This document shows, piece after piece, positions 1-64,000 of a stretch of DNA of 64,000 nt. The stretch's first letter is position 1. Every line of letters begins with the position of its first letter. The notes under the pieces were generated by a model that was not told where the DNA came from, did no database searches, and saw nothing but the letters and a program-made list of their open reading frames with translations. The position numbers were made by a program, and so were the translations under genes. The DNA comes from Candidatus Aminicenantota bacterium (lineage in GTDB: Bacteria; Acidobacteriota; Aminicenantia; Aminicenantales; UBA8522), in contig JAFNEO010000028.1 in the NCBI GenBank assembly GCA_017886205.1, forward strand, positions 26,476 to 90,475, read 5' to 3'.

Positions 1-111
1 ACCCTTCGCCTTTATCATAAAAAAACTGGCTCCCTGCTAAAAACGTATTGCGAAGGCTAAACCTTCTATGGTCGTTGCGACCATTCGGCTGTCTTTCTGG
101 GGAGAAAGGAA

Positions 112-1245
112 TCAAGTTGGGGGGTGAAGAAAAGCGCCGACGCCTTTTTTTTGAACTTCGGACGGAAGTGGCATGCCCTCGAATTCGACAGCCTTCTCGG
201 GCTCGAGCTCGGCCAGGCCTCCGAGCAGGGCTTTGAGCGCGGCCAGATGCCGGGCCACCCGGAGGGAGAGAGGGATGCCTTCCTCACCGTAGGGGACGAA
301 CAGCCAGCCCAGCCGGGAAGCCTTGGCGTAGAACTTGTCCTTCCCGTCGACGATTAGCGAAGACGAAGGCTTCCCCTTGAGACGGCCGTGGGAGGCATTG
401 GGAGTTTCGAGCAGGATGGCCTTGATCCCGGCATGATCGCCCCATTCCCGGTGGCTCAGCCCGCGGAGGTTGACGGGCGAGGCCTCCAACCGGATGTCGA
501 AGCCCTCGGCCTGGAGCTCCAGGAGCGCCAGGGCGGCCAGCTCGGAGCTGTTCTCGTGGAAAACGATGGCGTTGATGACCGGGTATTCGGGCGCGGATTC
601 ATGGAGGTCGATCCCGATATCGACCCGCTCCCGGCGGATGAGCTCCATGATGGCGAAGGCGATCCTTTCCGTGAGAAACCCATTGGCCCGACCCGGATAG
701 CAGCGGTTCAGGTTCCTGACTTCGTTGCCGGAGAGCTTCTGGCCGGCGGGGTTGATGTAGATAGCAGGATCAGGCCACTGGTCGACCGGGTTGGTCAAGC
801 GGGAGCCCAGTCGGAACAGCCGAGGCCCTGCCGGCGTGGGGACCTCGAACCGCTGCGGGTTCCCCTCCTGGGGGTCGCTGTGGGTGAAGCCGCTGGAGTT
901 GGCGCGGGGGACAATGATGACGTTGCCCCGCTTCCCCCGGATATTCTCGATAAGGAGGACAGCGGTCATCAGGCCGGCCGGCTCATTGGGATGGGTCCCG
1001 CCCAGGACCAGGAGGTTCCCGCCTTTTTCCATTCCTCGGAAAATGTACACTTCCGTATCTCCATGCGTGTTCTTGAGCGGAGGGAAATAATCGCTCAACT
1101 GGTGCGTGTCGGTCAGGCCGACGCTCGGAAAAACCGTCTCTGACCGATGCATGGTCCGGAAGCTTCGGCCGGAAAAGTAGCAGAGGATACCGGTCAGGAA
1201 GAGGAAGAAAGCAGCTGAGAGCGCAGGCGCCTTGATTCTGTTCAT
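112..1245 (-). CDS. Succinylglutamate desuccinylase/aspartoacylase-like (M14-type) metallohydrolase with N-terminal TM/signal anchor
   Basis: 377 aa ORF; GGTHPNEPAG and later IDLHES/E-rich motifs typical of the M14/AstE-like fold; hydrophobic N-terminus. Confidence 0.75.
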   Translation of the reverse strand: MNRIKAPALSAAFFLFLTGILCYFSGRSFRTMHRSETVFPSVGLTDTHQLSDYFPPLKNTHGDTEVYIFRGMEKGGNLLVLGGTHPNEPAGLMTAVLLIENIRGKRGNVIIVPRANSSGFTHSDPQEGNPQRFEVPTPAGPRLFRLGSRLTNPVDQWPDPAIYINPAGQKLSGNEVRNLNRCYPGRANGFLTERIAFAIMELIRRERVDIGIDLHESAPEYPVINAIVFHENSSELAALALLELQAEGFDIRLEASPVNLRGLSHREWGDHAGIKAILLETPNASHGRLKGKPSSSLIVDGKDKFYAKASRLGWLFVPYGEEGIPLSLRVARHLAALKALLGGLAELEPEKAVEFEGMPLPSEVQKKGVGAFLHPPT

Positions 1246-1248
1246 GGG

Positions 1249-1395
1249 TTACTTGATCAGGAAGAGCCGGAGGAGAAAGAGGGTCAGGACGAGAGCGGCC
1301 CCGGCCTGGCTCCATGGCTTTTTCTGGCGGAAGAGATGCCAGAGAAGATGGAAGCTTAGATAAAGGACGATGAGATGATAGAAGATGCGTAACAT
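1249..1395 (-). CDS. 48 aa small membrane protein (MLRIFYHLIVLYLSFHLLWHLFRQKKPWSQAGAALVLTLFLLRLFLIK)
   Basis: Not in the supplied track; read by hand from the minus strand; ATG at 1393-1395, stop 1249-1251; two hydrophobic segments; fits exactly between the flanking same-strand genes. Confidence 0.6.
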   Translation of the reverse strand: MLRIFYHLIVLYLSFHLLWHLFRQKKPWSQAGAALVLTLFLLRLFLIK

Positions 1396-1400
1396 GGGCG

Positions 1401-2669
1401 TCACATCAACTTATCCAAAAACGGGGCCAGAAGCAACATCCCGATACCGGCGGCCAGTTGGAGGAGAGCCGGGACAAGGCAGTGGCGCAGGACCCGGAAG
1501 AAGTTGGGCTCGCCGACGACCTGGGCGGCGAACCGCGCCGAAATGGCGGCGGGCGGGACGAGGTCGCCCAGGCTGGCGACGGCCGACAGGGCTGAGGACG
1601 TGAGCAAAGCGTTCTTATTGATCAGCGCGAGCATGAAGGGGATGCCGAGGATCGAGGCCGAACCGAATGTAGAGACTCCGCCGAAGGCCGGCAGGCTCAC
1701 CGCGATCCCGAAGTAGAGCAGGAAGGAAGGGAGGGAAAGGATGGACATGACGATCCAGCCGCGGGCTCCTGTCATGGTCATGACCTGGATGAACATGCCC
1801 ACGCCGGCCAGGATGGAGAGCACGGGCAGGGATTCCGCGACCGCTTTCTGGGTGGCCTTGAGGAAGTTGACCGGCCGGCCGCAGAAAACCCCGACCAGAG
1901 CGGCGCAGAGGAAGACGGCCGGAATGCCGATATCGGGGACTCTGCCCGCGGTCACTCCGGGCGCGAGCATCAGGACAACCAGCGCGATGAAGGGAATGGC
2001 CAGGCGGAAGCGATAGGCCGGTCCGAGCGCGGGCGGCAGGATGGACATCATCTCCTCCCGGCCGATCACCCTCAGGTCTCTGTATCCGATCACGAGCGGG
2101 ACGATGACGGCGAGCGGGACGACGAGAACGAGCAGAGGCAGGGTGACGCCGACGTAGGGCATGTCCACTCCGCCCCCCATGATCATGATCAGGATGTTGA
2201 CGGGCGGGGCGATCATCCCCAGAATCCCGCCCATGACGATCAAGGCTCCTGTCTTGAGCCTCGGCAGCCCGAGCTTCATCATCACCGGCGCGATGAGCGG
2301 GCCGGAGCTGAGGATGGCGGCCGTCGACGACCCAGTCACCATCCCCGGGAACATCAGGATGAGCATGGCGGCCAGGAGAAGCAGGACCCGGCTCCGGTAG
2401 AATGTCCTCAAGAGCAGAGCGGTCACGGTGTCCAGGATGCCGGCGTCCTCCAGGACTTTGATGAAGATTGTGGCTGTCAGGATGATCAGGATGGTGTCGA
2501 AATATCCGAAAGCACCTTCGACGAGATGGCGGAGACTGGGTCCTTCTCCGGCGAAAAGGGCCCCGGCTAGGGCGGAGAGGGCGAGGGCGAGGCCGATAGG
2601 GACCTTAGCGGCCATGGCCAGCAGCACGAACACGGCCACCATGAAAACAAAGACCAGCCACTCAGGCAC
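1401..2669 (-). CDS. TRAP transporter large permease (DctM-like)
   Basis: 422 aa, multi-TM, G(S/T)-rich DctM-like motifs (FPGMVTGSSTAAILSSG; GGVSTFGSASILG). Confidence 0.8.
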   Translation of the reverse strand: MPEWLVFVFMVAVFVLLAMAAKVPIGLALALSALAGALFAGEGPSLRHLVEGAFGYFDTILIILTATIFIKVLEDAGILDTVTALLLRTFYRSRVLLLLAAMLILMFPGMVTGSSTAAILSSGPLIAPVMMKLGLPRLKTGALIVMGGILGMIAPPVNILIMIMGGGVDMPYVGVTLPLLVLVVPLAVIVPLVIGYRDLRVIGREEMMSILPPALGPAYRFRLAIPFIALVVLMLAPGVTAGRVPDIGIPAVFLCAALVGVFCGRPVNFLKATQKAVAESLPVLSILAGVGMFIQVMTMTGARGWIVMSILSLPSFLLYFGIAVSLPAFGGVSTFGSASILGIPFMLALINKNALLTSSALSAVASLGDLVPPAAISARFAAQVVGEPNFFRVLRHCLVPALLQLAAGIGMLLLAPFLDKLM

Positions 2670-2675
2670 GGATTT

Positions 2676-3239
2676 TCACTTGAAGGCTTTTTGTAATGGG
2701 ATCTGCACGTCGGCCGTTTTTTCGACTTCGACCAGGGGGATGTTCCTGGGCTGACAAAGTTTGGTGAAAAAGCCGTCGCCGTTGCCGGACTTGACCACTA
2801 TGACCATCTTAGCAAGTAGGAGGACTTCCGCGATCAGGTCGTCTGTCTGCGGGCCGCGCCGGGTTTCTCCTCCCAGATGCAGGCAGAGCAGGGGAACCTG
2901 GGCTTTTTGGGCGGCGGTGATGAGCGCCATGACCCTCTCTCTTTCCTTGTCCATGTCGAGACCTGCGGCGCCGAGCCCTTTGAGGCTGGCCCCGAGGACG
3001 AGGACGAGAGTTTTCATGTTCTCGAGGTCCGCGGCTGTGGCCTGCTTGGAGAGGGTGTAGTTGAGCCCGGCTCGCTTGGCCAGGACCGCGACGATCTGGA
3101 CCTCGGCGTTCTGTCCGGCCGAAGTGATGAGCAGCGGCTGCTCGAAGATTCCAGCGGTTTCCTGCCCGCGGGCCGGGATCGTCAAAAGCGCCCAAGAGAA
3201 CCCGATTAGAATAGCGGAGACCATACATTTTTTCTTCAT
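2676..3239 (-). CDS. Secreted protein resembling the DUF6305 family, putative partner of the TRAP-like permease
   Basis: 187 aa, signal peptide, 7 nt upstream of the permease gene. Confidence 0.55.
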   Translation of the reverse strand: MKKKCMVSAILIGFSWALLTIPARGQETAGIFEQPLLITSAGQNAEVQIVAVLAKRAGLNYTLSKQATAADLENMKTLVLVLGASLKGLGAAGLDMDKERERVMALITAAQKAQVPLLCLHLGGETRRGPQTDDLIAEVLLLAKMVIVVKSGNGDGFFTKLCQPRNIPLVEVEKTADVQIPLQKAFK

Positions 3240-3269
3240 TCGTTTTTTCCTTTGTTATCCGGGGCGAAG

Positions 3270-3410
3270 GATGTGGGTGAGGAAGTCCGTGGACGACTGA
3301 GCGGGCGTCGCGAGGAGCGAAGCGACGTGGCGATCCCGAGGGATTGCTTCGCTTCGCTCGCAATGACAATTTCCTCGCTGGGGAAACGAGCGTGCTGACG
3401 AACCCATATC
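3270..3410 (-). repeat. Dispersed structured intergenic element, family A copy 1
   Basis: Terminal arms GATGTGGGT (3270-3278)/ACCCATATC (3402-3410); internal GTTTCC-CCAGCGA-GGAAA hairpin on minus strand; near-identical to copy at 14437. Confidence 0.8.
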
Positions 3411-3419
3411 TGGCCCTTC

Positions 3420-5159
3420 TCAGTATCCGGCTCCGACGCCGTCGCGACGGGAGTCGGCGCCGCCGTGGATGATCTTCTTATCCCTCAGGACCATGATTCC
3501 CTGAGCGCCGCCGAAATACTTGTCATAGGCCTCGCGGACTTCGACCTCCTGGCCCATCGCTCGAAGAGCGCTGATGACCTCCTCCGGAAACCTGGCTTCG
3601 ACCGCGATCGGCCCGGGCTTTCCCCCGCTCGAAAAAGAGAAGAAGCGCGGCGCCTCGATGGCCTCGTCGAGTCCCATTCCGAACTCGGTTACGTTGAGGA
3701 CGATCTGGGTGAGGGAGGAGAAGATGCGCGTGCCGCCCGGTGACCCTAAAGCCAGGAAGGGCCTTCCGCTTCTGAACAGGATGAGCGGGCCCATCGAACT
3801 CACGGGGCGATGTCCCGGGCCCGGCGCATTGATCGACTGCTCGTCGGACGCGAAATCATCCATGTGGTCGTTGAGGAGGAAGCCGGTCCCCTCGGGCACA
3901 ATCCCAGTCCCGAAGAAATCATTGATCGACTGGGTCAGGGCGACGATGTTCCCGTCCCCGTCAAGGACGCAGAGATGCGTGGTGTTGGCCGCATCTTTTT
4001 CTTCCTGCTTGCACTCCGCATAGGGGTAGCTCTCGAGGGGGCAGTCGTCGCGGAGGCGGGAGGCGACTGCCGCCGCATAGTCCTTGGAGATGAGCCAATG
4101 GACGGGGACTGAGACAAAACCCGGATCTCCGAGGTAGCGCTCCCGGTCGGCAAAGATGAAGCGCAGGGCTTCGCTCATGTGATGGACATAAGGAACGGAG
4201 TTCTGGCCCCACGTCCGGACCGGCCAGCGCTCGATGATATTCAGGAACTGGATGAGATGAAGGCCCCCCGAGGCAGGCGGCGGCGCGGTCAATATCGTGA
4301 CATCCTTGTATTTCCCTTGAAGCGGTTCAAGCTCGAGGGCCTTATAAGAAGCCAGGTCCTCTGCTGTCATGATCCCGCCCTTGGCTTGGACCGCGGCGAC
4401 GAGCTTGCGGCCGATCTCGCCCTGATAGAACTCCTTCACCCCGCTGGCGGCGACCAGCCGAAGCGTCCGGGCGAGGTCGGGATTTCGAAACCGCTCTCCC
4501 GCTTCGTAGGGGAGTCCTTCGTTCAGGTAGCAGCTTCCCTCGGGTACGTTCTTGACCAGCCGCTCATACTCGTCCTTGTTGATGCTGCTGAAAGTGGGGC
4601 TCACGGCGAAACCATGTTCGGCGATGGCGATGGCGCCGGTCAGCGCCTCGGCCATGGTGCGCGTCCCGTACTTGCGCAGAGCGAGATCCCAGCCGGCCAG
4701 GGCCCCTGGCACCGCAACGGCCAGCCCGCTGGACGTGCGCCATTCCTTTTCTTCTTCGCCCCTGTCTTTGAACATGCGGGGCGAAGCGAGCTGCGGCGCC
4801 TTCTCCCGGAAATTGATCACGGTGGTCCGCTTTTCCCGGGCGAGATGGATGATCATGAATCCGCCGCCCCCGATCCCCGAGGCGAACGGCTCGGCCGCGT
4901 TCAAAGCCGCGGCAGTGGCGATGGCGCCATCGACCGCGTTGCCTCCTCTACGGAGCATCTCCAGCCCGGCCTCGACAGCCAGGGGATGCGCGGCCACAAC
5001 CATAGCCCGGCGGCCGACGTAATTGTATGGCGCATGGCGGTCGTCGGGGGGAGGCTGGGTGATTTTCCTCGGCTGTCGACAGCTCAGCGGGAGCAGCGAG
5101 GCGGCGCAGAGTGCCAGACCGACGAGCCCGGTCGCCCTATGGTTTTGGTGCCTGCTCAA
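3420..5159 (-). CDS. ggt: Gamma-glutamyltransferase, predicted lipoprotein
   Basis: TTHLCVLDGDGNIVALTQSINDFFGTG and downstream GGT motifs; lipobox LPLSC; TTG start at 5157-5159 preceded by GGGGAGGA. Confidence 0.88.
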   Translation of the reverse strand: MSRHQNHRATGLVGLALCAASLLPLSCRQPRKITQPPPDDRHAPYNYVGRRAMVVAAHPLAVEAGLEMLRRGGNAVDGAIATAAALNAAEPFASGIGGGGFMIIHLAREKRTTVINFREKAPQLASPRMFKDRGEEEKEWRTSSGLAVAVPGALAGWDLALRKYGTRTMAEALTGAIAIAEHGFAVSPTFSSINKDEYERLVKNVPEGSCYLNEGLPYEAGERFRNPDLARTLRLVAASGVKEFYQGEIGRKLVAAVQAKGGIMTAEDLASYKALELEPLQGKYKDVTILTAPPPASGGLHLIQFLNIIERWPVRTWGQNSVPYVHHMSEALRFIFADRERYLGDPGFVSVPVHWLISKDYAAAVASRLRDDCPLESYPYAECKQEEKDAANTTHLCVLDGDGNIVALTQSINDFFGTGIVPEGTGFLLNDHMDDFASDEQSINAPGPGHRPVSSMGPLILFRSGRPFLALGSPGGTRIFSSLTQIVLNVTEFGMGLDEAIEAPRFFSFSSGGKPGPIAVEARFPEEVISALRAMGQEVEVREAYDKYFGGAQGIMVLRDKKIIHGGADSRRDGVGAGY

Positions 5160-5697
5160 CCGTCTTGTCCTCCCCGAGGATCTTGGCGATCTCCTCCTCG
5201 GTCGGCAGTTCATCCAGACTGTTCAGCCCGAAGTAGGCGAGGAATCGTTCGGTCGTCCGGTAGATCAGGGGATTGCCCGGGCTCTTTTTCCGTCCCGTGA
5301 TCTTGACCAGTTTCTTTTCGAGCAGAGTCTTGATTGTGTACGAGGAGTCGACATTGCGCAGGGCCGAGATCTCGGACAGGGTGATCGGCTGATGGTAGGC
5401 AACGATGGACAGTGTCTCCAAGGAGGCGGAGGACAGCTTGCTCTTGCGGTCGATTTTGAGAAACCGCCTCACCCAGGGATCGAATTCGGGCCGGGTGGTG
5501 AAGACGTAGCCCCCGCCGCTCTGGATGATGGTAATGCCACGTTCGGCGGAAACGGTGCTCTGGAGGAGTTCCTGGAGGGCCTGCTCGACCTCGGCCGGAG
5601 GATGGTCGCTCAGCGTCTCCTTGATTTTTTCGAGTGGAAGCGGCTCCAGGGAGACGAAAATCAGGGATTCGATGATGTCTTTCAGACCGGGTGCCAT
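5137..5697 (-). CDS. scpB: Segregation and condensation protein B
   Basis: MAPGLKDIIESLIFVSLEPL...; winged-helix ScpB motifs (LETLSIVAYHQPIT); start trimmed to 5697. Confidence 0.88.
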   Translation of the reverse strand: MAPGLKDIIESLIFVSLEPLPLEKIKETLSDHPPAEVEQALQELLQSTVSAERGITIIQSGGGYVFTTRPEFDPWVRRFLKIDRKSKLSSASLETLSIVAYHQPITLSEISALRNVDSSYTIKTLLEKKLVKITGRKKSPGNPLIYRTTERFLAYFGLNSLDELPTEEEIAKILGEDKTVEQAPKP

Positions 5698-5699
5698 CG

Positions 5700-6431
5700 T
5701 CACTGCCTCGCTTTGGATTCTCGGCGCAACCAGACCTTGATGGTCTGGAACAGCCGCTCCTGGACGGCCATCACCAGCCGGGCTTTGATGAGTTCGAGCA
5801 GGCTGAAGAAGGAGACGATCGCCTCCTCCAGGTTCTCCTGCCGGTTGAAATACTCCAGGAAATCGAGGACGCTCTCTTTTTCCAGCGTCGCGATGATCTC
5901 TTTCATTTTTTCTTCGAGCGAGTAGTTCTTGCCGCGGACGACCCGGAAATTCTCCGCTTCTTTCCGTTTCATCAGGACGAAGAACGTCTCGGCTAGATCG
6001 AAGAGAGAGACCTCGACCAGGTCGACCTCCCCGAGCTCGGGAAGAGGGGGAAGCACTTCGCGCGTCCACAGAGACAACTGCTCTTCCTCCCGCTCCTTGA
6101 GGATGGAGCAGGCGGCCTTGATCTTCTGGAACTCCACGAGTTGGTCCACCAGAAAACGGCGGGGGTCTTCGCCCTCAGTCAGGGGCTGCTCGCGGGGCAG
6201 GAGCAGCTGCGATTTGATGTGGATGAGCAGCGCTGCCATGAGCACGAACTCCGCTTCCCGGTCGAGGTTAATCTGTTCCTCGCGGCCGAGATAGTCTAGG
6301 TACTCCCTGGTGATGACGGCGATCGGGATGTTGTGGATGTCGATCCTTTTTTTCCTGATCAGGAACAGGAGGAGGTCGAGAGGGCCTTCGAAGACCTCCA
6401 GCCGGACTTGGTAACTTTCCGAGGTCTCCAT
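5700..6431 (-). CDS. scpA: Segregation and condensation protein A
   Basis: FEGPLDLLLFLIRKKRIDIHNIPIAVITREYL; start trimmed to METSESYQ at 6431. Confidence 0.9.
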   Translation of the reverse strand: METSESYQVRLEVFEGPLDLLLFLIRKKRIDIHNIPIAVITREYLDYLGREEQINLDREAEFVLMAALLIHIKSQLLLPREQPLTEGEDPRRFLVDQLVEFQKIKAACSILKEREEEQLSLWTREVLPPLPELGEVDLVEVSLFDLAETFFVLMKRKEAENFRVVRGKNYSLEEKMKEIIATLEKESVLDFLEYFNRQENLEEAIVSFFSLLELIKARLVMAVQERLFQTIKVWLRRESKARQ

Positions 6432-6456
6432 TTCCGTCAGCGGGACATCATTCCTT

Positions 6457-7449
6457 TCAAGTGCCAATGGCGGCTCTGACGGCTTCCATGGTTTTTTGAG
6501 CGGCCTTCTGGGCTCGGGCGTTCCCCTGTTCGAGAATCCCCCAGACGAGGTCCGGGTCGCCTTCGAGCGCTGTCCTTTTCTTCCGGTAGGGCTCAAAGAG
6601 CTTGATCAGGCTTTCGATGACCACCTTTTTGCATTCCAGGCAACCAATGCCGGCCGTCCGGCAGGCCTTGGCCAGCTCCTCCCGGCGCTCATTATCGACG
6701 AAGGCGTGGTGCAGCGTGAAGGCCGGGCAGTCATTCGGTTCACCGGGGTCGGAACGGCGTTTGCGCCGGGTATCGGTCATCATCGGCGCGATCTTGGCCC
6801 GGATGACCTCGGGAGGGTCCTTGAGGTAGATGGCATTGCCGAATGATTTGCTCATCTTCCGGCCGTCCGTCCCGGCCAGCCGCGGCGTCTCGGTCAACAT
6901 GATCTGCGGCTCGGGAAAGACTTCGCCGAAGAGGCGATTGAAGCGGCGGGTGATCTCCCGGGCGAGCTCGAGATGAGCGGCCTGGTCCTCGCCCACGGGG
7001 ACGATATCGGCCTTGTAGAGGATGATGTCGGCCGTCTGCAGGACCGGATAGCCGAGATAGCCATAGGTGTTGATGTCCTTGTCCGCCAGTTCTTTCTGCA
7101 TGTCCTTAAAGGTAGGCACGCGTTCCACCCAGGGAAGGGGAGTGATCATTGAGAGCAGCAGATGGAGTTCGGCGTGCTCCTTGACATCAGACTGAACGAA
7201 GAGCACGCATTTTTGCGGGTCCAGGCCGATACTGAGCAAGTCGATGGCCATCTCCAGAGTGTACTCCTTGATGATCTTCGAGTTCTGGTACTCCGAGCTC
7301 AAGGCGTGCCAGGTGACGATCGAGTAGAAGCACTTGTATTTGTCCTGGAGGAGGAGCCAGTTGCGCATGGCGCCGGCGTAGTTGCCCAGGTGGGCGGGGC
7401 CGGTGGGCCGGATGCCGCTGAAGACGGTCTTCCTTTTCTGTTCGCTCAT
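6457..7449 (-). CDS. trpS: Tryptophanyl-tRNA synthetase
   Basis: FSGIRPTGPAHLGNYAGA and GRKMSKSFGN class I motifs. Confidence 0.95.
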   Translation of the reverse strand: MSEQKRKTVFSGIRPTGPAHLGNYAGAMRNWLLLQDKYKCFYSIVTWHALSSEYQNSKIIKEYTLEMAIDLLSIGLDPQKCVLFVQSDVKEHAELHLLLSMITPLPWVERVPTFKDMQKELADKDINTYGYLGYPVLQTADIILYKADIVPVGEDQAAHLELAREITRRFNRLFGEVFPEPQIMLTETPRLAGTDGRKMSKSFGNAIYLKDPPEVIRAKIAPMMTDTRRKRRSDPGEPNDCPAFTLHHAFVDNERREELAKACRTAGIGCLECKKVVIESLIKLFEPYRKKRTALEGDPDLVWGILEQGNARAQKAAQKTMEAVRAAIGT

Positions 7450-7453
7450 ATTC

Positions 7454-8134
7454 TCAGAGAAAAATAAGGGTATAGATGATGATCTCGATGGGTCGGATGA
7501 TGATACTCAGAACCCCCATATAGATCAGGCCCAGGACGATGAGGAATCCGTAGGGCCGCAGCCGGTCATACTTTTGGGCGGCCCCTTCAGAGAGGAGCCC
7601 CATCAGGACCCCGCTTCCGTCGAGAGGCGGCACAGGGATGAGGTTGAAGACAACGAGGTAAGTGTTCACCAAAACGCCGTAGAAGAGGATGATGGCCAAG
7701 CCCTCCAGGGGATGGAAGCCGCGCGTCAGTCCGCCCCGGCCCACCAGGAAGTTCTTGAGGAAGACGGAGGCACCCGGGCTGGTCAGTTTGATCAGGATGA
7801 TGGCCAGCAGAGAGAAAACGGCGGCCAGGATGTTCGCCATCGGCCCGGCAGCCGAGATCCAGAGGTTGTCCCGCCGCGGGTTTCTCAGGTTGAAGGGATT
7901 GACCGGAACGGGCTTGGCCCAGCCGAAGGGGGGGGCCTTCATTATGACGAGAAGCAGGGGCAGAAGGACCGTCCCGAAGGGGTCGATGTGGGCAATCGGG
8001 TTGAGGGTCACCCGGCCCATGCTCCGGGCGGTGTCGTCCCCGAACTTCGAGGCCGCCCAGCCATGCGCGGCCTCATGAATGGTGATGGCGAAGAGGAGGA
8101 CGAACAGGCTGATGACGAGCGTTATGATGTTCAT
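7454..8134 (-). CDS. Site-2 protease family (M50) membrane metalloprotease
   Basis: HEAAHGW zinc motif, NLIPVPPLDGS motif, multiple TMs. Confidence 0.9.
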   Translation of the reverse strand: MNIITLVISLFVLLFAITIHEAAHGWAASKFGDDTARSMGRVTLNPIAHIDPFGTVLLPLLLVIMKAPPFGWAKPVPVNPFNLRNPRRDNLWISAAGPMANILAAVFSLLAIILIKLTSPGASVFLKNFLVGRGGLTRGFHPLEGLAIILFYGVLVNTYLVVFNLIPVPPLDGSGVLMGLLSEGAAQKYDRLRPYGFLIVLGLIYMGVLSIIIRPIEIIIYTLIFL

Positions 8135-8231
8135 TTCAAATCAGACGTATTTATAGCATATCGGGCGCCCAAAAAAAAGGGACAGTCAGCGGCGGGGACC
8201 GACCCCCGATAGATTATCGACGAGGCGAAAG

Positions 8232-9809
8232 CTAGCTCTTGAGGATCTTCTCGACTTCGTCCTTGTCTACGTCCATGATGAAGGGGATGCCGCTGATATT
8301 GGCGGCGTCCTTGGTCAGGGCGGCGATATCGTCGCGGGTGATATAGCCGAGGGAGAACTTGCGGTTTCCGGCCATGAGCTGGCGGACGCCCTGGCTCAGG
8401 CGCCTGAAATAGGAGTAGAGCCCCATCGCCCCGGTCGGGAGCTCTTTAAACCGCTCCCCGTATTTTTGCTTCAGGTCGGGAGCCGTGACGAAAATCTCCT
8501 CGGCGCTCGAACCGAACCGCTCGACATAGACCGGGATCTGGCCTTCCTGGATGCGCTTGCCGATGGTCTTGCCGACCATGTTCGCGGCCATCGGACCTCT
8601 GGCCATGGCCACCGCCTTGACATAGGGGGCTCCGATGGCCAGCGCCTTGAAGATCTGGTCCTCGAAAGTGATCCCGCCGGCGAAAACGATGTCGGGGAGG
8701 TACTCGCCGGCCTTGGCCAGTTGATGGGCGTACTGGTAGGTGAGCGACCAGATCTCGACACTCGGGATGCCCCATTCGTTCATCATCCGCCAGGGACTCA
8801 TGCCCGTCCCGCCGCCCGCTCCGTCCACGGTCAGCATATCGATCTTGGCCTTGGACGAGAACTTCACGGCCCGGGCCAGGTCGGCGGGCCGGTAGGCTCC
8901 GGTCTTTAAGAAGACGTACTTCGCGCCTGCCCTGCGGAGCTCTTCAACCCTTTTCATAAAGCTCTCTTCCTCGACCATGCCCATGCGGGAGTGGCGCTCG
9001 AATTCCTTGAAGCTTCCCTTCTCGAAGGCCTGGATGACACTGGGGTCCTCGGGGTCGGGGAGGACGATGTAGCCCCGTCTCTTGAGCTCCTGGGCCTTGG
9101 CCAAGCTCTTGATCTTGACCTCACCGCCGATGTCCTTGGCTCCTTGTCCCCACTTGAGCTCGACCGCCTGGACGCCCAGCTTGTTGATGGCGTACTCCTG
9201 GACTCCTAGCCGGGTATCTTCAACATTGGCCTGGACGACCACCGTGCCGTAGCCGTCCTGCCACTTCTGGAAGAGGCCGACGCGCATCTCCATGTCGGGC
9301 GAACGCACGACCCGGCCGTTCTTGATCTCGGCGCCCTCGTCCATGGCGCAGACGTTTTCGCCGACGGTCAGGATGACGCCGCAGATGGCCGCGCCGATGG
9401 CTAGGCCCGGCCAGTTCTGCTTGGCGACGTTGGTCGAGCCCATTCCGCCGAGGACGAAAGGCACCCGCAGCTTGATGCCTTTGTCCCGTCCGACGGCGGT
9501 CTCGATGTTTACCTTTTCGAAGGTCGCCTTGTCACTGTCCGCCTCGACCCCGTAGGCCCCGACGGCCGTCCCCATGATGCTGAAGTGGGAGAGGTCGACC
9601 GGGTATTCCTTCTCCGAGGCCGCCGTGATGATGCCGAACGGCTGCGGATAAAGGACCTCCGCTCCCCGGTAGGCCGATTTGCCGATCTCGCACATGCCGA
9701 TGCAGCCGTCCACACAGGTGACGCACATGCCGCTGAACGGGCTGATCGACCCTTCTGTTCTGTTCTTGGTCAAAGTCGCCGCGCTTCGGTTGAGTTTCGT
9801 ATACGCCAT
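8232..9809 (-). CDS. FMN-binding glutamate synthase-like protein (GltB central/FMN domain) with N-terminal CX2CX3CX3C cluster
   Basis: TVDGAGGGTGMSPWRMMNEWGIPS and GGITFEDQIFKALAIGA motifs; CVTCVDGCIGMC near N-terminus. Confidence 0.88.
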   Translation of the reverse strand: MAYTKLNRSAATLTKNRTEGSISPFSGMCVTCVDGCIGMCEIGKSAYRGAEVLYPQPFGIITAASEKEYPVDLSHFSIMGTAVGAYGVEADSDKATFEKVNIETAVGRDKGIKLRVPFVLGGMGSTNVAKQNWPGLAIGAAICGVILTVGENVCAMDEGAEIKNGRVVRSPDMEMRVGLFQKWQDGYGTVVVQANVEDTRLGVQEYAINKLGVQAVELKWGQGAKDIGGEVKIKSLAKAQELKRRGYIVLPDPEDPSVIQAFEKGSFKEFERHSRMGMVEEESFMKRVEELRRAGAKYVFLKTGAYRPADLARAVKFSSKAKIDMLTVDGAGGGTGMSPWRMMNEWGIPSVEIWSLTYQYAHQLAKAGEYLPDIVFAGGITFEDQIFKALAIGAPYVKAVAMARGPMAANMVGKTIGKRIQEGQIPVYVERFGSSAEEIFVTAPDLKQKYGERFKELPTGAMGLYSYFRRLSQGVRQLMAGNRKFSLGYITRDDIAALTKDAANISGIPFIMDVDKDEVEKILKS

Positions 9810-9863
9810 GTTTACCTCCTCAGGTTCGCTTTTTTATTCGAAGCAATGGGTTCCATCGCTCCC

Positions 9864-10562
9864 TCATTTCGGCTCTTTTTCGGCCGGAGTCTCCTGGACG
9901 CAGGTCCCGCATCGCCCGGCGTCATACATCCAGCACTGGAGCTCGTCGTAGGCGTCCAGGCAGGTGGGCTCCATGGTCAAGCAGGCGTTACAGACCGCGG
10001 TCTCGGCCTCGGGGCCCTGGCAACGCAGTTGGCAGGCCGGACAGATATAGATGCAGCCGCCGCAGAGCCGGCATTCTTCCGAGCGGACGTCGAACGGTGT
10101 CGAGATTTTCCTCTTGCTGCCCCGGTTCTGGAAGCCGATGGCCCGTCCGTCCATCTGCTCGGCGCACATCCGGACGCAGAGACCGCAGAGGATGCACTCT
10201 TCGTTGCGGGGTGTGAACCGCATCTTGGTAACCCCGAACTTGGAGGCCAAGTCCTGGATCTGCTTGGAAAAAGGAGCCACCGAGAGCATGAGTTCGATCA
10301 TCATCCGTCGGGCCTCAACAACGCGCCTCGTATCGGTGTGAACGACCAGGCTTTCCTCGGCAGGATAGGTGCAGGAGGAGACGAGCTTCGTCCGCGGCTC
10401 CACCCCGATCTCGACCAGGCAGAGCCGGCAGCCGCCGTAGGAGCTCAGCCCTTCATTGTAGCAGAGCGTGGGGATCGCGAGGCCGTAGAACTTGGCCGTC
10501 TCCAGGACCGTCCAGCCCTCTTCGGCCTGGACATCGAGGCCGTTGAGCCTGAAGGTGATCAT
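9864..10562 (-). CDS. NuoG-N/HoxU-like 2Fe-2S and 4Fe-4S iron-sulfur subunit
   Basis: MITFRLNGLDVQAEEGWTVLETAKFYGLAIPTLCYNEGLSSYGGCRLCLVEI; CILCGLCVRMC; start corrected to 10562, ATGA overlap with upstream gene. Confidence 0.85.
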   Translation of the reverse strand: MITFRLNGLDVQAEEGWTVLETAKFYGLAIPTLCYNEGLSSYGGCRLCLVEIGVEPRTKLVSSCTYPAEESLVVHTDTRRVVEARRMMIELMLSVAPFSKQIQDLASKFGVTKMRFTPRNEECILCGLCVRMCAEQMDGRAIGFQNRGSKRKISTPFDVRSEECRLCGGCIYICPACQLRCQGPEAETAVCNACLTMEPTCLDAYDELQCWMYDAGRCGTCVQETPAEKEPK

Positions 10563-13500
10563 GTTTTCCTCCCGATGGCGTTCTTGCCATCTTCGGTCTC
10601 GAGCTCGCAGCGGAGGCAGCGCCTGGCCTCGGCGACCGCCGCCTCCTCGGTCAACCCCAGCTCCACCTCTTTGAAATTCCTCTTTCGGGCGGTCCGGGTG
10701 AGCCGCGGCATCTTGGGACGCTTCGTCCGGGCCAGCTCCTCCTCGGTCAGTTCCACAGGTTCGATATAGATGGAAGGCCGGGTAAGCGTGTACTCTCTGT
10801 CCAGGCTCTGGCCCTCCAGGTATTTCTCGATCGTCTGGGCGGCCAGTTTTCCGGCGGCCATGGCTTCGACGACGGTGCCCGGTCCGGTGACCGCGTCGCC
10901 GCCGGCGAAGACGCCGGGCCGTCCCGTCGCCAGGTTGGAGGAGTCGACCTCGATCGTCCCCCACTGGGAGATGCCCAACTTGTCCTTGGCAGTAAAGAGG
11001 GAGCTGTCCGCCCGCTCCCCGATGGCCGGGATAAGCGTCTCCAGCTCCAGTGAGAACTCGGAGCCTTCGATCGGGACCGGGCTCCGCCGGCCGCTCGAAT
11101 CGAACTCCCCGAGGCGCATGCGGATACAACGGACGCCCTTGACGCGTCCGTTCTCAGAGAGGACTTTGATGGGCGCAGCCAAGAAATGGATGTCCACTCC
11201 CTCTTCGATGGCCGCTTCGATCTCCTCCTCGAAAGCGGGCATCTCCTGGCGTGTCCGTCGGTAGAGGATCGTCACCTGTTTGACGTTTTTGTCCCGGACG
11301 GCGACGCGGGCCGCATCGACGGCCGCGTTTCCGCCGCCGACGACCCCGACCCGGGCGCCGAGTTTGATTTTCTCTCCCAGGTTGACGGCTTTGAGGAGCT
11401 CCGTCCCCTGCATGACGCCGGCGGCCTCTTCGCCCTCGACCCCCAAGCGCATGGACTTGTGGGCGCCGGTGGCGATGAAGAGCGCTTTGAAGTCCTGGGC
11501 AAAAAGGTCGTCCATGGTGAAGTCCTTGCCCAGGGCGACATTCGTCTTGATGTTGACACCGGCGCTCTTGATGTGCTCGATGTCGCGGTTCAGGACGTCC
11601 TTGGGCAGCCGGTGGTCGGGAATGCCTTTGGCCAGCCAGCCGCCGGGCACAGGCAGGGATTCGAAGACCGTCGGCTGATAGCCCTTGAGGGCCAGATAGT
11701 GGGCGGCCGTCAGCCCGGCCGGCCCCGCCCCTATGACGGCCACTTTAGCCTTGATCTGGGGGGCCGCATCGCGATAGGGCCGGAGGCCTTTCTCAAGCGC
11801 GTAGTCTGTGACGAACCTTTTAAGGGCCCGGATGGCGATCGGGTCGCCGGTCTCGCCGGCGCGGCAGACCCGCTCGCAGGGATGGTGGCAGACGCGGCCG
11901 CAGATGGAGGGCAGCGGGTTGTCCTTGGCGATGAACTGGTAGGCGTCTTCGAAGCGGCCCTTGGCGATGAGGGCGATGTAGACCGAAGCCTCCTGGCTGA
12001 TCGGACATTGGTATTGGCAGGGCGAGGAGACGATCTCCTGGCAGACCAGGGCGGGGCATTGCTTGCGGTCGATGTGGGCCTCGTACTCATGCCGGAAGTA
12101 GCGCAGTGTGGACAGCACCGGGTTGGAGGCCGTCTGCCCTAGACCGCAGAGGGAAGCGTCCTTGACGATCGCCGCCAGCTCTTCGAGGACGGCCAGTTCC
12201 TGCCGGGTGCCCTTTCCGTCGGTGATATTCTTGACGATCTCCCACATCCGCTGGGTGCCCTCGCGGCAGGAGATGCATTTGCCGCAGGACTCATCACGGA
12301 GGAAGTTGAGGAAGTATTTGGCCACATCGACCATACAGGTCTTCTCGTCCATGACGATCATGCCGCCCGAGCCCATGATCGACCCCGCCTTGGCCAAGCT
12401 CTCGTAGTCGATCGGCAGGTCGAGCATCTCCTTGGGGATGCACCCCCCGGAGGGGCCGCCCGTCTGCACGGCCTTGAAATCCTTTCCTCCGGGAATCCCG
12501 CCGCCGATGTCAAAGATGATCTCTCTCAGGGTAATACCCATCGGGACCTCGACCAGGCCCGTGTTGTTGATCTTGCCGACGAGCGAGAAGATCTTTGTTC
12601 CCTTGCTGCCGCTCGTGCCGATCGAGGCGTACCAGTCCGCTCCCTTGGCGATGATGATGGGCACGTTGCCCCAGGTTTCAACGTTGTTGATGGTCGTGGG
12701 CTTTCCCCACAAGCCCCGCGTCGCCGGAAAGGGCGGACGCTGGCGGGGCTCGCCGACCCGGCCCTCGATCGAGGCGATCAGGGCGGTCTCCTCGCCACAG
12801 ACAAAGGCGCCGGCGCCTTTGGCGATGCGGAGATGAAACCCGAAACCCGAGCCGAGGACATTGTCTCCAAGGAGACCCATCTCCTCGGCCTGGCGGATGG
12901 CCAGGCTGATGTGGGTAACGGCCAGGGGATACTCGTCGCGGATATAGACATAGCCTTCCCTGGCACCGATGGCATAGGCGCCGATGATCATTCCTTCGAG
13001 GACGCGATGGGGATTCCCCTCCATCAGACTCCGGTCCATGTAGGCTCCGGGATCGCCCTCGTCGGCGTTGCAGATGATGTACTTCAGGTCGCCCTTGGCC
13101 TTTCTCGCCAGCTCCCATTTCAAGCCGGTCAAAAACCCGGCGCCGCCCCTTCCGCGGAGGCCTGATGCCTTAATCTGGGCGATCACCTCCTCGGGCGTGA
13201 GTCCGGCCAGAACCTTGGCCAGGGAGCCGTAGCCGCCGATGGACATGTAGTCGCCGATGTCCGTCGGGTCGATCAGGGCGTTATCGCCGAGGACGATCCT
13301 CTTCTGCTTTTTGTAGAAAGGAATTTCGCCCTCTTCGGCGCTCTTCTGATGGGTTGCCGGATCTGTGTAAAGGAGCTCGTCCAAGATCTTATTGTTGAGG
13401 ATGGTCTGGACGATGATGTCCTTGGCCTGCCTCTTGTCGACCCTCTGGTAGAAAATATGCTGCGGGTAGATGATGATGTTGGGTTCGACCTCGCAAAAGC

Positions 13501-13720
13501 CGTGACAGCCCGTCACTCTGACCTTGACTCTATCCTCCAACTTCTCCTTCTTCAGAGTCTTCTTCAGGGCATCGATGACCTTGAGCGAGCCGCGCGCCTG
13601 CCCGCAGGTCCCGGCCGAGACCGTCAGGACCGGCCTTTTCTCTGATTCCCGCTCGGCCCTCTTCGCGGCGATCAGGGCTTCAAGGTCTCTAGTGGATGCG
13701 ATCTTTCTTGGAGCGTCCAT
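10559..13720 (-). CDS. NuoF-like NADH dehydrogenase subunit fused to GltD-like FAD/NADPH oxidoreductase
   Basis: NuoF motifs (GRGGAGFLTGLKWELARK; ESCGKCISCREGTQRMWEI) followed by a GltD/DPYD-like domain (VAVIGAGPAGLTAAHYLALKGYQPTVFE; GGGNAAVDAARVA); start trimmed to MDAPRK. Confidence 0.88.
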   Translation of the reverse strand: MDAPRKIASTRDLEALIAAKRAERESEKRPVLTVSAGTCGQARGSLKVIDALKKTLKKEKLEDRVKVRVTGCHGFCEVEPNIIIYPQHIFYQRVDKRQAKDIIVQTILNNKILDELLYTDPATHQKSAEEGEIPFYKKQKRIVLGDNALIDPTDIGDYMSIGGYGSLAKVLAGLTPEEVIAQIKASGLRGRGGAGFLTGLKWELARKAKGDLKYIICNADEGDPGAYMDRSLMEGNPHRVLEGMIIGAYAIGAREGYVYIRDEYPLAVTHISLAIRQAEEMGLLGDNVLGSGFGFHLRIAKGAGAFVCGEETALIASIEGRVGEPRQRPPFPATRGLWGKPTTINNVETWGNVPIIIAKGADWYASIGTSGSKGTKIFSLVGKINNTGLVEVPMGITLREIIFDIGGGIPGGKDFKAVQTGGPSGGCIPKEMLDLPIDYESLAKAGSIMGSGGMIVMDEKTCMVDVAKYFLNFLRDESCGKCISCREGTQRMWEIVKNITDGKGTRQELAVLEELAAIVKDASLCGLGQTASNPVLSTLRYFRHEYEAHIDRKQCPALVCQEIVSSPCQYQCPISQEASVYIALIAKGRFEDAYQFIAKDNPLPSICGRVCHHPCERVCRAGETGDPIAIRALKRFVTDYALEKGLRPYRDAAPQIKAKVAVIGAGPAGLTAAHYLALKGYQPTVFESLPVPGGWLAKGIPDHRLPKDVLNRDIEHIKSAGVNIKTNVALGKDFTMDDLFAQDFKALFIATGAHKSMRLGVEGEEAAGVMQGTELLKAVNLGEKIKLGARVGVVGGGNAAVDAARVAVRDKNVKQVTILYRRTRQEMPAFEEEIEAAIEEGVDIHFLAAPIKVLSENGRVKGVRCIRMRLGEFDSSGRRSPVPIEGSEFSLELETLIPAIGERADSSLFTAKDKLGISQWGTIEVDSSNLATGRPGVFAGGDAVTGPGTVVEAMAAGKLAAQTIEKYLEGQSLDREYTLTRPSIYIEPVELTEEELARTKRPKMPRLTRTARKRNFKEVELGLTEEAAVAEARRCLRCELETEDGKNAIGRKT

Positions 13721-14192
13721 TTTTCTTCTCTTTCTTGAGATACTTCTTGAGGATGGTCTCGACCTTGCGCGTCGTCGTCTGGGCGTGGTAATCACCATCC
13801 ACAACGACCACGGGGCCGATGGCGCAGCACCCCAGGCAGGCCACCGTCTCGAGAGTGAACCGGCCGTCCGGGGATGTCTCTCCCGGCTGGAGGTCCAACC
13901 TCTTTTGGAATTCCGCCAGTATCTTGGGCCCTCCCCGGACGTGGCAGGCTGTTCCCAGACAGACCGTGACCACGTACCGGCCGCGCGGCTTGAGGCTGAA
14001 GGCCCGGTAGAATGTGGCCACGCCGACGACGTCGATGAGCGGGACCTCCAGCGAGCGGGCGACGATCCGGAGGGCGAGCTCGGGAAGGTAGTTGTACTCG
14101 GCCTGGATGTCCTGCAGGATGGGGATGAGCGCTCGCTTGCGGGAGTCGTGCTTGGTGAGGATGGATTTGACCTTCGCGCTTATGGCCTCCAC
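13689..14192 (-). CDS. NuoE-like 24 kDa 2Fe-2S subunit
   Basis: VCLGTACHVRGGPKIL and VACLGCCAIGPVVVVDG motifs. Confidence 0.9.
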   Translation of the reverse strand: MEAISAKVKSILTKHDSRKRALIPILQDIQAEYNYLPELALRIVARSLEVPLIDVVGVATFYRAFSLKPRGRYVVTVCLGTACHVRGGPKILAEFQKRLDLQPGETSPDGRFTLETVACLGCCAIGPVVVVDGDYHAQTTTRKVETILKKYLKKEKKNGRSKKDRIH

Positions 14193-14436
14193 GGTTTCCT
14201 CCAGAATGTGATGGGTTTTTTTATGGCCTCAGAATCCCGGCGGTTTGGGTGAGGCAACGGGGAAGGGGAGTCATCGGGACGCCGGTCGATGGCGTCAAAG
14301 GCGCAACTCAGGAAAGGCCGATAAAAAATATCTATGACTCCTTCCTATCAGAAAACGATCAATAATACAGACAGCTGATTAATAAAGAAGGTCTTTATAG
14401 CAAAATGAATTCCCGTTTGTCAAGAAGAAGAGGCTC

Positions 14437-14579
14437 GGATTCAGGCTTGTCAGCCCGCTCGTTTCCCCAGCGAGGAAACTGTCATTGCGAGCGAAGCGAA
14501 GCAATCCCTCGGGATCGCCACGTCGCTTCGCTCCTCGCGACGCCCGCTCAGTCGTCCACGGACCTCCTCGCCCGAATCC
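14437..14579 (+). repeat. Dispersed structured intergenic element, family A copy 2
   Basis: Arms GGATTCAGGC/GCCCGAATCC; loop CCAGCGA hairpin; core nearly identical (reverse-complement) to 3270-3410. Confidence 0.8.
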
Positions 14580-14651
14580 TTCGCCTTGGCAATGAAGAGT
14601 GATCCGTGTCCGCTGCGCCGCGGAGGGCTTTCTGAGGGACTCCGACCTTTG

Positions 14652-14748
14652 CCGGAGACACCGACCTTCTTCAAGGCCCCACTTGATTCTCCAAGGGGGG
14701 CAGGGGGGATTAATATGATTAAATCAAATTCCTAATAGGTGTCTCCGG
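14652..14748 (+). repeat. 97-nt structured element, family E copy 1
   Basis: Perfect 11-nt terminal arms CCGGAGACACC/GGTGTCTCCGG; inner GCCCC..CTTG/CAAG..GGGGC hairpin; GGGGGGATTAATATGATT. Confidence 0.75.
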
Positions 14749-14759
14749 AATATAAACGG

Positions 14760-14852
14760 GGAGACGCTGACCTGCTTGATGGCCGCCCTTAATTCCCTAA
14801 GGGCGGAAGGTGGGTTTAATAAACTGAGAATAAAGTCCGGAAGAGTGTCTCC
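14760..14852 (+). repeat. Structured element, family E copy 2 (divergent)
   Basis: Arms GGAGACGCT/AGTGTCTCC (one G-T pair); inner hairpin CCGCCCTTA-ATTCCC-TAAGGGCGG. Confidence 0.6.
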
Positions 14853-14861
14853 GCAAATAGA

Positions 14862-16268
14862 TCAAAGGAAGGGTAAGTATTTTTTGACCTCGTATTCGCT
14901 GACCTGCTTTTCGAACTCGCCGGAGACGTTGATGTTGTATTCCTCGATCTCGGCTCGCTTGTTGGCGATGAACGTGGTGAATATATGGTCGGTAAGGGTC
15001 TCACGGAGCAGCCGGCTCTTTTCCATCAGCCGAACCGCTTCCTCCAGGTTCCGCGGCAGGGTCCGGATCTCGAATTTCTTCTGTTTCGCGTTCGACATCC
15101 TGTAGATGTTCTCCTCTACGGGGTCGGGAAGAGGGTAGCCGTCCCGGATCCCGGTGAGGCCGGCCATGAGCATGGTGGCGAAGGCTAGGTAAATGTTGCA
15201 GGATGGATCGGGAGAGCGCAGCTCGATCCGGGTCGCCATCTCCTTTCCGGGCTGGTATTCGGGAACGCGGATATAGGCGGACCTGTTCCTCTGTCCCCAT
15301 GCGATGTACACGGGCGCCTCATAGCCCTCAATCAGGCGCTTGTAGGAATTGACCCATTGGCTGAAGACGGCCGATATCTCACGGGCGTGGCTCATCAATC
15401 CGGCCATGTAGTGATGGGCGAGATCGGAGAGATGGTAGGAATTGTTGACCGAGAAGAAGATGTTTTTTCCACCCTTCCAGAGGGACTGGTGGACGTGCAT
15501 GCCGCTGCCGTTCTGGCCGTTGGCGGGCTTGGGCATGAAGGTTGCGTAGAGGCCGTGCATGCGGGCGACCTTCTTGACCATGTAGCGGAAGAGCATGCCG
15601 ATGTCAGCCATATCGGTGGCGCTGCAGTACTTGAGGTCGATCTCGTGCTGGCCGTGGGCGACCTCGTGGTGGTCGTATTCGGAGGCAATGCCCATCCTCT
15701 TGAGCAGGAGTTGGACTTCCTTCCGGACCCCGCCGTATTTGCCGCTGAAAAAGTAACCGCCGTGGTCGCTGAAGGATATATCCCGGTCGCTCGGGAAGAG
15801 GAAGAACTCGAGCTCCGGGCCGACCTTAAAATCATCGATGCCAAATTCCTTTTTAGCCCGGGCAAAGGCCTTTTTGAGGATGTAGCGCGTGTCTCCCTCG
15901 TAGTGCTCGCCCTCGGGCGTCATGATGTCGCCGAACATGATTGCCTCCCGCCAGATTATGTCCTCCGAAAAGCCCCTATATTCCCAGGGGAGGACGCGGA
16001 AAGTGTGGGCCTCGGGTTTGATGACCAGATCGCTCTCCTCGATGCGGACGAATCCCTGGACCGAAGAGCCGTCGATGCCTTTCCCATCGCGGAAGGCGTT
16101 TTCCAGCTCCTCGCTGGGAAAGGAAAAGTCCATCGGCCTCCCCAGGATGTCGGGAAAATGCACCCGGATGAACTCGACCTTGTTGGCCGGGTTCATGACA
16201 TAATCCAAGACCTCCTTTTCGGTTTTAAAACCGAACGGCTTGTGCGGTTCTGTGGTCAAATTAGGCAT
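14862..16268 (-). CDS. glnA: Glutamine synthetase
   Basis: GIDGSSVQGF, NGSGMHVHQSLW, RSAYIRVP motifs; start trimmed to MPNLTTE. Confidence 0.92.
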   Translation of the reverse strand: MPNLTTEPHKPFGFKTEKEVLDYVMNPANKVEFIRVHFPDILGRPMDFSFPSEELENAFRDGKGIDGSSVQGFVRIEESDLVIKPEAHTFRVLPWEYRGFSEDIIWREAIMFGDIMTPEGEHYEGDTRYILKKAFARAKKEFGIDDFKVGPELEFFLFPSDRDISFSDHGGYFFSGKYGGVRKEVQLLLKRMGIASEYDHHEVAHGQHEIDLKYCSATDMADIGMLFRYMVKKVARMHGLYATFMPKPANGQNGSGMHVHQSLWKGGKNIFFSVNNSYHLSDLAHHYMAGLMSHAREISAVFSQWVNSYKRLIEGYEAPVYIAWGQRNRSAYIRVPEYQPGKEMATRIELRSPDPSCNIYLAFATMLMAGLTGIRDGYPLPDPVEENIYRMSNAKQKKFEIRTLPRNLEEAVRLMEKSRLLRETLTDHIFTTFIANKRAEIEEYNINVSGEFEKQVSEYEVKKYLPFL

Positions 16269-16403
16269 GTTTTTCTCCTTTCTTGATATCGATAATAAAA
16301 ATGGGCGGCACAAGCAAGGGCTTCCGTTGACTGAGGCAGAGGATTGTCTTAAGATGGACGATGAAGACTGGAACCGAAGGCATCCGGGTTAACATTGAAT
16401 GAT

Positions 16404-16433
16404 ATTATTGCCATAAATAATTTCAATTGTCAA
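16404..16433 (-). promoter_or_regulatory. Predicted sigma70-type promoter of glnA
   Basis: Minus strand TTGACA (16428-16433), 18-nt spacer, AATAAT (16404-16409). Confidence 0.45.
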
Positions 16434-16501
16434 TATATTATGATAAAATAGTTGCAATTGAGTTATAAATATAAAAATAGCAGGACACAAGGGAGGCGGT
16501 C

Positions 16502-16945
16502 ATGATCGATGAGCTCGAGAGAAAGATCATCCGCGCGATGAACCAGAACGCCCGCAAGAGCTTCCGGGAGATCGCCAAGGAGGTGGGCACCTCGGCCACG
16601 GCCGTCATCAATAAGGTGAAGAGATTGGAGACGGCGAGGGTGATTAAGGGGTATATCCCGGTCGTCGACCCGGCCCATTTCGGCCTCGACCTCGTCGCCA
16701 TCATCGCCCTCCGTATCTCCAAAGGAAAGCTCCTGGAAACGCAGCAGAAGATCTCCTCCGACCGGCGAGTGGCCGCCGTCTACGACATCACGGGGGAATG
16801 GGACTCCCTGGTCATCGGATATTTTCGAAGCCGCGACGACCTCAACGATTTCATCAAAGGGGTTCTGGCCCTGCCTTACATCGACCGCACGGTCACCCAC
16901 CTCGTGCTTAACATCGTCAAAGATGAAAAGCGCCTGCTGGTTTGA
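16502..16945 (+). CDS. Lrp/AsnC family transcriptional regulator
   Basis: LERKIIRAMNQNARKSFREIAKEVGTSATAVINKVKRLE HTH plus RAM domain. Confidence 0.9.
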   Translation: MIDELERKIIRAMNQNARKSFREIAKEVGTSATAVINKVKRLETARVIKGYIPVVDPAHFGLDLVAIIALRISKGKLLETQQKISSDRRVAAVYDITGEWDSLVIGYFRSRDDLNDFIKGVLALPYIDRTVTHLVLNIVKDEKRLLV

Positions 16946-17013
16946 GACTCCCCGAATTTCTTGACAGGGGGGATGATATGGCCTAACGTATGGCTCGACA
17001 GAGGAGAAAAAAA

Positions 17014-17445
17014 ATGGCCAAAGAGATACACGGGACGATCGGCCGTCATTATATTGTCGAGGCCTCGGGCTGTGACCCCAAGATCATCGGCAGCATTGAG
17101 AAAGTCCAACAAATCCTGGTCAAGGCGGCCGAGATCGCCGGCGCCCAGGTCTGGTCGATCTCCTTCAGCCGGTTCCCGCCCCAGGGAGTCTCCGGGGTGG
17201 TGGTCATATCCGAGTCCCACATCTCCACCCACACCTGGCCGGAATACGGCTATGTCGCCCTGGATATCTACACCTGCGGCAAGAACGTCGATCCGGAGAA
17301 GGCCGTGGTATTTGCCGTCGAGGCGTTCGAGTCTTCGACATCCCATATCACTGAGATCACCCGGGGGATCGACGAGGGCGATTCGATCTACTACCACAGC
17401 TTCATCACCTGGGAAGAAGACTTGAAGAAGGGTCGCCAGAAATAA
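17014..17445 (+). CDS. speD: S-adenosylmethionine decarboxylase proenzyme family
   Basis: ESHISTHTWPEYGYVALDIYTCG autoprocessing/catalytic motif. Confidence 0.9.
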   Translation: MAKEIHGTIGRHYIVEASGCDPKIIGSIEKVQQILVKAAEIAGAQVWSISFSRFPPQGVSGVVVISESHISTHTWPEYGYVALDIYTCGKNVDPEKAVVFAVEAFESSTSHITEITRGIDEGDSIYYHSFITWEEDLKKGRQK

Positions 17446-17668
17446 GAGTGAGGCGATTTTCTGGGCGGCTGTAAAGATTTTTTACGCCCCTCTTTGCAGC
17501 TTCTCATCCAGACGGACTCATAATCAGGGAAAAAAGAAAGGACTAAGGCTTTTTTGGCATAAATCCTGCTCTTTGGATAAGGTGATGGCAGGAACGGAAA
17601 GAGGGAGGATGCGGATAGCCCCTGGGGCTGCCTTCTTTAAGTCTGAGCGTTTTTGTTATAATGCTCAT

Positions 17669-20314
17669 GTGAAGAAGCGTTCTTCTTACCTCTGCCTCAT
17701 CCCCTCACTCCTCATTATCCTTGTTTCCGCGTCGGCGTTTGCGGACCAGAGCGTCCCGGATTTCATCGTCCAGCTCCAGCAAGACTTCTCTGCCCGTCGT
17801 TTTAAGCCTTACCTTGAAGCCTTCGCGCCGGAGTTGCGGGAGGAACAGAGGGGAGAACTCACCCGGTATTTCGATGAGCTGAAGATGGAGTCGGTGGTCC
17901 TAAGCTGGGCTAATAAGGGGAACTTTGACCAGGCCAGACCCATCGTTTTCCTCCAGGTCATCTGCCAAAACTCCTATTCTGCCTTGATCGAGACGTGGCA
18001 GCTCAAGCTGGAGAACATAGGGGGCAGCTGGCGGGTCAAGGAAAAAAACGCGAGGGGGAACCTCAACCAGCTGTACAAGATCCATCTGCCGGCCGGGCGA
18101 ATCGAGAGGGCGGAGAGCGTCGAGATCACCCACACCGACTTCAACCTGATCTTCCGCAACGCCCTCGTCTTCTATGACAATATCCCCAACCTGGAGACGG
18201 CTCTCCTAGTTGTCGGCGACGGCCGCTTGGTTTTTTCCCCTTCGGACGCCGGCGAAAGACACCAGCTCGCTCTCCTTTATAAAAATAAGGTACTGGAAGA
18301 CCGCATCGATCATTCCTTCCTGCGTTTCTCCAACGCTTTTTTCAAGCAGAACATCAAGATCACGGGAAATGTCGAGGTTCCCGCCTCGGCGGCCGGCGAG
18401 AAGGCGCGGAGCAAGGCCGAGGCGATATTTTCAAAATACCATTCGCGCTATTTCACGATCCAGAGCCCCCTCAGCCAGGAGCCCCTCTCTTTCCTCCCCC
18501 AGGGAGAAGAAGCCGTGATCCAATTCCAGGGCAGAAAGACGAAGGAGATGGCCTACGTCTATTCTCCTTTCGCTGAAGAGGAGGTCACCCTCTACGATAC
18601 CACCCGGGAGCGGTTCATCAACCTCTATTCCCCCGGCTCGGAGCAGGGAAGAGGACGCCTGATCATCAGCTTCAGCCCGAGGTACGACGTCCGGGACTAT
18701 GAGATCGAGCTGGATTTCCAGCCCCAGAACTTTTATCTTTCGGCCAGGGCCAAGGTCGGCTTTCTCAGCCAGGTCGAGGGCCTCGATGCCGTCAAGTTCA
18801 AGTTTCACCCGGGACTCGAAATCCTGCGCGTCTATGACAGCGAACGGAGAGAGCTTCTCTTTACCCAGGACCCGGTCGGGCGAATCCTCTGCATCTACTT
18901 CCTGGAGCCCATTGCCAAGAGCGTCAGGACGACCATCGAAGTCTTCTACCGGGGCCGGCTGGAGCCGCCCGCCCAGCTGACGGACACGGTCGTAGGGCAA
19001 CGGTACGAAGTGACGTCCGAACCCGTGCCTATTCGCTTTGATACCTTTCTCTTCAGCCAGTCAGCCCAATGGTATCCCTACCCTCTCATCGACGACTTCT
19101 TCACGGCTCGACTCAAGATCATCGTCCCGCCGGCGTATTCCGTGATTTCCAACGGGGTCCTGGTCGAAAAAAGCGTCTTGAACGGGGTCCAGAGGGTGAC
19201 GGAGATCGACAAGGTCGGGAGCTCCTGCTCGGTCTACGAGACCAAGCGACCCGTGAAATATCTCTCCTTCCTTGTCGGAAAGTTGAGCTTGACCCAGGAA
19301 AACTCCGGCCCTCTGCCGCTCTCCTCTTATGCCTCATCCGATGTCCGCTCGGTCAGGAAGAACCTCCTGGAGGAAGCCGGCCGGATTCTGGAGTTCTACG
19401 AATCCCGGTTCGGTTCATTCCCCTTCGAGAACCTGCGAGTTGTCCAGAGGCTTTGGCGCACGACGGGCGGCCACAGCCCGGCCTCGTTCATCATCCTGAA
19501 TGACCTCCCCCGCGTCCCCAGCCCCGGACCCGGCCTCCGGGAAAGGCTGATCGGCAATCCGGACAGCCCGGTGGACCTGTCCTCCCAATGGAGGGAATAT
19601 TTCCTCGCCCATGAAATCGCCCACCAGTGGTGGGGTCAGGGCGTCACCTGGGCCAGATACAGGGACCAGTGGCTGAGCGAGGGGCTTTCCCAGTATTCAT
19701 CGGCCCTCTACCTCCAGTCGAAATATGGGGATGACGCCCTGGCCGACATGTTCAAGAAGTTCTCCCGTTGGACCGAGAAGAAGTCCGTGTGGGGACCTAT
19801 CACCATGGGCTCCCGCCTCAGCTTCACCGATTTCGAGGCTTACCAGGCGATTATCTACGACAAGACGGCCCTCGTCCTGAACATGCTCCGCGACCTGTTG
19901 GGCGACGAAATTTTCTTCTCCGGTCTGAAAGAGTTCTTCGGCGCGTACAAGTTTAGAGCCGCAGCCACCGGCCAGTTCAGAAGGACGATGGAAAAGGTCT
20001 CCGGCCGGGACTTGAACGACTTTTTCCGACTCTGGTTTGATTCTCATCTGCTCCCGGATGCCCAGGTGCGCTGCCGGGTCGAAAAACAGGCGGTCGGAGT
20101 TCTCCTGAAGATCAGGGTGAGACAGCTCAATGAGGATTTCGTTTATCCTCTCTGGATCGCCTGGGAGGATGAGAAGGGTGCGCGCCGGCGGGAGAAGCTC
20201 GTCATCGATAAGAGGAGCCAGGAATTCGAGTTCCCTTTGCCGGGCCCTCCCCGCAAGCTTGAAGTCAACCCTGATAAGGCCGTACCGGGAAAACTTCTGG
20301 TTTGGAAGGACTAG
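17669..20314 (+). CDS. Secreted M1 family (gluzincin) aminopeptidase-like protein
   Basis: HEIAHQWWGQG...WLSEGLSQYSS; signal peptide after GTG at 17669 (ORF opens at 17573). Confidence 0.85.
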   Translation: MKKRSSYLCLIPSLLIILVSASAFADQSVPDFIVQLQQDFSARRFKPYLEAFAPELREEQRGELTRYFDELKMESVVLSWANKGNFDQARPIVFLQVICQNSYSALIETWQLKLENIGGSWRVKEKNARGNLNQLYKIHLPAGRIERAESVEITHTDFNLIFRNALVFYDNIPNLETALLVVGDGRLVFSPSDAGERHQLALLYKNKVLEDRIDHSFLRFSNAFFKQNIKITGNVEVPASAAGEKARSKAEAIFSKYHSRYFTIQSPLSQEPLSFLPQGEEAVIQFQGRKTKEMAYVYSPFAEEEVTLYDTTRERFINLYSPGSEQGRGRLIISFSPRYDVRDYEIELDFQPQNFYLSARAKVGFLSQVEGLDAVKFKFHPGLEILRVYDSERRELLFTQDPVGRILCIYFLEPIAKSVRTTIEVFYRGRLEPPAQLTDTVVGQRYEVTSEPVPIRFDTFLFSQSAQWYPYPLIDDFFTARLKIIVPPAYSVISNGVLVEKSVLNGVQRVTEIDKVGSSCSVYETKRPVKYLSFLVGKLSLTQENSGPLPLSSYASSDVRSVRKNLLEEAGRILEFYESRFGSFPFENLRVVQRLWRTTGGHSPASFIILNDLPRVPSPGPGLRERLIGNPDSPVDLSSQWREYFLAHEIAHQWWGQGVTWARYRDQWLSEGLSQYSSALYLQSKYGDDALADMFKKFSRWTEKKSVWGPITMGSRLSFTDFEAYQAIIYDKTALVLNMLRDLLGDEIFFSGLKEFFGAYKFRAAATGQFRRTMEKVSGRDLNDFFRLWFDSHLLPDAQVRCRVEKQAVGVLLKIRVRQLNEDFVYPLWIAWEDEKGARRREKLVIDKRSQEFEFPLPGPPRKLEVNPDKAVPGKLLVWKD

Positions 20315-20318
20315 CCGC

Positions 20319-21716
20319 TCAGGACAGGCTGTCCACGTCGATCTTCAGCCTCTTGATCATCTCGTTGAGAGTCGTCGGCTTCAGCCCCAGCGACCGGGCC
20401 GCTTGTTTCTGGACGCCCTTGGCCCGGCGCAGGGCGTTGAGGATGACTTTTCTCTGGTAATGTTGGGTTTGCTCCCTGAAACTCGGCTCCTTTTCTTTGT
20501 CGGCCGCGATGTCCTCGTCTCCCGGCCGGCGGTCGAGCAGGAACGGGGGCAGTGTGTTGCGGGTGATGAGCTTGGATTTAGACAGGACAACCGCCCGTTC
20601 GATCAGGTTTTCGAGCTCCCGGACGTTTCCCGGCCAGTCGTAGTCTTCCAGGATCTCGAAGACATCATCGGTGATGCCTTCGATCTCCTTCTCGTTCTCG
20701 CGGCGGTAGATGTCGATGAAGTGCTTCACCAGGAGAGGGATGTCGTCCTTCCTCTCCCGTAGAGGAGGGAGTTCGATCTTGATGACGTTGAGCCGGTAGA
20801 ATAGGTCCTGGCGAAAGGCCTTACTCCCGATGAGCTCTTCCAGGTCGGTGTTGGTGGCGGCGATGATCCGCGCGTCCACTCGGATCGTCTTCGTCCCCCC
20901 GAGCCTCATGAATTCCTTGTCCTGCATGACCCGGAGCAGTTTGGCCTGGGTCTCGAGTCCGACGGTGGAGATCTCGTCAAAAAAGATGCTCCCCCGGTCG
21001 GCCATCTCGAACAATCCGTCCTTTTGGCTCACCGCCCCGGTGAAGGCGCCTTTGACATGGCCGAAGAGGTGGCTCTCCAAAAGGTCGGGGGGGAGGCTCC
21101 CGCTGTTGACGACGACGAACGGGAAATTGCGGCGCTCGCTGTTCTGGTGGATGGCCCGGGCGACCAGCTCCTTTCCCGTGCCGCTCTCGCCCTGGATCAG
21201 GATCGTCGAGCGCGTCGGCGCCGTCGCCCTGATCAACTCGAAGATTTTCTGCATGGGCTGGCTCCGGCCGATGATCTTCTCGAACCCGAACTTGCGGTTG
21301 AGCTCGCCCCTGAGGCGGATGTTCTCTTCCTGAAGGCTCTTATGCTCCAGGGCCCGTTCGATGATCATCAGGAGCTCTTCGTGTTTGAACGGCTTTTGGA
21401 TGTAATCGTAGGCTCCCATCTTCATGGCGGAGATGGCCGACTCGACCGAGGCGTAGGCCGTGATGATGATGATGATGGCCTGCGGGTCGATCCTCTTGAT
21501 CCCCTTGAGGACCTCGATGCCGTCCAGGCCGGGCATCAGCAGGTCGAGGAGAGTGATATCATAGAATTGGGAGGAGTGCTTCTCCAGGGCTTCCTCTCCG
21601 GAGGAGGAGAGCACCACTTCGTACCCTTCCGATGACAGGAGCTGGCTCAGGACATCGTGGATAATCGGCTCGTCGTCAACGACGTGAATGATCCCTTTTT
21701 TTTCGGCCATGGTCAA
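20319..21716 (-). CDS. Sigma-54 dependent response regulator (NtrC/PilR type)
   Basis: VDDEPIIHDVL receiver, GESGTGKELVARAIH Walker A, GAFTGA loop, Fis-type HTH. Confidence 0.93.
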   Translation of the reverse strand: MTMAEKKGIIHVVDDEPIIHDVLSQLLSSEGYEVVLSSSGEEALEKHSSQFYDITLLDLLMPGLDGIEVLKGIKRIDPQAIIIIITAYASVESAISAMKMGAYDYIQKPFKHEELLMIIERALEHKSLQEENIRLRGELNRKFGFEKIIGRSQPMQKIFELIRATAPTRSTILIQGESGTGKELVARAIHQNSERRNFPFVVVNSGSLPPDLLESHLFGHVKGAFTGAVSQKDGLFEMADRGSIFFDEISTVGLETQAKLLRVMQDKEFMRLGGTKTIRVDARIIAATNTDLEELIGSKAFRQDLFYRLNVIKIELPPLRERKDDIPLLVKHFIDIYRRENEKEIEGITDDVFEILEDYDWPGNVRELENLIERAVVLSKSKLITRNTLPPFLLDRRPGDEDIAADKEKEPSFREQTQHYQRKVILNALRRAKGVQKQAARSLGLKPTTLNEMIKRLKIDVDSLS

Positions 21717-24571
21717 TTCCGGACGAAAGAGAGCTTTTGGCCCAGTTTTCTAAGGTCGAGGTCGGCGGGGACGAAGATGGTGAAGCAGGTCCCTTTGCCC
21801 ACCTCGCTCTCGACGGTGATATGCCCTTCGTGTTCATTGATGATGGCGTAGGAGATGGACAGGCCCAAGCCGGTGCCCTTTCCGATGCCCTTGGTCGTGA
21901 AGAAGGGGTCGAAGATGTGGGGCAAGTGCTGGGGCTGGATTCCCGTTCCGGTGTCGGCGATCTTGACGACCACCTCCCGGCCTTCCTGGTCGGCCTGGAT
22001 GCGGAGGGTGCCCCCTTTGGGCATGGCGTCGATGGCGTTGAGGATGATGTTGATAAAGACTTGCTGCAGGCGTTCGCCCTGCGCCCAGATGAGCTTGACC
22101 GGGGCCAGGTGCATCTCCAGCTTGATGCTCATCGCCTTGAGCTTGTACTCGATGAGCGAGATGATCTCCTTCAAACTATCGGGTATGGACACCTTGTGGA
22201 AGGCCGAATCCGCGGGGTTGCGGGCGAAATTGAGCAGGTTCTTGACGATCCGGGAGACCCGTTCGGTCTGGCCCTCGATCTTCTCCAGGATCTGGGCATA
22301 GTGAGAATCGGTGAGCTTTTTCTGGAGCATCTGGATGTAGCTGGAGATCCCCGTGAGCGGCGTGTTGATCTCATGGGCGACGCCGGCCGAGAGGAGGCCG
22401 ATCGAGGCCAGCTTTTCCGATGTTACCAGCTGTTGCTGGAGGCGGATTTTCTCGGTGATGTCCTCGAAGACGATGATCGTCCCGTAGGGAATCATCTGGT
22501 TGTCGAACAGAGGCGTTTTGGCGATGTCGAAGATCCTCTTGTCTCCCTCCGGCAGCTCCAGCGTGATCTCAGCCAGAAGGCGGAAGTCTTGCTGGGTGTC
22601 GCTGGGAAACAGGGCCAGGAAATTCTGGGGACCCAGAATTTCCTGGAGCTTCTGGCCGAGGACCTGGCCTTTGGCCAGGGAGAAGATGCCCTCCAGCACC
22701 CGGTTCCAGCCGATGATCTCTCCCTTCTGGTTGAGGACGGCGACACCGACGGTCAGGCTCTCGATGATGTTCTCGCTGTAATCCTTGAGCCTCTCGAGCT
22801 CGAGGGCACGAACGCTCGCCTGCTGGTAAAGAGAGGCGTTCTCTATGGCCAGGGCGACCGGCGAGGAGATCGTTGTCAGGAGGTCCCAGTCCTCGCTGTT
22901 GAGGAACGAGTTGTCGATCTTTTTCCCCATGCCCAGACAGCCGATGAGGTTCTTCTCGACCTTGAGCGGAAGGAAATGCACGAACCCCCGCGACACGAGC
23001 TCCTCGTTGCCTTTGTAGAGCTCCCGCCGCTCGGCGAGTGAATCGACGGCGATGTACTCTTTCTCTTGGAGATGGCCGTAAAACATCGGGTCGAAAGTGA
23101 CGGCGCGGGGAATAGACGGAGATTCCCCCTTGACGCTGCTGACGATGAAGGTCCGGCTGTCCGCCTTCTCCGGGAGAAGGAGGGCCAGGCTTTTCAGGGA
23201 AAGGGCGTTGGTGATGAGGTCCAGGAGCGACTGGGAGAGCTTGTGAAGGCTTCTCTCCCGGCTGAGCTCCTTGCTGATGATGAGGAGCGTCTGCCGGTAC
23301 TTGTAGGAGCGGCTGTAAAAAAACCGGTCGAAGAGGGCGGTGATCAGCTTCTTCAGAGGGGTGAAGAGCGTCGCCCCCAGGATCATCGCCAGTATCCCCA
23401 GGATCAGGACGTTGAGCTTGTTCTCGGAAAAGGCGGGGGTCCTGGAGCTAAGGACGATATAAAGACAGGCCAGGACGAAATACGAGAAGATCAAAGTGGC
23501 GGCCTTCTTGAGCAGCACCTCGAAATCCATCAGCCGGTACCGAGACACCGAGTAAGCAAAGGTCAGAGGAATAAGAGCCTGGAGGAGGATGGTCAGCTCG
23601 GCGTACTGAGAAGGGCTCTGGCCGAAATAGTAGGGGACGGCATAGAAGATGACAAAGGGAAGCACTCCGATTCCCAATCCCGAGAGTATCCAGCGCAGCT
23701 GTCGTCTGACCAGAAGGTTTGGCGGGTGGCGGAGGCTGTGAGAGATGCTCAGCAGCGTAATGACCGAATACAGGGCGAACTGGAGGATCTCCCCCTTTTC
23801 TACTCCCGCATAGACGGACAAGACGAGGCCGTCCTCCCAGCCGCCTGACAGAGGAGAATGCAGGACCAGAGTCGCTAGGAAAAGGAGCAGGCCGGGCAGG
23901 TAGAGAAGATAGATCGAGGACGGTCTCTGTTTGAGGACCTTTTTTCTCTGGGGAAAGATGAGGAAGAAGTGAAGCAGAAGTGGCGGGAAGAACAGGAAGG
24001 CGGCCTGGTCGAGCCAGTAGAAGAGGCCGTCGAGAACGTCCAGCTGGCCGGTTGGAGAGAAGATGTAGAAGGAATAGAAGACGAGACAGAGGAGATAGAA
24101 GGAGAGGTAAGGCATGGCGAAAGTGCGGCGGGAGTTGAAAAAAACGACGACCGCGATAACCAGGGTGGTCAGGCCGATCAGGGCCAGATAGTAGTAAAGG
24201 AGGTTGGGTCTCTTCTGTGAAAGGAAAAAGGACGGCGAGAGGATCTCCGCCGGCCGGCCGATCTGGTACTTGACCTTTTGCCCGGCCATCGCGGCGACCC
24301 AGAGGCTCTTTACGATGTCGATTCGAGTACCGATCGTCAGGTCATTGATGGAGTAAAGAATATCCCCTTTCTTGATCCCGGCCAAATAGGCGGGACTGTT
24401 GGCCGCTACGCGGTCGGCGACGAACCGGCCGGACTTGTCTTTCCAGACAACCCCGTCGGTGGGTTCCTGCCAGACGAGCTTCCGGTAGATGTTCAGCCCT
24501 CCGAGGGCAAGCAGGACGCCGATCAACCCGAGGGCGATGATAACTCTTCTATTCATCGGCGTGGAATTCAA
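21713..24571 (-). CDS. Membrane sensor histidine kinase: PDZ + multi-TM + GAF + PAS + HisKA/HATPase
   Basis: PDZ-like segment FVADRVAANSPAYLAGIKKGDILYSINDL; H-box GVAHEINTPLTGISSY; ATPase GTGLGLSISYAIINEHEG. Confidence 0.9.
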   Translation of the reverse strand: MNSTPMNRRVIIALGLIGVLLALGGLNIYRKLVWQEPTDGVVWKDKSGRFVADRVAANSPAYLAGIKKGDILYSINDLTIGTRIDIVKSLWVAAMAGQKVKYQIGRPAEILSPSFFLSQKRPNLLYYYLALIGLTTLVIAVVVFFNSRRTFAMPYLSFYLLCLVFYSFYIFSPTGQLDVLDGLFYWLDQAAFLFFPPLLLHFFLIFPQRKKVLKQRPSSIYLLYLPGLLLFLATLVLHSPLSGGWEDGLVLSVYAGVEKGEILQFALYSVITLLSISHSLRHPPNLLVRRQLRWILSGLGIGVLPFVIFYAVPYYFGQSPSQYAELTILLQALIPLTFAYSVSRYRLMDFEVLLKKAATLIFSYFVLACLYIVLSSRTPAFSENKLNVLILGILAMILGATLFTPLKKLITALFDRFFYSRSYKYRQTLLIISKELSRERSLHKLSQSLLDLITNALSLKSLALLLPEKADSRTFIVSSVKGESPSIPRAVTFDPMFYGHLQEKEYIAVDSLAERRELYKGNEELVSRGFVHFLPLKVEKNLIGCLGMGKKIDNSFLNSEDWDLLTTISSPVALAIENASLYQQASVRALELERLKDYSENIIESLTVGVAVLNQKGEIIGWNRVLEGIFSLAKGQVLGQKLQEILGPQNFLALFPSDTQQDFRLLAEITLELPEGDKRIFDIAKTPLFDNQMIPYGTIIVFEDITEKIRLQQQLVTSEKLASIGLLSAGVAHEINTPLTGISSYIQMLQKKLTDSHYAQILEKIEGQTERVSRIVKNLLNFARNPADSAFHKVSIPDSLKEIISLIEYKLKAMSIKLEMHLAPVKLIWAQGERLQQVFINIILNAIDAMPKGGTLRIQADQEGREVVVKIADTGTGIQPQHLPHIFDPFFTTKGIGKGTGLGLSISYAIINEHEGHITVESEVGKGTCFTIFVPADLDLRKLGQKLSFVRN

Positions 24572-24612
24572 AAAATTGAATCATGCTCAGAGAAAAATTT
24601 AACCAGCCCATT

Positions 24613-24900
24613 TCAGTCGAGGATGTGTCTCTGGCCGGACCGAACCGCCCATCTTATGGCCGGCTGCCGCAAAAGCCTCCTTACGGCCAGGTCCTCCTTC
24701 AGGCCGAGCGGCTTGGTGTTTCTCCCGAGAATCTGGCTCATATAATCGCTTTTCGGCTTCTTGACCGGGTACTCCTGGGGAGCGACAGGAGTATCGAAAG
24801 ATGACGGCGAGGGAGGCGGTTTGGTCTCCTGAATCGGGGAAGCACCCAGGAGAAGAACGACGATAGCCGGCCCTGCCCCCGCCAGCAGTCGCTTTTTCAT
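24613..24900 (-). CDS. Hypothetical small secreted proline-rich protein
   Basis: 95 aa from MKKRLLAGAG; signal peptide; upstream of and co-directional with the histidine kinase gene. Confidence 0.5.
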   Translation of the reverse strand: MKKRLLAGAGPAIVVLLLGASPIQETKPPPSPSSFDTPVAPQEYPVKKPKSDYMSQILGRNTKPLGLKEDLAVRRLLRQPAIRWAVRSGQRHILD

Positions 24901-25010
24901 TGATTTTAAAATAGATCTTTCGCCATTTTTTGTCAACTTTGGCCGGCGGGGCCTGACTAAACTAGGGGGGCAGGGTTTGTACCCAGGGGGCCGCTTCCCT
25001 CTGGAGTTCA

Positions 25011-25039
25011 TTGACAAAAAGATAGTGATACCCTAAGAT
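25011..25039 (+). promoter_or_regulatory. Predicted sigma70-type promoter of pilus operon
   Basis: TTGACA (25011-25016), 17-nt spacer, TAAGAT (25034-25039). Confidence 0.5.
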
Positions 25040-25083
25040 GAACGTATCTTTTTAGAGACGAACGGAGTTATCCAGATAGAGAC

Positions 25084-26292
25084 ATGCCCTATTTTCTGTG
25101 TCGCCTAGCCACGGAAGACGGTCGCTATCTGGCCCAGTCATTCCTGGCCTCCTCGGCCGAGGATTGCCAGAAGCACTTCGAGAGCGAGGGGTTCTGCGTC
25201 CTCTCCATCCATAAGGATTGGAAGAAAACATCCACCCCATCCCTCCCCTTCGAGAAGAAAATCAAGGACAAAGATTTCATCATGTTCAACCAGGAGCTGA
25301 TAGCGCTCCTCCGGGCCGGCTATCCCATCCTCAAGAGCTTGGAGCTCATCGCCAGCCGAACCAAGAATGTCCACCTCAAGGAGCTCCTCCAGAAAATCGA
25401 GGCCGGGGTCCGGAGCGGCAAGGCCCTTTCCGAATCCTTCGCGCCCTATGAGAAAGAGTTCACCAAGGTTTATATCGCTGCCCTGATGGCGGGGGAGCAG
25501 AGCGGCAACCTCCCAGGGACCATTGGGCGATACATCGATTATGCCAAGGTCATCGCCCAGACCAAATCGCGGATCCGGTCGGCCCTTCTTTATCCCACCG
25601 TCCTGATCGTCTTCGCCCTGGTCCTCATGGGCATCCTGGTCAACTTCATCCTGCCGCGCTTCGCCGTGTTCTATGCGGACTTCGGGGCGCAACTCCCCGG
25701 GGTCACCCGGCTCCTCATCTCCCTGGCCACCGGCCTCCGCACCGCGACGCCTGTCCTCCTTGTGGCGTTGGTCCTGCTGGCTTTAGTCCTGGCCAGGCTC
25801 AAGAAACAAGAAAAAGTCCTCCTCGCTTTGGAGAAACTCAAGCTCAAGATTCCCTACTTCCGCCGCATCCGGCTGGAGACGGCGATCTCACTCTTCAGCC
25901 GCACGCTCAGCCTTCTCCTCGAGGCCGGGATCACCCTCCTCACGGGGCTCCCGATCGCCTGCCAGGCGATCCCGAACAAGTTCCTGATGAAGCAGACTAG
26001 CCACGTGCCGGACGACATCCGGAACGGCGGGAGCCTGTCCGACTCCCTCGGCAGGACCGGGTTTTTCACCCCCCTGGCGACCGATATGATCCGCATCGGA
26101 GAGAATTCGGCGAACCTGCACGGCATGCTGAGGGAAGTCGCGGACGTCTATGACCAGAGAATCCAGGCCAGGATCGACACTTTTGTCTCCCTCATCGAAC
26201 CGGTCATCATCATTTTCATGGGGCTCCTCGTCGCCCTGATGCTGCTGGCCGTGTATCTTCCCATTTTCAACATCATTCAAATCACGAGATAA
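25084..26292 (+). CDS. pilC: Type II secretion/type IV pilus inner membrane protein (GspF/PilC)
   Basis: GspF-type topology and motifs (AGYPILKSLELIA; GEQSGNLPGTI; IEPVIIIFMGLLVALMLLAVYLPIF). Confidence 0.9.
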   Translation: MPYFLCRLATEDGRYLAQSFLASSAEDCQKHFESEGFCVLSIHKDWKKTSTPSLPFEKKIKDKDFIMFNQELIALLRAGYPILKSLELIASRTKNVHLKELLQKIEAGVRSGKALSESFAPYEKEFTKVYIAALMAGEQSGNLPGTIGRYIDYAKVIAQTKSRIRSALLYPTVLIVFALVLMGILVNFILPRFAVFYADFGAQLPGVTRLLISLATGLRTATPVLLVALVLLALVLARLKKQEKVLLALEKLKLKIPYFRRIRLETAISLFSRTLSLLLEAGITLLTGLPIACQAIPNKFLMKQTSHVPDDIRNGGSLSDSLGRTGFFTPLATDMIRIGENSANLHGMLREVADVYDQRIQARIDTFVSLIEPVIIIFMGLLVALMLLAVYLPIFNIIQITR

Positions 26293-26294
26293 AG

Positions 26295-27905
26295 ATGAAG
26301 AAAGAAGAAACCAAGAAGAGCGCCGCTTCCGAAGAAGCCGAAACTCGAAAGATCGCCGAGCGCTACCGGGTTCCCTACATCGACCTTTCGACCTATGCGG
26401 TCAAGAGGGAGCTCGTCCAGTCGTTCCCGCCTGATTTCCTCTACCGGGCCAACTTCATCCCCCTAGAGGACCAGGACAGCCTCGTCAAGATCGCCATCGC
26501 CGACCCCTCGGACATCGGAACGATCGATGCCATCGAGTCCTTCCTGGGGAAGAAGGTCCAGGTGCACGCCGCTTCCAAGCGGGCCATCCAGGAGGCCTTG
26601 CGGAAGAGCGAGACCGCCCTCCAGGTCCTGAAAGATGCGACCGAAGGATTCATCGTCCAGGTCGTGGAAAAGGAAAGCGGCGAAGAGGAAGAGGTCATCT
26701 CCTTGGAAAAGCTGGCCGACCAGGACGGGTCGATCATCAAGCTGGTCCACACCATCATCTTCACCGCCGTGCAGAAGCGGGCCAGCGATGTCCACGTCGA
26801 ATCCCGCGATGACGGCGTCCGGATCAAGTACCGCATCGACGGCATCCTGGGAGAGGCCATGGAGCCGATCAGCAAGAAGTTCCAGTCGCCCATCATCTCC
26901 CGCATCAAGGTCATGTCCGACCTGGACATCGCCGAGCGCCGGGTCCCTCAGGACGGGCGGTTCCGGCTCAAGATCAAGGACAAGACCATCGATTTCCGGG
27001 TCTCCATCATGCCCAGCATCTACGGGGAGGATGCGGTCATCCGCATCCTGGACAAGGAGATGATCACCCAGGCCATCTCCGAGTTGAAGCTCGAGCTGCT
27101 CGGTTTCTCCGACAGCCTGCTGCGGAAGTTCCGCCGCTACATCACCCAGCCCTACGGGATGATCCTGGTAACGGGGCCGACGGGGAGCGGCAAGACGACC
27201 ACACTCTACGCCGCCCTGACCGAGATCAAGGCGCCGGAAGACAAGATCATCACCATTGAGGACCCGGTCGAGTACCAGATCGACGGCATCACTCAGGTTC
27301 CGGTCAACGAGAAAAAGGGTCTCACCTTTGCCCGCGGTCTGCGTTCGATCCTCAGACACGACCCCGACAAGATCATGGTCGGCGAGATCCGGGACCCGGA
27401 GACCGCCCAGATCGCCATCCAGTCCGCCCTGACCGGTCATCTTGTTTTCACCACCGTCCATGCCAACAACGTCTTTGACGTTATCGGCCGCTTCCTGCAC
27501 ATGCAGGTCGATCCCTACAGCTTCATCTCCGCCCTAAACTGTATCCTGGCGCAGCGCCTGGTGAGGGTGCTGTGTCCGAAGTGCAAGCAGGCGGTCAAGT
27601 ACCGGCCCGAGCAGCTCCTCGAGTCGGGCCTCTCTCCCGACGGATACCGGGACCAGGACTTCTACGAGGCCCGGGGATGTCCGGATTGCGGTCAGACGGG
27701 ATACCAGGGCCGGACAGCCATCGCCGAGCTGCTCGAGCTGTCCGACGTCATCCGGGAAATGATCCTGGTCCGCAAGCCGCTCTCCGAAGTGAGGAAACAG
27801 GCGAAAGAAGAGGGGATCGTCTCCCTCCGGGAGGTCGGGATGCAGAAGGTCTTCAAGGGTGTCACCAGCCTGAGAGAGTTGAATAAAGTGACCTTCGTCG
27901 AATAG
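26295..27905 (+). CDS. pilB: Type II/IV secretion ATPase (GspE/PilB)
   Basis: GPTGSGKTTTLYAAL, SDVHVE, EDPVEYQIDGITQV, tetracysteine CPKCKQ..CPDCG. Confidence 0.93.
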   Translation: MKKEETKKSAASEEAETRKIAERYRVPYIDLSTYAVKRELVQSFPPDFLYRANFIPLEDQDSLVKIAIADPSDIGTIDAIESFLGKKVQVHAASKRAIQEALRKSETALQVLKDATEGFIVQVVEKESGEEEEVISLEKLADQDGSIIKLVHTIIFTAVQKRASDVHVESRDDGVRIKYRIDGILGEAMEPISKKFQSPIISRIKVMSDLDIAERRVPQDGRFRLKIKDKTIDFRVSIMPSIYGEDAVIRILDKEMITQAISELKLELLGFSDSLLRKFRRYITQPYGMILVTGPTGSGKTTTLYAALTEIKAPEDKIITIEDPVEYQIDGITQVPVNEKKGLTFARGLRSILRHDPDKIMVGEIRDPETAQIAIQSALTGHLVFTTVHANNVFDVIGRFLHMQVDPYSFISALNCILAQRLVRVLCPKCKQAVKYRPEQLLESGLSPDGYRDQDFYEARGCPDCGQTGYQGRTAIAELLELSDVIREMILVRKPLSEVRKQAKEEGIVSLREVGMQKVFKGVTSLRELNKVTFVE

Positions 27906-27909
27906 GAAA

Positions 27910-28872
27910 ATGGCGGCCGACCTGAGAAAGATCAAGGACTTCTTCACGGCTCCACTCTGTCCGCCGACCGTCATCCAGGTGTCTTCCTCGTACCTGAGCG
28001 GCATCCAGGTGGATATCAAAGACGGGCGGGCCAGGCGCCATGTTGTCCTCGAGCTCCCGGCCGGACTTCTCGAGCCGCACTTTGATCGGAAAAACATAGC
28101 CGACGCGGCCGCGCTGTCGGGGGTCCTGAAAGAGGGCCTCCGTCAGCTCCAGGTCTCGGGGAAAAAGATCGCCTGCCTGGTCCCGGAGGCCTGCCTCAAG
28201 ATCTTCGTCCTGGCCTTTGACTCCCTTCCCGCGTCCAAGAAGGAACGGGAGAAAATCATCCGCTGGCGGGCCAAGAAGCAGATGGCCATCCTGCCCGAAG
28301 ACGCCCGCCTGTCCTACGAGATGGTGGCCTCCTCCTCTTCGATCAAGGTCCTGGCGGCGCTGGCCCGGACGCCGGTCATCCGGGAATACGAAGACCTATT
28401 CGCGGGGCTGGGACACGAAGTCGGCATCGCCGCTTCTCCCACGATCAGCCTTCTCAACCTGGTGGATTGGGAAAATGAGACGGACTTCTTGGTGGCCAAT
28501 ATCGAGGAGGATTCATTGGGCCTGGTGGTGGTCACACAGTCCGAGCCGGCCCTCTTCCGGCTCAAGACCTTCTCCGTCGAGCGGGAGGGCGGGCTCCGGT
28601 TTTCCCAAAAGGTCGAAGCCGTCGTCAAAGAGATCGAGAACACGGCCCATTTCATCGAAGACCGCGAGAAGCGGGAAGTCCATTCTCTCTGGTTCCGGTC
28701 CGGCCTGAGAGAGGGTTACGAGGATATCCTGGCTGGGCTGAGGACGGCCCTACCCTTTGAGGTTCGGCCGGTCCAGGCCCCGCCACCGTGCGGACTTGCC
28801 CCGGACCTGAGTGCGTTTCTGGCTCCGCTGGCCGGCCAAGTTCCCTGGCGAAAAAATATACCGGCCGGCTGA
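27910..28872 (+). CDS. PilM-like actin-fold assembly protein
   Basis: Position in operon and PilM-like content (LPASKKEREKIIRWRAKKQMAI); 320 aa. Confidence 0.65.
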   Translation: MAADLRKIKDFFTAPLCPPTVIQVSSSYLSGIQVDIKDGRARRHVVLELPAGLLEPHFDRKNIADAAALSGVLKEGLRQLQVSGKKIACLVPEACLKIFVLAFDSLPASKKEREKIIRWRAKKQMAILPEDARLSYEMVASSSSIKVLAALARTPVIREYEDLFAGLGHEVGIAASPTISLLNLVDWENETDFLVANIEEDSLGLVVVTQSEPALFRLKTFSVEREGGLRFSQKVEAVVKEIENTAHFIEDREKREVHSLWFRSGLREGYEDILAGLRTALPFEVRPVQAPPPCGLAPDLSAFLAPLAGQVPWRKNIPAG

Positions 28873-28922
28873 GGAAGAAACAGGAGGTCCTCCCAGACCG
28901 CTTCTTGGAGGCATTGAGTCGG

Positions 28923-29480
28923 ATGCGAAGATTGAACCTGAACTTGGCGACGCGGCCGTTGCGCAACCGCCGCCTCTTTTTGCTCCTGGGAGGACTGCTG
29001 GGGCTGGCCTTTCTGGTGACGGCGCTTTTGGCAATCATCCTCTTTTTCCAGTTCACCCTGAAAAAAGGCGTAGTCCAAGCCGGCCTGCAGAAGGCCGATC
29101 AGACCGTCAAGGCGGCCCAATCCGAACAGAAGCGCCTCGAAATCCGGCTCAAGGAAACGGCCAAAAAGGACCAGGACATCATCGACGCGATCAACAGCAT
29201 CATACTGAGAAAGAGTTTTTCCTGGACGGATTTTTTGTCTAAGCTGGAGGAGTGCCTCCCCGATCCCAGCTATATCCTCTCCATGGCCCCCACTCTGGTC
29301 GACGACACCCGGATTCAATTCCGTTTCCGGGTCGTTTCCCCGAGCCTGGATGACCTCCTGGCCCTAATCAACAAGCTCCAGGATCTGAAGTTCAGCCAGC
29401 CGCGGGTGGAGACCGAGGAGAGTAACGACCGGGGGCAGCTGACCTCCGAGATCTCGGTGACCTATGAACGAGTTATTTAG
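28923..29480 (+). CDS. PilN-like assembly protein
   Basis: NLNLATRPLRNRR + single TM + coiled coil; operon position; start trimmed. Confidence 0.75.
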   Translation: MRRLNLNLATRPLRNRRLFLLLGGLLGLAFLVTALLAIILFFQFTLKKGVVQAGLQKADQTVKAAQSEQKRLEIRLKETAKKDQDIIDAINSIILRKSFSWTDFLSKLEECLPDPSYILSMAPTLVDDTRIQFRFRVVSPSLDDLLALINKLQDLKFSQPRVETEESNDRGQLTSEISVTYERVI

Positions 29481-30027
29481 CGCTCTGGACGAAAAGGAAC
29501 GAACGAGGCTTCGGCTGCTCGGCCTCCTTTTCCTGGTCGCTCTGTTCGTCCTTATTTTCTTTTCGTTAGGCCAGCGCCGCAGCTACCAGCTCCTGGTCGA
29601 AAGGCTCCAGGGAAGAGACAAGGCCGCCGCCGCGGCCGAGGCCAAGAGGGCAGAAAGCGCGGCCGAGTGGGCGCAATGGCAGGAGGCTTCTCAGGACCTC
29701 AAGGACCTCAAGGAAAAATTCTTCTACCGTGAGGGCCAGGAGGCCAGCGAACTCCGCCTCGACCTGGAGAAGATCTTTTCCGAGGCCGGGATCAGCGTCC
29801 GCTCCTACAGGTACAACTATGTCAGCCTGGAAAAAGAGAGGATCAGGAAGGTCAACGTCACCTTCACCTTTGCCGGTTCCTATCCTATCTTAAAGAAGTT
29901 TCTGCAGACGCTCGAGCGATTCCCTATATTCCTCCTTCTTGAGAAGATCGATTTCCTGAAAATCGGAGGGGATGGGACCATAATCGAGCTGAGGATTGTT
30001 CTGGCGGCCTACTATGCGAATTATTAG
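29464..30027 (+). CDS. PilO-like assembly protein
   Basis: N-terminal TM, coiled coil, FTFAGSYPILKKFLQTLERFP motif. Confidence 0.75.
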   Translation: MNELFSALDEKERTRLRLLGLLFLVALFVLIFFSLGQRRSYQLLVERLQGRDKAAAAAEAKRAESAAEWAQWQEASQDLKDLKEKFFYREGQEASELRLDLEKIFSEAGISVRSYRYNYVSLEKERIRKVNVTFTFAGSYPILKKFLQTLERFPIFLLLEKIDFLKIGGDGTIIELRIVLAAYYANY

Positions 30028-30529
30028 ACAACCGGTTGCAGCGCTCATCCTTGTCCTGGCCGCGGGCCTCTGCCCGGCCCAGACCCAGACCGACCCGGCG
30101 CCGAAGACGGCCGCCGACAAGGAAGTGAAGAGCCTGCTCCGGAAAGACCTGCTCCAGGTCAGGAAGCAGGCTGCGGCCCCTCCGATGAGGAACATCTTCG
30201 CCCCCCGAGCGGGTTTCAGCCGTCCCGGGGAAGTCGCCCGTCCGGGAAGTCCGCTGCCGGCGGTGGATTACCAAGCGGCGGACGAGTCGGCGGCAACGGA
30301 CGGAACGGCCGAAGCGCCGCCGGTCATGACCGTCAACCTCCGCTACATCGGGTTCATCGGATCGCCGCGCCGGCTGGTCGCCCTGGTCAATTTCGAAGGC
30401 CGGGCCATGGCCGTTGTGGAAGGCGATGTCGTGGGCGAGGGCATCCGTATTGGCAAGGTCACCCGGCAGCAGATCGAGGTCGTCTTGCCGGACTCCTCCA
30501 CGAGGACATTTTCCTTAGAAGGAGAATGA
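30014..30529 (+). CDS. PilP-like assembly protein
   Basis: Signal peptide; YIGFIGSPRRLVALVNFEGRAMAVVEGDVVGEGIRIGKV. Confidence 0.65.
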   Translation: MRIIRQPVAALILVLAAGLCPAQTQTDPAPKTAADKEVKSLLRKDLLQVRKQAAAPPMRNIFAPRAGFSRPGEVARPGSPLPAVDYQAADESAATDGTAEAPPVMTVNLRYIGFIGSPRRLVALVNFEGRAMAVVEGDVVGEGIRIGKVTRQQIEVVLPDSSTRTFSLEGE

Positions 30530-32688
30530 GGATGAGAAAGCACGCTTGGGCTCTGGTTATGCTGGCCCTCTCGTTCTGGGGCTGCGCGAACTTCGGCCCG
30601 AACTATTTTAGGCTCGGCAACGAGGCGGAGATCAACAAGGACTGGGACCAGGCCATCCAGTACTACGAGAAGGCCATCGTGGAAAAGCCCAGCGAATACG
30701 CCTACAAGATGTCCCTGGCTCGGGTGCGGCTGACGGCCAGCTTGATGCATCTCCGGTCCGCCCGCAACCTCGCCGTCCAGGGGAACAAGGATGAGGCGCT
30801 CAAAGAGTACGAAAAAGCCCTGTCTTATGATCCACAGAACCGGGCGCTCTACGAGGAGATGCGTCGGCTTAGCCAGGGAGCTCCCCCCACGGAGAAACCC
30901 GAGGAGGAGAAGCTCGAGTATCCGGTCAAGCTGAAGGTGGCTAAGGACAAGATCGAGCTCAAGTTCACCGAGGCCGGCCTGCGCTCGATCTTTCAAACCC
31001 TGGCCAAGCATGCTCAGGTCAACATCATTTTCGACGAGCTGTTCAAGGACCTTCCTTTGACCATCGACATCGCCGGGCGGCAGTTCGAGGAGGCCATCGG
31101 GTACCTCTGCCTGGCCAGCAAGAATTTCTATCGGGTCATCGACGAAAAGACGTTGATCGTCGTCCCCGATCAGCCGGTCAAGCGCATCCAGTACGAGCAG
31201 AACGTCATCAAAGTCTTCTACCTCTCCAACATCAGCGCCCAGGACATCTTCGCCGCGCTGCAGCAGATGCTCCGGTCGCAGATCCGGGCCCCCAATATCT
31301 TCGTGGACAAGAACCTCAACACCGTGACCATCCGCGACACGCCGGGGAACATCAAGCTGGCCGCTGACCTCATCCGGAAGTGGGACAAGCCCAGGGGCGA
31401 GGTTATTGTCGACCTAGAGATAATGGAGGTCTCCCGCCAGAAGCTGCGGGAGATCGGTGTCGACCTGGACAATGCCCTCGTCGGCCTCCGCTACGCCGGT
31501 CCCGGCAGCACCGATGACGCCGGCTGGTTCAGCCTTGGCGAGCTCGACCTGGGCAAAGGCAGCAGCTATCAGGTCTCCCTTCCGAGCGCCCTGGTCCGCT
31601 TCCTGCAGTCGGATGCCGATACCAAAGTATTGGCCCAGCCACGGTTGCGCGGCGTGGGCGATGAGGAGATGAAGGCGCTGGTCGGACAGAAAATCCCCAT
31701 CCCCCAGACGACGTTTACGCCGATCGCCGCCGGGGGGGTCAGCCAGCAGCCGATCACCTCTTTCGCCTACCAGGACGTCGGCCTGGAGATCACGATCAAG
31801 CCGAAGATCCACCTGGAAAAGGAGATCACGCTGGAGATCGAGGTCAAAATCACGGCCATCGCCGGCTCCGGCTACGCCGACATCCCGATCATCGCCAACC
31901 GGGAGATCAAAAACATCATCCGGCTCAAGGACGGCGAGACCAACCTCCTGGCCGGGCTGCTGCGGGATGAAGAGAGGAAATCCCTGCGAGGGATCGCCGG
32001 GCTGGCCAGCATCCCCATTCTCGGCAACCTGTTCGGCTCATCCAAACAGACGATCGATCAGTCCGACCTCATTTTGACCGTAACACCCTACATCATCCGG
32101 TCTCTGCCCCGGACGGCCGAAGATGACAAACCCCTCTGGATCGAGCTCGAAGGCATCTCTTTGGGCGGCCAGGCCGGCCGCCCGGGCGAGGGCATGTCGG
32201 CCGAGGAAATGGAGATGGCCGATGAGTCCGAGATGATGCCCGGCCCGGAAGAAGCAGAGGAAGAGCGGGAAGACCGGGGCGACAGCCAGATCTCCCTCGA
32301 CCCGGCCAATTTCGAAGTCCCCCGGGGCCGGGAGTTCCGGATCAGCGTCAACGTTAGAAGCCAGCAGGAGATCGGCAACATGTCGCTCAGCCTGAGCTTC
32401 AACCCCCAGGTCAGCAAGCTCAAGGATGTCATCGAAGGGGGGCTCATCCGGATGTCCGGAGCCAACGTTCCCTTCCTGAAGAACATCGCCGAGGGGAGTT
32501 GCACGATCGGGTTCTCCAGCCCGCAACTTAACCGGGGTATTCGGGGCGGCGGCAACATGGCCATCCTGGTCTTCGACGCAGTCGCGCAGGGAGAGACCCG
32601 CATCATGGTGACTTCGGTTTCCGCCAACAACCCGTCCGGCCAACCCATTAGCTTCACGTCCCGGGAATCTCGCGTGGTTGTCCGCTAG
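30526..32688 (+). CDS. Secretin (GspD/PilQ) lipoprotein with N-terminal TPR-like and C-terminal cohesin-like domain
   Basis: Secretin signatures (VGQKIPIPQ, LLAGLLRDEERKSLRGIAGLASIPILGNLFGS); C-terminal DSQISLDPANFEVPRGREFRISVNV...LRF-like cohesin segment; lipobox WGC. Confidence 0.9.
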   Translation: MRMRKHAWALVMLALSFWGCANFGPNYFRLGNEAEINKDWDQAIQYYEKAIVEKPSEYAYKMSLARVRLTASLMHLRSARNLAVQGNKDEALKEYEKALSYDPQNRALYEEMRRLSQGAPPTEKPEEEKLEYPVKLKVAKDKIELKFTEAGLRSIFQTLAKHAQVNIIFDELFKDLPLTIDIAGRQFEEAIGYLCLASKNFYRVIDEKTLIVVPDQPVKRIQYEQNVIKVFYLSNISAQDIFAALQQMLRSQIRAPNIFVDKNLNTVTIRDTPGNIKLAADLIRKWDKPRGEVIVDLEIMEVSRQKLREIGVDLDNALVGLRYAGPGSTDDAGWFSLGELDLGKGSSYQVSLPSALVRFLQSDADTKVLAQPRLRGVGDEEMKALVGQKIPIPQTTFTPIAAGGVSQQPITSFAYQDVGLEITIKPKIHLEKEITLEIEVKITAIAGSGYADIPIIANREIKNIIRLKDGETNLLAGLLRDEERKSLRGIAGLASIPILGNLFGSSKQTIDQSDLILTVTPYIIRSLPRTAEDDKPLWIELEGISLGGQAGRPGEGMSAEEMEMADESEMMPGPEEAEEEREDRGDSQISLDPANFEVPRGREFRISVNVRSQQEIGNMSLSLSFNPQVSKLKDVIEGGLIRMSGANVPFLKNIAEGSCTIGFSSPQLNRGIRGGGNMAILVFDAVAQGETRIMVTSVSANNPSGQPISFTSRESRVVVR

Positions 32689-32786
32689 GAGTTAACGGGC
32701 TAAAATTCATCCGCCTCAAGAGCAGGAAGTCCCGAGCGCCTGGACCTAGCTTTGACTTATCGCGGGGCCTATTCTATCTTGAGAGC

Positions 32787-33371
32787 ATGATCCTGGTGCT
32801 GGCGGGTCCGGTCCATTCGGGGAAGACGACCTTCCTGAGGAGGCTCTTGCCGGACCTCGAAGCGCTGAGGCTTCCCGTCTCCGGGTACTTGAGCCTCTAT
32901 GTAATGAACAAGGGGGAAACCGCCGGCTATGATCTTTTCGATATCAAAAAGGGCAAGTCGATACCATTCCTCCGGACAGAAGGAGAGCCCGGCTGGCAGA
33001 CGGTCGGGCCCTATTTTTTTCTCCCCCCAGGGCTTGAGGCCGCGGCGGCCGCCATCCTTGGCTATAAGCCAGGAGAGATCCTCATCGTCGATGAGGTCGG
33101 ACCACAGGAGCTCGCCGGCCGGGGCGTCTGGCCGGCCCTGTCGGAGGTCCTTTCGGGGCCCTTGTTCGACTGTCTTCTGGTCGTGAGAAAGCCGCTGCTC
33201 GATGACCTCCAAGATCGGCTGGGGAAGACACCTGTCAATGTGTTTGACGTCGAGCGGCCGGACGTCTGTCCCGCGCTCCTCCAGGCTCTTAAAGAGCTGA
33301 GGGCGGTCCGGAATGAGCGCCGCGATAAGTGTAACTTGGCAGCGCCTCGGAAGGGAAGAAGCGGGAGATGA
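32787..33371 (+). CDS. P-loop nucleoside-triphosphatase/mobilization-type NTPase
   Basis: AGPVHSGKTTFLRRL Walker A; ILIVDEVGPQEL Walker B. Confidence 0.7.
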   Translation: MILVLAGPVHSGKTTFLRRLLPDLEALRLPVSGYLSLYVMNKGETAGYDLFDIKKGKSIPFLRTEGEPGWQTVGPYFFLPPGLEAAAAAILGYKPGEILIVDEVGPQELAGRGVWPALSEVLSGPLFDCLLVVRKPLLDDLQDRLGKTPVNVFDVERPDVCPALLQALKELRAVRNERRDKCNLAAPRKGRSGR

Positions 33372-33415
33372 ACGAGCCGTTGCGCTCTCGAAGTCAGACC
33401 CGACTGGGCTAGGCT

Positions 33416-33697
33416 ATGACCAAAGTCAAGGTCAAGTTCTTCGGTCCTTTCCGCGACCTGTTCGGCGGCCGCGAACTGGAGGCCGAGCTTCCCGAGGAGG
33501 TCCGGCTCCGGGATCTCCTCCGGCGGCTGTGCGATACCTCAGACCGGGAAAAACAAGTTTTCGCCGGTGCGGAAGCCCTCCAACCGCATGTGGTCATTAT
33601 GAAGAACGGAATCCCGGTCCGGAGGCCGGGTGGGCTGGAGACCCCATTGCAGGACGGCGACATCATCGCTATCTTCCCCTTTCTAGGCGGAGGATAG
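33416..33697 (+). CDS. MoaD/ThiS family sulfur-carrier protein
   Basis: VKFFGPFRDLFGG...LQDGDIIAIFPFLGGG with terminal GG. Confidence 0.85.
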   Translation: MTKVKVKFFGPFRDLFGGRELEAELPEEVRLRDLLRRLCDTSDREKQVFAGAEALQPHVVIMKNGIPVRRPGGLETPLQDGDIIAIFPFLGGG

Positions 33698-33702
33698 GCT
33701 CA

Positions 33703-33833
33703 GGGTATGGGATTCGTCAGCCCGCTCGTTTCCCCAGCGAGGAAACTCGCTCCGCATCCTCCTTCGCTCTTCTCTCCTTTCAGTCGAGAAACCGTGCCCG
33801 CTCAGTCGTCCACGGACTTCCTCACCCACACCC
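33703..33833 (+). repeat. Dispersed structured intergenic element, family A copy 3
   Basis: Arms GGGTATGGG/CCCACACCC; GTTTCC-CCAGCGA-GGAAAC hairpin; central segment differs from copies 1, 2 and 4. Confidence 0.8.
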
Positions 33834-33845
33834 TTCGCCGACCTT

Positions 33846-33942
33846 GGCCAAACCGCCTTCCTTATTCAAGCCCCTCGTAATTCCATAAGAGGGGAAGGGG
33901 AGATTAATATAATACAAATGAAGTCTTTAAGGCGGTTTGGCC
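33846..33942 (+). repeat. 97-nt structured element, family E copy 3
   Basis: Perfect 12-nt arms GGCCAAACCGCC/GGCGGTTTGGCC; CCCCTC/GAGGGG inner stem; AGGGGAGATTAATAT. Confidence 0.8.
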
Positions 33943-33998
33943 CCCGGGCTTAAGCCCGCTTTGCTGCGGAGGGCTTTCGTAGGGACTCCGACCTTTTC

Positions 33999-34091
33999 CC
34001 GAAACGCCAACCTTCTTCAAACCCCTCCTGATTGGTCAGGAGGGGTAGGGGAGGTTAATGATGTATAAACAGAGTCTTGGGGGCGTTTCGG
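33999..34091 (+). repeat. Structured element, family E copy 4
   Basis: Arms CCGAAACGCC/GGCGTTTCGG; perfect inner hairpin CCCCTCCTGA-TTGG-TCAGGAGGGG; AGGGGAGGTTAATGAT. Confidence 0.8.
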
Positions 34092-34120
34092 ATCGGGTTT
34101 GTCGCCAACTAACCCTCGCC

Positions 34121-34149
34121 TTGTCATCAGCAGTATGATTTGTTATGCT
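34121..34149 (+). promoter_or_regulatory. Predicted promoter of AOR operon
   Basis: TTGTCA, 17-nt spacer, TATGCT. Confidence 0.35.
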
Positions 34150-34178
34150 CCTCAAGGCATTGAGGTACACATTTATCC

Positions 34179-36017
34179 ATGAGTGAGCTTCCGTGGGGTG
34201 TCCATGGCAAGATCCTGGAGGTCGACCTCAGTAGCGGCAGGATCGAAGAGGCCCCGCTGGACCCGGGCCAAGTCGCGGACTACATCGGCGGACGCGGCCT
34301 GGGAACACGCCTCCTCTATGACCGCATCGACGCGAGCTGCGATGCGCTCTGCCCGGACAACGTCATCGTCATCGCTGCGGCTCCCCTTATTGGAACCAAC
34401 GCTCCCACAGCCGGCCGCGGCCACATGGTCTTTAAATCCGCCTTGAGCGGAGGGATCGGCAGCTCCAACTGCGGCGGAACCTGGGCTCCAGCCTTTAAAT
34501 CTACCGGGTACGACGCCCTGGTCATTCGTGGAAGAGCGGCTTCCCCTGTGCTGATAGACATCCGGCCGGAAAGAATCGAAATCCTCCCCGCCGCCCATAT
34601 TTGGGGCAAGGACGTTCATCAGACGACGGAAGCGCTGCAGGCCGGCGAAGCCGACCGGCGCACGCGCGTCCTCTGCATCGGCCCGGCGGGGGAGAACAGG
34701 GTCCGGTTCGCCGCCGTCATGAACGACCGGAACAGGGCTTACGGCCGGGGAGGGCCTGGGGCTGTCTGGGGCAGCAAGAACCTCAAGGCCATCCGCGTCG
34801 CCGGGCAGAAAAAGATCCAGGTCAAAGACAAAGAAAGATACCAGTCGGGCCTGGAACAGAGCTTCTACCTTCTGAAACAGGCGCCGGCCACCAAGCGCCT
34901 GCTCCGCGACCTGGGAACGGCCGGCCTGGTCGAGCTCATCAACCTGATCAACATGCTCCCTCACCGCAACTTCCTGGACAACCGGCATCGAGATGAGGAT
35001 GTGGAGAACGTTTCCGGCGAGACCTTGGCCAAGAAGCTGCTCCAGCGGGCGGCCGGCTGCTACCTCTGTCCCATGGGTTGCCAGCGCCACACCCGGGTCG
35101 GCGACAAGAAAGGCGAAGGCCCCGAGTACGAGACTATGGTCATGATCGGCCCTGACTGCGATATCTATGACCTCGAAGCGATCACCAGGGTCAACTACCT
35201 CTGCAACGAGCTGGGGATGGACACGATCTCGTTCGGCGGTACGCTGGCCTGCGCCATGGAGCTCTTTGAGCGGGGCATCCTTCAGGCCAAAGACACAGAT
35301 GGACTCGAGCTCCGCTTCGGCCGGAGCGACCTCCTAGATGAGCTCGCCCGCCGCATCGCCTTCCGGCAGGGGATCGGCGACCGCTTGGCCGAGGGGTCTT
35401 ATCGGCTGGCCCGCGCCTTCGGGCATCCTGAATTCTCCATGACGATCAAAAAGCAGGAGATCCCGGCCTATGACCCACGGGCCTCCTTCACCCAGGCCCT
35501 GGGATACATGACATCTCCCACTGGGGCCTGCCATCTCAAGGGCGGGTATGCCGTTTCGCTGGCCTTTTTTGGAGGCACCAAGGAGATCCCCCGCTTCAGC
35601 CTGCTTCAGTCGCCCATCGGCATCCGCAACATGCACAACCTGGGCATCATCCAGGACAGCCTGGGTGTCTGCCGTTTTACCGGTTACGCTTTTTCCTATG
35701 ACCCCTGGGCCCGGATGATGAGCGGCCTCACCGGGCTGGACTTTTCGACGGCCCGTCTCGAGGAGATCGCCAACCGGATCGCCGCCGTGGAGAGGCTCTT
35801 CAACCTCGCGGCCGGGCTGACCGAGGCGGACGATACACTCCCCGCCAGGTTCAGCCGCGAACCTATCCTGGTCGCGGGAGAGGAACGCGTGGTCTCGACT
35901 AACGCCGTCGCCAGAATGAGGATGGATTATTACCGGGCCCGCGGCTGGGACGAACAGGGGAATCCAACCCCCGCGACGCTCGAATCCCTGGCGATCGGAA
36001 AACGGAAATCGCCATGA
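34179..36017 (+). CDS. Tungsten-dependent aldehyde:ferredoxin oxidoreductase family protein
   Basis: HGKILEVDLSSGRIEEAPLD...YIGGRGLGTRLLYD; AGRGHMVFKSALSGGIGSSNCGGTWAP; CYLCPMGCQRH. Confidence 0.93.
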   Translation: MSELPWGVHGKILEVDLSSGRIEEAPLDPGQVADYIGGRGLGTRLLYDRIDASCDALCPDNVIVIAAAPLIGTNAPTAGRGHMVFKSALSGGIGSSNCGGTWAPAFKSTGYDALVIRGRAASPVLIDIRPERIEILPAAHIWGKDVHQTTEALQAGEADRRTRVLCIGPAGENRVRFAAVMNDRNRAYGRGGPGAVWGSKNLKAIRVAGQKKIQVKDKERYQSGLEQSFYLLKQAPATKRLLRDLGTAGLVELINLINMLPHRNFLDNRHRDEDVENVSGETLAKKLLQRAAGCYLCPMGCQRHTRVGDKKGEGPEYETMVMIGPDCDIYDLEAITRVNYLCNELGMDTISFGGTLACAMELFERGILQAKDTDGLELRFGRSDLLDELARRIAFRQGIGDRLAEGSYRLARAFGHPEFSMTIKKQEIPAYDPRASFTQALGYMTSPTGACHLKGGYAVSLAFFGGTKEIPRFSLLQSPIGIRNMHNLGIIQDSLGVCRFTGYAFSYDPWARMMSGLTGLDFSTARLEEIANRIAAVERLFNLAAGLTEADDTLPARFSREPILVAGEERVVSTNAVARMRMDYYRARGWDEQGNPTPATLESLAIGKRKSP

Positions 36018-37336
36018 AAAAAAAGACCTGGAACACCAGCGAGGATGTCCTGCGGCTGTTTCAGACCGTCGGCCGGGCTTCTCTCCTCTACGATATCCAA
36101 GACAGCCACAGCGGCAACATGGCCATCCGGCACCGGGACGAGTCGGGAAACGACTGGATCGTCATCACCTCCACCGGCTCTCAGAAGGGTGACCTTGAGC
36201 CCAACAATATCTGCTTCCTCTCTCCCGCCGAGACGGATTTCGGTTACTACAAGGCCTCCTCGGAGACCGATATCCACGCCCGTATCCTGGCCCTGGAGGG
36301 TGTCGCCGCCTCCATCCATGCCCACACCAAGGAGATCGCCGTCGTCACCCTGGACGACGCGGACAAGCCTAACCAGCCGGCCCCGTTCATCCCCGTCGAC
36401 CCGCTCGGATATTATCATCTCAGCGGCGTCGTTCCGGTTGATTGGATGGCCGTCCCCAGCGGTTCTCCCGAAATGGCCAAGGTCATCCCAGAACGCCTGG
36501 CCGAGCACCCGGCAACCGTCATCCAGGCCCACGGGACTTTCGCCAAAGGGAGAACCTTGAAGGAGGCCTTCTTTCGCGTGTGCATCGCCAACAACGCCGG
36601 CTATGTCGTCCGTCTGTTGAAGCGGCTCAAGGTCGATGTCGAAGGGCTGAGACAGAGAGTCTGGGATTCGCCCCAGGCTTCTTTCTCCTATCCGCCACCC
36701 GACTACACGATCGACGACGATGACGTCTGCGATTTTCCCGGAGAGACCGAGATCCTCCGGGAATTCCAGAAGGCGGGAGCGAGGATATTCGAGTCCCGGC
36801 TTTCGCCCTTTCATTCGGGCTCGATGTCTGTCCGCGGCGTGGGGAGCATGCTCTATGCGCCCAAGGCATCGATGCCCCGGGAGATCGGAGGTCCTCTCCG
36901 GGAGGTCCCGCTCGAGGTGGAGGACGGCGATTCGCCGGAGATCCAGGTTCACAAGCAGATCTATGCGGCGAGCGATTTCCAGACGATCATGCACTGCCAT
37001 GTGCCGGAGGCGGAGGCGCAGGCGCATTTTGTCTATCCGGGTGACGACGGGCCGCTCGACCGCATCGTGCCGATCGACGCGGAGGGAAGCTTCATCCATC
37101 TCGTGATCCCGGTGGTCCCGGCGAAGACCGGCATCGCCGAGCTCGTGCGTTTGCTGCACGACTACAAGGTCGTCGTCGTCAGAGGAGGAGGCGTCTGGGC
37201 GGTGGGCGCTCAGTCCCTGTCCGAGGCCCTTCACCATCCGTCCTCGCTGCGTGAGATCTGTCTCTACCGCATCGGCGCCTTCGAACAGGGCTTGGACTTG
37301 CGGCGGATGGAACCGGGGAAGGCAAGAAACTGGTAA
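36014..37336 (+). CDS. Tandem class II aldolase/adducin domain protein
   Basis: Two aldolase-like halves: HSGNMAIR..HAHTKE..QAHGTFAKG and HSGSMSVR..HCHVPEAEAQ..VRGGGVWAVG. Confidence 0.85.
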   Translation: MKKKTWNTSEDVLRLFQTVGRASLLYDIQDSHSGNMAIRHRDESGNDWIVITSTGSQKGDLEPNNICFLSPAETDFGYYKASSETDIHARILALEGVAASIHAHTKEIAVVTLDDADKPNQPAPFIPVDPLGYYHLSGVVPVDWMAVPSGSPEMAKVIPERLAEHPATVIQAHGTFAKGRTLKEAFFRVCIANNAGYVVRLLKRLKVDVEGLRQRVWDSPQASFSYPPPDYTIDDDDVCDFPGETEILREFQKAGARIFESRLSPFHSGSMSVRGVGSMLYAPKASMPREIGGPLREVPLEVEDGDSPEIQVHKQIYAASDFQTIMHCHVPEAEAQAHFVYPGDDGPLDRIVPIDAEGSFIHLVIPVVPAKTGIAELVRLLHDYKVVVVRGGGVWAVGAQSLSEALHHPSSLREICLYRIGAFEQGLDLRRMEPGKARNW

Positions 37337-37340
37337 GGGT

Positions 37341-37874
37341 TTAAAGGAAACGGGTGACCTGGGAGGATAAGAAGCGGGCGATGTCCTCGGTCGCGAAGGG
37401 CCAGGCATAGACGATCTTCCGGGAGGGGAATTTCTGCTGGGCCCGGCGGATTGCCTCCGGAATGTCCAGGGCGGAATGCTCTCCGCCGCGCGTCATCATC
37501 GGGGTGATGACGACGATCTGGCCGGCTTCCCGGGCGGCGGCCCGTTCAAAGGCCTCGTCTAGGGTCGGAGCGCAGAACTCGTTGAACCCGACGATCACCT
37601 CGAGCCCCGACTCCTGCCGGAGGTGTTTGGCCAGTTCCTGTGACCCGGTGTAGAAGGGATCGTTTTGGCTGGTCCGTGGCCAACCACGCATCCTGGCTTC
37701 CAACTGATCATAGCGAAGCCTCTGCGCGTTAGCCGCCGGGCCGGAAATGTGTCCGATCCGAGAGTAGAGCCCCATAAACTCGGACATTTCTTCTTTAGGG
37801 AAGTCCAGCGGGGGCGATCCGTGCATGGCTAAGACGATGACCGCCTTCGGCTTGTCTCTCTTTTTCTCGACCAT
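37341..37874 (-). CDS. CbiX/sirohydrochlorin cobaltochelatase-like protein
   Basis: VIVLAMHGSP and ITPMMTRGGEHSALDIPEAI. Confidence 0.75.
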   Translation of the reverse strand: MVEKKRDKPKAVIVLAMHGSPPLDFPKEEMSEFMGLYSRIGHISGPAANAQRLRYDQLEARMRGWPRTSQNDPFYTGSQELAKHLRQESGLEVIVGFNEFCAPTLDEAFERAAAREAGQIVVITPMMTRGGEHSALDIPEAIRRAQQKFPSRKIVYAWPFATEDIARFLSSQVTRFL

Positions 37875-38022
37875 CCGCTCACCCTCCTTTCTCGTCCGGG
37901 TTTGATGACCGGATCAGCCTTCACCCCGCCCGGAGGTGATCCGCTTCAAGATCTTTTCGTCCCGACCTCCATCCGGCCTCTTTATATCACACGTTTTGGG
38001 TCTCTTCAATCGCATAGGCTCA

Positions 38023-38156
38023 GGAGAGTCCCCCAGAAAGACGCGAATTTTTCCCGGCGAGAAAAATTCGCTCCCTGTCCTCGCTCCGCTCTCCTCTCGG
38101 CAAGCCGAGAGGAACCATGCCCGCTACGCTGCGGAGGGCTTTCTGAGGGACTCTCC
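38023..38156 (+). repeat. Dispersed structured intergenic element, family C copy 1
   Basis: 18-nt arms GGAGAGTCCCCCAGAAAG/CTTTCTGAGGGACTCTCC (1 non-WC pair); hairpins GCGAATTTTTC-CCGGCGA-GAAAAATTCGC and CCTCTCGG-CAAG-CCGAGAGG. Confidence 0.85.
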
Positions 38157-38325
38157 CTCGCCTTCATAACTAACCAGGAGAGCGGCTCCCCTCGAAAAAC
38201 GTCTCGGGAAGGCTAAGCCTGAGAGGTCGCTTTACCATTCCCAAATCGCTGGCTTTAATAATGGCTTCGCTCCTGCACAGGAACCGTTTCGCTTGGAGCT
38301 CGTATTATAATAAAGAGGAGTTTAC

Positions 38326-40554
38326 TTGATTTTTGCAGATCAATATAATCGATGGACACGTAAGGTCATGAGCACAAAAAAGGGCCGTCTTTCCATTGTG
38401 CTTCTGGCGTTCTGTGGCCTTCTTGTCACCCTTGCGTCTGCCTCCACTTCCCCCCCTGTTATGCTCAAGCCGCTCAAGACCGACAAGCCGCCGGTGATCG
38501 ACGGCCTGCTCGACGACCCGGTCTGGGCCGAAGCTCCCTCCGTCACAAGTTTCAAAACTTTCATCCCTGACTTCGGCCGCGACCTGTCCGAGGCGACCCT
38601 GGCCTACTATGCCTACGACAGCGAGAACCTCTATTTCGCCTTCCAGTGCTACGACCGGGAGCCGGACAAGATCAAGGCGACCCTCTCCAAGCGGGACGAC
38701 ATCCGGACCGACGACTTCATCTGCATCAACCTGGATTCCTTCAACGACCAGCAATCCCTTTATGCCTTCTACGTAAACCCCCTCGGCATCCAGATGGACA
38801 GCCGTTATGCCAACAACAAAGAAGACTTTAGCGTGGACGTGGTCTGGTACAGTGCCGGGAAGCTCCACGAGAGGGGCTATGCCGTCGAGCTGCGCATCCC
38901 CTTGAAGAGCATCCGCTATTCTTCCGGCCAGCGCATCGAGATGGGAATCTTTTTCGAGCGCTCCATCGGCCGCCGCACCGAGCATGGATCGTATCCGGCG
39001 CTCGACCCGGCCAAAGGGTTCGCCTTCTTGACCGAGATGGCGCCCATGGAATTTTTCGGTCTCAAGAAACACACCCTGCTGGAGCTCATCCCGGCATTCA
39101 CCTATTCCCAGGGGTATGCGCAGAACGAAGGCCGGCTCGCCCGGGAGAAGGCCGCCCGCGACCTGAGCCTGACCGGGAAATACGGGATCACCCCGAGCCT
39201 TATCCTGGACGCGACCTATAACCCGGACTTCAGCCAGGTCGAGGCCGACGCCGGACAGGTGGACGTCAACCTCCGCTACGACCTCTTCTTTCCGGAGAAG
39301 AGGCCGTTTTTCCTGGAGGGGAGCGAGAACTTTAACCTGGCGGGGACGACCGAGCAAGATTTTCTTTTGGAGACCGTTCACACCCGGAACATCGTCGACC
39401 CTAAAGGCGGAACAAAGCTCTCAGGAAAGGTGGCCAGGAGTGATAGCATAGCTGTGATCTTTGCGGCCGACGAATCTCCGGTCTCCTTCGGCTCCCTCGA
39501 ACCGACGGGGAAATACGCCTACTTCAGTATCGTGCGCTACAAGCACGCCCTGAGCCAGGACAGCTCCCTCGGACTCATCCTCACCGATCGAGAACATGAG
39601 GGTCGGTTCAACCGGGTCGTCGGTCCGGACGGGCAGATCCGGCTCGGCCAATCGAGCATGCTGAGCTTCCACGCCCTGGGTTCTTTCACCCGGGCTTTGA
39701 CCGGAGCGCCGCGTCAGGACGGCCATGCTTTCGGCTTCGACTATCTCTACGATACCCGCGACTGGAACATCCAGCTCGGCGCCCAGGACCTGTCGCCGGA
39801 TTTCGAGACCGACGCAGGCTTTCTCATCCGCAACGGCTTGACCCGGGTCAGGGCCTTGATCGCGCCCAAATTTCATCCGCGTTCCAACGTCGTGCTCCAG
39901 TTAACCCCGGCCCTTTTCACCTCTCAGCTCAGGGACAAATACAGCGATCTCTGGGAGACCGCCAACACCCTCTCGCTCGGTGCTCTCATGATCAGGACGA
40001 CGCGGGCGTCGCTGGCCTACTCTTATGCCACGGAGATCTTTCTCGGCCAGAAATTCAACACGGGCGGCTGGAGTGCCCAGGTGATCAGCCAGATCACCAA
40101 GCAGTTCTATGTCCGAGTGACCTACCGCGACAGTAAAGCTATCCGCTACTCGGAATCGCCTTTCCAGGGCTACGGGAAAAGGGCGCTGGCCACGCTGGGC
40201 TATCAACCCTCGGAGAATTTCAACTGGACCCTTAACCTCACCTATTCCGACCTATTCCGCGATTCCACGGGGGAAAAGATCTACGATTACACGATCATCT
40301 GGAACCGGCTGATTTATCAGGTGAACAAATACCTGTTCTTCCGGGCGATCGTCGAGTACAACACGTATCGCAAGCAGCTCCTGACCGACCTCCTGGCCTC
40401 GTTTCTGTATATTCCGGGGACCGTCATCCAGCTCGGCTACGGCTCGCTCTATGATAAAATTCGCTGGAAGGACGGAGCGTATGTGGACGCGGACCGCTTT
40501 CTGGAGACGCGGCGGGGGATCTTTTTCAAAGCTTCCTATCTCTGGCGGCTCTAA
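38326..40554 (+). CDS. DUF5916/CBM9-like N-terminal domain outer-membrane beta-barrel protein
   Basis: PPVIDGLLDDPVWAEAP...CYDREPDKIKATLSKRDDIRTDDFICINLDSF; PFFLEGSENF; beta-rich C-terminus. Confidence 0.85.
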   Translation: MIFADQYNRWTRKVMSTKKGRLSIVLLAFCGLLVTLASASTSPPVMLKPLKTDKPPVIDGLLDDPVWAEAPSVTSFKTFIPDFGRDLSEATLAYYAYDSENLYFAFQCYDREPDKIKATLSKRDDIRTDDFICINLDSFNDQQSLYAFYVNPLGIQMDSRYANNKEDFSVDVVWYSAGKLHERGYAVELRIPLKSIRYSSGQRIEMGIFFERSIGRRTEHGSYPALDPAKGFAFLTEMAPMEFFGLKKHTLLELIPAFTYSQGYAQNEGRLAREKAARDLSLTGKYGITPSLILDATYNPDFSQVEADAGQVDVNLRYDLFFPEKRPFFLEGSENFNLAGTTEQDFLLETVHTRNIVDPKGGTKLSGKVARSDSIAVIFAADESPVSFGSLEPTGKYAYFSIVRYKHALSQDSSLGLILTDREHEGRFNRVVGPDGQIRLGQSSMLSFHALGSFTRALTGAPRQDGHAFGFDYLYDTRDWNIQLGAQDLSPDFETDAGFLIRNGLTRVRALIAPKFHPRSNVVLQLTPALFTSQLRDKYSDLWETANTLSLGALMIRTTRASLAYSYATEIFLGQKFNTGGWSAQVISQITKQFYVRVTYRDSKAIRYSESPFQGYGKRALATLGYQPSENFNWTLNLTYSDLFRDSTGEKIYDYTIIWNRLIYQVNKYLFFRAIVEYNTYRKQLLTDLLASFLYIPGTVIQLGYGSLYDKIRWKDGAYVDADRFLETRRGIFFKASYLWRL

Positions 40555-40559
40555 CCGGA

Positions 40560-41552
40560 CTAATAAAATCTTTTCAGGTTCATCCCGGCGTAGAGACTTC
40601 CGACCTCCGCTTCATATCCGTTAAAAATGGGGGTTTTGCGCCTGCCGTCTTCGCCGATCCGGCGCTCGGTCGCCTGGCTCCAGCGGGGGTGGGAGACGAA
40701 GGGGTTGACATTGGCATAGAATCCGTACTCCTCGGGACGGGCCTTCATCCAGGCGCTCTTGGGCATCTTCTCCACGAAACGGATGCGGACGATGGACTTG
40801 ATGCTCTTGAATCCGTACTTCCAGGGAACGACGAGCCGGATGGGCGCCCCGTTCTGCGGCGGGAGGTACTCTTCGTACATGCCGACGGCCAGGACCGTTA
40901 GGGGATGCATCGCCTCATCCATCCGCAGTCCCTCGATATACGGCCATTCGAGGACTTTTGTCTTTTGAAAGGGCATTTGCTCCGGGTCGTAAAGGGTGGT
41001 GAACTCAATAAATTTAGCCGACGGGGCCGGGTCGCATTTCTTGATGAATTCGGCAAGGGGGAAACCGACCCAGGGGATGACCATGGACCAACCCTCCACA
41101 CAGCGCCAGCGGTAGATGCGTTCCTCTAGGGGGAAGAGTCGGATGAGCTCGTCGATGGCGAACGAACGGGGAGCCTTGACCAGGCCTTCGACAGTGAGGG
41201 TCCAGGGCCGCGTGCGGAAGTTCCGGGCGAGCACCGTGGGATCGCGCTTGGCGGTCGAGAACTCGTAGAAGTTCGTATAGCCGGTGGCGTCGGCGAAGGA
41301 AGTGTTTTTTTCGTCAGGCACTGTGAATTCCCCGCGCTTAGCGACCACGGGTTTTTGGGCGACCTGCGGCACTGCGGAAGCGGCCGGAGGGGAATCCTGA
41401 CGCTCAATGGCCAAGCCGCGCGAAAGCAGCGGGTTCGCCGCGGCATAGGCGGCCAGCGCCGCCGACCCGGCGATGAACTCGCGGCGGCTGAGGTAGAGCC
41501 TCCGGGGTGTGATCTCTGAGTACTTGATGCCGGGGGCCTTCTTCGCCAGCAT
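40560..41552 (-). CDS. msrP: Protein-methionine-sulfoxide reductase catalytic subunit (YedY/MsrP-like molybdoenzyme)
   Basis: SRREFIAGSAALAAYAAANP Tat signal; TNFYEFSTAKRDPTVLARNFRTRPWTLTVEG; RWRCVEGWSMVIPWVGFPL. Confidence 0.93.
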   Translation of the reverse strand: MLAKKAPGIKYSEITPRRLYLSRREFIAGSAALAAYAAANPLLSRGLAIERQDSPPAASAVPQVAQKPVVAKRGEFTVPDEKNTSFADATGYTNFYEFSTAKRDPTVLARNFRTRPWTLTVEGLVKAPRSFAIDELIRLFPLEERIYRWRCVEGWSMVIPWVGFPLAEFIKKCDPAPSAKFIEFTTLYDPEQMPFQKTKVLEWPYIEGLRMDEAMHPLTVLAVGMYEEYLPPQNGAPIRLVVPWKYGFKSIKSIVRIRFVEKMPKSAWMKARPEEYGFYANVNPFVSHPRWSQATERRIGEDGRRKTPIFNGYEAEVGSLYAGMNLKRFY

Positions 41553-41584
41553 ATTCGCGCCTCCTTCTCCTCCCATTTTCCCAT

Positions 41585-41664
41585 AAAAATGGGGACGGTT
41601 CTATTTTTTTCTCTCCTCACCGGAATAGATGCAAAGCCTGATAAATAGAACCGTCCCTATTTTT
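41585..41664. repeat. REP-like inverted repeat pair
   Basis: AAAAATGGGGACGGTTCTATTT (41585-41606) and AAATAGAACCGTCCCTATTTTT (41643-41664), 21 of 22 complementary. Confidence 0.75.
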
Positions 41665-41725
41665 CCCGATCAGGACCCAGCCCAGGCTTGAACCTTTTTC
41701 CGCCTGATGCGTCCTATGTATTGAG

Positions 41726-42172
41726 ATGAACGGCAGTGGTGAGTTCGACGCGGCCTACGACCGTTACAAGGCCGACATCTTTCGGTTTATTTTTCACCTG
41801 ACAGGAAATCGGGCCGAGGCCGAGGACCTCTTCCAGGAGACCTGGCTTCGGCTGGTCAGGCACGGGCCGCTCCGGCCGGGCGGACAGGACTTGAAACCCT
41901 GGCTGCTTACGATCGTGCTTAACCTGCACCGGGACGCCCTGCGCCGAAAGCGCGTCCGGCGGCGGTCCCCTTGGCCGATCTGGGCGGCGCTGGCCGTCCT
42001 GACAGGCCTGACGCTCTGTTTCCTAATCCCCGGGTTGGCAGGATTCAGGCAGAGCCAGAAGCTGACACTCGAGACAGCCCTGGTCCTGCTGGTCATTCTT
42101 CAGAACGCTCTAATGCTCTTCTTCGCCCCCCTGCTCATGCGCCGGGGCCGCTTATCTCAATTCCATTCTTGA
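41726..42172 (+). CDS. ECF sigma region 2-like domain fused to C-terminal transmembrane helices, no region 4
   Basis: FDAAYDRYKADIFRFIFHLTGNRAEAEDLFQETWLRLVRH...PWLLTIVLNLHRDALRRKR then two hydrophobic segments. Confidence 0.75.
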   Translation: MNGSGEFDAAYDRYKADIFRFIFHLTGNRAEAEDLFQETWLRLVRHGPLRPGGQDLKPWLLTIVLNLHRDALRRKRVRRRSPWPIWAALAVLTGLTLCFLIPGLAGFRQSQKLTLETALVLLVILQNALMLFFAPLLMRRGRLSQFHS

Positions 42173-42203
42173 AAATCCGAAAGAAATGCTAAGGAGGTCT
42201 ATC

Positions 42204-42809
42204 ATGGCCAAACCAAAAGGAAAAATAAGTGCCCTGGTCATGCTCGTCTTGGTGATGGTTTTCCTGGCCTTTGTCCTGACGCCGCTGATATTAGCCCCTC
42301 TGGGTATATTCACCGGCGTGGCCAGGGGGACGAGAGACGTCTTCTTCAACGGCTGGCACAATATCCCTTGGTTCCCCTTTGTCCCGATCTGGTCTTTCTC
42401 TCTCCTATTCGTCATCATCTGGCTGGCGGTCATCCTCTGGGTGTACAAGGACGCCGAACGGCGTCGCATGAGCGGCCTTCTCTGGGCGCTCCTGGTCTTC
42501 ATCGGCAACTTGATCGGGCTGCTGATCTATCTCATCGTCCGTCAGGACCATCCGCTAAGTGAGGAGCAGGGAGCGGCGAGTCCGGGGCCGCCAACGGCCA
42601 CCACAGCGGGAGCACCAGCATCGACTCAACCTCCCGCAGAGGCGAAGACAGCGGTCTGTCCGGCCTGTCAGAAAAAAGTGGAGCCGAGTTTTGTCTACTG
42701 TCCGCACTGCGGTGCCTCGCTTCAGCAGACCTGCCCGAGCTGCGGTAAGCCGACGGAAACGGGCTGGAAAGTCTGCCCGCATTGCGGCGCCCATCTCAAG
42801 TCGGAATGA
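42204..42809 (+). CDS. Membrane protein with PLDc_N-like TM region and C-terminal double zinc ribbon
   Basis: WVYKDAERRRMSGLLWALLVFIGNLIGLLIYLIVR; CPACQKKVEPSFVYCPHCGASLQQTCPSCGKPTETGWKVCPHCG. Confidence 0.8.
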   Translation: MAKPKGKISALVMLVLVMVFLAFVLTPLILAPLGIFTGVARGTRDVFFNGWHNIPWFPFVPIWSFSLLFVIIWLAVILWVYKDAERRRMSGLLWALLVFIGNLIGLLIYLIVRQDHPLSEEQGAASPGPPTATTAGAPASTQPPAEAKTAVCPACQKKVEPSFVYCPHCGASLQQTCPSCGKPTETGWKVCPHCGAHLKSE

Positions 42810-42869
42810 ACTCTATCTTCGCTTGCGGCGGCCGCCGCCTTTGTGATAATTCAATGACAGGCACAGGCA

Positions 42870-43694
42870 ATGGGCACCCTCTCCCAGCGTTTTCTCGGCC
42901 GTCTGGATAAGGGCAGATTCTGGAACGTCCAGGTTTGGGACTTTAGCTTCCGCAGCCTGTCCCGCGAATATGCCTGGCTGTTCTTTCTGAGGGCCGTGCT
43001 CGCCCATCCGGTCAAGACGGTCCGCGGGCTGCGCCGGTATCGACGGTTCATCCGCGAGAAAAAGCACTGGGACCCTGAATATGCGCGCCTCCTTTCGATC
43101 CCAGACGAGACGATTTTTCTTCAGCACGCCCGCGGCCGGAAGTCCGGGCCGCTTGTCGGGCTCGGGTTCTGTCTCAAGCCCTATGATCCGAACGGTTCGT
43201 CGGTGTCCTGCCCGTCCGGCCGGGCGAACCATAACTGTCTTTATCTCGAGCGGGGAGAAACGCGGCTCGTCTGCACGGGATGCTCCATCCATGAGATTGG
43301 CTGCCTCGCGCTCGATAAAGGATGTCCGGTCTATATCATGACGTCGGCGAAGGACATCGCCCGGGACTTAATGCTCCCTCAGATCAGCCGCGGCTTGTTC
43401 CCGGCGGCCGTCCTCATCCTCTGTCCCTATTCCGTCCAGGCCATCATCCTGCCACTCCTCATCTGCGGCCTGGATATGCTCTTGCTTTCTTATGCCAGCG
43501 GGTCCTGTGCAGATTACGGACAATGGCTGAAGGCCGACCGGGGGATCAAAGACGAGCGGACGACAATCGACGATGATTCTCGGGAGAAACTCCTCGGTGT
43601 ACTGGGGAAACTCGAGGATGTAGAAGTGAGCGGGATTCGGAGCCAGCGATATCGACAATTTCGCCGCGGCGGGAATGTTTTTTATCCGGGATAG
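42870..43694 (+). CDS. Cysteine-rich membrane-associated protein of unknown function (weak resemblance to DUF116)
   Basis: 274 aa; SCPSGRANHNC, CTGCSIHEIGC, CP, hydrophobic segments; product uncertain. Confidence 0.5.
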   Translation: MGTLSQRFLGRLDKGRFWNVQVWDFSFRSLSREYAWLFFLRAVLAHPVKTVRGLRRYRRFIREKKHWDPEYARLLSIPDETIFLQHARGRKSGPLVGLGFCLKPYDPNGSSVSCPSGRANHNCLYLERGETRLVCTGCSIHEIGCLALDKGCPVYIMTSAKDIARDLMLPQISRGLFPAAVLILCPYSVQAIILPLLICGLDMLLLSYASGSCADYGQWLKADRGIKDERTTIDDDSREKLLGVLGKLEDVEVSGIRSQRYRQFRRGGNVFYPG

Positions 43695-43725
43695 CAAATT
43701 TCCAGCCCCATTTTCAGGTCGTTTG

Positions 43726-44475
43726 TCATCCCCATAAGTGAACAAAGAAGCTGGCCAAACCGCTGGCCGTGACCTGAATAGTCAGGTTGTCGGCGCCGTG
43801 GGGCGAGGCGGCTTCGACGAACACGACAACCACAGAGAGCAGAAGAGAGGAGAGGAGCGAACGGGAAAGGGGGAGATGGTAATACGCGCAAAAGAAGACC
43901 GCTGAGAGGACGATCGAAACAACCAGGATGGAGAGGCTTCCCTCCACCGACCTCTCCGTGATTTCGACTTTTTTCAAGCTGGGCACTCGGTAGCGATGTC
44001 GGCCGAAGCGGACACCGACCGGCTCGGCCACGGCATCGGCCGCTCCGCCGACGAGATACCCCATGACGGCGCAGGCTCCGAAGAGCCAATTGGAGAGGAG
44101 ACCGCCCAGGGCCGTGGTCAGATAGGGGAGGGCGATGAAATAGCCGCGCTGGGGCGAATCCCTCTCCCGGGCGAGCGCTTCGAAAAAGAAATTCCGGTCG
44201 CCTGCCCAAACAATCAGGATCACATAGATCCCCATGCCCGCACCGAGGATGTTGACGGCGGGCATTCCTCCCCAGAGATGAAGTCCTACGGCGGTGAAGA
44301 AGATCAGGAAATGAAACAGCTTTCGCGTGTACCCGGTCGGCCATCCGGCCCGGCGCTTGAGGGCGCCGCTCAGGATCCCGCTTCCCAGGATCGCCGCCGC
44401 CGAGACGGCCGCCGCGGTCAAGATTTCAGGGAAGGGAGGGAGATAGCGCCAAAGAAATCCGGTCAGTTCTCTCAT
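43726..44475 (-). CDS. Phytol/dolichol kinase-like integral membrane protein
   Basis: YTRKLFHFLIFFTAV; GGAADAVAEPVGVRFGRHRYRVPSLKKVEITERSVEGSLS. Confidence 0.65.
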   Translation of the reverse strand: MRELTGFLWRYLPPFPEILTAAAVSAAAILGSGILSGALKRRAGWPTGYTRKLFHFLIFFTAVGLHLWGGMPAVNILGAGMGIYVILIVWAGDRNFFFEALARERDSPQRGYFIALPYLTTALGGLLSNWLFGACAVMGYLVGGAADAVAEPVGVRFGRHRYRVPSLKKVEITERSVEGSLSILVVSIVLSAVFFCAYYHLPLSRSLLSSLLLSVVVVFVEAASPHGADNLTIQVTASGLASFFVHLWG

Positions 44476-44695
44476 TCCCGGGGTCCATCATATTCCACCT
44501 GAGCCGGCACCTCAAGCCGTTATCCCTAGTTCTGGCTATCTCCATTTCCCTATCTTGATTGAGGTTCTACCAGCGACCCCCATATTCTTGGCTAATCATT
44601 TATCTGGGCAACCGAGGTATAGTGAAAATTTCCTCATCGGGAGGTATAATAAAACGTCCGGTTTGAGTTAAATATATAGAATTGATCGGATCGAT

Positions 44696-45415
44696 ATGAA
44701 TAGTAAGGAAAAGCGGGAGGCGAAGACCGCTGGCGCCCCGCGGCCGAAATGGCCGTCCCGCAAAGACCGTCTTTCTCCTCGAGTCCTCGAGGCGGTTCGG
44801 CAAGAGTCCCAAGCCTTTTTTCGCAACGCCCGCGGGAGCCACGACTGGGATCATACGGAGCGAGTCTACCGACTTTGCCTCCGTATCGGCCGTAAGGAGA
44901 GGGCTGACCTCGACGTCCTTAGGCTCGCCGCATTGCTCCACGACATCGGCCGGGAGGAAGAGGACCGGTCGAACGGCGGGACCTGCCACGCCGAAAAAGG
45001 CGCGGTCCTGGCGGATGAGATCTTGAGGAACCATAGGATCGGAGCCGAACGAATCGCTCGAGTCGTCCGCTGTATCAAGACCCACCGCTACCGGGGACGA
45101 CTCGTCCCGGACTCTCTTGAAGGAAAGATCTTATTTGACGCCGACAAGCTGGATTCGATCGGCGCCGTCGGTATCGGGAGGGCGTTCCTGTTCGCCGGCG
45201 AAGTCGGGGCCAGGCTTCATGATCCCAAGATCGAAGTCCGGAAGACGAAACCCTACACCAAAGAGGACACTGCCTACCGGGAATTCCTGATCAAGCTAAG
45301 CCTGATAAAGGACCTAATGTTCACCCACGAAGGAAGGCGGATGGCGGAGAAGCGCCATACTTTCATGGTCGGGTTCTTCAACCGGTTGAACAAGGAAACG
45401 GCCGGAGCCCTGTAA
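44696..45415 (+). CDS. HD domain phosphohydrolase
   Basis: GSHDWDHTERVYRLCLRIG...LAALLHDIGREEED. Confidence 0.88.
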   Translation: MNSKEKREAKTAGAPRPKWPSRKDRLSPRVLEAVRQESQAFFRNARGSHDWDHTERVYRLCLRIGRKERADLDVLRLAALLHDIGREEEDRSNGGTCHAEKGAVLADEILRNHRIGAERIARVVRCIKTHRYRGRLVPDSLEGKILFDADKLDSIGAVGIGRAFLFAGEVGARLHDPKIEVRKTKPYTKEDTAYREFLIKLSLIKDLMFTHEGRRMAEKRHTFMVGFFNRLNKETAGAL

Positions 45416-45466
45416 TCTCGGACGCGCCCGTCTCGGCCGAAAAGGGCCTCACCGGGACGAGAAACC

Positions 45467-45496
45467 TTGACAGTGCCGGCGGTCGCGGCGTATATT
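45467..45496 (+). promoter_or_regulatory. Predicted sigma70-type promoter of PFK gene
   Basis: TTGACA, 18-nt spacer, TATATT. Confidence 0.5.
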
Positions 45497-45607
45497 CTGG
45501 AAGCCGAGCGAACCCCTGTTCGGGCCGCGAACGATTAGCTTCCTCTCCCGCGGAAGAGAAATCCTGCGCGAAGATACGAGAGCAGGCGCTCGAAAAGGAG
45601 ACAAACT

Positions 45608-46810
45608 ATGGCCAACATAAAAACTAAGAAAGGGATCATCGGCATCCTCACCGGGGGAGGCGATGTCCCCGGCCTCAACCCCGCCATCCGTGCGGTCACG
45701 ATCCGGGCCATCCACGAAGGGTATGATGTCATCGGCATCCGGCGTGGCTGGGCGGGGCTCATCGAGATCAACCGGGATGAAATGACCGATGACCCGGAGT
45801 GCTGTCAGGTCCTGACCGAAGAAATCGTCAACAAGGTCGGCCGCACCGGCGGCACGTTCCTGCATACCTCGCGGACCCGGCCGAGCCATGTCCCCGACGT
45901 CAACGTGCCGGCGCACCTGCGGGCCAAGTACAACGAGAAGGTGAACGACTTGACCGAGGAAGTCCTGAAAAATATCGAACGTCTCGGCATCGACTACCTT
46001 GTCCCCATCGGCGGCGACGACACGCTGAGCTACGCCGCCGCTCTCCACCAGAAGGGCGTCAAGATCATCGCCATCCCCAAGACCATGGACAACGATGTCC
46101 CCGGGACCGACTACTGCCTGGGGTTCAGCACCTGCGTCACCCGCACGATCAGCCTGACCCACGCCCTGAGGACCACGGCCGGCTCGCATGAGCGCTTCCT
46201 CTGCATCGAGGTCTTCGGCCGGTACACGGGATTCACGGCCCTCCTCCCGACCATGGCCGGGGCCGCCAACCGCTGCGTCATCCCCGAGTACAGGTTCAAC
46301 ATGGAGCGGCTCTGCGAGCTGCTGACCGAGGACCGGGCGGAGAACCCCAGCCTCTACGCGGTCGTCCTCGTCTCCGAAGGAGCGATGATCGAGGGCAACG
46401 AGATGGTGTTTGCCAACGACGAGAAGGACATGTACGGGCACGGGAAGCTGGGCGGTTTCGGCGACTATGTCTCTAACCAGCTCAAGGAGCTCTCGCCCAA
46501 GTTCAATGAGGGCCGCCGCATCAACGTCATCAACCAGAAGCTGAGCTATCTTGTCCGCTGCGGCGACCCCGACGCCGTGGACTCGATCGTCCCCATGGCC
46601 TTCGGCAACCTGGCCCTGGACCTCATCCTGGACAAGAAGTTTGGGCGGATGGTCTGCCTGCGCAACGGCGAATACGACAATGTGCCCATCGAGATCGTGA
46701 CCAGCAAGAAAAAGATGGTGGATGTGGACAAGTACTATGATCGGGAAAGGCTTCGCCCGCTCTACAAAAGCTTCCACCAGAAGCCGTTGTTCATCATGAC
46801 TTCGGACTGA
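45608..46810 (+). CDS. 6-phosphofructokinase family, PPi-dependent signature
   Basis: ILTGGGDVPGLNPAIRAV; PIGGDDTLSYA; PKTMDNDVPGTD. Confidence 0.92.
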   Translation: MANIKTKKGIIGILTGGGDVPGLNPAIRAVTIRAIHEGYDVIGIRRGWAGLIEINRDEMTDDPECCQVLTEEIVNKVGRTGGTFLHTSRTRPSHVPDVNVPAHLRAKYNEKVNDLTEEVLKNIERLGIDYLVPIGGDDTLSYAAALHQKGVKIIAIPKTMDNDVPGTDYCLGFSTCVTRTISLTHALRTTAGSHERFLCIEVFGRYTGFTALLPTMAGAANRCVIPEYRFNMERLCELLTEDRAENPSLYAVVLVSEGAMIEGNEMVFANDEKDMYGHGKLGGFGDYVSNQLKELSPKFNEGRRINVINQKLSYLVRCGDPDAVDSIVPMAFGNLALDLILDKKFGRMVCLRNGEYDNVPIEIVTSKKKMVDVDKYYDRERLRPLYKSFHQKPLFIMTSD

Positions 46811-48265
46811 TTAGGCGGCTTCGTCGATCAGCCGGATCTCTTTGAACCGGGCGAAAAACCCAAGCTCTTTTGTGATATCTCCATAAACCGTCTGCCTGTG
46901 CAGCCCGGCCGTCCAGTTCTGCCAGAGCCTCCGGATATCGCCGTCGACTTTGACATCGATCTTGGTGCGGCAGCCCCGGTCCGCCTCCAGCCCGACCGGC
47001 GCCTCGATGATCGTCCCGGTGAAATAGCGCATCGTGTCCATGCCGACGAGGATCGCCTGGGTGACCCTCTCGCCGACCCGCATCTCGACCTGAGGCACCA
47101 CACCCTCCTGCCTCTCCATGACCGTCCGGATCTTGTAGGGTGCGGCCGGCTTCGCCGGGCCGTCCATCCGGGGCGTCCCCAGACAATGGGCCAGGATGAT
47201 GCTCCCCTTGGATTCATCGACCGTCGGGTCGCTGACGAACCCCGGCCGGCCCACCAGACCCTGGAAGATAATATGAGTCATGGTGGAGCGGAGGTCGGAC
47301 TCGCAGATCCCGCCCCAGCCCAGGTTGTTCAATCGCGAGAAGCCCAGGCAGGGATAGGCGGGGAGCTTGATGGTCTTGTCCCACATCGAGCCGTAGCAGT
47401 CGACGGTCATCACTGTGGCGTCCTCTTCATCGAGGAGCTTCTCGAAGGCCAAGGCCAGCTTGGCGGACCTAAAGATGTCTTCGGGCGAAGGCTCGACGAC
47501 CCGGACGGCCCCCTTGATCCAACGGTCGGCCTCGGCCCCGGCATCCCGGTCGCTGATGCTGTTGTAGACCGCGACCATCCGATCAAGGCCGACCGGCTTG
47601 ATCTCGGTCCCGAACTTGTTTTTGACCTTGGCGGCGTATTCGGAGAAGTCATAGGTTGTCAGGTTGATGACCTTGGCCTCGCGGAGATGGTGGATGGCCC
47701 GGAACGGCCGGACGGCTTCCGCTAGCCGGCTCGTATCGCTCGTCAGGATGCAATCCAGTTTGGCGCCCAGAGGCTGCCGGCGGATTTCCCCGAAGTCCAC
47801 CCATTCGTGTCCCGAATACGGTCGGGCAAAGATAATGGTAGGCTTTGCAGCGGCCAGGATCTCGTTGAAAATGTCCCCGACATCGATGTTGAGATGGATG
47901 ACCAGAATGCCGTCCACCTGCGCCAGCCTGTCCCGGAGGGCGGACACCTGCGCAGGCGAGGCCACGAGCTCATCCACGGAGAAATCGATATCAGCGAACT
48001 CGTCCTTCATCCGGGTGAATTCGGCCCGATAAAAAGCGATCTCCTGCTGGAGGTCGAGCGTCGGCTTGGGCCAGTTGCCCCTTGGGATCGCCACGAATAG
48101 ACGGGCGACCTTGACCTTGGTCCCCCGGCAGCCCGGGCTGACCAGCCTTGATCCCGCCCCCTGGCCGGTCATGGCGAACGGCCAAAGCCTCGGCCCGGCC
48201 GCGCAGATCGCGGTTCCGGCTGCGGCGAGTTGAATGAACTCTCTCCGCTTCAATCCCTTGTCCAT
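46811..48265 (-). CDS. Tat-exported L-fucose/L-arabinose isomerase-like protein
   Basis: KRREFIQLAAAGTAICAAGP Tat signal; isomerase-like fold content (CYGSMWDKTIKLPAYPCLGFSRLNNLGWGGICESDL). Confidence 0.65.
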   Translation of the reverse strand: MDKGLKRREFIQLAAAGTAICAAGPRLWPFAMTGQGAGSRLVSPGCRGTKVKVARLFVAIPRGNWPKPTLDLQQEIAFYRAEFTRMKDEFADIDFSVDELVASPAQVSALRDRLAQVDGILVIHLNIDVGDIFNEILAAAKPTIIFARPYSGHEWVDFGEIRRQPLGAKLDCILTSDTSRLAEAVRPFRAIHHLREAKVINLTTYDFSEYAAKVKNKFGTEIKPVGLDRMVAVYNSISDRDAGAEADRWIKGAVRVVEPSPEDIFRSAKLALAFEKLLDEEDATVMTVDCYGSMWDKTIKLPAYPCLGFSRLNNLGWGGICESDLRSTMTHIIFQGLVGRPGFVSDPTVDESKGSIILAHCLGTPRMDGPAKPAAPYKIRTVMERQEGVVPQVEMRVGERVTQAILVGMDTMRYFTGTIIEAPVGLEADRGCRTKIDVKVDGDIRRLWQNWTAGLHRQTVYGDITKELGFFARFKEIRLIDEAA

Positions 48266-48387
48266 GGACACCTCCCGTTCATTCCGGTCTTGAGACAGAG
48301 ATTATGTTTTCAGACCTGTCCGCATGACCTAAGGATCAATTCTCCTGAGCAGACTATAAACTAAAGACAGTCAGGAGGAAAGCCCGT

Positions 48388-49329
48388 CTACTGGATCGCC
48401 GCCAGGGCTTTGGCCGCCTCGGAGTAGTCCGGCTTCAGCTCCAGGGCCTTTTTATAGGCGGCCTTGGCTTTCTCGACATCTCCTTTTTTCTGGAGGGCTA
48501 TGCCGAGGTTGAAATAGGCCTCGGCAAAGGGCCTTTTGGCGACGGCCGCCTCGAAATCCTCCACGGCCCCATCGAGATCGCCGCCGAAACCGGGAGGCGC
48601 CATCAGCCGGACCATGCCCCGGCCAAAATGCCCGTCCGCGTTGTCGGGATCGAGCTTCAACGCGGTTTCATACTCCTGCATGGCGCCCATCCCGTACTTT
48701 ATCATGTTGGCGGGATTGCCCTGCGCCAGACTCCCCATGACATGTCCCTTCCAGGCATGAAGGTCGGCGTTGTTGGGGTCCCTGGCCAGAAGCACGTCCG
48801 CCATGTCGAGGGCTTCCGAGAACCTTTTCTCCTCGAAAAGCTTCTTGACGTGGTCTAGAGACGCATCCTTGGGAACTCCGGCGGGTTTGCCCCCAGCACT
48901 CGGCTGAGCCGCCGCTGGTTTGGACCCGAAAGGCGACTTGTCTCCCATCATCTGGGGCAGCATCTTCAGAAGAACAGGGAGCAGCTCTTGAAAGAGAGAC
49001 GGCTTTTTCTCTTCTTCGGGGAAGAGCTCGACCCGGACGTCTTCGCCCTCGATGATCAGGATGCCGAGCGGGACGGTCTTGCCGCCCATGCCTCCGCCGT
49101 AGGCCATCATAGAGCTGCCTCCTCCCAAGCCGAACTTGATCTTGGCGAAGGGGACGATGAACGTATCTCCGACCTTGACCGGCTCACCCACCACGGCACC
49201 GACCCTGAGGTTCGAGACCAGCTTGTCGAAATTCGCCAGGGGCTGCTCGAGCGGGGCCTGAGCATTCAGGAGTCCTGAGGCAAGTAACAGGCAGCCGAAG
49301 ACAAAGACTATAGACTTGTTGGCGTTCAT
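48388..49329 (-). CDS. Secreted GerW/YtfJ-like domain fused to TPR repeats
   Basis: VGAVVGEPVKVGDTFIVPFAKIKFGLGGGSS then TPRs; start trimmed to MNANKS. Confidence 0.75.
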   Translation of the reverse strand: MNANKSIVFVFGCLLLASGLLNAQAPLEQPLANFDKLVSNLRVGAVVGEPVKVGDTFIVPFAKIKFGLGGGSSMMAYGGGMGGKTVPLGILIIEGEDVRVELFPEEEKKPSLFQELLPVLLKMLPQMMGDKSPFGSKPAAAQPSAGGKPAGVPKDASLDHVKKLFEEKRFSEALDMADVLLARDPNNADLHAWKGHVMGSLAQGNPANMIKYGMGAMQEYETALKLDPDNADGHFGRGMVRLMAPPGFGGDLDGAVEDFEAAVAKRPFAEAYFNLGIALQKKGDVEKAKAAYKKALELKPDYSEAAKALAAIQ

Positions 49330-49339
49330 GGAAAGCTCC

Positions 49340-49732
49340 TTATTTCCTGGGGATCTTGCCGACACTGACGAACTTCGTCCCCGCCTTGCTCACCACGACG
49401 AAACCCAACGGCCGGGTCTCGCCGCTCATGTAGAAGCCTTTGCCACCCATGTCGGGAGCCTGGGGCGCGCCCCCCCCGCCTCCGCCGAACCCGATGTCGA
49501 TCATCATGATCGGGATGATCGTCACCCTCCCGACCTTCATCGGCTCGCCGACCACGGTCTTCACCTGCAGGCTGCTGTTCAGCCGCTGGGCCATCGCTTC
49601 GGCCAGCTGGTACATGGGTTGGGGGGTCTTGGTCTGGGTGGGCTGTAGTTTCTTTTCAGTTTGCGCTTGGCCCTGGGCCAGGACACAGAAAAGAAGACCC
49701 ACGACGAGAAATGTGAGAATCTTGCTCTTCAA
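49340..49732 (-). CDS. Secreted GerW/YtfJ-like protein
   Basis: VKTVVGEPMKVGRVTIIPIMMIDIGFGGGGGG; signal peptide. Confidence 0.75.
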   Translation of the reverse strand: MKSKILTFLVVGLLFCVLAQGQAQTEKKLQPTQTKTPQPMYQLAEAMAQRLNSSLQVKTVVGEPMKVGRVTIIPIMMIDIGFGGGGGGAPQAPDMGGKGFYMSGETRPLGFVVVSKAGTKFVSVGKIPRK

Positions 49733-49859
49733 TGGAGCACCTCCTTTTTATGATGGGGCAGACATCGCCATTGCTGGAATCTTGTCTATGCCTGCCCTCG
49801 GCATCAATATATACTACGAACGCTCGGGAGACAAGGTTCACTTGGCTCGGCGGAGGCTC

Positions 49860-50009
49860 GGGTATGGATTCGTCAGCCCGCTCGTTTCCCCAGCGAGGAA
49901 TGTCGTTGCGAGGAACCCGGTGACGAAGCAATCTCCACGGGATCGCCACGGCGTCTTCGGCGCCTCGCGACGCCCGCTCAGTCGTCCACGGACTTCCTCA
50001 TCCACACCC
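49860..50009 (+). repeat. Dispersed structured intergenic element, family A copy 4
   Basis: Arms GGGTATGGA/TCCACACCC; CCAGCGA hairpin. Confidence 0.8.
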
Positions 50010-50021
50010 TTCGCCGACCTT

Positions 50022-50118
50022 GGCCAAACCGCCGTCCTAATTCAAGCCCCTCGTAATTCCATAAGAGGGGAAGGGGAGATTAATATGATACGAATGAAGT
50101 CTTGAGGGTGGTTTGGCC
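50022..50118 (+). repeat. 97-nt structured element, family E copy 5
   Basis: Arms GGCCAAACCGCC/GGTGGTTTGGCC (one G-T pair); same inner CCCCTC/GAGGGG stem as copy 3. Confidence 0.8.
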
Positions 50119-50253
50119 CCCGGGCTTAAGCCCGCTCCGCTGCGAAGGGCTTTCGTGAAGGACTCCCCCTCGCCTAACCAATTATAGAGTACCGGCCGGT
50201 GCCTTTAGGCCAAGATTCGGATATAATAGGTAGGAAACCGATGGAGGGCAGGA

Positions 50254-50979
50254 TTGAGAAATCATCCGCTGAAAAATGCGCTCTTTGGGCTGACCTTGAT
50301 CAGCTTGGTGACGTTCGTTCCTTGGCTCCGGGCGGCGCGTCCTGCTCCAGATTCAACCGAAGAAGAGAGGCGCGTCGAGAAGGCCATCCTGGTTTTCCAG
50401 GAGATCGCCGGCCTGGCCGATGAGGGGATCCCCGAATCCCTACTCAAGAAGGCCCACGGCATCGCCATCATCCCGGGAGTCGTCAAAGCCGCCTACGGCA
50501 TCGGCGGCGAATACGGCCGGGGAGTCCTCCTCGTCCAGGACAAAGGGGTCTGGAGCAACCCCTCGTTTATCACCCTCGCCGGAGGGAGCCTGGGCTGGCA
50601 GATCGGCATCCAGAGATCGGACCTGGTCCTGGTGTTCAAGACGGGGCAGAGCATTGACAACATCGCCGAAGGCAAGATCACCCTGGGAGCGGATGCCAGC
50701 GTCGCCGCTGGTCCGGTCGGCCGGGGCGCCCAGGCCAACACCGATCTCGATTTGAAGGCCGAGATCTATGCCTACTCGAGGGCCAAAGGACTGTTCATCG
50801 GGATCTCGGTCAAGGGTGCGGCCATCCAGATCGATGCCGAAGCCAATGAGAGATTCTACAGGGACGACGAGATCACCGCCCGCCGCATTTTCACCCGGCC
50901 CGACCTCGAAGGCCGTCCAGTTGCCGACAGATTGAGGAAGATACTGGCCGAATACCTGCGTTCCGATTACACGATCTGA
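50254..50979 (+). CDS. SYLF/YSC84 lipid-binding domain secreted protein
   Basis: KAHGIAIIPGVVKAAYGIGGEYGRGVLLV...GADASVAAGPVGRGAQANTDL; non-ATG start likely. Confidence 0.88.
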   Translation: MRNHPLKNALFGLTLISLVTFVPWLRAARPAPDSTEEERRVEKAILVFQEIAGLADEGIPESLLKKAHGIAIIPGVVKAAYGIGGEYGRGVLLVQDKGVWSNPSFITLAGGSLGWQIGIQRSDLVLVFKTGQSIDNIAEGKITLGADASVAAGPVGRGAQANTDLDLKAEIYAYSRAKGLFIGISVKGAAIQIDAEANERFYRDDEITARRIFTRPDLEGRPVADRLRKILAEYLRSDYTI

Positions 50980-51057
50980 TCGGAAAGCTGACCGGCATCA
51001 AGATCGTCGCCGGCCGGCTCTTGTATTATGGTTACACATCAGGAAACAGATATCTCT

Positions 51058-53001
51058 TTATTGAGCCGGCATCTTAAATTCCTGGATACGGTTGTTGTCG
51101 AGTTCCACGACGAAGACGCTTCCCTTGCCGTTGACCGCGACGGACACGGGCCCCATCATCTGGCCGTCGCCCGTCCCCGCCGACCCCCACTTGGCGACGA
51201 ACCTTCCGTTGAGGTCGAATTTCTGGACTCGGTTATTCCCGGTATCGGCCACATAGATGTAGTTTTGCGCGTCTACGGCCAGGCCCAGCGGCCGGTTTAG
51301 CTCACCGTCACCCGTCCCGCCTTTGCCCCACGCCGCAACCACCTCTCCCTCGGGGGTAAACCTCTGAACGTGGACCCGGTCGACGACGACGATCTCGTTT
51401 TGCGAGTTGACGGCCACGGCCGCCGGGAAGACAAATTCGCCCCGGCCCATGCCTTGCTTGCCCCAGGCTTTCTTGGCCACGCCGCCGGTCGAGTACTTGA
51501 CGATGCGGTTGTTCCCGGAATCGGCCACATAGATGTCACCGCTGCGGTCGACGGCGATGCCGAGGGGCCCCATGAGCTCGCCGGGCTTGGTGCCCTGCCT
51601 GCCCCATTTGGCTACGAACTTCCCGTCCTTAGAAAATTTCAAAACAGAGGCAGCTTCGGCGTCGGTGATGTAGATAAAGCCCTGGCCGTCGAGGGCAATT
51701 CCCGAAGGCTTTTTCAAGGACTTGAATTCCCTGCCGGCATCGCCCCAGCCGCCCTGGAGGCGGCCCTGGGGGTCGTACTTTTTGACCTTGAAATCGCTCT
51801 CGTCGGCCACATAGTAGAAGCCCTCTTTGTCGAAGGCGACGGCCCGGGGCAGCTTGAAAAACTTGCTTTCCGGCCCGCCCATCTTCTGCCCGAGCACATA
51901 GTCCTTAACGGTCAGGGCGGCGTCGATGGTCAGAGGGCCCGGCCCTTCCAGGACCTCGATGCTCTGCTCGTGGTCGGCCCAATTGGGCTTTTTCAGCTTG
52001 AGGGCATGAACGCCGTAGGTGACATAGGGCAGTTCACAGTCGGTGACTTTTCCCGTGTCCTGATCATCCAGGAACACCTGCGCGGCCGGCGGTACCGAAC
52101 TGACCAGCACCGTCCGTCCGATACTCTGGAGGACGATCTCTTTCTTGGAGTTGGCTTGGGTAAGGAAGACCTCCTCCTTGTAGGGACTGTAGCCTTCCTT
52201 GACGATTTCCAGGGTGAACTTGGGAATGGGGGTCCTGTAAACCTCAGGAGTGAGGCCGATCTCCTTGCCGTCGATCTTGATGGCGGCTTCTTTTGGCTCG
52301 GTCATGATCTCCAGCGAGTAATCGACGAGCAGCCCGCGGTAGTGCTTCTCGGCCTGGTCGATGAAGCTGCTGACCGTGGGATCGTAGATGTTACGGGTGA
52401 CTTCTTTAGCGTAGGTGTAGTCCACTTCGAACATGTTTCGGAACTCTTTGAGGGCGCCGTAGTTGTCGCCCCGTTTGGCGCAGGCGAGCCCGAGCCAGAG
52501 ATAGACCTCGCAGGCGATCTGCTTCTGCCGGATGCGGTCATCGATGCTGAACGCCTTGGCCAGGAGCGGCCGGAGGTCCTCGGTAGCCTTGTCCAACTCC
52601 TTGTCCTGGCGGACCAGGCTCTTGCTCTCCTCCATTTTGAGCTCGATCTCGGCGCTGATCTCCCCCTGGGATTTCATCACGCCGCCCGAGGAAGCGTTCG
52701 ACGGCGTCTCTCCTTCGCCGATTTCCTCCACCAGCAGCTCATGGATGTATCCGGAGATCGGCGTCCCGCCTCTTGTCGCCGTGACCTTGTACCATTCCCC
52801 TTGTTTCAGCTCGACATCGAGGACCGTGCTGAGCGCGACATTGGCTAGGGTCTGGCTGCCGATTTCCGGGGTCGCTTTGATGCTGGCGTTATCGACGATG
52901 ACCTTCACCTTGACGGCGGTCGTCGCGGGGCCGAGAGCCAGGAGGATCAGGAGGAATGAAGGGAGCATCGCCCTGGCCATAGGACGTATTTTGGCTTCCA
53001 T
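51058..53001 (-). CDS. Secreted SH3-like + PEGA + NHL-repeat protein
   Basis: Repeated NHL motifs (IYVADTGNNRVQKFDLNGRFVAKWG); PEGA-like AAQVFLDDQDTGKVTDCELPYV. Confidence 0.85.
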   Translation of the reverse strand: MEAKIRPMARAMLPSFLLILLALGPATTAVKVKVIVDNASIKATPEIGSQTLANVALSTVLDVELKQGEWYKVTATRGGTPISGYIHELLVEEIGEGETPSNASSGGVMKSQGEISAEIELKMEESKSLVRQDKELDKATEDLRPLLAKAFSIDDRIRQKQIACEVYLWLGLACAKRGDNYGALKEFRNMFEVDYTYAKEVTRNIYDPTVSSFIDQAEKHYRGLLVDYSLEIMTEPKEAAIKIDGKEIGLTPEVYRTPIPKFTLEIVKEGYSPYKEEVFLTQANSKKEIVLQSIGRTVLVSSVPPAAQVFLDDQDTGKVTDCELPYVTYGVHALKLKKPNWADHEQSIEVLEGPGPLTIDAALTVKDYVLGQKMGGPESKFFKLPRAVAFDKEGFYYVADESDFKVKKYDPQGRLQGGWGDAGREFKSLKKPSGIALDGQGFIYITDAEAASVLKFSKDGKFVAKWGRQGTKPGELMGPLGIAVDRSGDIYVADSGNNRIVKYSTGGVAKKAWGKQGMGRGEFVFPAAVAVNSQNEIVVVDRVHVQRFTPEGEVVAAWGKGGTGDGELNRPLGLAVDAQNYIYVADTGNNRVQKFDLNGRFVAKWGSAGTGDGQMMGPVSVAVNGKGSVFVVELDNNRIQEFKMPAQ

Positions 53002-53028
53002 CGTCCGCTCCTTCGTCTCCGGGGGATT

Positions 53029-54738
53029 CTATTGGACGGCGCTGATCTTCCAGTCTTTTCCCTGTCTCCGGAGATGCCAGGTCTTCTGCCCCTCGAAGAC
53101 GATCTTCCTCTGCCCGGTTTTCTTGTAGACGGCCGTGAGCAGCTGTGAATAGGCGGCCGTGGCGCTTGTCCGGCTGGAGAAACTCAGTGAGACCTTGGAG
53201 ATTATGGACTTGATGCCGTCGTAGCCGTTGAAGAGGAGTTTGTACTCGGCCTGAAGCGAATCGGCCAGGGCCGGCGAGTTAAAAAGGCTGAGGACGGTGA
53301 GCAGGTCTTTGTTTTCCTCGGCCACCCGGTGGCGCTCGATCAGGGCGGTTATCTCCGGCTTCGCCAGGGCCGTGTCAGCCTGGAAGAGATATTTTTGCGC
53401 ATCTTTATTATCCTTGTCGACCTTGAGGACCTTCTCCATGTCCGTGACGCACTGGGCGTAGTTGCCGCCGGCATAGCTGGAGATCCCGGACTGGAGCAGG
53501 GGAGCTACCTGGGGGGCCAGGATCTCGGCTCTGGCCTTATTCAGGTACTCCTTGGCCGGGACGTTGGCCGGATCGCGTGCCAGGATCTCATCGGCCAGCC
53601 GGACGGTTTCCTGGTAGGCCTTGCCGTCAAAACTTTCCCGCAGCTTGGCCTGGCCCTCGTCGCTCGGAGCGGTCAGCGCAGCGGCCGTCCCGGCGGCCGG
53701 GCCGGACGTACGGATGACCGAGTTCAGGCCCTCTTTCTTGATGGTCTCCAGGTTCTGGGCCAGGTCGGAGGGCTTCTCAGAGCGTCCTGAGAAGAGCAGG
53801 TATGCTCCCCCGGCGATGATGGCGACAAGGGCCGCCGCCCCCGCCAGGACAAAGGTTATCTTTCTTTTTTTCGGCTCCCCGCCGGCCTCTTTGCCGAACT
53901 CGTAAGCCAGCGTGGCTTCGGCCATGCGGCTGGGATTTTCCAGGTCGGAGATCATCTCCCGGCAGCTCTGATAGCGGTCTTCAGGGTTCTTGGCCAAGGC
54001 CCTGCGGACGACGCTCTCGTAGCCGCCGTGGAGCTCCTTATTGATTTCGGTGACCCGCTGGGGCTCTTCGTTGACGATCCGATAGACGATGGTGGACATG
54101 TTGTCCCCGCCGAACGGCTTCTTCCCGGTGAGGAGCTCATACAAGATGACGCCGAGGGCGAAGATATCCGACCGCTTGTCCACCGTCTGCCCCTTGACCT
54201 GCTCGGGAGACATATAGCTTAGCGTCCCGACCGTCGTTCCGGCCTGGGTCAGGGTCGAGGTCTCGATCCGGGCGACCCCGAAATCGGCCAGGAAGGGCTG
54301 GCCGGATTTATCGATCAGGATGTTGGCCGGCTTGATGTCCCGGTGGACGATCCCACCCTGGTGGGCGAAATCCAGGGAGTCGGAGACTGGCTTCAGGGTA
54401 TCGATGATCTCCTGGGGCGAGAACGATTTGCCGGAATCGATCACCGTCTGGAGGCTCGGCCCGTCGACATACTGCATGACGATATAGGTTAGGTCCTTGT
54501 CCCGGACGACGTCGTAGATGGTGATGATGTTGGGGTGGTTCAGCCGGCCGGCGGCCTTGGCCTCCCGGATGACCCGGGTCAGCAGTTCTTCCTTCTCCAT
54601 GCCCTCAGTGAGGGTGTCGAAGCGGATGGTCTTGATGGCCACCTCCCGTTCGATGTCGGGGTCCAGCGCCTTGTAGACGATCCCCATGCCGCCCTTACCG
54701 AGAGTGCCGAGGATCTTGTACTTGCCGATTTGCTTCAT
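53029..54738 (-). CDS. Serine/threonine protein kinase with TM and TPR-containing extracytoplasmic region
   Basis: LGKGGMGIVYKALD, HRDIKPANILID, DFGVARIE, GTLSYMSPEQ. Confidence 0.95.
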   Translation of the reverse strand: MKQIGKYKILGTLGKGGMGIVYKALDPDIEREVAIKTIRFDTLTEGMEKEELLTRVIREAKAAGRLNHPNIITIYDVVRDKDLTYIVMQYVDGPSLQTVIDSGKSFSPQEIIDTLKPVSDSLDFAHQGGIVHRDIKPANILIDKSGQPFLADFGVARIETSTLTQAGTTVGTLSYMSPEQVKGQTVDKRSDIFALGVILYELLTGKKPFGGDNMSTIVYRIVNEEPQRVTEINKELHGGYESVVRRALAKNPEDRYQSCREMISDLENPSRMAEATLAYEFGKEAGGEPKKRKITFVLAGAAALVAIIAGGAYLLFSGRSEKPSDLAQNLETIKKEGLNSVIRTSGPAAGTAAALTAPSDEGQAKLRESFDGKAYQETVRLADEILARDPANVPAKEYLNKARAEILAPQVAPLLQSGISSYAGGNYAQCVTDMEKVLKVDKDNKDAQKYLFQADTALAKPEITALIERHRVAEENKDLLTVLSLFNSPALADSLQAEYKLLFNGYDGIKSIISKVSLSFSSRTSATAAYSQLLTAVYKKTGQRKIVFEGQKTWHLRRQGKDWKISAVQ

Positions 54739-54926
54739 GGTTGGGCTAAAAAAGGAGAAAGAAATCCCCGCTCAGTTTCCTGTTCCTTTCATAAAAGAGG
54801 TAGTTAATACATATCCGATTGGACCGCTCCTTGTCAAGCAGATTAATTTCGTTGGCGGGGCTCATAGTCGTGGCCGTCCTGGCGGATCAGCTGGCCGGGC
54901 GTTAGAACACTCAGCCCAGCACTAAA

Positions 54927-54955
54927 TTGACTATTCGAGGATGTTCCGCTACAAT
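54927..54955 (+). promoter_or_regulatory. Predicted sigma70 promoter of tRNA(-tilS)
   Basis: TTGACT, 17-nt spacer, TACAAT. Confidence 0.6.
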
Positions 54956-54965
54956 TTTTGAACCC

Positions 54966-55039
54966 GGCGGCGTAGCTCAGTTGGTCAGAGCATGCGGCTC
55001 ATATCCGCAGTGTCGGGGGTTCAAATCCCTCCGCCGCCA
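54966..55039 (+). tRNA. tRNA with CAT anticodon (elongator Met more likely, Ile2 not excluded)
   Basis: GGCGGCG/CGCCGCC acceptor; TGCGG-CTCATAT-CCGCA anticodon arm; GGGGG-TTCAAAT-CCCTC T arm; no encoded CCA. Confidence 0.95.
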
Positions 55040-55105
55040 TTGGCGCTCCCTCAGAGCTAAATTTTATTCATTTTATAGAAATCACCGGTAAACCAGGGTT
55101 AGCAG

Positions 55106-56473
55106 ATGCTCCTGCCTCAGGTCAAGAAGACGATCGCTCGTTATGGCCTCCTCGAGAGAGGAGACAAAGTCCTGGTGGCCTGCTCGGGCGGCGCCGATTC
55201 CTCGGCCCTCCTGACCGCCCTCTTGGAGCTCCGCGAGGAGTATGCGCTCCGGCTAGCCATCGGCCATTTTAACCACCGTCTCCGCCGCGCCGCTGACTAT
55301 GATGAGCGCTTCGTCATCCGGATGGCGCAGAAGCTCGGGCTTCCCGTTTATGTGAGGAGAGAGGACATCCGTGCTCTTGCGGCCAAGCAGGGTCTGAATA
55401 TCGAGGAAGCGGGCCGGGAGCGGCGCTACAAGTTCCTCCGGGAAACGGCCGGCAGGGTGGAGGCCTCCCGCATCGCCACCGCACATACCCTGACCGACCA
55501 GGCGGAGACCGTTCTTATGCGGATTCTCCGCGGAAGCGGACCCACCGGCTTGGGCGGTATCGCCCCTTGCATCGACGGGCTGATCATCCGTCCTTTGATC
55601 GAGGTCGAGCGCCGGGAAGTCGAGGCCTATCTTCGGGCCCGGAAGATCCCCTATCGCGAGGATGAAACCAACCGGGACCTGCGCTTCCAGCGCAGCCGGG
55701 TCCGTCTGCGGCTTATTCCGTACCTCGAGAGGAACTTCGAGCCCAAGATTGTGCAGCATCTGGGAAGATTAGCTGAGATCAGCCGCGAGGAGGAGCAGGT
55801 TTGGGAACAGTATTCCCAAGCCGAGGCGAAACGGGCGATCTTCCGCAAAGAGGGGAGGATCCTTCTAGATGCCCGGCGCCTCTCGTCTATGTCGCCGGCT
55901 CTGGGCCGCCGTCTGGTCCGGGCCTTTTTGAGTACGATCAAGGGCGATTTGAGGAGATTTTCATTCCGCGATGTCGAGGCCGTCCGCTGTCTGGCCGAGC
56001 GAAAGGAAGCGACGCTTCCGGGAAAGCTCGCCCTCAGGCGGGAGAAAGGCCTGATATCGGTTAAAGAGAGAACAGAGCCCGGTCTCCGTTACCAGTATGA
56101 ATGGGACGGGAGAAAGAAGCTGGTGATCCCCGAAATTAGGCTTTCTTTCGCAGGGAAGTTAATAAAAAAGGGGAAGACGAGGCTGCCCTTGTATAATGAT
56201 AACCGGAGGGCGCTGCTCGACGCAGGGAAGGTCTGTTTTCCTCTGCTCGTCCGGAGCCGGCGAGAAGGAGATCGCTACCGTCCTCTGGGCTCGCCCGGCC
56301 GCAAGAAGCTCAAGGAGATCATGCGGGCGAAAGGCATTCCGTTGGACGAGAGGGACCGGCACCCAGTATTCTTGTCGCGGGGAGAAATCATCTGGGCTCT
56401 AGGGCTTCCCATCGCCGAGGACTTCAAAGTCACCCCCGCCACCCAGCGAATTTATGTTATAGAAAAACCTTAG
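55106..56473 (+). CDS. tilS: tRNA(Ile)-lysidine synthetase
   Basis: VACSGGADSSALLTALLEL PP-loop; HFNHRLR; TAHTLTDQAETVLMRILRGSG. Confidence 0.93.
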   Translation: MLLPQVKKTIARYGLLERGDKVLVACSGGADSSALLTALLELREEYALRLAIGHFNHRLRRAADYDERFVIRMAQKLGLPVYVRREDIRALAAKQGLNIEEAGRERRYKFLRETAGRVEASRIATAHTLTDQAETVLMRILRGSGPTGLGGIAPCIDGLIIRPLIEVERREVEAYLRARKIPYREDETNRDLRFQRSRVRLRLIPYLERNFEPKIVQHLGRLAEISREEEQVWEQYSQAEAKRAIFRKEGRILLDARRLSSMSPALGRRLVRAFLSTIKGDLRRFSFRDVEAVRCLAERKEATLPGKLALRREKGLISVKERTEPGLRYQYEWDGRKKLVIPEIRLSFAGKLIKKGKTRLPLYNDNRRALLDAGKVCFPLLVRSRREGDRYRPLGSPGRKKLKEIMRAKGIPLDERDRHPVFLSRGEIIWALGLPIAEDFKVTPATQRIYVIEKP

Positions 56474-56617
56474 CTTTTTTCTCCGCCACTTCCAACCATA
56501 GCAACGACGGGTGGCACGGTGCCAGTCCCCGCAACGCCCGCAGCGGAAGGGGTTCCCCACGGGGGGATGGGTGGAGCGAGGACGGACGGGGACGCGCCGT
56601 GACAGGACCCGTCCTTT

Positions 56618-58516
56618 CTATAAATAGTTTTCTTTCCAGATTTCGAAGACGAGCAGCGCCCAGAGCTGGTGGCTGTAATTTTTCCGGCCAGCCAGGTGAG
56701 CGGCCATCATCTTCTGCACCGGCTTAGGGTTGATGAACCCGGCTTCCCGGATCCGTTTCTCGCTCAGGTGGTCCAGCATCAGCTCCCGGAGCTCCCCCCG
56801 CAGCCAGTGTTTGATCGGGATGCTGAACCCTTCCTTGGGCCGGTAGATGTTCTCTCGGGGGAGGAGGCGCTCCATCGTCTTCTTGAAAATCCACTTGGTG
56901 GTCAGGCCGTGGAGCTTGAGCCGGCCGTCAAGCCCGAACACGAATTCGACGAGCTTGTGGTCGAGGAGCGGCTCCCGGGCTTCGAGGGAAGTGGCCATGC
57001 TCATCCTGTCCACCTTGACCATGATGTCATCAGCCAGGTAGGTCTTGAGGTCGAGGTAGAGCTCTCCTGTGATGGGGTCGAAGGCCGGCAGCTTCTCAAA
57101 GACCTCCCGGAATGGTGACAACCTGCGGACCTCTTCGATTCCTCCCATCTGCTCTAGAAACCCGGCGGAATAGAGCCTTGACTTATCTCTCCGGGATAGG
57201 AACATCATCCAGCGCAGGTGCCTGTTTTCGGCCCCGTGCTCAAAGCCCTGGAGGAACCGCTGCAGCTTGTTCCAGGCGCCTTTTTTCTTGGCCCTGGGTG
57301 GGAGGCGGTTTATGAAGGGGGATAACAAGCTCCCCGCCAGCCTGACCGGCCCGCAGGAAGCGATCTTCTGCGCCTGGTAGTGCTCATAGCCGCCGAAGAC
57401 TTCATCCCCCCCGTCGCCGGATAAAATCACCTTGACGTGCGGCCGGGACATTTGTGAGACCAGAAAGGTGGGAAAGATGGAAAAATCGCCGAACGGCTCG
57501 TCGAGGTGGCGGATGAGCTTTTCAGTGAGGTCCAGCGCCTTGGGTTCGATGATAAACTCTTCGTGCTCGGTGGCGAACCTCTGGGCGGCCCGGCGGGCGT
57601 AGGGAAGCTCATTGTAGGAAGTCTCTTCAAAGCCTATGGAAAAGGTCTTCAGGGGGGAGGCGCCGAGCTCCCGCATCAGCCCGACGATGGTCGAGGAGTC
57701 GATCCCGCCGCTCAGGAACGCGCCCAGCGGCACGTCACTCACCAGCCGTAGTTTGACGGACTCCTTGAGCAGATCGTAGAGCCTGTCCATGATCTCCGGC
57801 AGGTTCTTTTCTTTCGGCCCGCCTTCCTCCCTGGCCGCGGTCTCGATATCCCAATATTCTCTGACTTTGACCCGGCCGTCCTTATAGGCGAGCCAATGGC
57901 CGGCCGGGAGCTTGTGGATGTTGCGGAAGATGCTCAGCGGTGCCGGAATGTATTCGAGCGTCAGGAAAAAATCCAGCGCTCTCGGTTCAACCTCGCGCTT
58001 GACCCGTGGATGAACAAGGATGGCCTTGAGCTCGGAGCCGAAGACGAGAGTCCGGTCGTCGAGAAGGGTGTAATAGAGCGGCTTGATTCCCAGCCGGTCA
58101 CGCACCAGGAGAAGCCTCTGCTCCTGTTCATCCCAGAGGGCGAAGGCGAACATCCCCCGGAGCCGCTGGACAAAGTCTTGCCCCCATTGCTCGTAGGCGT
58201 GGACGATGGTCTCGGTGTCAGTCCGGGTTGAAAACCTGTGCCCGCGCGAGATGAGCTCTTCGCGGAGCTCCGGGAAATTATAGACCTCGCCGTTGTGGGC
58301 GATCCAGATGGAGCCGTCCTCGTTGCTGAGCGGCTGGTGGCCGCCCGCAAGGTCGATGATGCTCAGCCGGCGCGCGCCCAAACCGGCCCTGGTCCCGGCG
58401 AAGATGCCCTCATCGTCCGGTCCGCGGTGGGCGATGGTCCGGCACATGGCCTGGAGGAGAGTGGCCGATGCCGGCTCAGACGAGGAGGGGGATGCGATTC
58501 CGCAGATGCCGCACAT
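56618..58516 (-). CDS. asnB: Asparagine synthase (glutamine-hydrolysing)
   Basis: MCGICGIASP; RGPDDEGIF; FLSGGIDSSTIVGLM. Confidence 0.93.
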   Translation of the reverse strand: MCGICGIASPSSSEPASATLLQAMCRTIAHRGPDDEGIFAGTRAGLGARRLSIIDLAGGHQPLSNEDGSIWIAHNGEVYNFPELREELISRGHRFSTRTDTETIVHAYEQWGQDFVQRLRGMFAFALWDEQEQRLLLVRDRLGIKPLYYTLLDDRTLVFGSELKAILVHPRVKREVEPRALDFFLTLEYIPAPLSIFRNIHKLPAGHWLAYKDGRVKVREYWDIETAAREEGGPKEKNLPEIMDRLYDLLKESVKLRLVSDVPLGAFLSGGIDSSTIVGLMRELGASPLKTFSIGFEETSYNELPYARRAAQRFATEHEEFIIEPKALDLTEKLIRHLDEPFGDFSIFPTFLVSQMSRPHVKVILSGDGGDEVFGGYEHYQAQKIASCGPVRLAGSLLSPFINRLPPRAKKKGAWNKLQRFLQGFEHGAENRHLRWMMFLSRRDKSRLYSAGFLEQMGGIEEVRRLSPFREVFEKLPAFDPITGELYLDLKTYLADDIMVKVDRMSMATSLEAREPLLDHKLVEFVFGLDGRLKLHGLTTKWIFKKTMERLLPRENIYRPKEGFSIPIKHWLRGELRELMLDHLSEKRIREAGFINPKPVQKMMAAHLAGRKNYSHQLWALLVFEIWKENYL

Positions 58517-60336
58517 TATTCCTTGGGGACAAGGTCGAGCTCGAAGAAGACGCCCAAGTATCTTCGCTCCAGGCTGGCCGGGTCCTCATAGTAGGGGATG
58601 GCCCCCTTGGCCGCCCTGACCTTGATCCGGTAATGGTAGCGCTGCTCCATCTGGAAACCGTTCCCAACCTGGAAACGGAGTGTCCCCCACTGCTTGGACT
58701 GGAGGACGATCTTCTGCCTCCGGCCCTCGACCTTGACTGTGATCTCGTTATTGCTTCGGGGGTTATTGAGGAGCCGGACTCCGACCTCCCGGAGCGGATA
58801 GTAGGTCTTGAGGATAAACTCGCAGGTCTTATCGCCCCGGGTCCAGATGCCGGTGGGCTCAAGCTTAGGGTGGAAATTGTCGTCCAGGAAATGGAGGAAT
58901 TCTCTCTGGGGATAGGGTTTGTCCGGCCAGATGTGCACCCGGAAGGCGTCGGGGTTGGTGTTGGTGGGAAAATTGTTGACCTGGGTCATCTCGAGAGGCA
59001 GCGCTTTGATCGGGAACTTCTTGGCGTGGGTGGCGGGCTGGGCCGAAGAGCGGAAGGGACTGACCAGGATCGGGGAGATGAACACGGCCGCGACTACCCA
59101 GATTAGGGCGACCTGGCGCCAGCTCTTCTTCTCGGCCGGCAGGAAGAGGAACAGGGGGTAGATGTTGAGAAAGTACCGGTTGGCCAGGGTCCCTCCTCCG
59201 CCGCCGTAGAACTCGGGAGTGAGGACGATGTAGATGAGGATCCCACCGGCCAGGGCGGCCAGGGTCAGCCAGTCGTGGAACCGGCGTTTCGCCCGGAAAA
59301 ACAGGAGGAGAGCAAGAAAGGCCGGGAAGAAATACCAGGCGACTCCGGTGAAGCGGCCGAAGAAATAATAAAAGATATTGTAGAGGATGAACTTGGGTGG
59401 AATCAGGAAACGCTGGAAGTAGTTCTCCGAGGTCATGGTGCTGCCGAGGCTATCAAAGGTCAGGTTGTCTTTCTCCAGAGGGAACGTGCCGATGAACGTC
59501 TTGCGTGCACCGCCCTGGTAGTTCCAGTCTGAGGTGAGAAGATAGTTGGCTCCAAAAAGGAGCCCGATGGTTAGGGAAAAGATGGCGGCAAGAACGAGCG
59601 CCTTAAAGAATTTTTTCTCATAGAGGGCGTAAAGGACGAGCGGGCCCAGGAGGACGATATTGGGCGGCTTGGAGAAGACCGCGACACCGACCAGGAAGGC
59701 GGCCAGGTAATCCGTTCCCGGCGAGAGGAGGAAGGAATGGGGCGCTGCGCCCACGCCCGAGGGGTGCGGCGTTTCCCGGCTTTTGATCTTATAGATCCAG
59801 AGGAAAGCGATGATGAAAGCCAAGCAGAAGTTGAAAAAGTCGGGCGAGATCCAGATATAGTACACCCCGGCCACAGAACCAAAGAGGAAGGTCAAAAGGT
59901 AAGAGATCGAGGTCAGTGGCGAATTGGCCCGGGAGATATAGGCGAACCCCAAAAGCATGACGACGAGCAGGAGGAAGGAATGGAAGACCAGGAAGCCGTT
60001 ATACCCGAATGTCCGGACGAAGGGCGCGGCGAACAGAGAATACGCCCAGGACTTGGCGAAGAATATCTTGCCGTTCCGAGCCTTTTTGAGGAAGATGCCC
60101 TGCGGCCCGGCATCGAAGTCGTGGTAGTAGCGGGCCAGGTCCTTCTTGGTGTATTCCAGGTCGAGGTCATGGGCGATGCTCTGGGTCAGGGCGCAGTAGA
60201 CCGCCTGGTCGGCGAACAGGAAATTCTGGTCGATAGTCGGGAGGTTGATGAACAAAGAGAATCCGAGTGAGAAAAGGAAAACGAGGAAGATAATAGTGAG
60301 GGCGGCCTTTTTCGGCTGGGCTTTGTCCTCGAGCAT
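58516..60336 (-). CDS. Multi-TM glycosyltransferase-like (GT-C/PMT-type) membrane protein
   Basis: 606 aa, multiple TMs, long extracytoplasmic C-terminus; shares terminal base with asnB. Confidence 0.6.
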   Translation of the reverse strand: MLEDKAQPKKAALTIIFLVFLFSLGFSLFINLPTIDQNFLFADQAVYCALTQSIAHDLDLEYTKKDLARYYHDFDAGPQGIFLKKARNGKIFFAKSWAYSLFAAPFVRTFGYNGFLVFHSFLLLVVMLLGFAYISRANSPLTSISYLLTFLFGSVAGVYYIWISPDFFNFCLAFIIAFLWIYKIKSRETPHPSGVGAAPHSFLLSPGTDYLAAFLVGVAVFSKPPNIVLLGPLVLYALYEKKFFKALVLAAIFSLTIGLLFGANYLLTSDWNYQGGARKTFIGTFPLEKDNLTFDSLGSTMTSENYFQRFLIPPKFILYNIFYYFFGRFTGVAWYFFPAFLALLLFFRAKRRFHDWLTLAALAGGILIYIVLTPEFYGGGGGTLANRYFLNIYPLFLFLPAEKKSWRQVALIWVVAAVFISPILVSPFRSSAQPATHAKKFPIKALPLEMTQVNNFPTNTNPDAFRVHIWPDKPYPQREFLHFLDDNFHPKLEPTGIWTRGDKTCEFILKTYYPLREVGVRLLNNPRSNNEITVKVEGRRQKIVLQSKQWGTLRFQVGNGFQMEQRYHYRIKVRAAKGAIPYYEDPASLERRYLGVFFELDLVPKE

Positions 60337-60394
60337 CGAGCTTGACCTGTCCTTAGTGGAATATCACAGTCGCACCGAAAATTCAACGAGGTTC

Positions 60395-60531
60395 GGGAGA
60401 GTCCCTCCGAAAGACGCGAATTTTTCCCAGCGAGAAAAATTCTCTCCCTGTCCTCGCTCCGCTCTCCTCTCGGCAAGCCGAGAGGAACCGTGCCCGCTAC
60501 GCTGCGGAGGGCTTTCGTTAGGGACTCTCCC
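60395..60531 (+). repeat. Dispersed structured intergenic element, family C copy 2
   Basis: Arms GGGAGAGTCCCTCCGAAAG/CTTTCGTTAGGGACTCTCCC; GAATTTTTC-CCAGCGA-GAAAAATTC; CCTCTCGG-CAAG-CCGAGAGG. Confidence 0.85.
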
Positions 60532-60574
60532 TCGCCTCAGCTAGATAAGAAAAGAGGAGAAAATGGGGACGGTC

Positions 60575-61339
60575 CTATTTTCGGTACAGGCTCAGGTAGG
60601 CGCGGATGATGCGGTCGCCCCAGACAAGGGCGACGAAGGCGGCCGGCGCGAGGAAGGTTCCGAAGGGCAGGGAGAACTGGAGGTCCTTCTTCCGGAAGGA
60701 CAGCAGGAAGACACCCACCAGCGCTCCCGCAAAGGAAGCCAGGAGGAGTGTGAAGAAAGCCTTGACCCAGCCCAGATAGGCGCCGACGAGAAGCATCATG
60801 GTCACATCGCCCATGCCCAGGCCCTCTTTCTTCCGCAAGAGCCAATAGAGGCCGTAAATGATCAGCAGGAATCCGGCGCCGGCGACCCCGCCGATCAGGG
60901 CCTGACGCAGGCTCAGGTCCGGGCGGAACCCGGAATAGACGAGGGCCAGAGCCAGGCCGGGCAGGGTGATTTCGTCGGGCAGGATTTGGTGGGAGAGGTC
61001 GATGAAGCAGAGGGCGATGAGGGCGCTGGCGAAGAGACAGGATGCAAAGAAATGGAAGCTCAAGCCGAATCGTCCATTGAGCAGTAGAAAACAAAGCGGC
61101 GTGACCGCCTCGACGAGAGGATAGGTGAGGGAGATCTTCAGGCCACAGGAACGGCACTTTCCCCGGAGCAGGAGGTAGGAGAGAACGGGGATGTTGTCGT
61201 AGGGTTTGATGCGCGTCCGGCACTGCGGACACGACGAAGGGGGCCACATCAGGCTCAGGCCCCGGGGGAGGCGGTAGATGACGACATTGAGGAAGCTTCC
61301 CCAGACCAGCCCGTACAGGACGATGATTATCTTTTCCAC
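60575..61339 (-). CDS. pilD: Prepilin peptidase (A24 leader peptidase/N-methyltransferase)
   Basis: CPQCRTRIKPYDNIPVLSYLLLRGKCRSCG; LCFIDLSHQILPDEITLPG; GMGDV. Confidence 0.93.
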   Translation of the reverse strand: MEKIIIVLYGLVWGSFLNVVIYRLPRGLSLMWPPSSCPQCRTRIKPYDNIPVLSYLLLRGKCRSCGLKISLTYPLVEAVTPLCFLLLNGRFGLSFHFFASCLFASALIALCFIDLSHQILPDEITLPGLALALVYSGFRPDLSLRQALIGGVAGAGFLLIIYGLYWLLRKKEGLGMGDVTMMLLVGAYLGWVKAFFTLLLASFAGALVGVFLLSFRKKDLQFSLPFGTFLAPAAFVALVWGDRIIRAYLSLYRK

Positions 61340-62193
61340 CAGACGCTCGGAGCCTTGATTTCACCCGTCTTGGGGTTATAGACATAGTCCTTGCCGTCCA
61401 GGTCCCTGGGCAGCGAGGAGACAAGCCCGACCCGGACGAGATCTTCCAGCCCGGCCGGTAGCCGCTGGTATCTTTCCCTGAACTGCCGGACGGCCTCCTT
61501 GAGAAGGTTGGTGTCTGAGGTGGCCTTGACCTGGTAGAGATGCTTTCCGGCGATCTTTTTGGTGCGCTCGTCCTGGGCCGTGTTGTACACTTCCAACCAC
61601 GTTTCCCAAGATTCTTTCAGGTCCATCACCCGGAACCCTGCCGCGGCGTAGAGCCTCTTGGCGATTTCCGGCGCGCCCGGGATACTCATCGTCTTCTCGT
61701 AATATTTCCGGGCCGTGTCGTAATCCTTGGCCCGCTGGGCGTAATGGCCGGCCTCGAACGGAAAAATCCACTGATCTGGGTTCTTGGCCAGACCCATATC
61801 CAGGATCTTGAAGGCGAGGTTGAGGTCCTTGGCTTCGTTGACGGCGATCAGGGCGCCGATCTCATAGGGGTCCATATACCGCGGGTCGAGTTCGGCGATG
61901 ATCGAAAAGATATGCTCCAGGTTCTGGAAGCGGTCGACGATGGTGTAGGTCGTGTAGTACTGGATGGCCCAGAGGTAGACGAGGTCGGCCACGAGAGAGG
62001 AGTAGCCGAAGGTGGCGTATTTCAGGTATTTGCCCGAGGGGATGAAGATAATCGAAGCACCTGGGATCTTTTTCCTGGGGACCCGTTCGACGGCCAGCTT
62101 GAGCCAGACGATGCCGGCGCAGGACAGGAAGAGGAGAAGGACGATCAACAGGGTGGCAGACCCTTTTCTCCGGACGCTTACCGTCTTCATCAC
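61327..62193 (-). CDS. TPR-like membrane-anchored protein, unknown function
   Basis: 288 aa, N-terminal TM, LFSI..AELDPRYMDPYEIGALIAVNEAKDLNLAFKILDMGLAKNP helical repeats. Confidence 0.6.
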   Translation of the reverse strand: MMKTVSVRRKGSATLLIVLLLFLSCAGIVWLKLAVERVPRKKIPGASIIFIPSGKYLKYATFGYSSLVADLVYLWAIQYYTTYTIVDRFQNLEHIFSIIAELDPRYMDPYEIGALIAVNEAKDLNLAFKILDMGLAKNPDQWIFPFEAGHYAQRAKDYDTARKYYEKTMSIPGAPEIAKRLYAAAGFRVMDLKESWETWLEVYNTAQDERTKKIAGKHLYQVKATSDTNLLKEAVRQFRERYQRLPAGLEDLVRVGLVSSLPRDLDGKDYVYNPKTGEIKAPSVWWKR

Positions 62194-62195
62194 GA

Positions 62196-62960
62196 TCAGA
62201 CGAAATCCCTCTTCTTGAAGATCAGGACGGCCAGGGCCAGGATGAAGAGTGTGTAGACCAGCCCATAAAGGGCCGAGAAGAGGTAGAATTTCGGGTCGAT
62301 GGCCAGACCGTGGACGATCTCGGTCTTGAAATTGAAGTTCTCGAGGTCGGGGAGGATCGCCGAGAATCCCCGGATCATCATCCTCGCCGTTCCGGAGCGG
62401 GTCTTCTGGATGAGCGTCTCAAGCCCCCAGGAAAGGTGCCCGATGAGGTAGAAGGACAACGAAAAAATCGAGCTCAGGATGGGTGTCGAGAAGCAGGAGA
62501 AGAGGATGGCCACCGCCGTGATCAGGACGAGCTCGAGGAAGATGAACAGGATGGCCAGAAGCATCCGGCCCTCCAGCTTCCCCGTGTGCAGGAGGACGAT
62601 GACGAGGAAGATCAGGCCCATGGCCAGGGTCATGATGAGCAGGGTGAGGACCAACCCGAAGAACTTGCCGAGCAAGAACTGCCAGCGCTGGATGGGCTTG
62701 GAGAGAAGGGTGTAGATCGTCTTCTTGTCGATCTCCTTGTAGACCAGGCCGGTGCCGATCAGGATGGCCATGAGCACCCCGAAGATCGAGATCGAAGCCA
62801 GACCGACATCCTTGATGATCTTAACCCGGTCACCCACGGCGAGCACGGCCAGCAGGCGCGAGAAGGCCAGGGCCACGGCGGCGAAGAAGAAGAGCAGGTA
62901 GAGGATCCGGTCCCGGATGGCCTCCTTGAACGTGTTCAGGGCGATGGCTCGAATCTTCAT
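62196..62960 (-). CDS. ABC transporter permease (ABC-2 type)
   Basis: NTFKEAIRDRILYLLFFFA...; 6 TM; overlaps ATPase gene. Confidence 0.85.
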   Translation of the reverse strand: MKIRAIALNTFKEAIRDRILYLLFFFAAVALAFSRLLAVLAVGDRVKIIKDVGLASISIFGVLMAILIGTGLVYKEIDKKTIYTLLSKPIQRWQFLLGKFFGLVLTLLIMTLAMGLIFLVIVLLHTGKLEGRMLLAILFIFLELVLITAVAILFSCFSTPILSSIFSLSFYLIGHLSWGLETLIQKTRSGTARMMIRGFSAILPDLENFNFKTEIVHGLAIDPKFYLFSALYGLVYTLFILALAVLIFKKRDFV

Positions 62961-63874
62961 CCCTGTCTGACCATCTCCACAAAAATGTCCTCGAGGGTCT
63001 CGGTCCGGGGGACGAGGGAATGGATCCTCCCCCTCCGCTCGCGGACGAGCGCCATCAGGTTCTCGATGTTGTCTTCCTGGAAGACCTTGAGCAGGATCCG
63101 GTCGCCGAGCGTCGAGACGGGCTCGCCGAGGTCGATGAGGTCGGCGGGGTCGATCCCCGACAGGGTGACTTCGGTGAAGAGGACCCTTTCCGAGATTAGG
63201 CTTTGCAGAGTACCCTGGCTAATCACCCGGCCGCCGACGATGATGGCCACACGGTCGCAGATCATCTCGATGTCTTGGAGGATGTGAGAGCAAAGGAAGA
63301 TCGTCTTGCCCTCCTGCTTCAGCCGGACGATGACGTCCCGGAGCTCCTTTCGGCCCAGCGGGTCCAGGCCGCCCAGCGGCTCGTCGAGGAAGAGGAGCGC
63401 CGGGTCGTTGATCAGCGTCTGGGCCAGCCCGACCCGCTGCAGCATGCCGCGGGAGAACTTGCGGAGCTGGAGGTCACGGGCCTTCTCCATCCCGACGAGG
63501 CGCAGGAGAGTCGCAATCTTGTCCTCCTTGTCCTTCTTTTTCAGGCCGAACAATTGGGCGTAGAAATCGAGAAACTCTGCCGCCGTGAGATAATCGTAGA
63601 AATAGGGATTCTCGGGCAGATAGCCGAGGTTCTCTCTTGCCTTGGCCGAAAGAGGGGGATGGCCGAAGATCGCGATCTTCCCCCGGTCCGGGAAGATCAG
63701 GCCGAGGACGCATTTCAGGGTCGTGGTTTTGCCGGCGCCGTTCGGGCCGAGGTAGCCGAAGATTTCTCCGGCCGCGACTGATAAGGAGACGCCCTTGAGG
63801 ATCTCGCGCTTCTTGGGGATGAACCCGACCTTGAACGCTTTATAGAGGTTATCGATCTCGAGGACTGTGGCCAT
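62957..63874 (-). CDS. ABC transporter ATP-binding protein
   Basis: GYLGPNGAGKTTTLKCVLGL; LRKFSRGMLQRVGLAQTLINDPALLFLDEPLGGLDP. Confidence 0.95.
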   Translation of the reverse strand: MATVLEIDNLYKAFKVGFIPKKREILKGVSLSVAAGEIFGYLGPNGAGKTTTLKCVLGLIFPDRGKIAIFGHPPLSAKARENLGYLPENPYFYDYLTAAEFLDFYAQLFGLKKKDKEDKIATLLRLVGMEKARDLQLRKFSRGMLQRVGLAQTLINDPALLFLDEPLGGLDPLGRKELRDVIVRLKQEGKTIFLCSHILQDIEMICDRVAIIVGGRVISQGTLQSLISERVLFTEVTLSGIDPADLIDLGEPVSTLGDRILLKVFQEDNIENLMALVRERRGRIHSLVPRTETLEDIFVEMVRQG

Positions 63875-63925
63875 TGGACTCGGCTCTATTATATTGAAAA
63901 GGGGAGCCGAAAACTAGCCGGCGGT

Positions 63926-64000
63926 TCAATCCGGGACGACGTGTTTGAAGGTGTCCGGGTCGATGGTGATGTAGAAATCGCTGCCCAGGTAGAGCAGGGG
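63926..64000 (-). CDS. C-terminal fragment of a CDS running off the window (...PLLYLGSDFYITIDPDTFKHVVPD)
   Basis: Open minus-strand frame from window end to TGA at 63926-63928. Confidence 0.5.
   Translation of the reverse strand, partial: PLLYLGSDFYITIDPDTFKHVVPD

Follow-up and report, generated by a model that had tools for sequence, protein, structure and literature searches.

The intergenic regions of an uncultured bacterium of the candidate phylum Aminicenantes contain many copies of a non-coding module of about 130–150 nt, here called R1. It is best read as a previously undescribed, order-wide Aminicenantes family that matches none of the catalogued RNA or repeat families examined. We consider it probable that these modules are mobile but non-autonomous, constrained in their structure and active through the folded strand, and that they form a new family specific to the order.

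Fold and folded strand

R1 folds on the strand opposite CCAGCGA, hereafter the R strand. In this fold, the sequence of the closing stem (P1/P2) is free and its pairing is kept, P3 encloses the conserved strands GCGGGCA and GAGCG around a variable hairpin (P4), and the hairpin P5 has the conserved loop CTCGCYGGG. In A1, GCGGGCA and GAGCG vary little or not at all, and the same is true of most of the P5 loop. RNAalifold proposed 20 pairs for 29 cores, and 14 of the 20 have changes on both sides. When 57 copies were aligned to the covariance model, a fit that by itself favours structure, 96.2% of the cells were paired and 131 cells carried double changes, compared with 26.3 ± 4.5 for shuffled alignments and at most 29 with slid partners. 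R1 therefore shows what structured RNA families are recognized by, compensatory changes in excess of both the shuffled and the slid controls.

The closing arms constitute an independent test, because they were left unpaired in the model. Among 45 non-redundant copies from many genera, P1 arms paired with their own partner at a mean of −41.0 kcal/mol and with swapped partners at −24.0 kcal/mol (sd 6.7), and the own partner was the best of the 45 in 27 copies. The arms can be entirely unlike in sequence, as in GGGTATGGG/CCCACACCC, GGGCCAATTGGC/GCCAACAGGCCC and GGCATTGATACAGGTAA/TTACCTGTATCAATGCC. Inspection by eye also revealed switched pairs in P2 (GAAAAC/GTTTTC, AGAACC/GGTTCT and GAAATC/GATTTC) and in P3 (AGGCT/AGCCT, GGTT/AACC and CAAC/GTTG). 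An earlier sequence-only reading of this DNA had described closing arms that differ between copies and stay complementary, and had proposed selection on a fold. The complementarity is real and beyond chance, selection on a fold is supported by both the covariation and the own-partner pairing of P1, and the covariation check that the reading had named left its proposal standing.

In 39 of 45 copies, the fold of the R strand is better than that of its complement. Isolated G-U pairs outnumber isolated A-C pairs by 35 to 3 in P5 (93 distinct hairpins); the corresponding excess in P1 (34 versus 20) is not significant (p = 0.076). Single A-C positions that read as G-U on the other strand had earlier hinted at an RNA made from the strand opposite CCAGCGA. 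The choice of strand holds genome-wide, with P1 alone being weaker. Single-stranded DNA tolerates G-T as well, so the G-U excess marks the strand and not the chemistry (RNA or DNA).

Copies in the window and in the source genome

The window, i.e. the whole stretch of 64 000 nt that was analysed, contains six copies (A1–A4, C1 and C2), and reading the sequence at the coordinates given earlier confirmed both their positions and their location between genes. The earlier lengths required correction: the copies exist as given, but the elements are slightly longer, with a GGC...GCC pair outside the listed arms. The complete ends are AGGCTC...TCGCCT on the CCAGCGA strand and GGCGAGG...GAGCCT on the R strand. 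A1, A2 and A4 are damaged, with 61–70 nt of a different, GTCATTGCGAG-type repeat in place of their P4/P3 part, which leaves A3, C1 and C2 as the window's intact copies. The features are as follows (window coordinates).

3270..3413, + strand (R strand): copy A1, P4/P3 replaced by another repeat (sequence; cmsearch 3272–3413, +, 32.8 bits)
3307..3367, − strand: GTCATTGCGAG-type repeat nested in A1 (sequence)
14394..14423, − strand: promoter-like TTGACA-18-TATAAA, starting 8 nt past GAGCC of A2 (R-strand flank)
14431..14582, − strand: copy A2, same nested replacement as in A1 (sequence; cmsearch 14435–14576, −)
14481..14541, + strand: GTCATTGCGAG-type repeat nested in A2 (sequence)
14596..14642, − strand: C-type half-module (P1 5′ arm to GCGGAC/GCGGGC) adjoining A2 (match C28:41071–41117, converted to window coordinates)
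33695–33697: stop codon TAG of the convergent gene, its G common to the end of A3 (R-strand flank)
33697..33839, − strand: copy A3, intact (sequence; cmsearch 109.7 bits)
34121..34149, + strand: promoter-like TTGTCA-17-TATGCT at the far end of the A3 array (sequence)
37981..38009, − strand: promoter-like TTGAAG-17-TATAAA, 7 nt past GAGCC of C1 (R-strand flank, by eye)
38015..38163, − strand: copy C1, intact, missing in the sister species G002 (sequence; cmsearch 93.5 bits)
49855..50012, − strand: copy A4, nested replacement (sequence; cmsearch 49858–50006, −)
49902..49971, + strand: GTCRTTGCGAG-type repeat nested in A4 (sequence)
60358..60386, − strand: promoter-like TTGAAT-17-TATTCC, 3 nt past GAACC of C2, a weak match (R-strand flank, by eye)
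60389..60536, − strand: copy C2, intact, at distance 0 from the TGA of the upstream gene (60537–60539) (sequence; cmsearch 88 bits)

The count of at least six copies was real but a large underestimate. The source genome (3.5 Mb, 58 contigs) holds at least 36, the numbers being limited by kinship among copies and by the incompleteness of metagenome-assembled genomes (MAGs). A and C belong to a single element as sub-families, and a third sub-family, D, was seen in the flanks of A and C copies of the same genome; matches numbered 54 for A, 45 for C and 15 for D, with partial copies included and the families overlapping. Half-modules running from the P1 5′ arm to GAGCGGGCAYGG are numerous in this genome and are chained 5′ of full copies. 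Chimeras joined at GAGCGGGCA occur elsewhere (L148). Other repeats, namely a 145-nt repeat and AAAAAGGGGACAGTCCCC-type palindromes, are nested within R1, mostly in or around P5, and they replace R1 sequence rather than merely adding to it. The 145-nt insert, which gives P5 a 'long form' (L118, L131, L143, L150 and L030), was considered as an extra domain and rejected, because it also stands alone at L282 and is thus an unrelated nested repeat.

Position beside promoters and stop codons

In its own genome, R1 has a single orientation and is fitted flush into the space between a gene end and a −35 hexamer. The 3′ end of the R strand is followed by a sigma-70-like promoter (at least 9 of 12 positions matching TTGACA/TATAAT) in 22 of 42 copies, and in 15 of these 22 the −35 hexamer starts 4–5 nt past GAGCC. 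Each of the other promoter offsets gave 0–3 matches per 41 copies, and the opposite side gave none at offset 0. Where the neighbour on this same 3′ side is convergent, it often ends on a TAG whose last bases are those of the element's AGGCTC (A3, L015, L017, L039 and L061); the stop codon is probably shared likewise at L041/L042, at the outer of two tandem ends. C2 occupies the entire gap from a TGA to the next −35 hexamer, the promoter there being a weak match. Just 5′ of the element, a T-rich tract is present in 17 of 33 copies, compared with 1 in the control stretch. This flush placement was absent from the earlier reading and is the most surprising result of the analysis.

In other genera, a flush promoter was found for 11 of 74 copies, against about 3 by background, and R1 there usually has additional layers of repeats on its outside. 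Clear cases occur in several of these genera (L081, L093, L098, L111, L120, L290 and L387). An intrinsic terminator at the R1 3′ end was considered and found unconvincing, as the T content is moderate and comes partly from the TTG of the −35 hexamer. The word TTGAC was rejected as a sequence target: next to convergent genes it does not occur, which suggests that what counts is the promoter itself or the gap rather than this word.

Turnover of copies

Copies of R1 appear and vanish, are found nested in one another, and swap halves at conserved short motifs. The sister species G002, represented by an incomplete and fragmented MAG that is about 88% identical in this region, provides two well-assembled sites from which a copy is absent. 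In G002 the A3 site is GGATAGGCTCACCCTCGCCTTGTCA, just both element ends fused together; the C1 site lacks a whole block of ∼330 nt. When G002 was compared with G000, at least 11 of the 21 G002 element loci examined matched element-bearing loci of G000. Four of these differ in content: L331/L063, L332/L061 and L107/L068 have C versus D type, and the A2 site has an A/D chimera versus A. Since A3 and C1 are missing in G002 and other sites are shared with a different type, copies turn over, which supports the mobility suggested earlier. No target-site duplication was seen by eye in the flanks, where two empty sites were available and one of them keeps both element ends.

Distribution in the order and database matches

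Of 94 genomes from the order to which the window belongs, 57 gave matches to a covariance model built on 29 R1 cores, and these come from six of the seven sampled families; at most 36 candidates were scored per genome, so that copy numbers are lower bounds. Among these 94 genomes the model found no R1 in genera f5/g10, f4/g5 and f2/g14, and f6/g12 gave one weak match. The single-contig genome G041 contains 28 copies. GC skew at 20 points of G041, calculated in an attempt to relate orientation bias to the replication strands, gave no clear origin or terminus. An exact-pattern scan of GTDB species genomes returned 46 stretches, most of them titled Candidatus Aminicenantes.

R1 has no match in Rfam, either in the window at gathering thresholds or at 16 loci with E-values up to 1–5; only tRNA reached the gathering score in these scans. 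The Rfam comparison proposed in the sequence-only reading thus left R1 unmatched even at lax thresholds and does not refute its proposal of selection on a fold, and the HEARO/omegaRNA-type origin that the reading had raised finds no support. No described Aminicenantes repeats or RNAs were found in the literature searched.

Possible mobilization and relation to known systems

If R1 is a non-autonomous mobile element, its folded single strand would be the form recognized by a trans-acting machinery, and this strand could be either RNA or DNA exposed during replication or transcription. Insertion or replacement would take place at a narrowly defined position immediately upstream of promoters, and often the inside of an older R1 copy may be replaced with the downstream promoter left intact. 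Several observations count against the mobile-module reading: no gene was found tied to R1 and the distribution of Y1 genes does not match it, no target-site duplication was seen by eye, freely variable outer arms are unusual for an end recognized by a transposase, the flush position that is clear in the own genome is diluted in other genera, the G-U excess of P1 taken alone is not significant, and the absences in G002 come from two sites of a fragmented MAG.

No transposase, reverse transcriptase or other gene was found within R1 or consistently beside it. The source genome has two Y1 genes, both flanked by palindromes other than R1, and Y1 was detected in 75 of the 94 genomes of the order. 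It was not detected in G058, G054 and G028, which are 90–91% complete and have 14, 23 and 10 R1 copies, respectively; conversely, almost every f6/g12 genome has Y1 but no R1. RAYT/Y1 was rejected as the mobilizer of R1 on account of this mismatch across the 94 genomes, and the earlier suggestion of a RAYT/REP origin is likewise unsupported by the gene distribution.

R1 resembles REP, REPIN and BIME elements with their RAYT (TnpA-REP) in being dispersed, intergenic, present in many copies, hairpin-forming, arranged in mosaic arrays and presumably non-autonomous. It differs from them in its 130–150-nt multi-helix fold, free closing arms, conserved internal loops and lack of association with Y1. 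REPs are palindromes of 20–40 bp (PMC3733652), those of the two large super-families being tagged with GTAG/CGTC, whereas the R1 ends are GGCGAGG/GAGCC in its own genome and other sequences elsewhere. The MITE-like enterobacterial RU-1/RU-2 (PMC2229807, PMC2759123) and other small mobile sequences are similarly 100–170 nt long, intergenic, non-coding and multi-copy. However, the R1 arms are not conserved terminal repeats, as they differ between families and stay complementary, its place relative to the −35 hexamer is fixed, and no target-site duplication was seen. Nor does R1 have the conserved terminal inverted repeats of a classical MITE mobilized by a DDE transposase; its arms differ even between orthologous sites. 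HEARO/omega-RNA, the IscB-associated RNA, is also a multi-copy structured RNA tied to mobile DNA, but this identity was rejected for R1 because there is no Rfam match, and no IscB-type gene was noticed adjoining R1 at the loci read. Stem loops derived from IS200/IS605, for example those of Borrelia plasmids (PMC2775950), are folded, orientation-specific single-strand elements as well; R1, in contrast, has variable stems at its ends and no specific target word there.

The main rival to the mobile-module reading, with which it is compatible, is a boundary function. R1 would then mainly serve as a 3′-end protector, terminator or insulator between a transcription unit and the next promoter, and its copying from site to site would be gene conversion and not transposition. 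The flush fit with stop codons and −35 hexamers, including the exact stop-to-−35 gap filled by C2, the T-rich tract 5′ of R1 and the sites that are common to sister species despite a changed element type all point in this direction. We nevertheless regard it as rather unlikely to be the main role. The gene upstream of the folded strand is co-directional in 11 of 27 resolved cases (directions read from codon usage, not with a gene caller), so that in many cases a terminator acting on this strand would have no transcript to end. The R1 3′ end is not consistently followed by a T run, the element is missing altogether from several clades of the order, and entire copies appear and disappear.

Two further readings differ from the preferred one in the machinery they invoke. 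That R1 is a REP-type palindrome whose folded single-stranded DNA is the substrate of a mobilizing RAYT/Y1 (HUH) transposase would agree with its high copy number, intergenic location and strand-specific fold and with the wide occurrence of Y1 genes. It is made improbable by the R1-rich genomes in which Y1 was not detected, by the almost complete reverse in f6/g12, by the palindromes other than R1 that flank both Y1 genes of the source genome, and by the difference in length from REPs. R1 could also be a short RNA-based retroelement, or a guide-RNA-like part of a larger mobile system with its protein supplied in trans; the strand-specific fold with conserved unpaired motifs, the upstream T tract and the lack of a visible target-site duplication would fit. 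Neither HEARO nor any other Rfam family matches, no protein gene is linked, and an unsystematic look found no promoter of R1's own, which leaves this reading with very little likelihood. More speculatively, the mobile module may represent a new class of strand-specific structured elements. Such an element would choose precisely the space from a gene end to the next −35 hexamer, or be favoured there by selection, would carry its fold and not its sequence between sites, and would be served by a non-Y1 machinery working on the folded strand. We put this forward tentatively.

Implications

R1 is a well-supported nucleic-acid fold that is conserved across the order and has had no name, and its candidate phylum lacks a model organism. 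Its set of features is unusual, as the arms conserve pairing and not sequence, the element has one orientation and a spacing of 4–5 nt to the −35 hexamer, and sites are kept while their content is swapped. With R1, one can test how an element occupies the space between transcription units with neither neighbour broken, and the family is relevant to the spread of structure-defined repeats where RAYT is absent.

Repeats and palindromes associated with R1

The folded intergenic repeat R1 frequently lies inside a further repeat that also occurs across the order; this module E (GGAAGGCTAAACCTTCGAGGTCGC, GGCGTTAAAAACCTGA) may be another structured family, and resembling sequence is also present in flanks from the genomes G017 and G041. 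In other genera, the outermost layer around R1 is a palindrome, AAGCATTTCCATTTCCGTGAT / ATCACGGAAATGGAAATGCTTCC, which at locus L399 itself terminates at the -35 promoter hexamer. Within R1, the conserved-loop hairpin P5 contains a 145-nt repeat (GGGGGTTCCAAGGGG...CCCCTTGGTCGCAGGGC...GGGAGGCAGGGAGC) in several genomes, and is replaced by AAAAAGGGGACAGTCCCC-type palindromes in several copies of G041. The 145-nt repeat had no Rfam match among the scanned loci, and at L282 it occurs alone.

Window ~38179-38310; flanks of L005, L011, L023, L026: module E
L132, L130, L123, L391, L399: AAGCATTTCCATTTCCGTGAT / ATCACGGAAATGGAAATGCTTCC palindrome layer
L118, L131, L143, L150, L030, L098, L282: 145-nt repeat
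L397, L398, L399, L400, L401: AAAAAGGGGACAGTCCCC-type palindromes
Window 33313-33697: gene adjoining the R1 copy A3

The end of A3 and the stop codon of the adjoining gene have one base in common; the C-terminus of the gene product (-FPFLGGG-stop) resembles ThiS/MoaD-type sulfur carriers. Both Y1 transposase genes of the window's genome (L076, L077) are flanked by palindromes of their own (GGTGCCAGGCATCTAATT; GGGGTCAGGTCTCAACAATCAACAAAT).

R1 is also present in MAGs titled Actinobacteria and Clostridiales (L109, L124, L145, L152 and L133), which probably reflects wrong titles rather than transfer.
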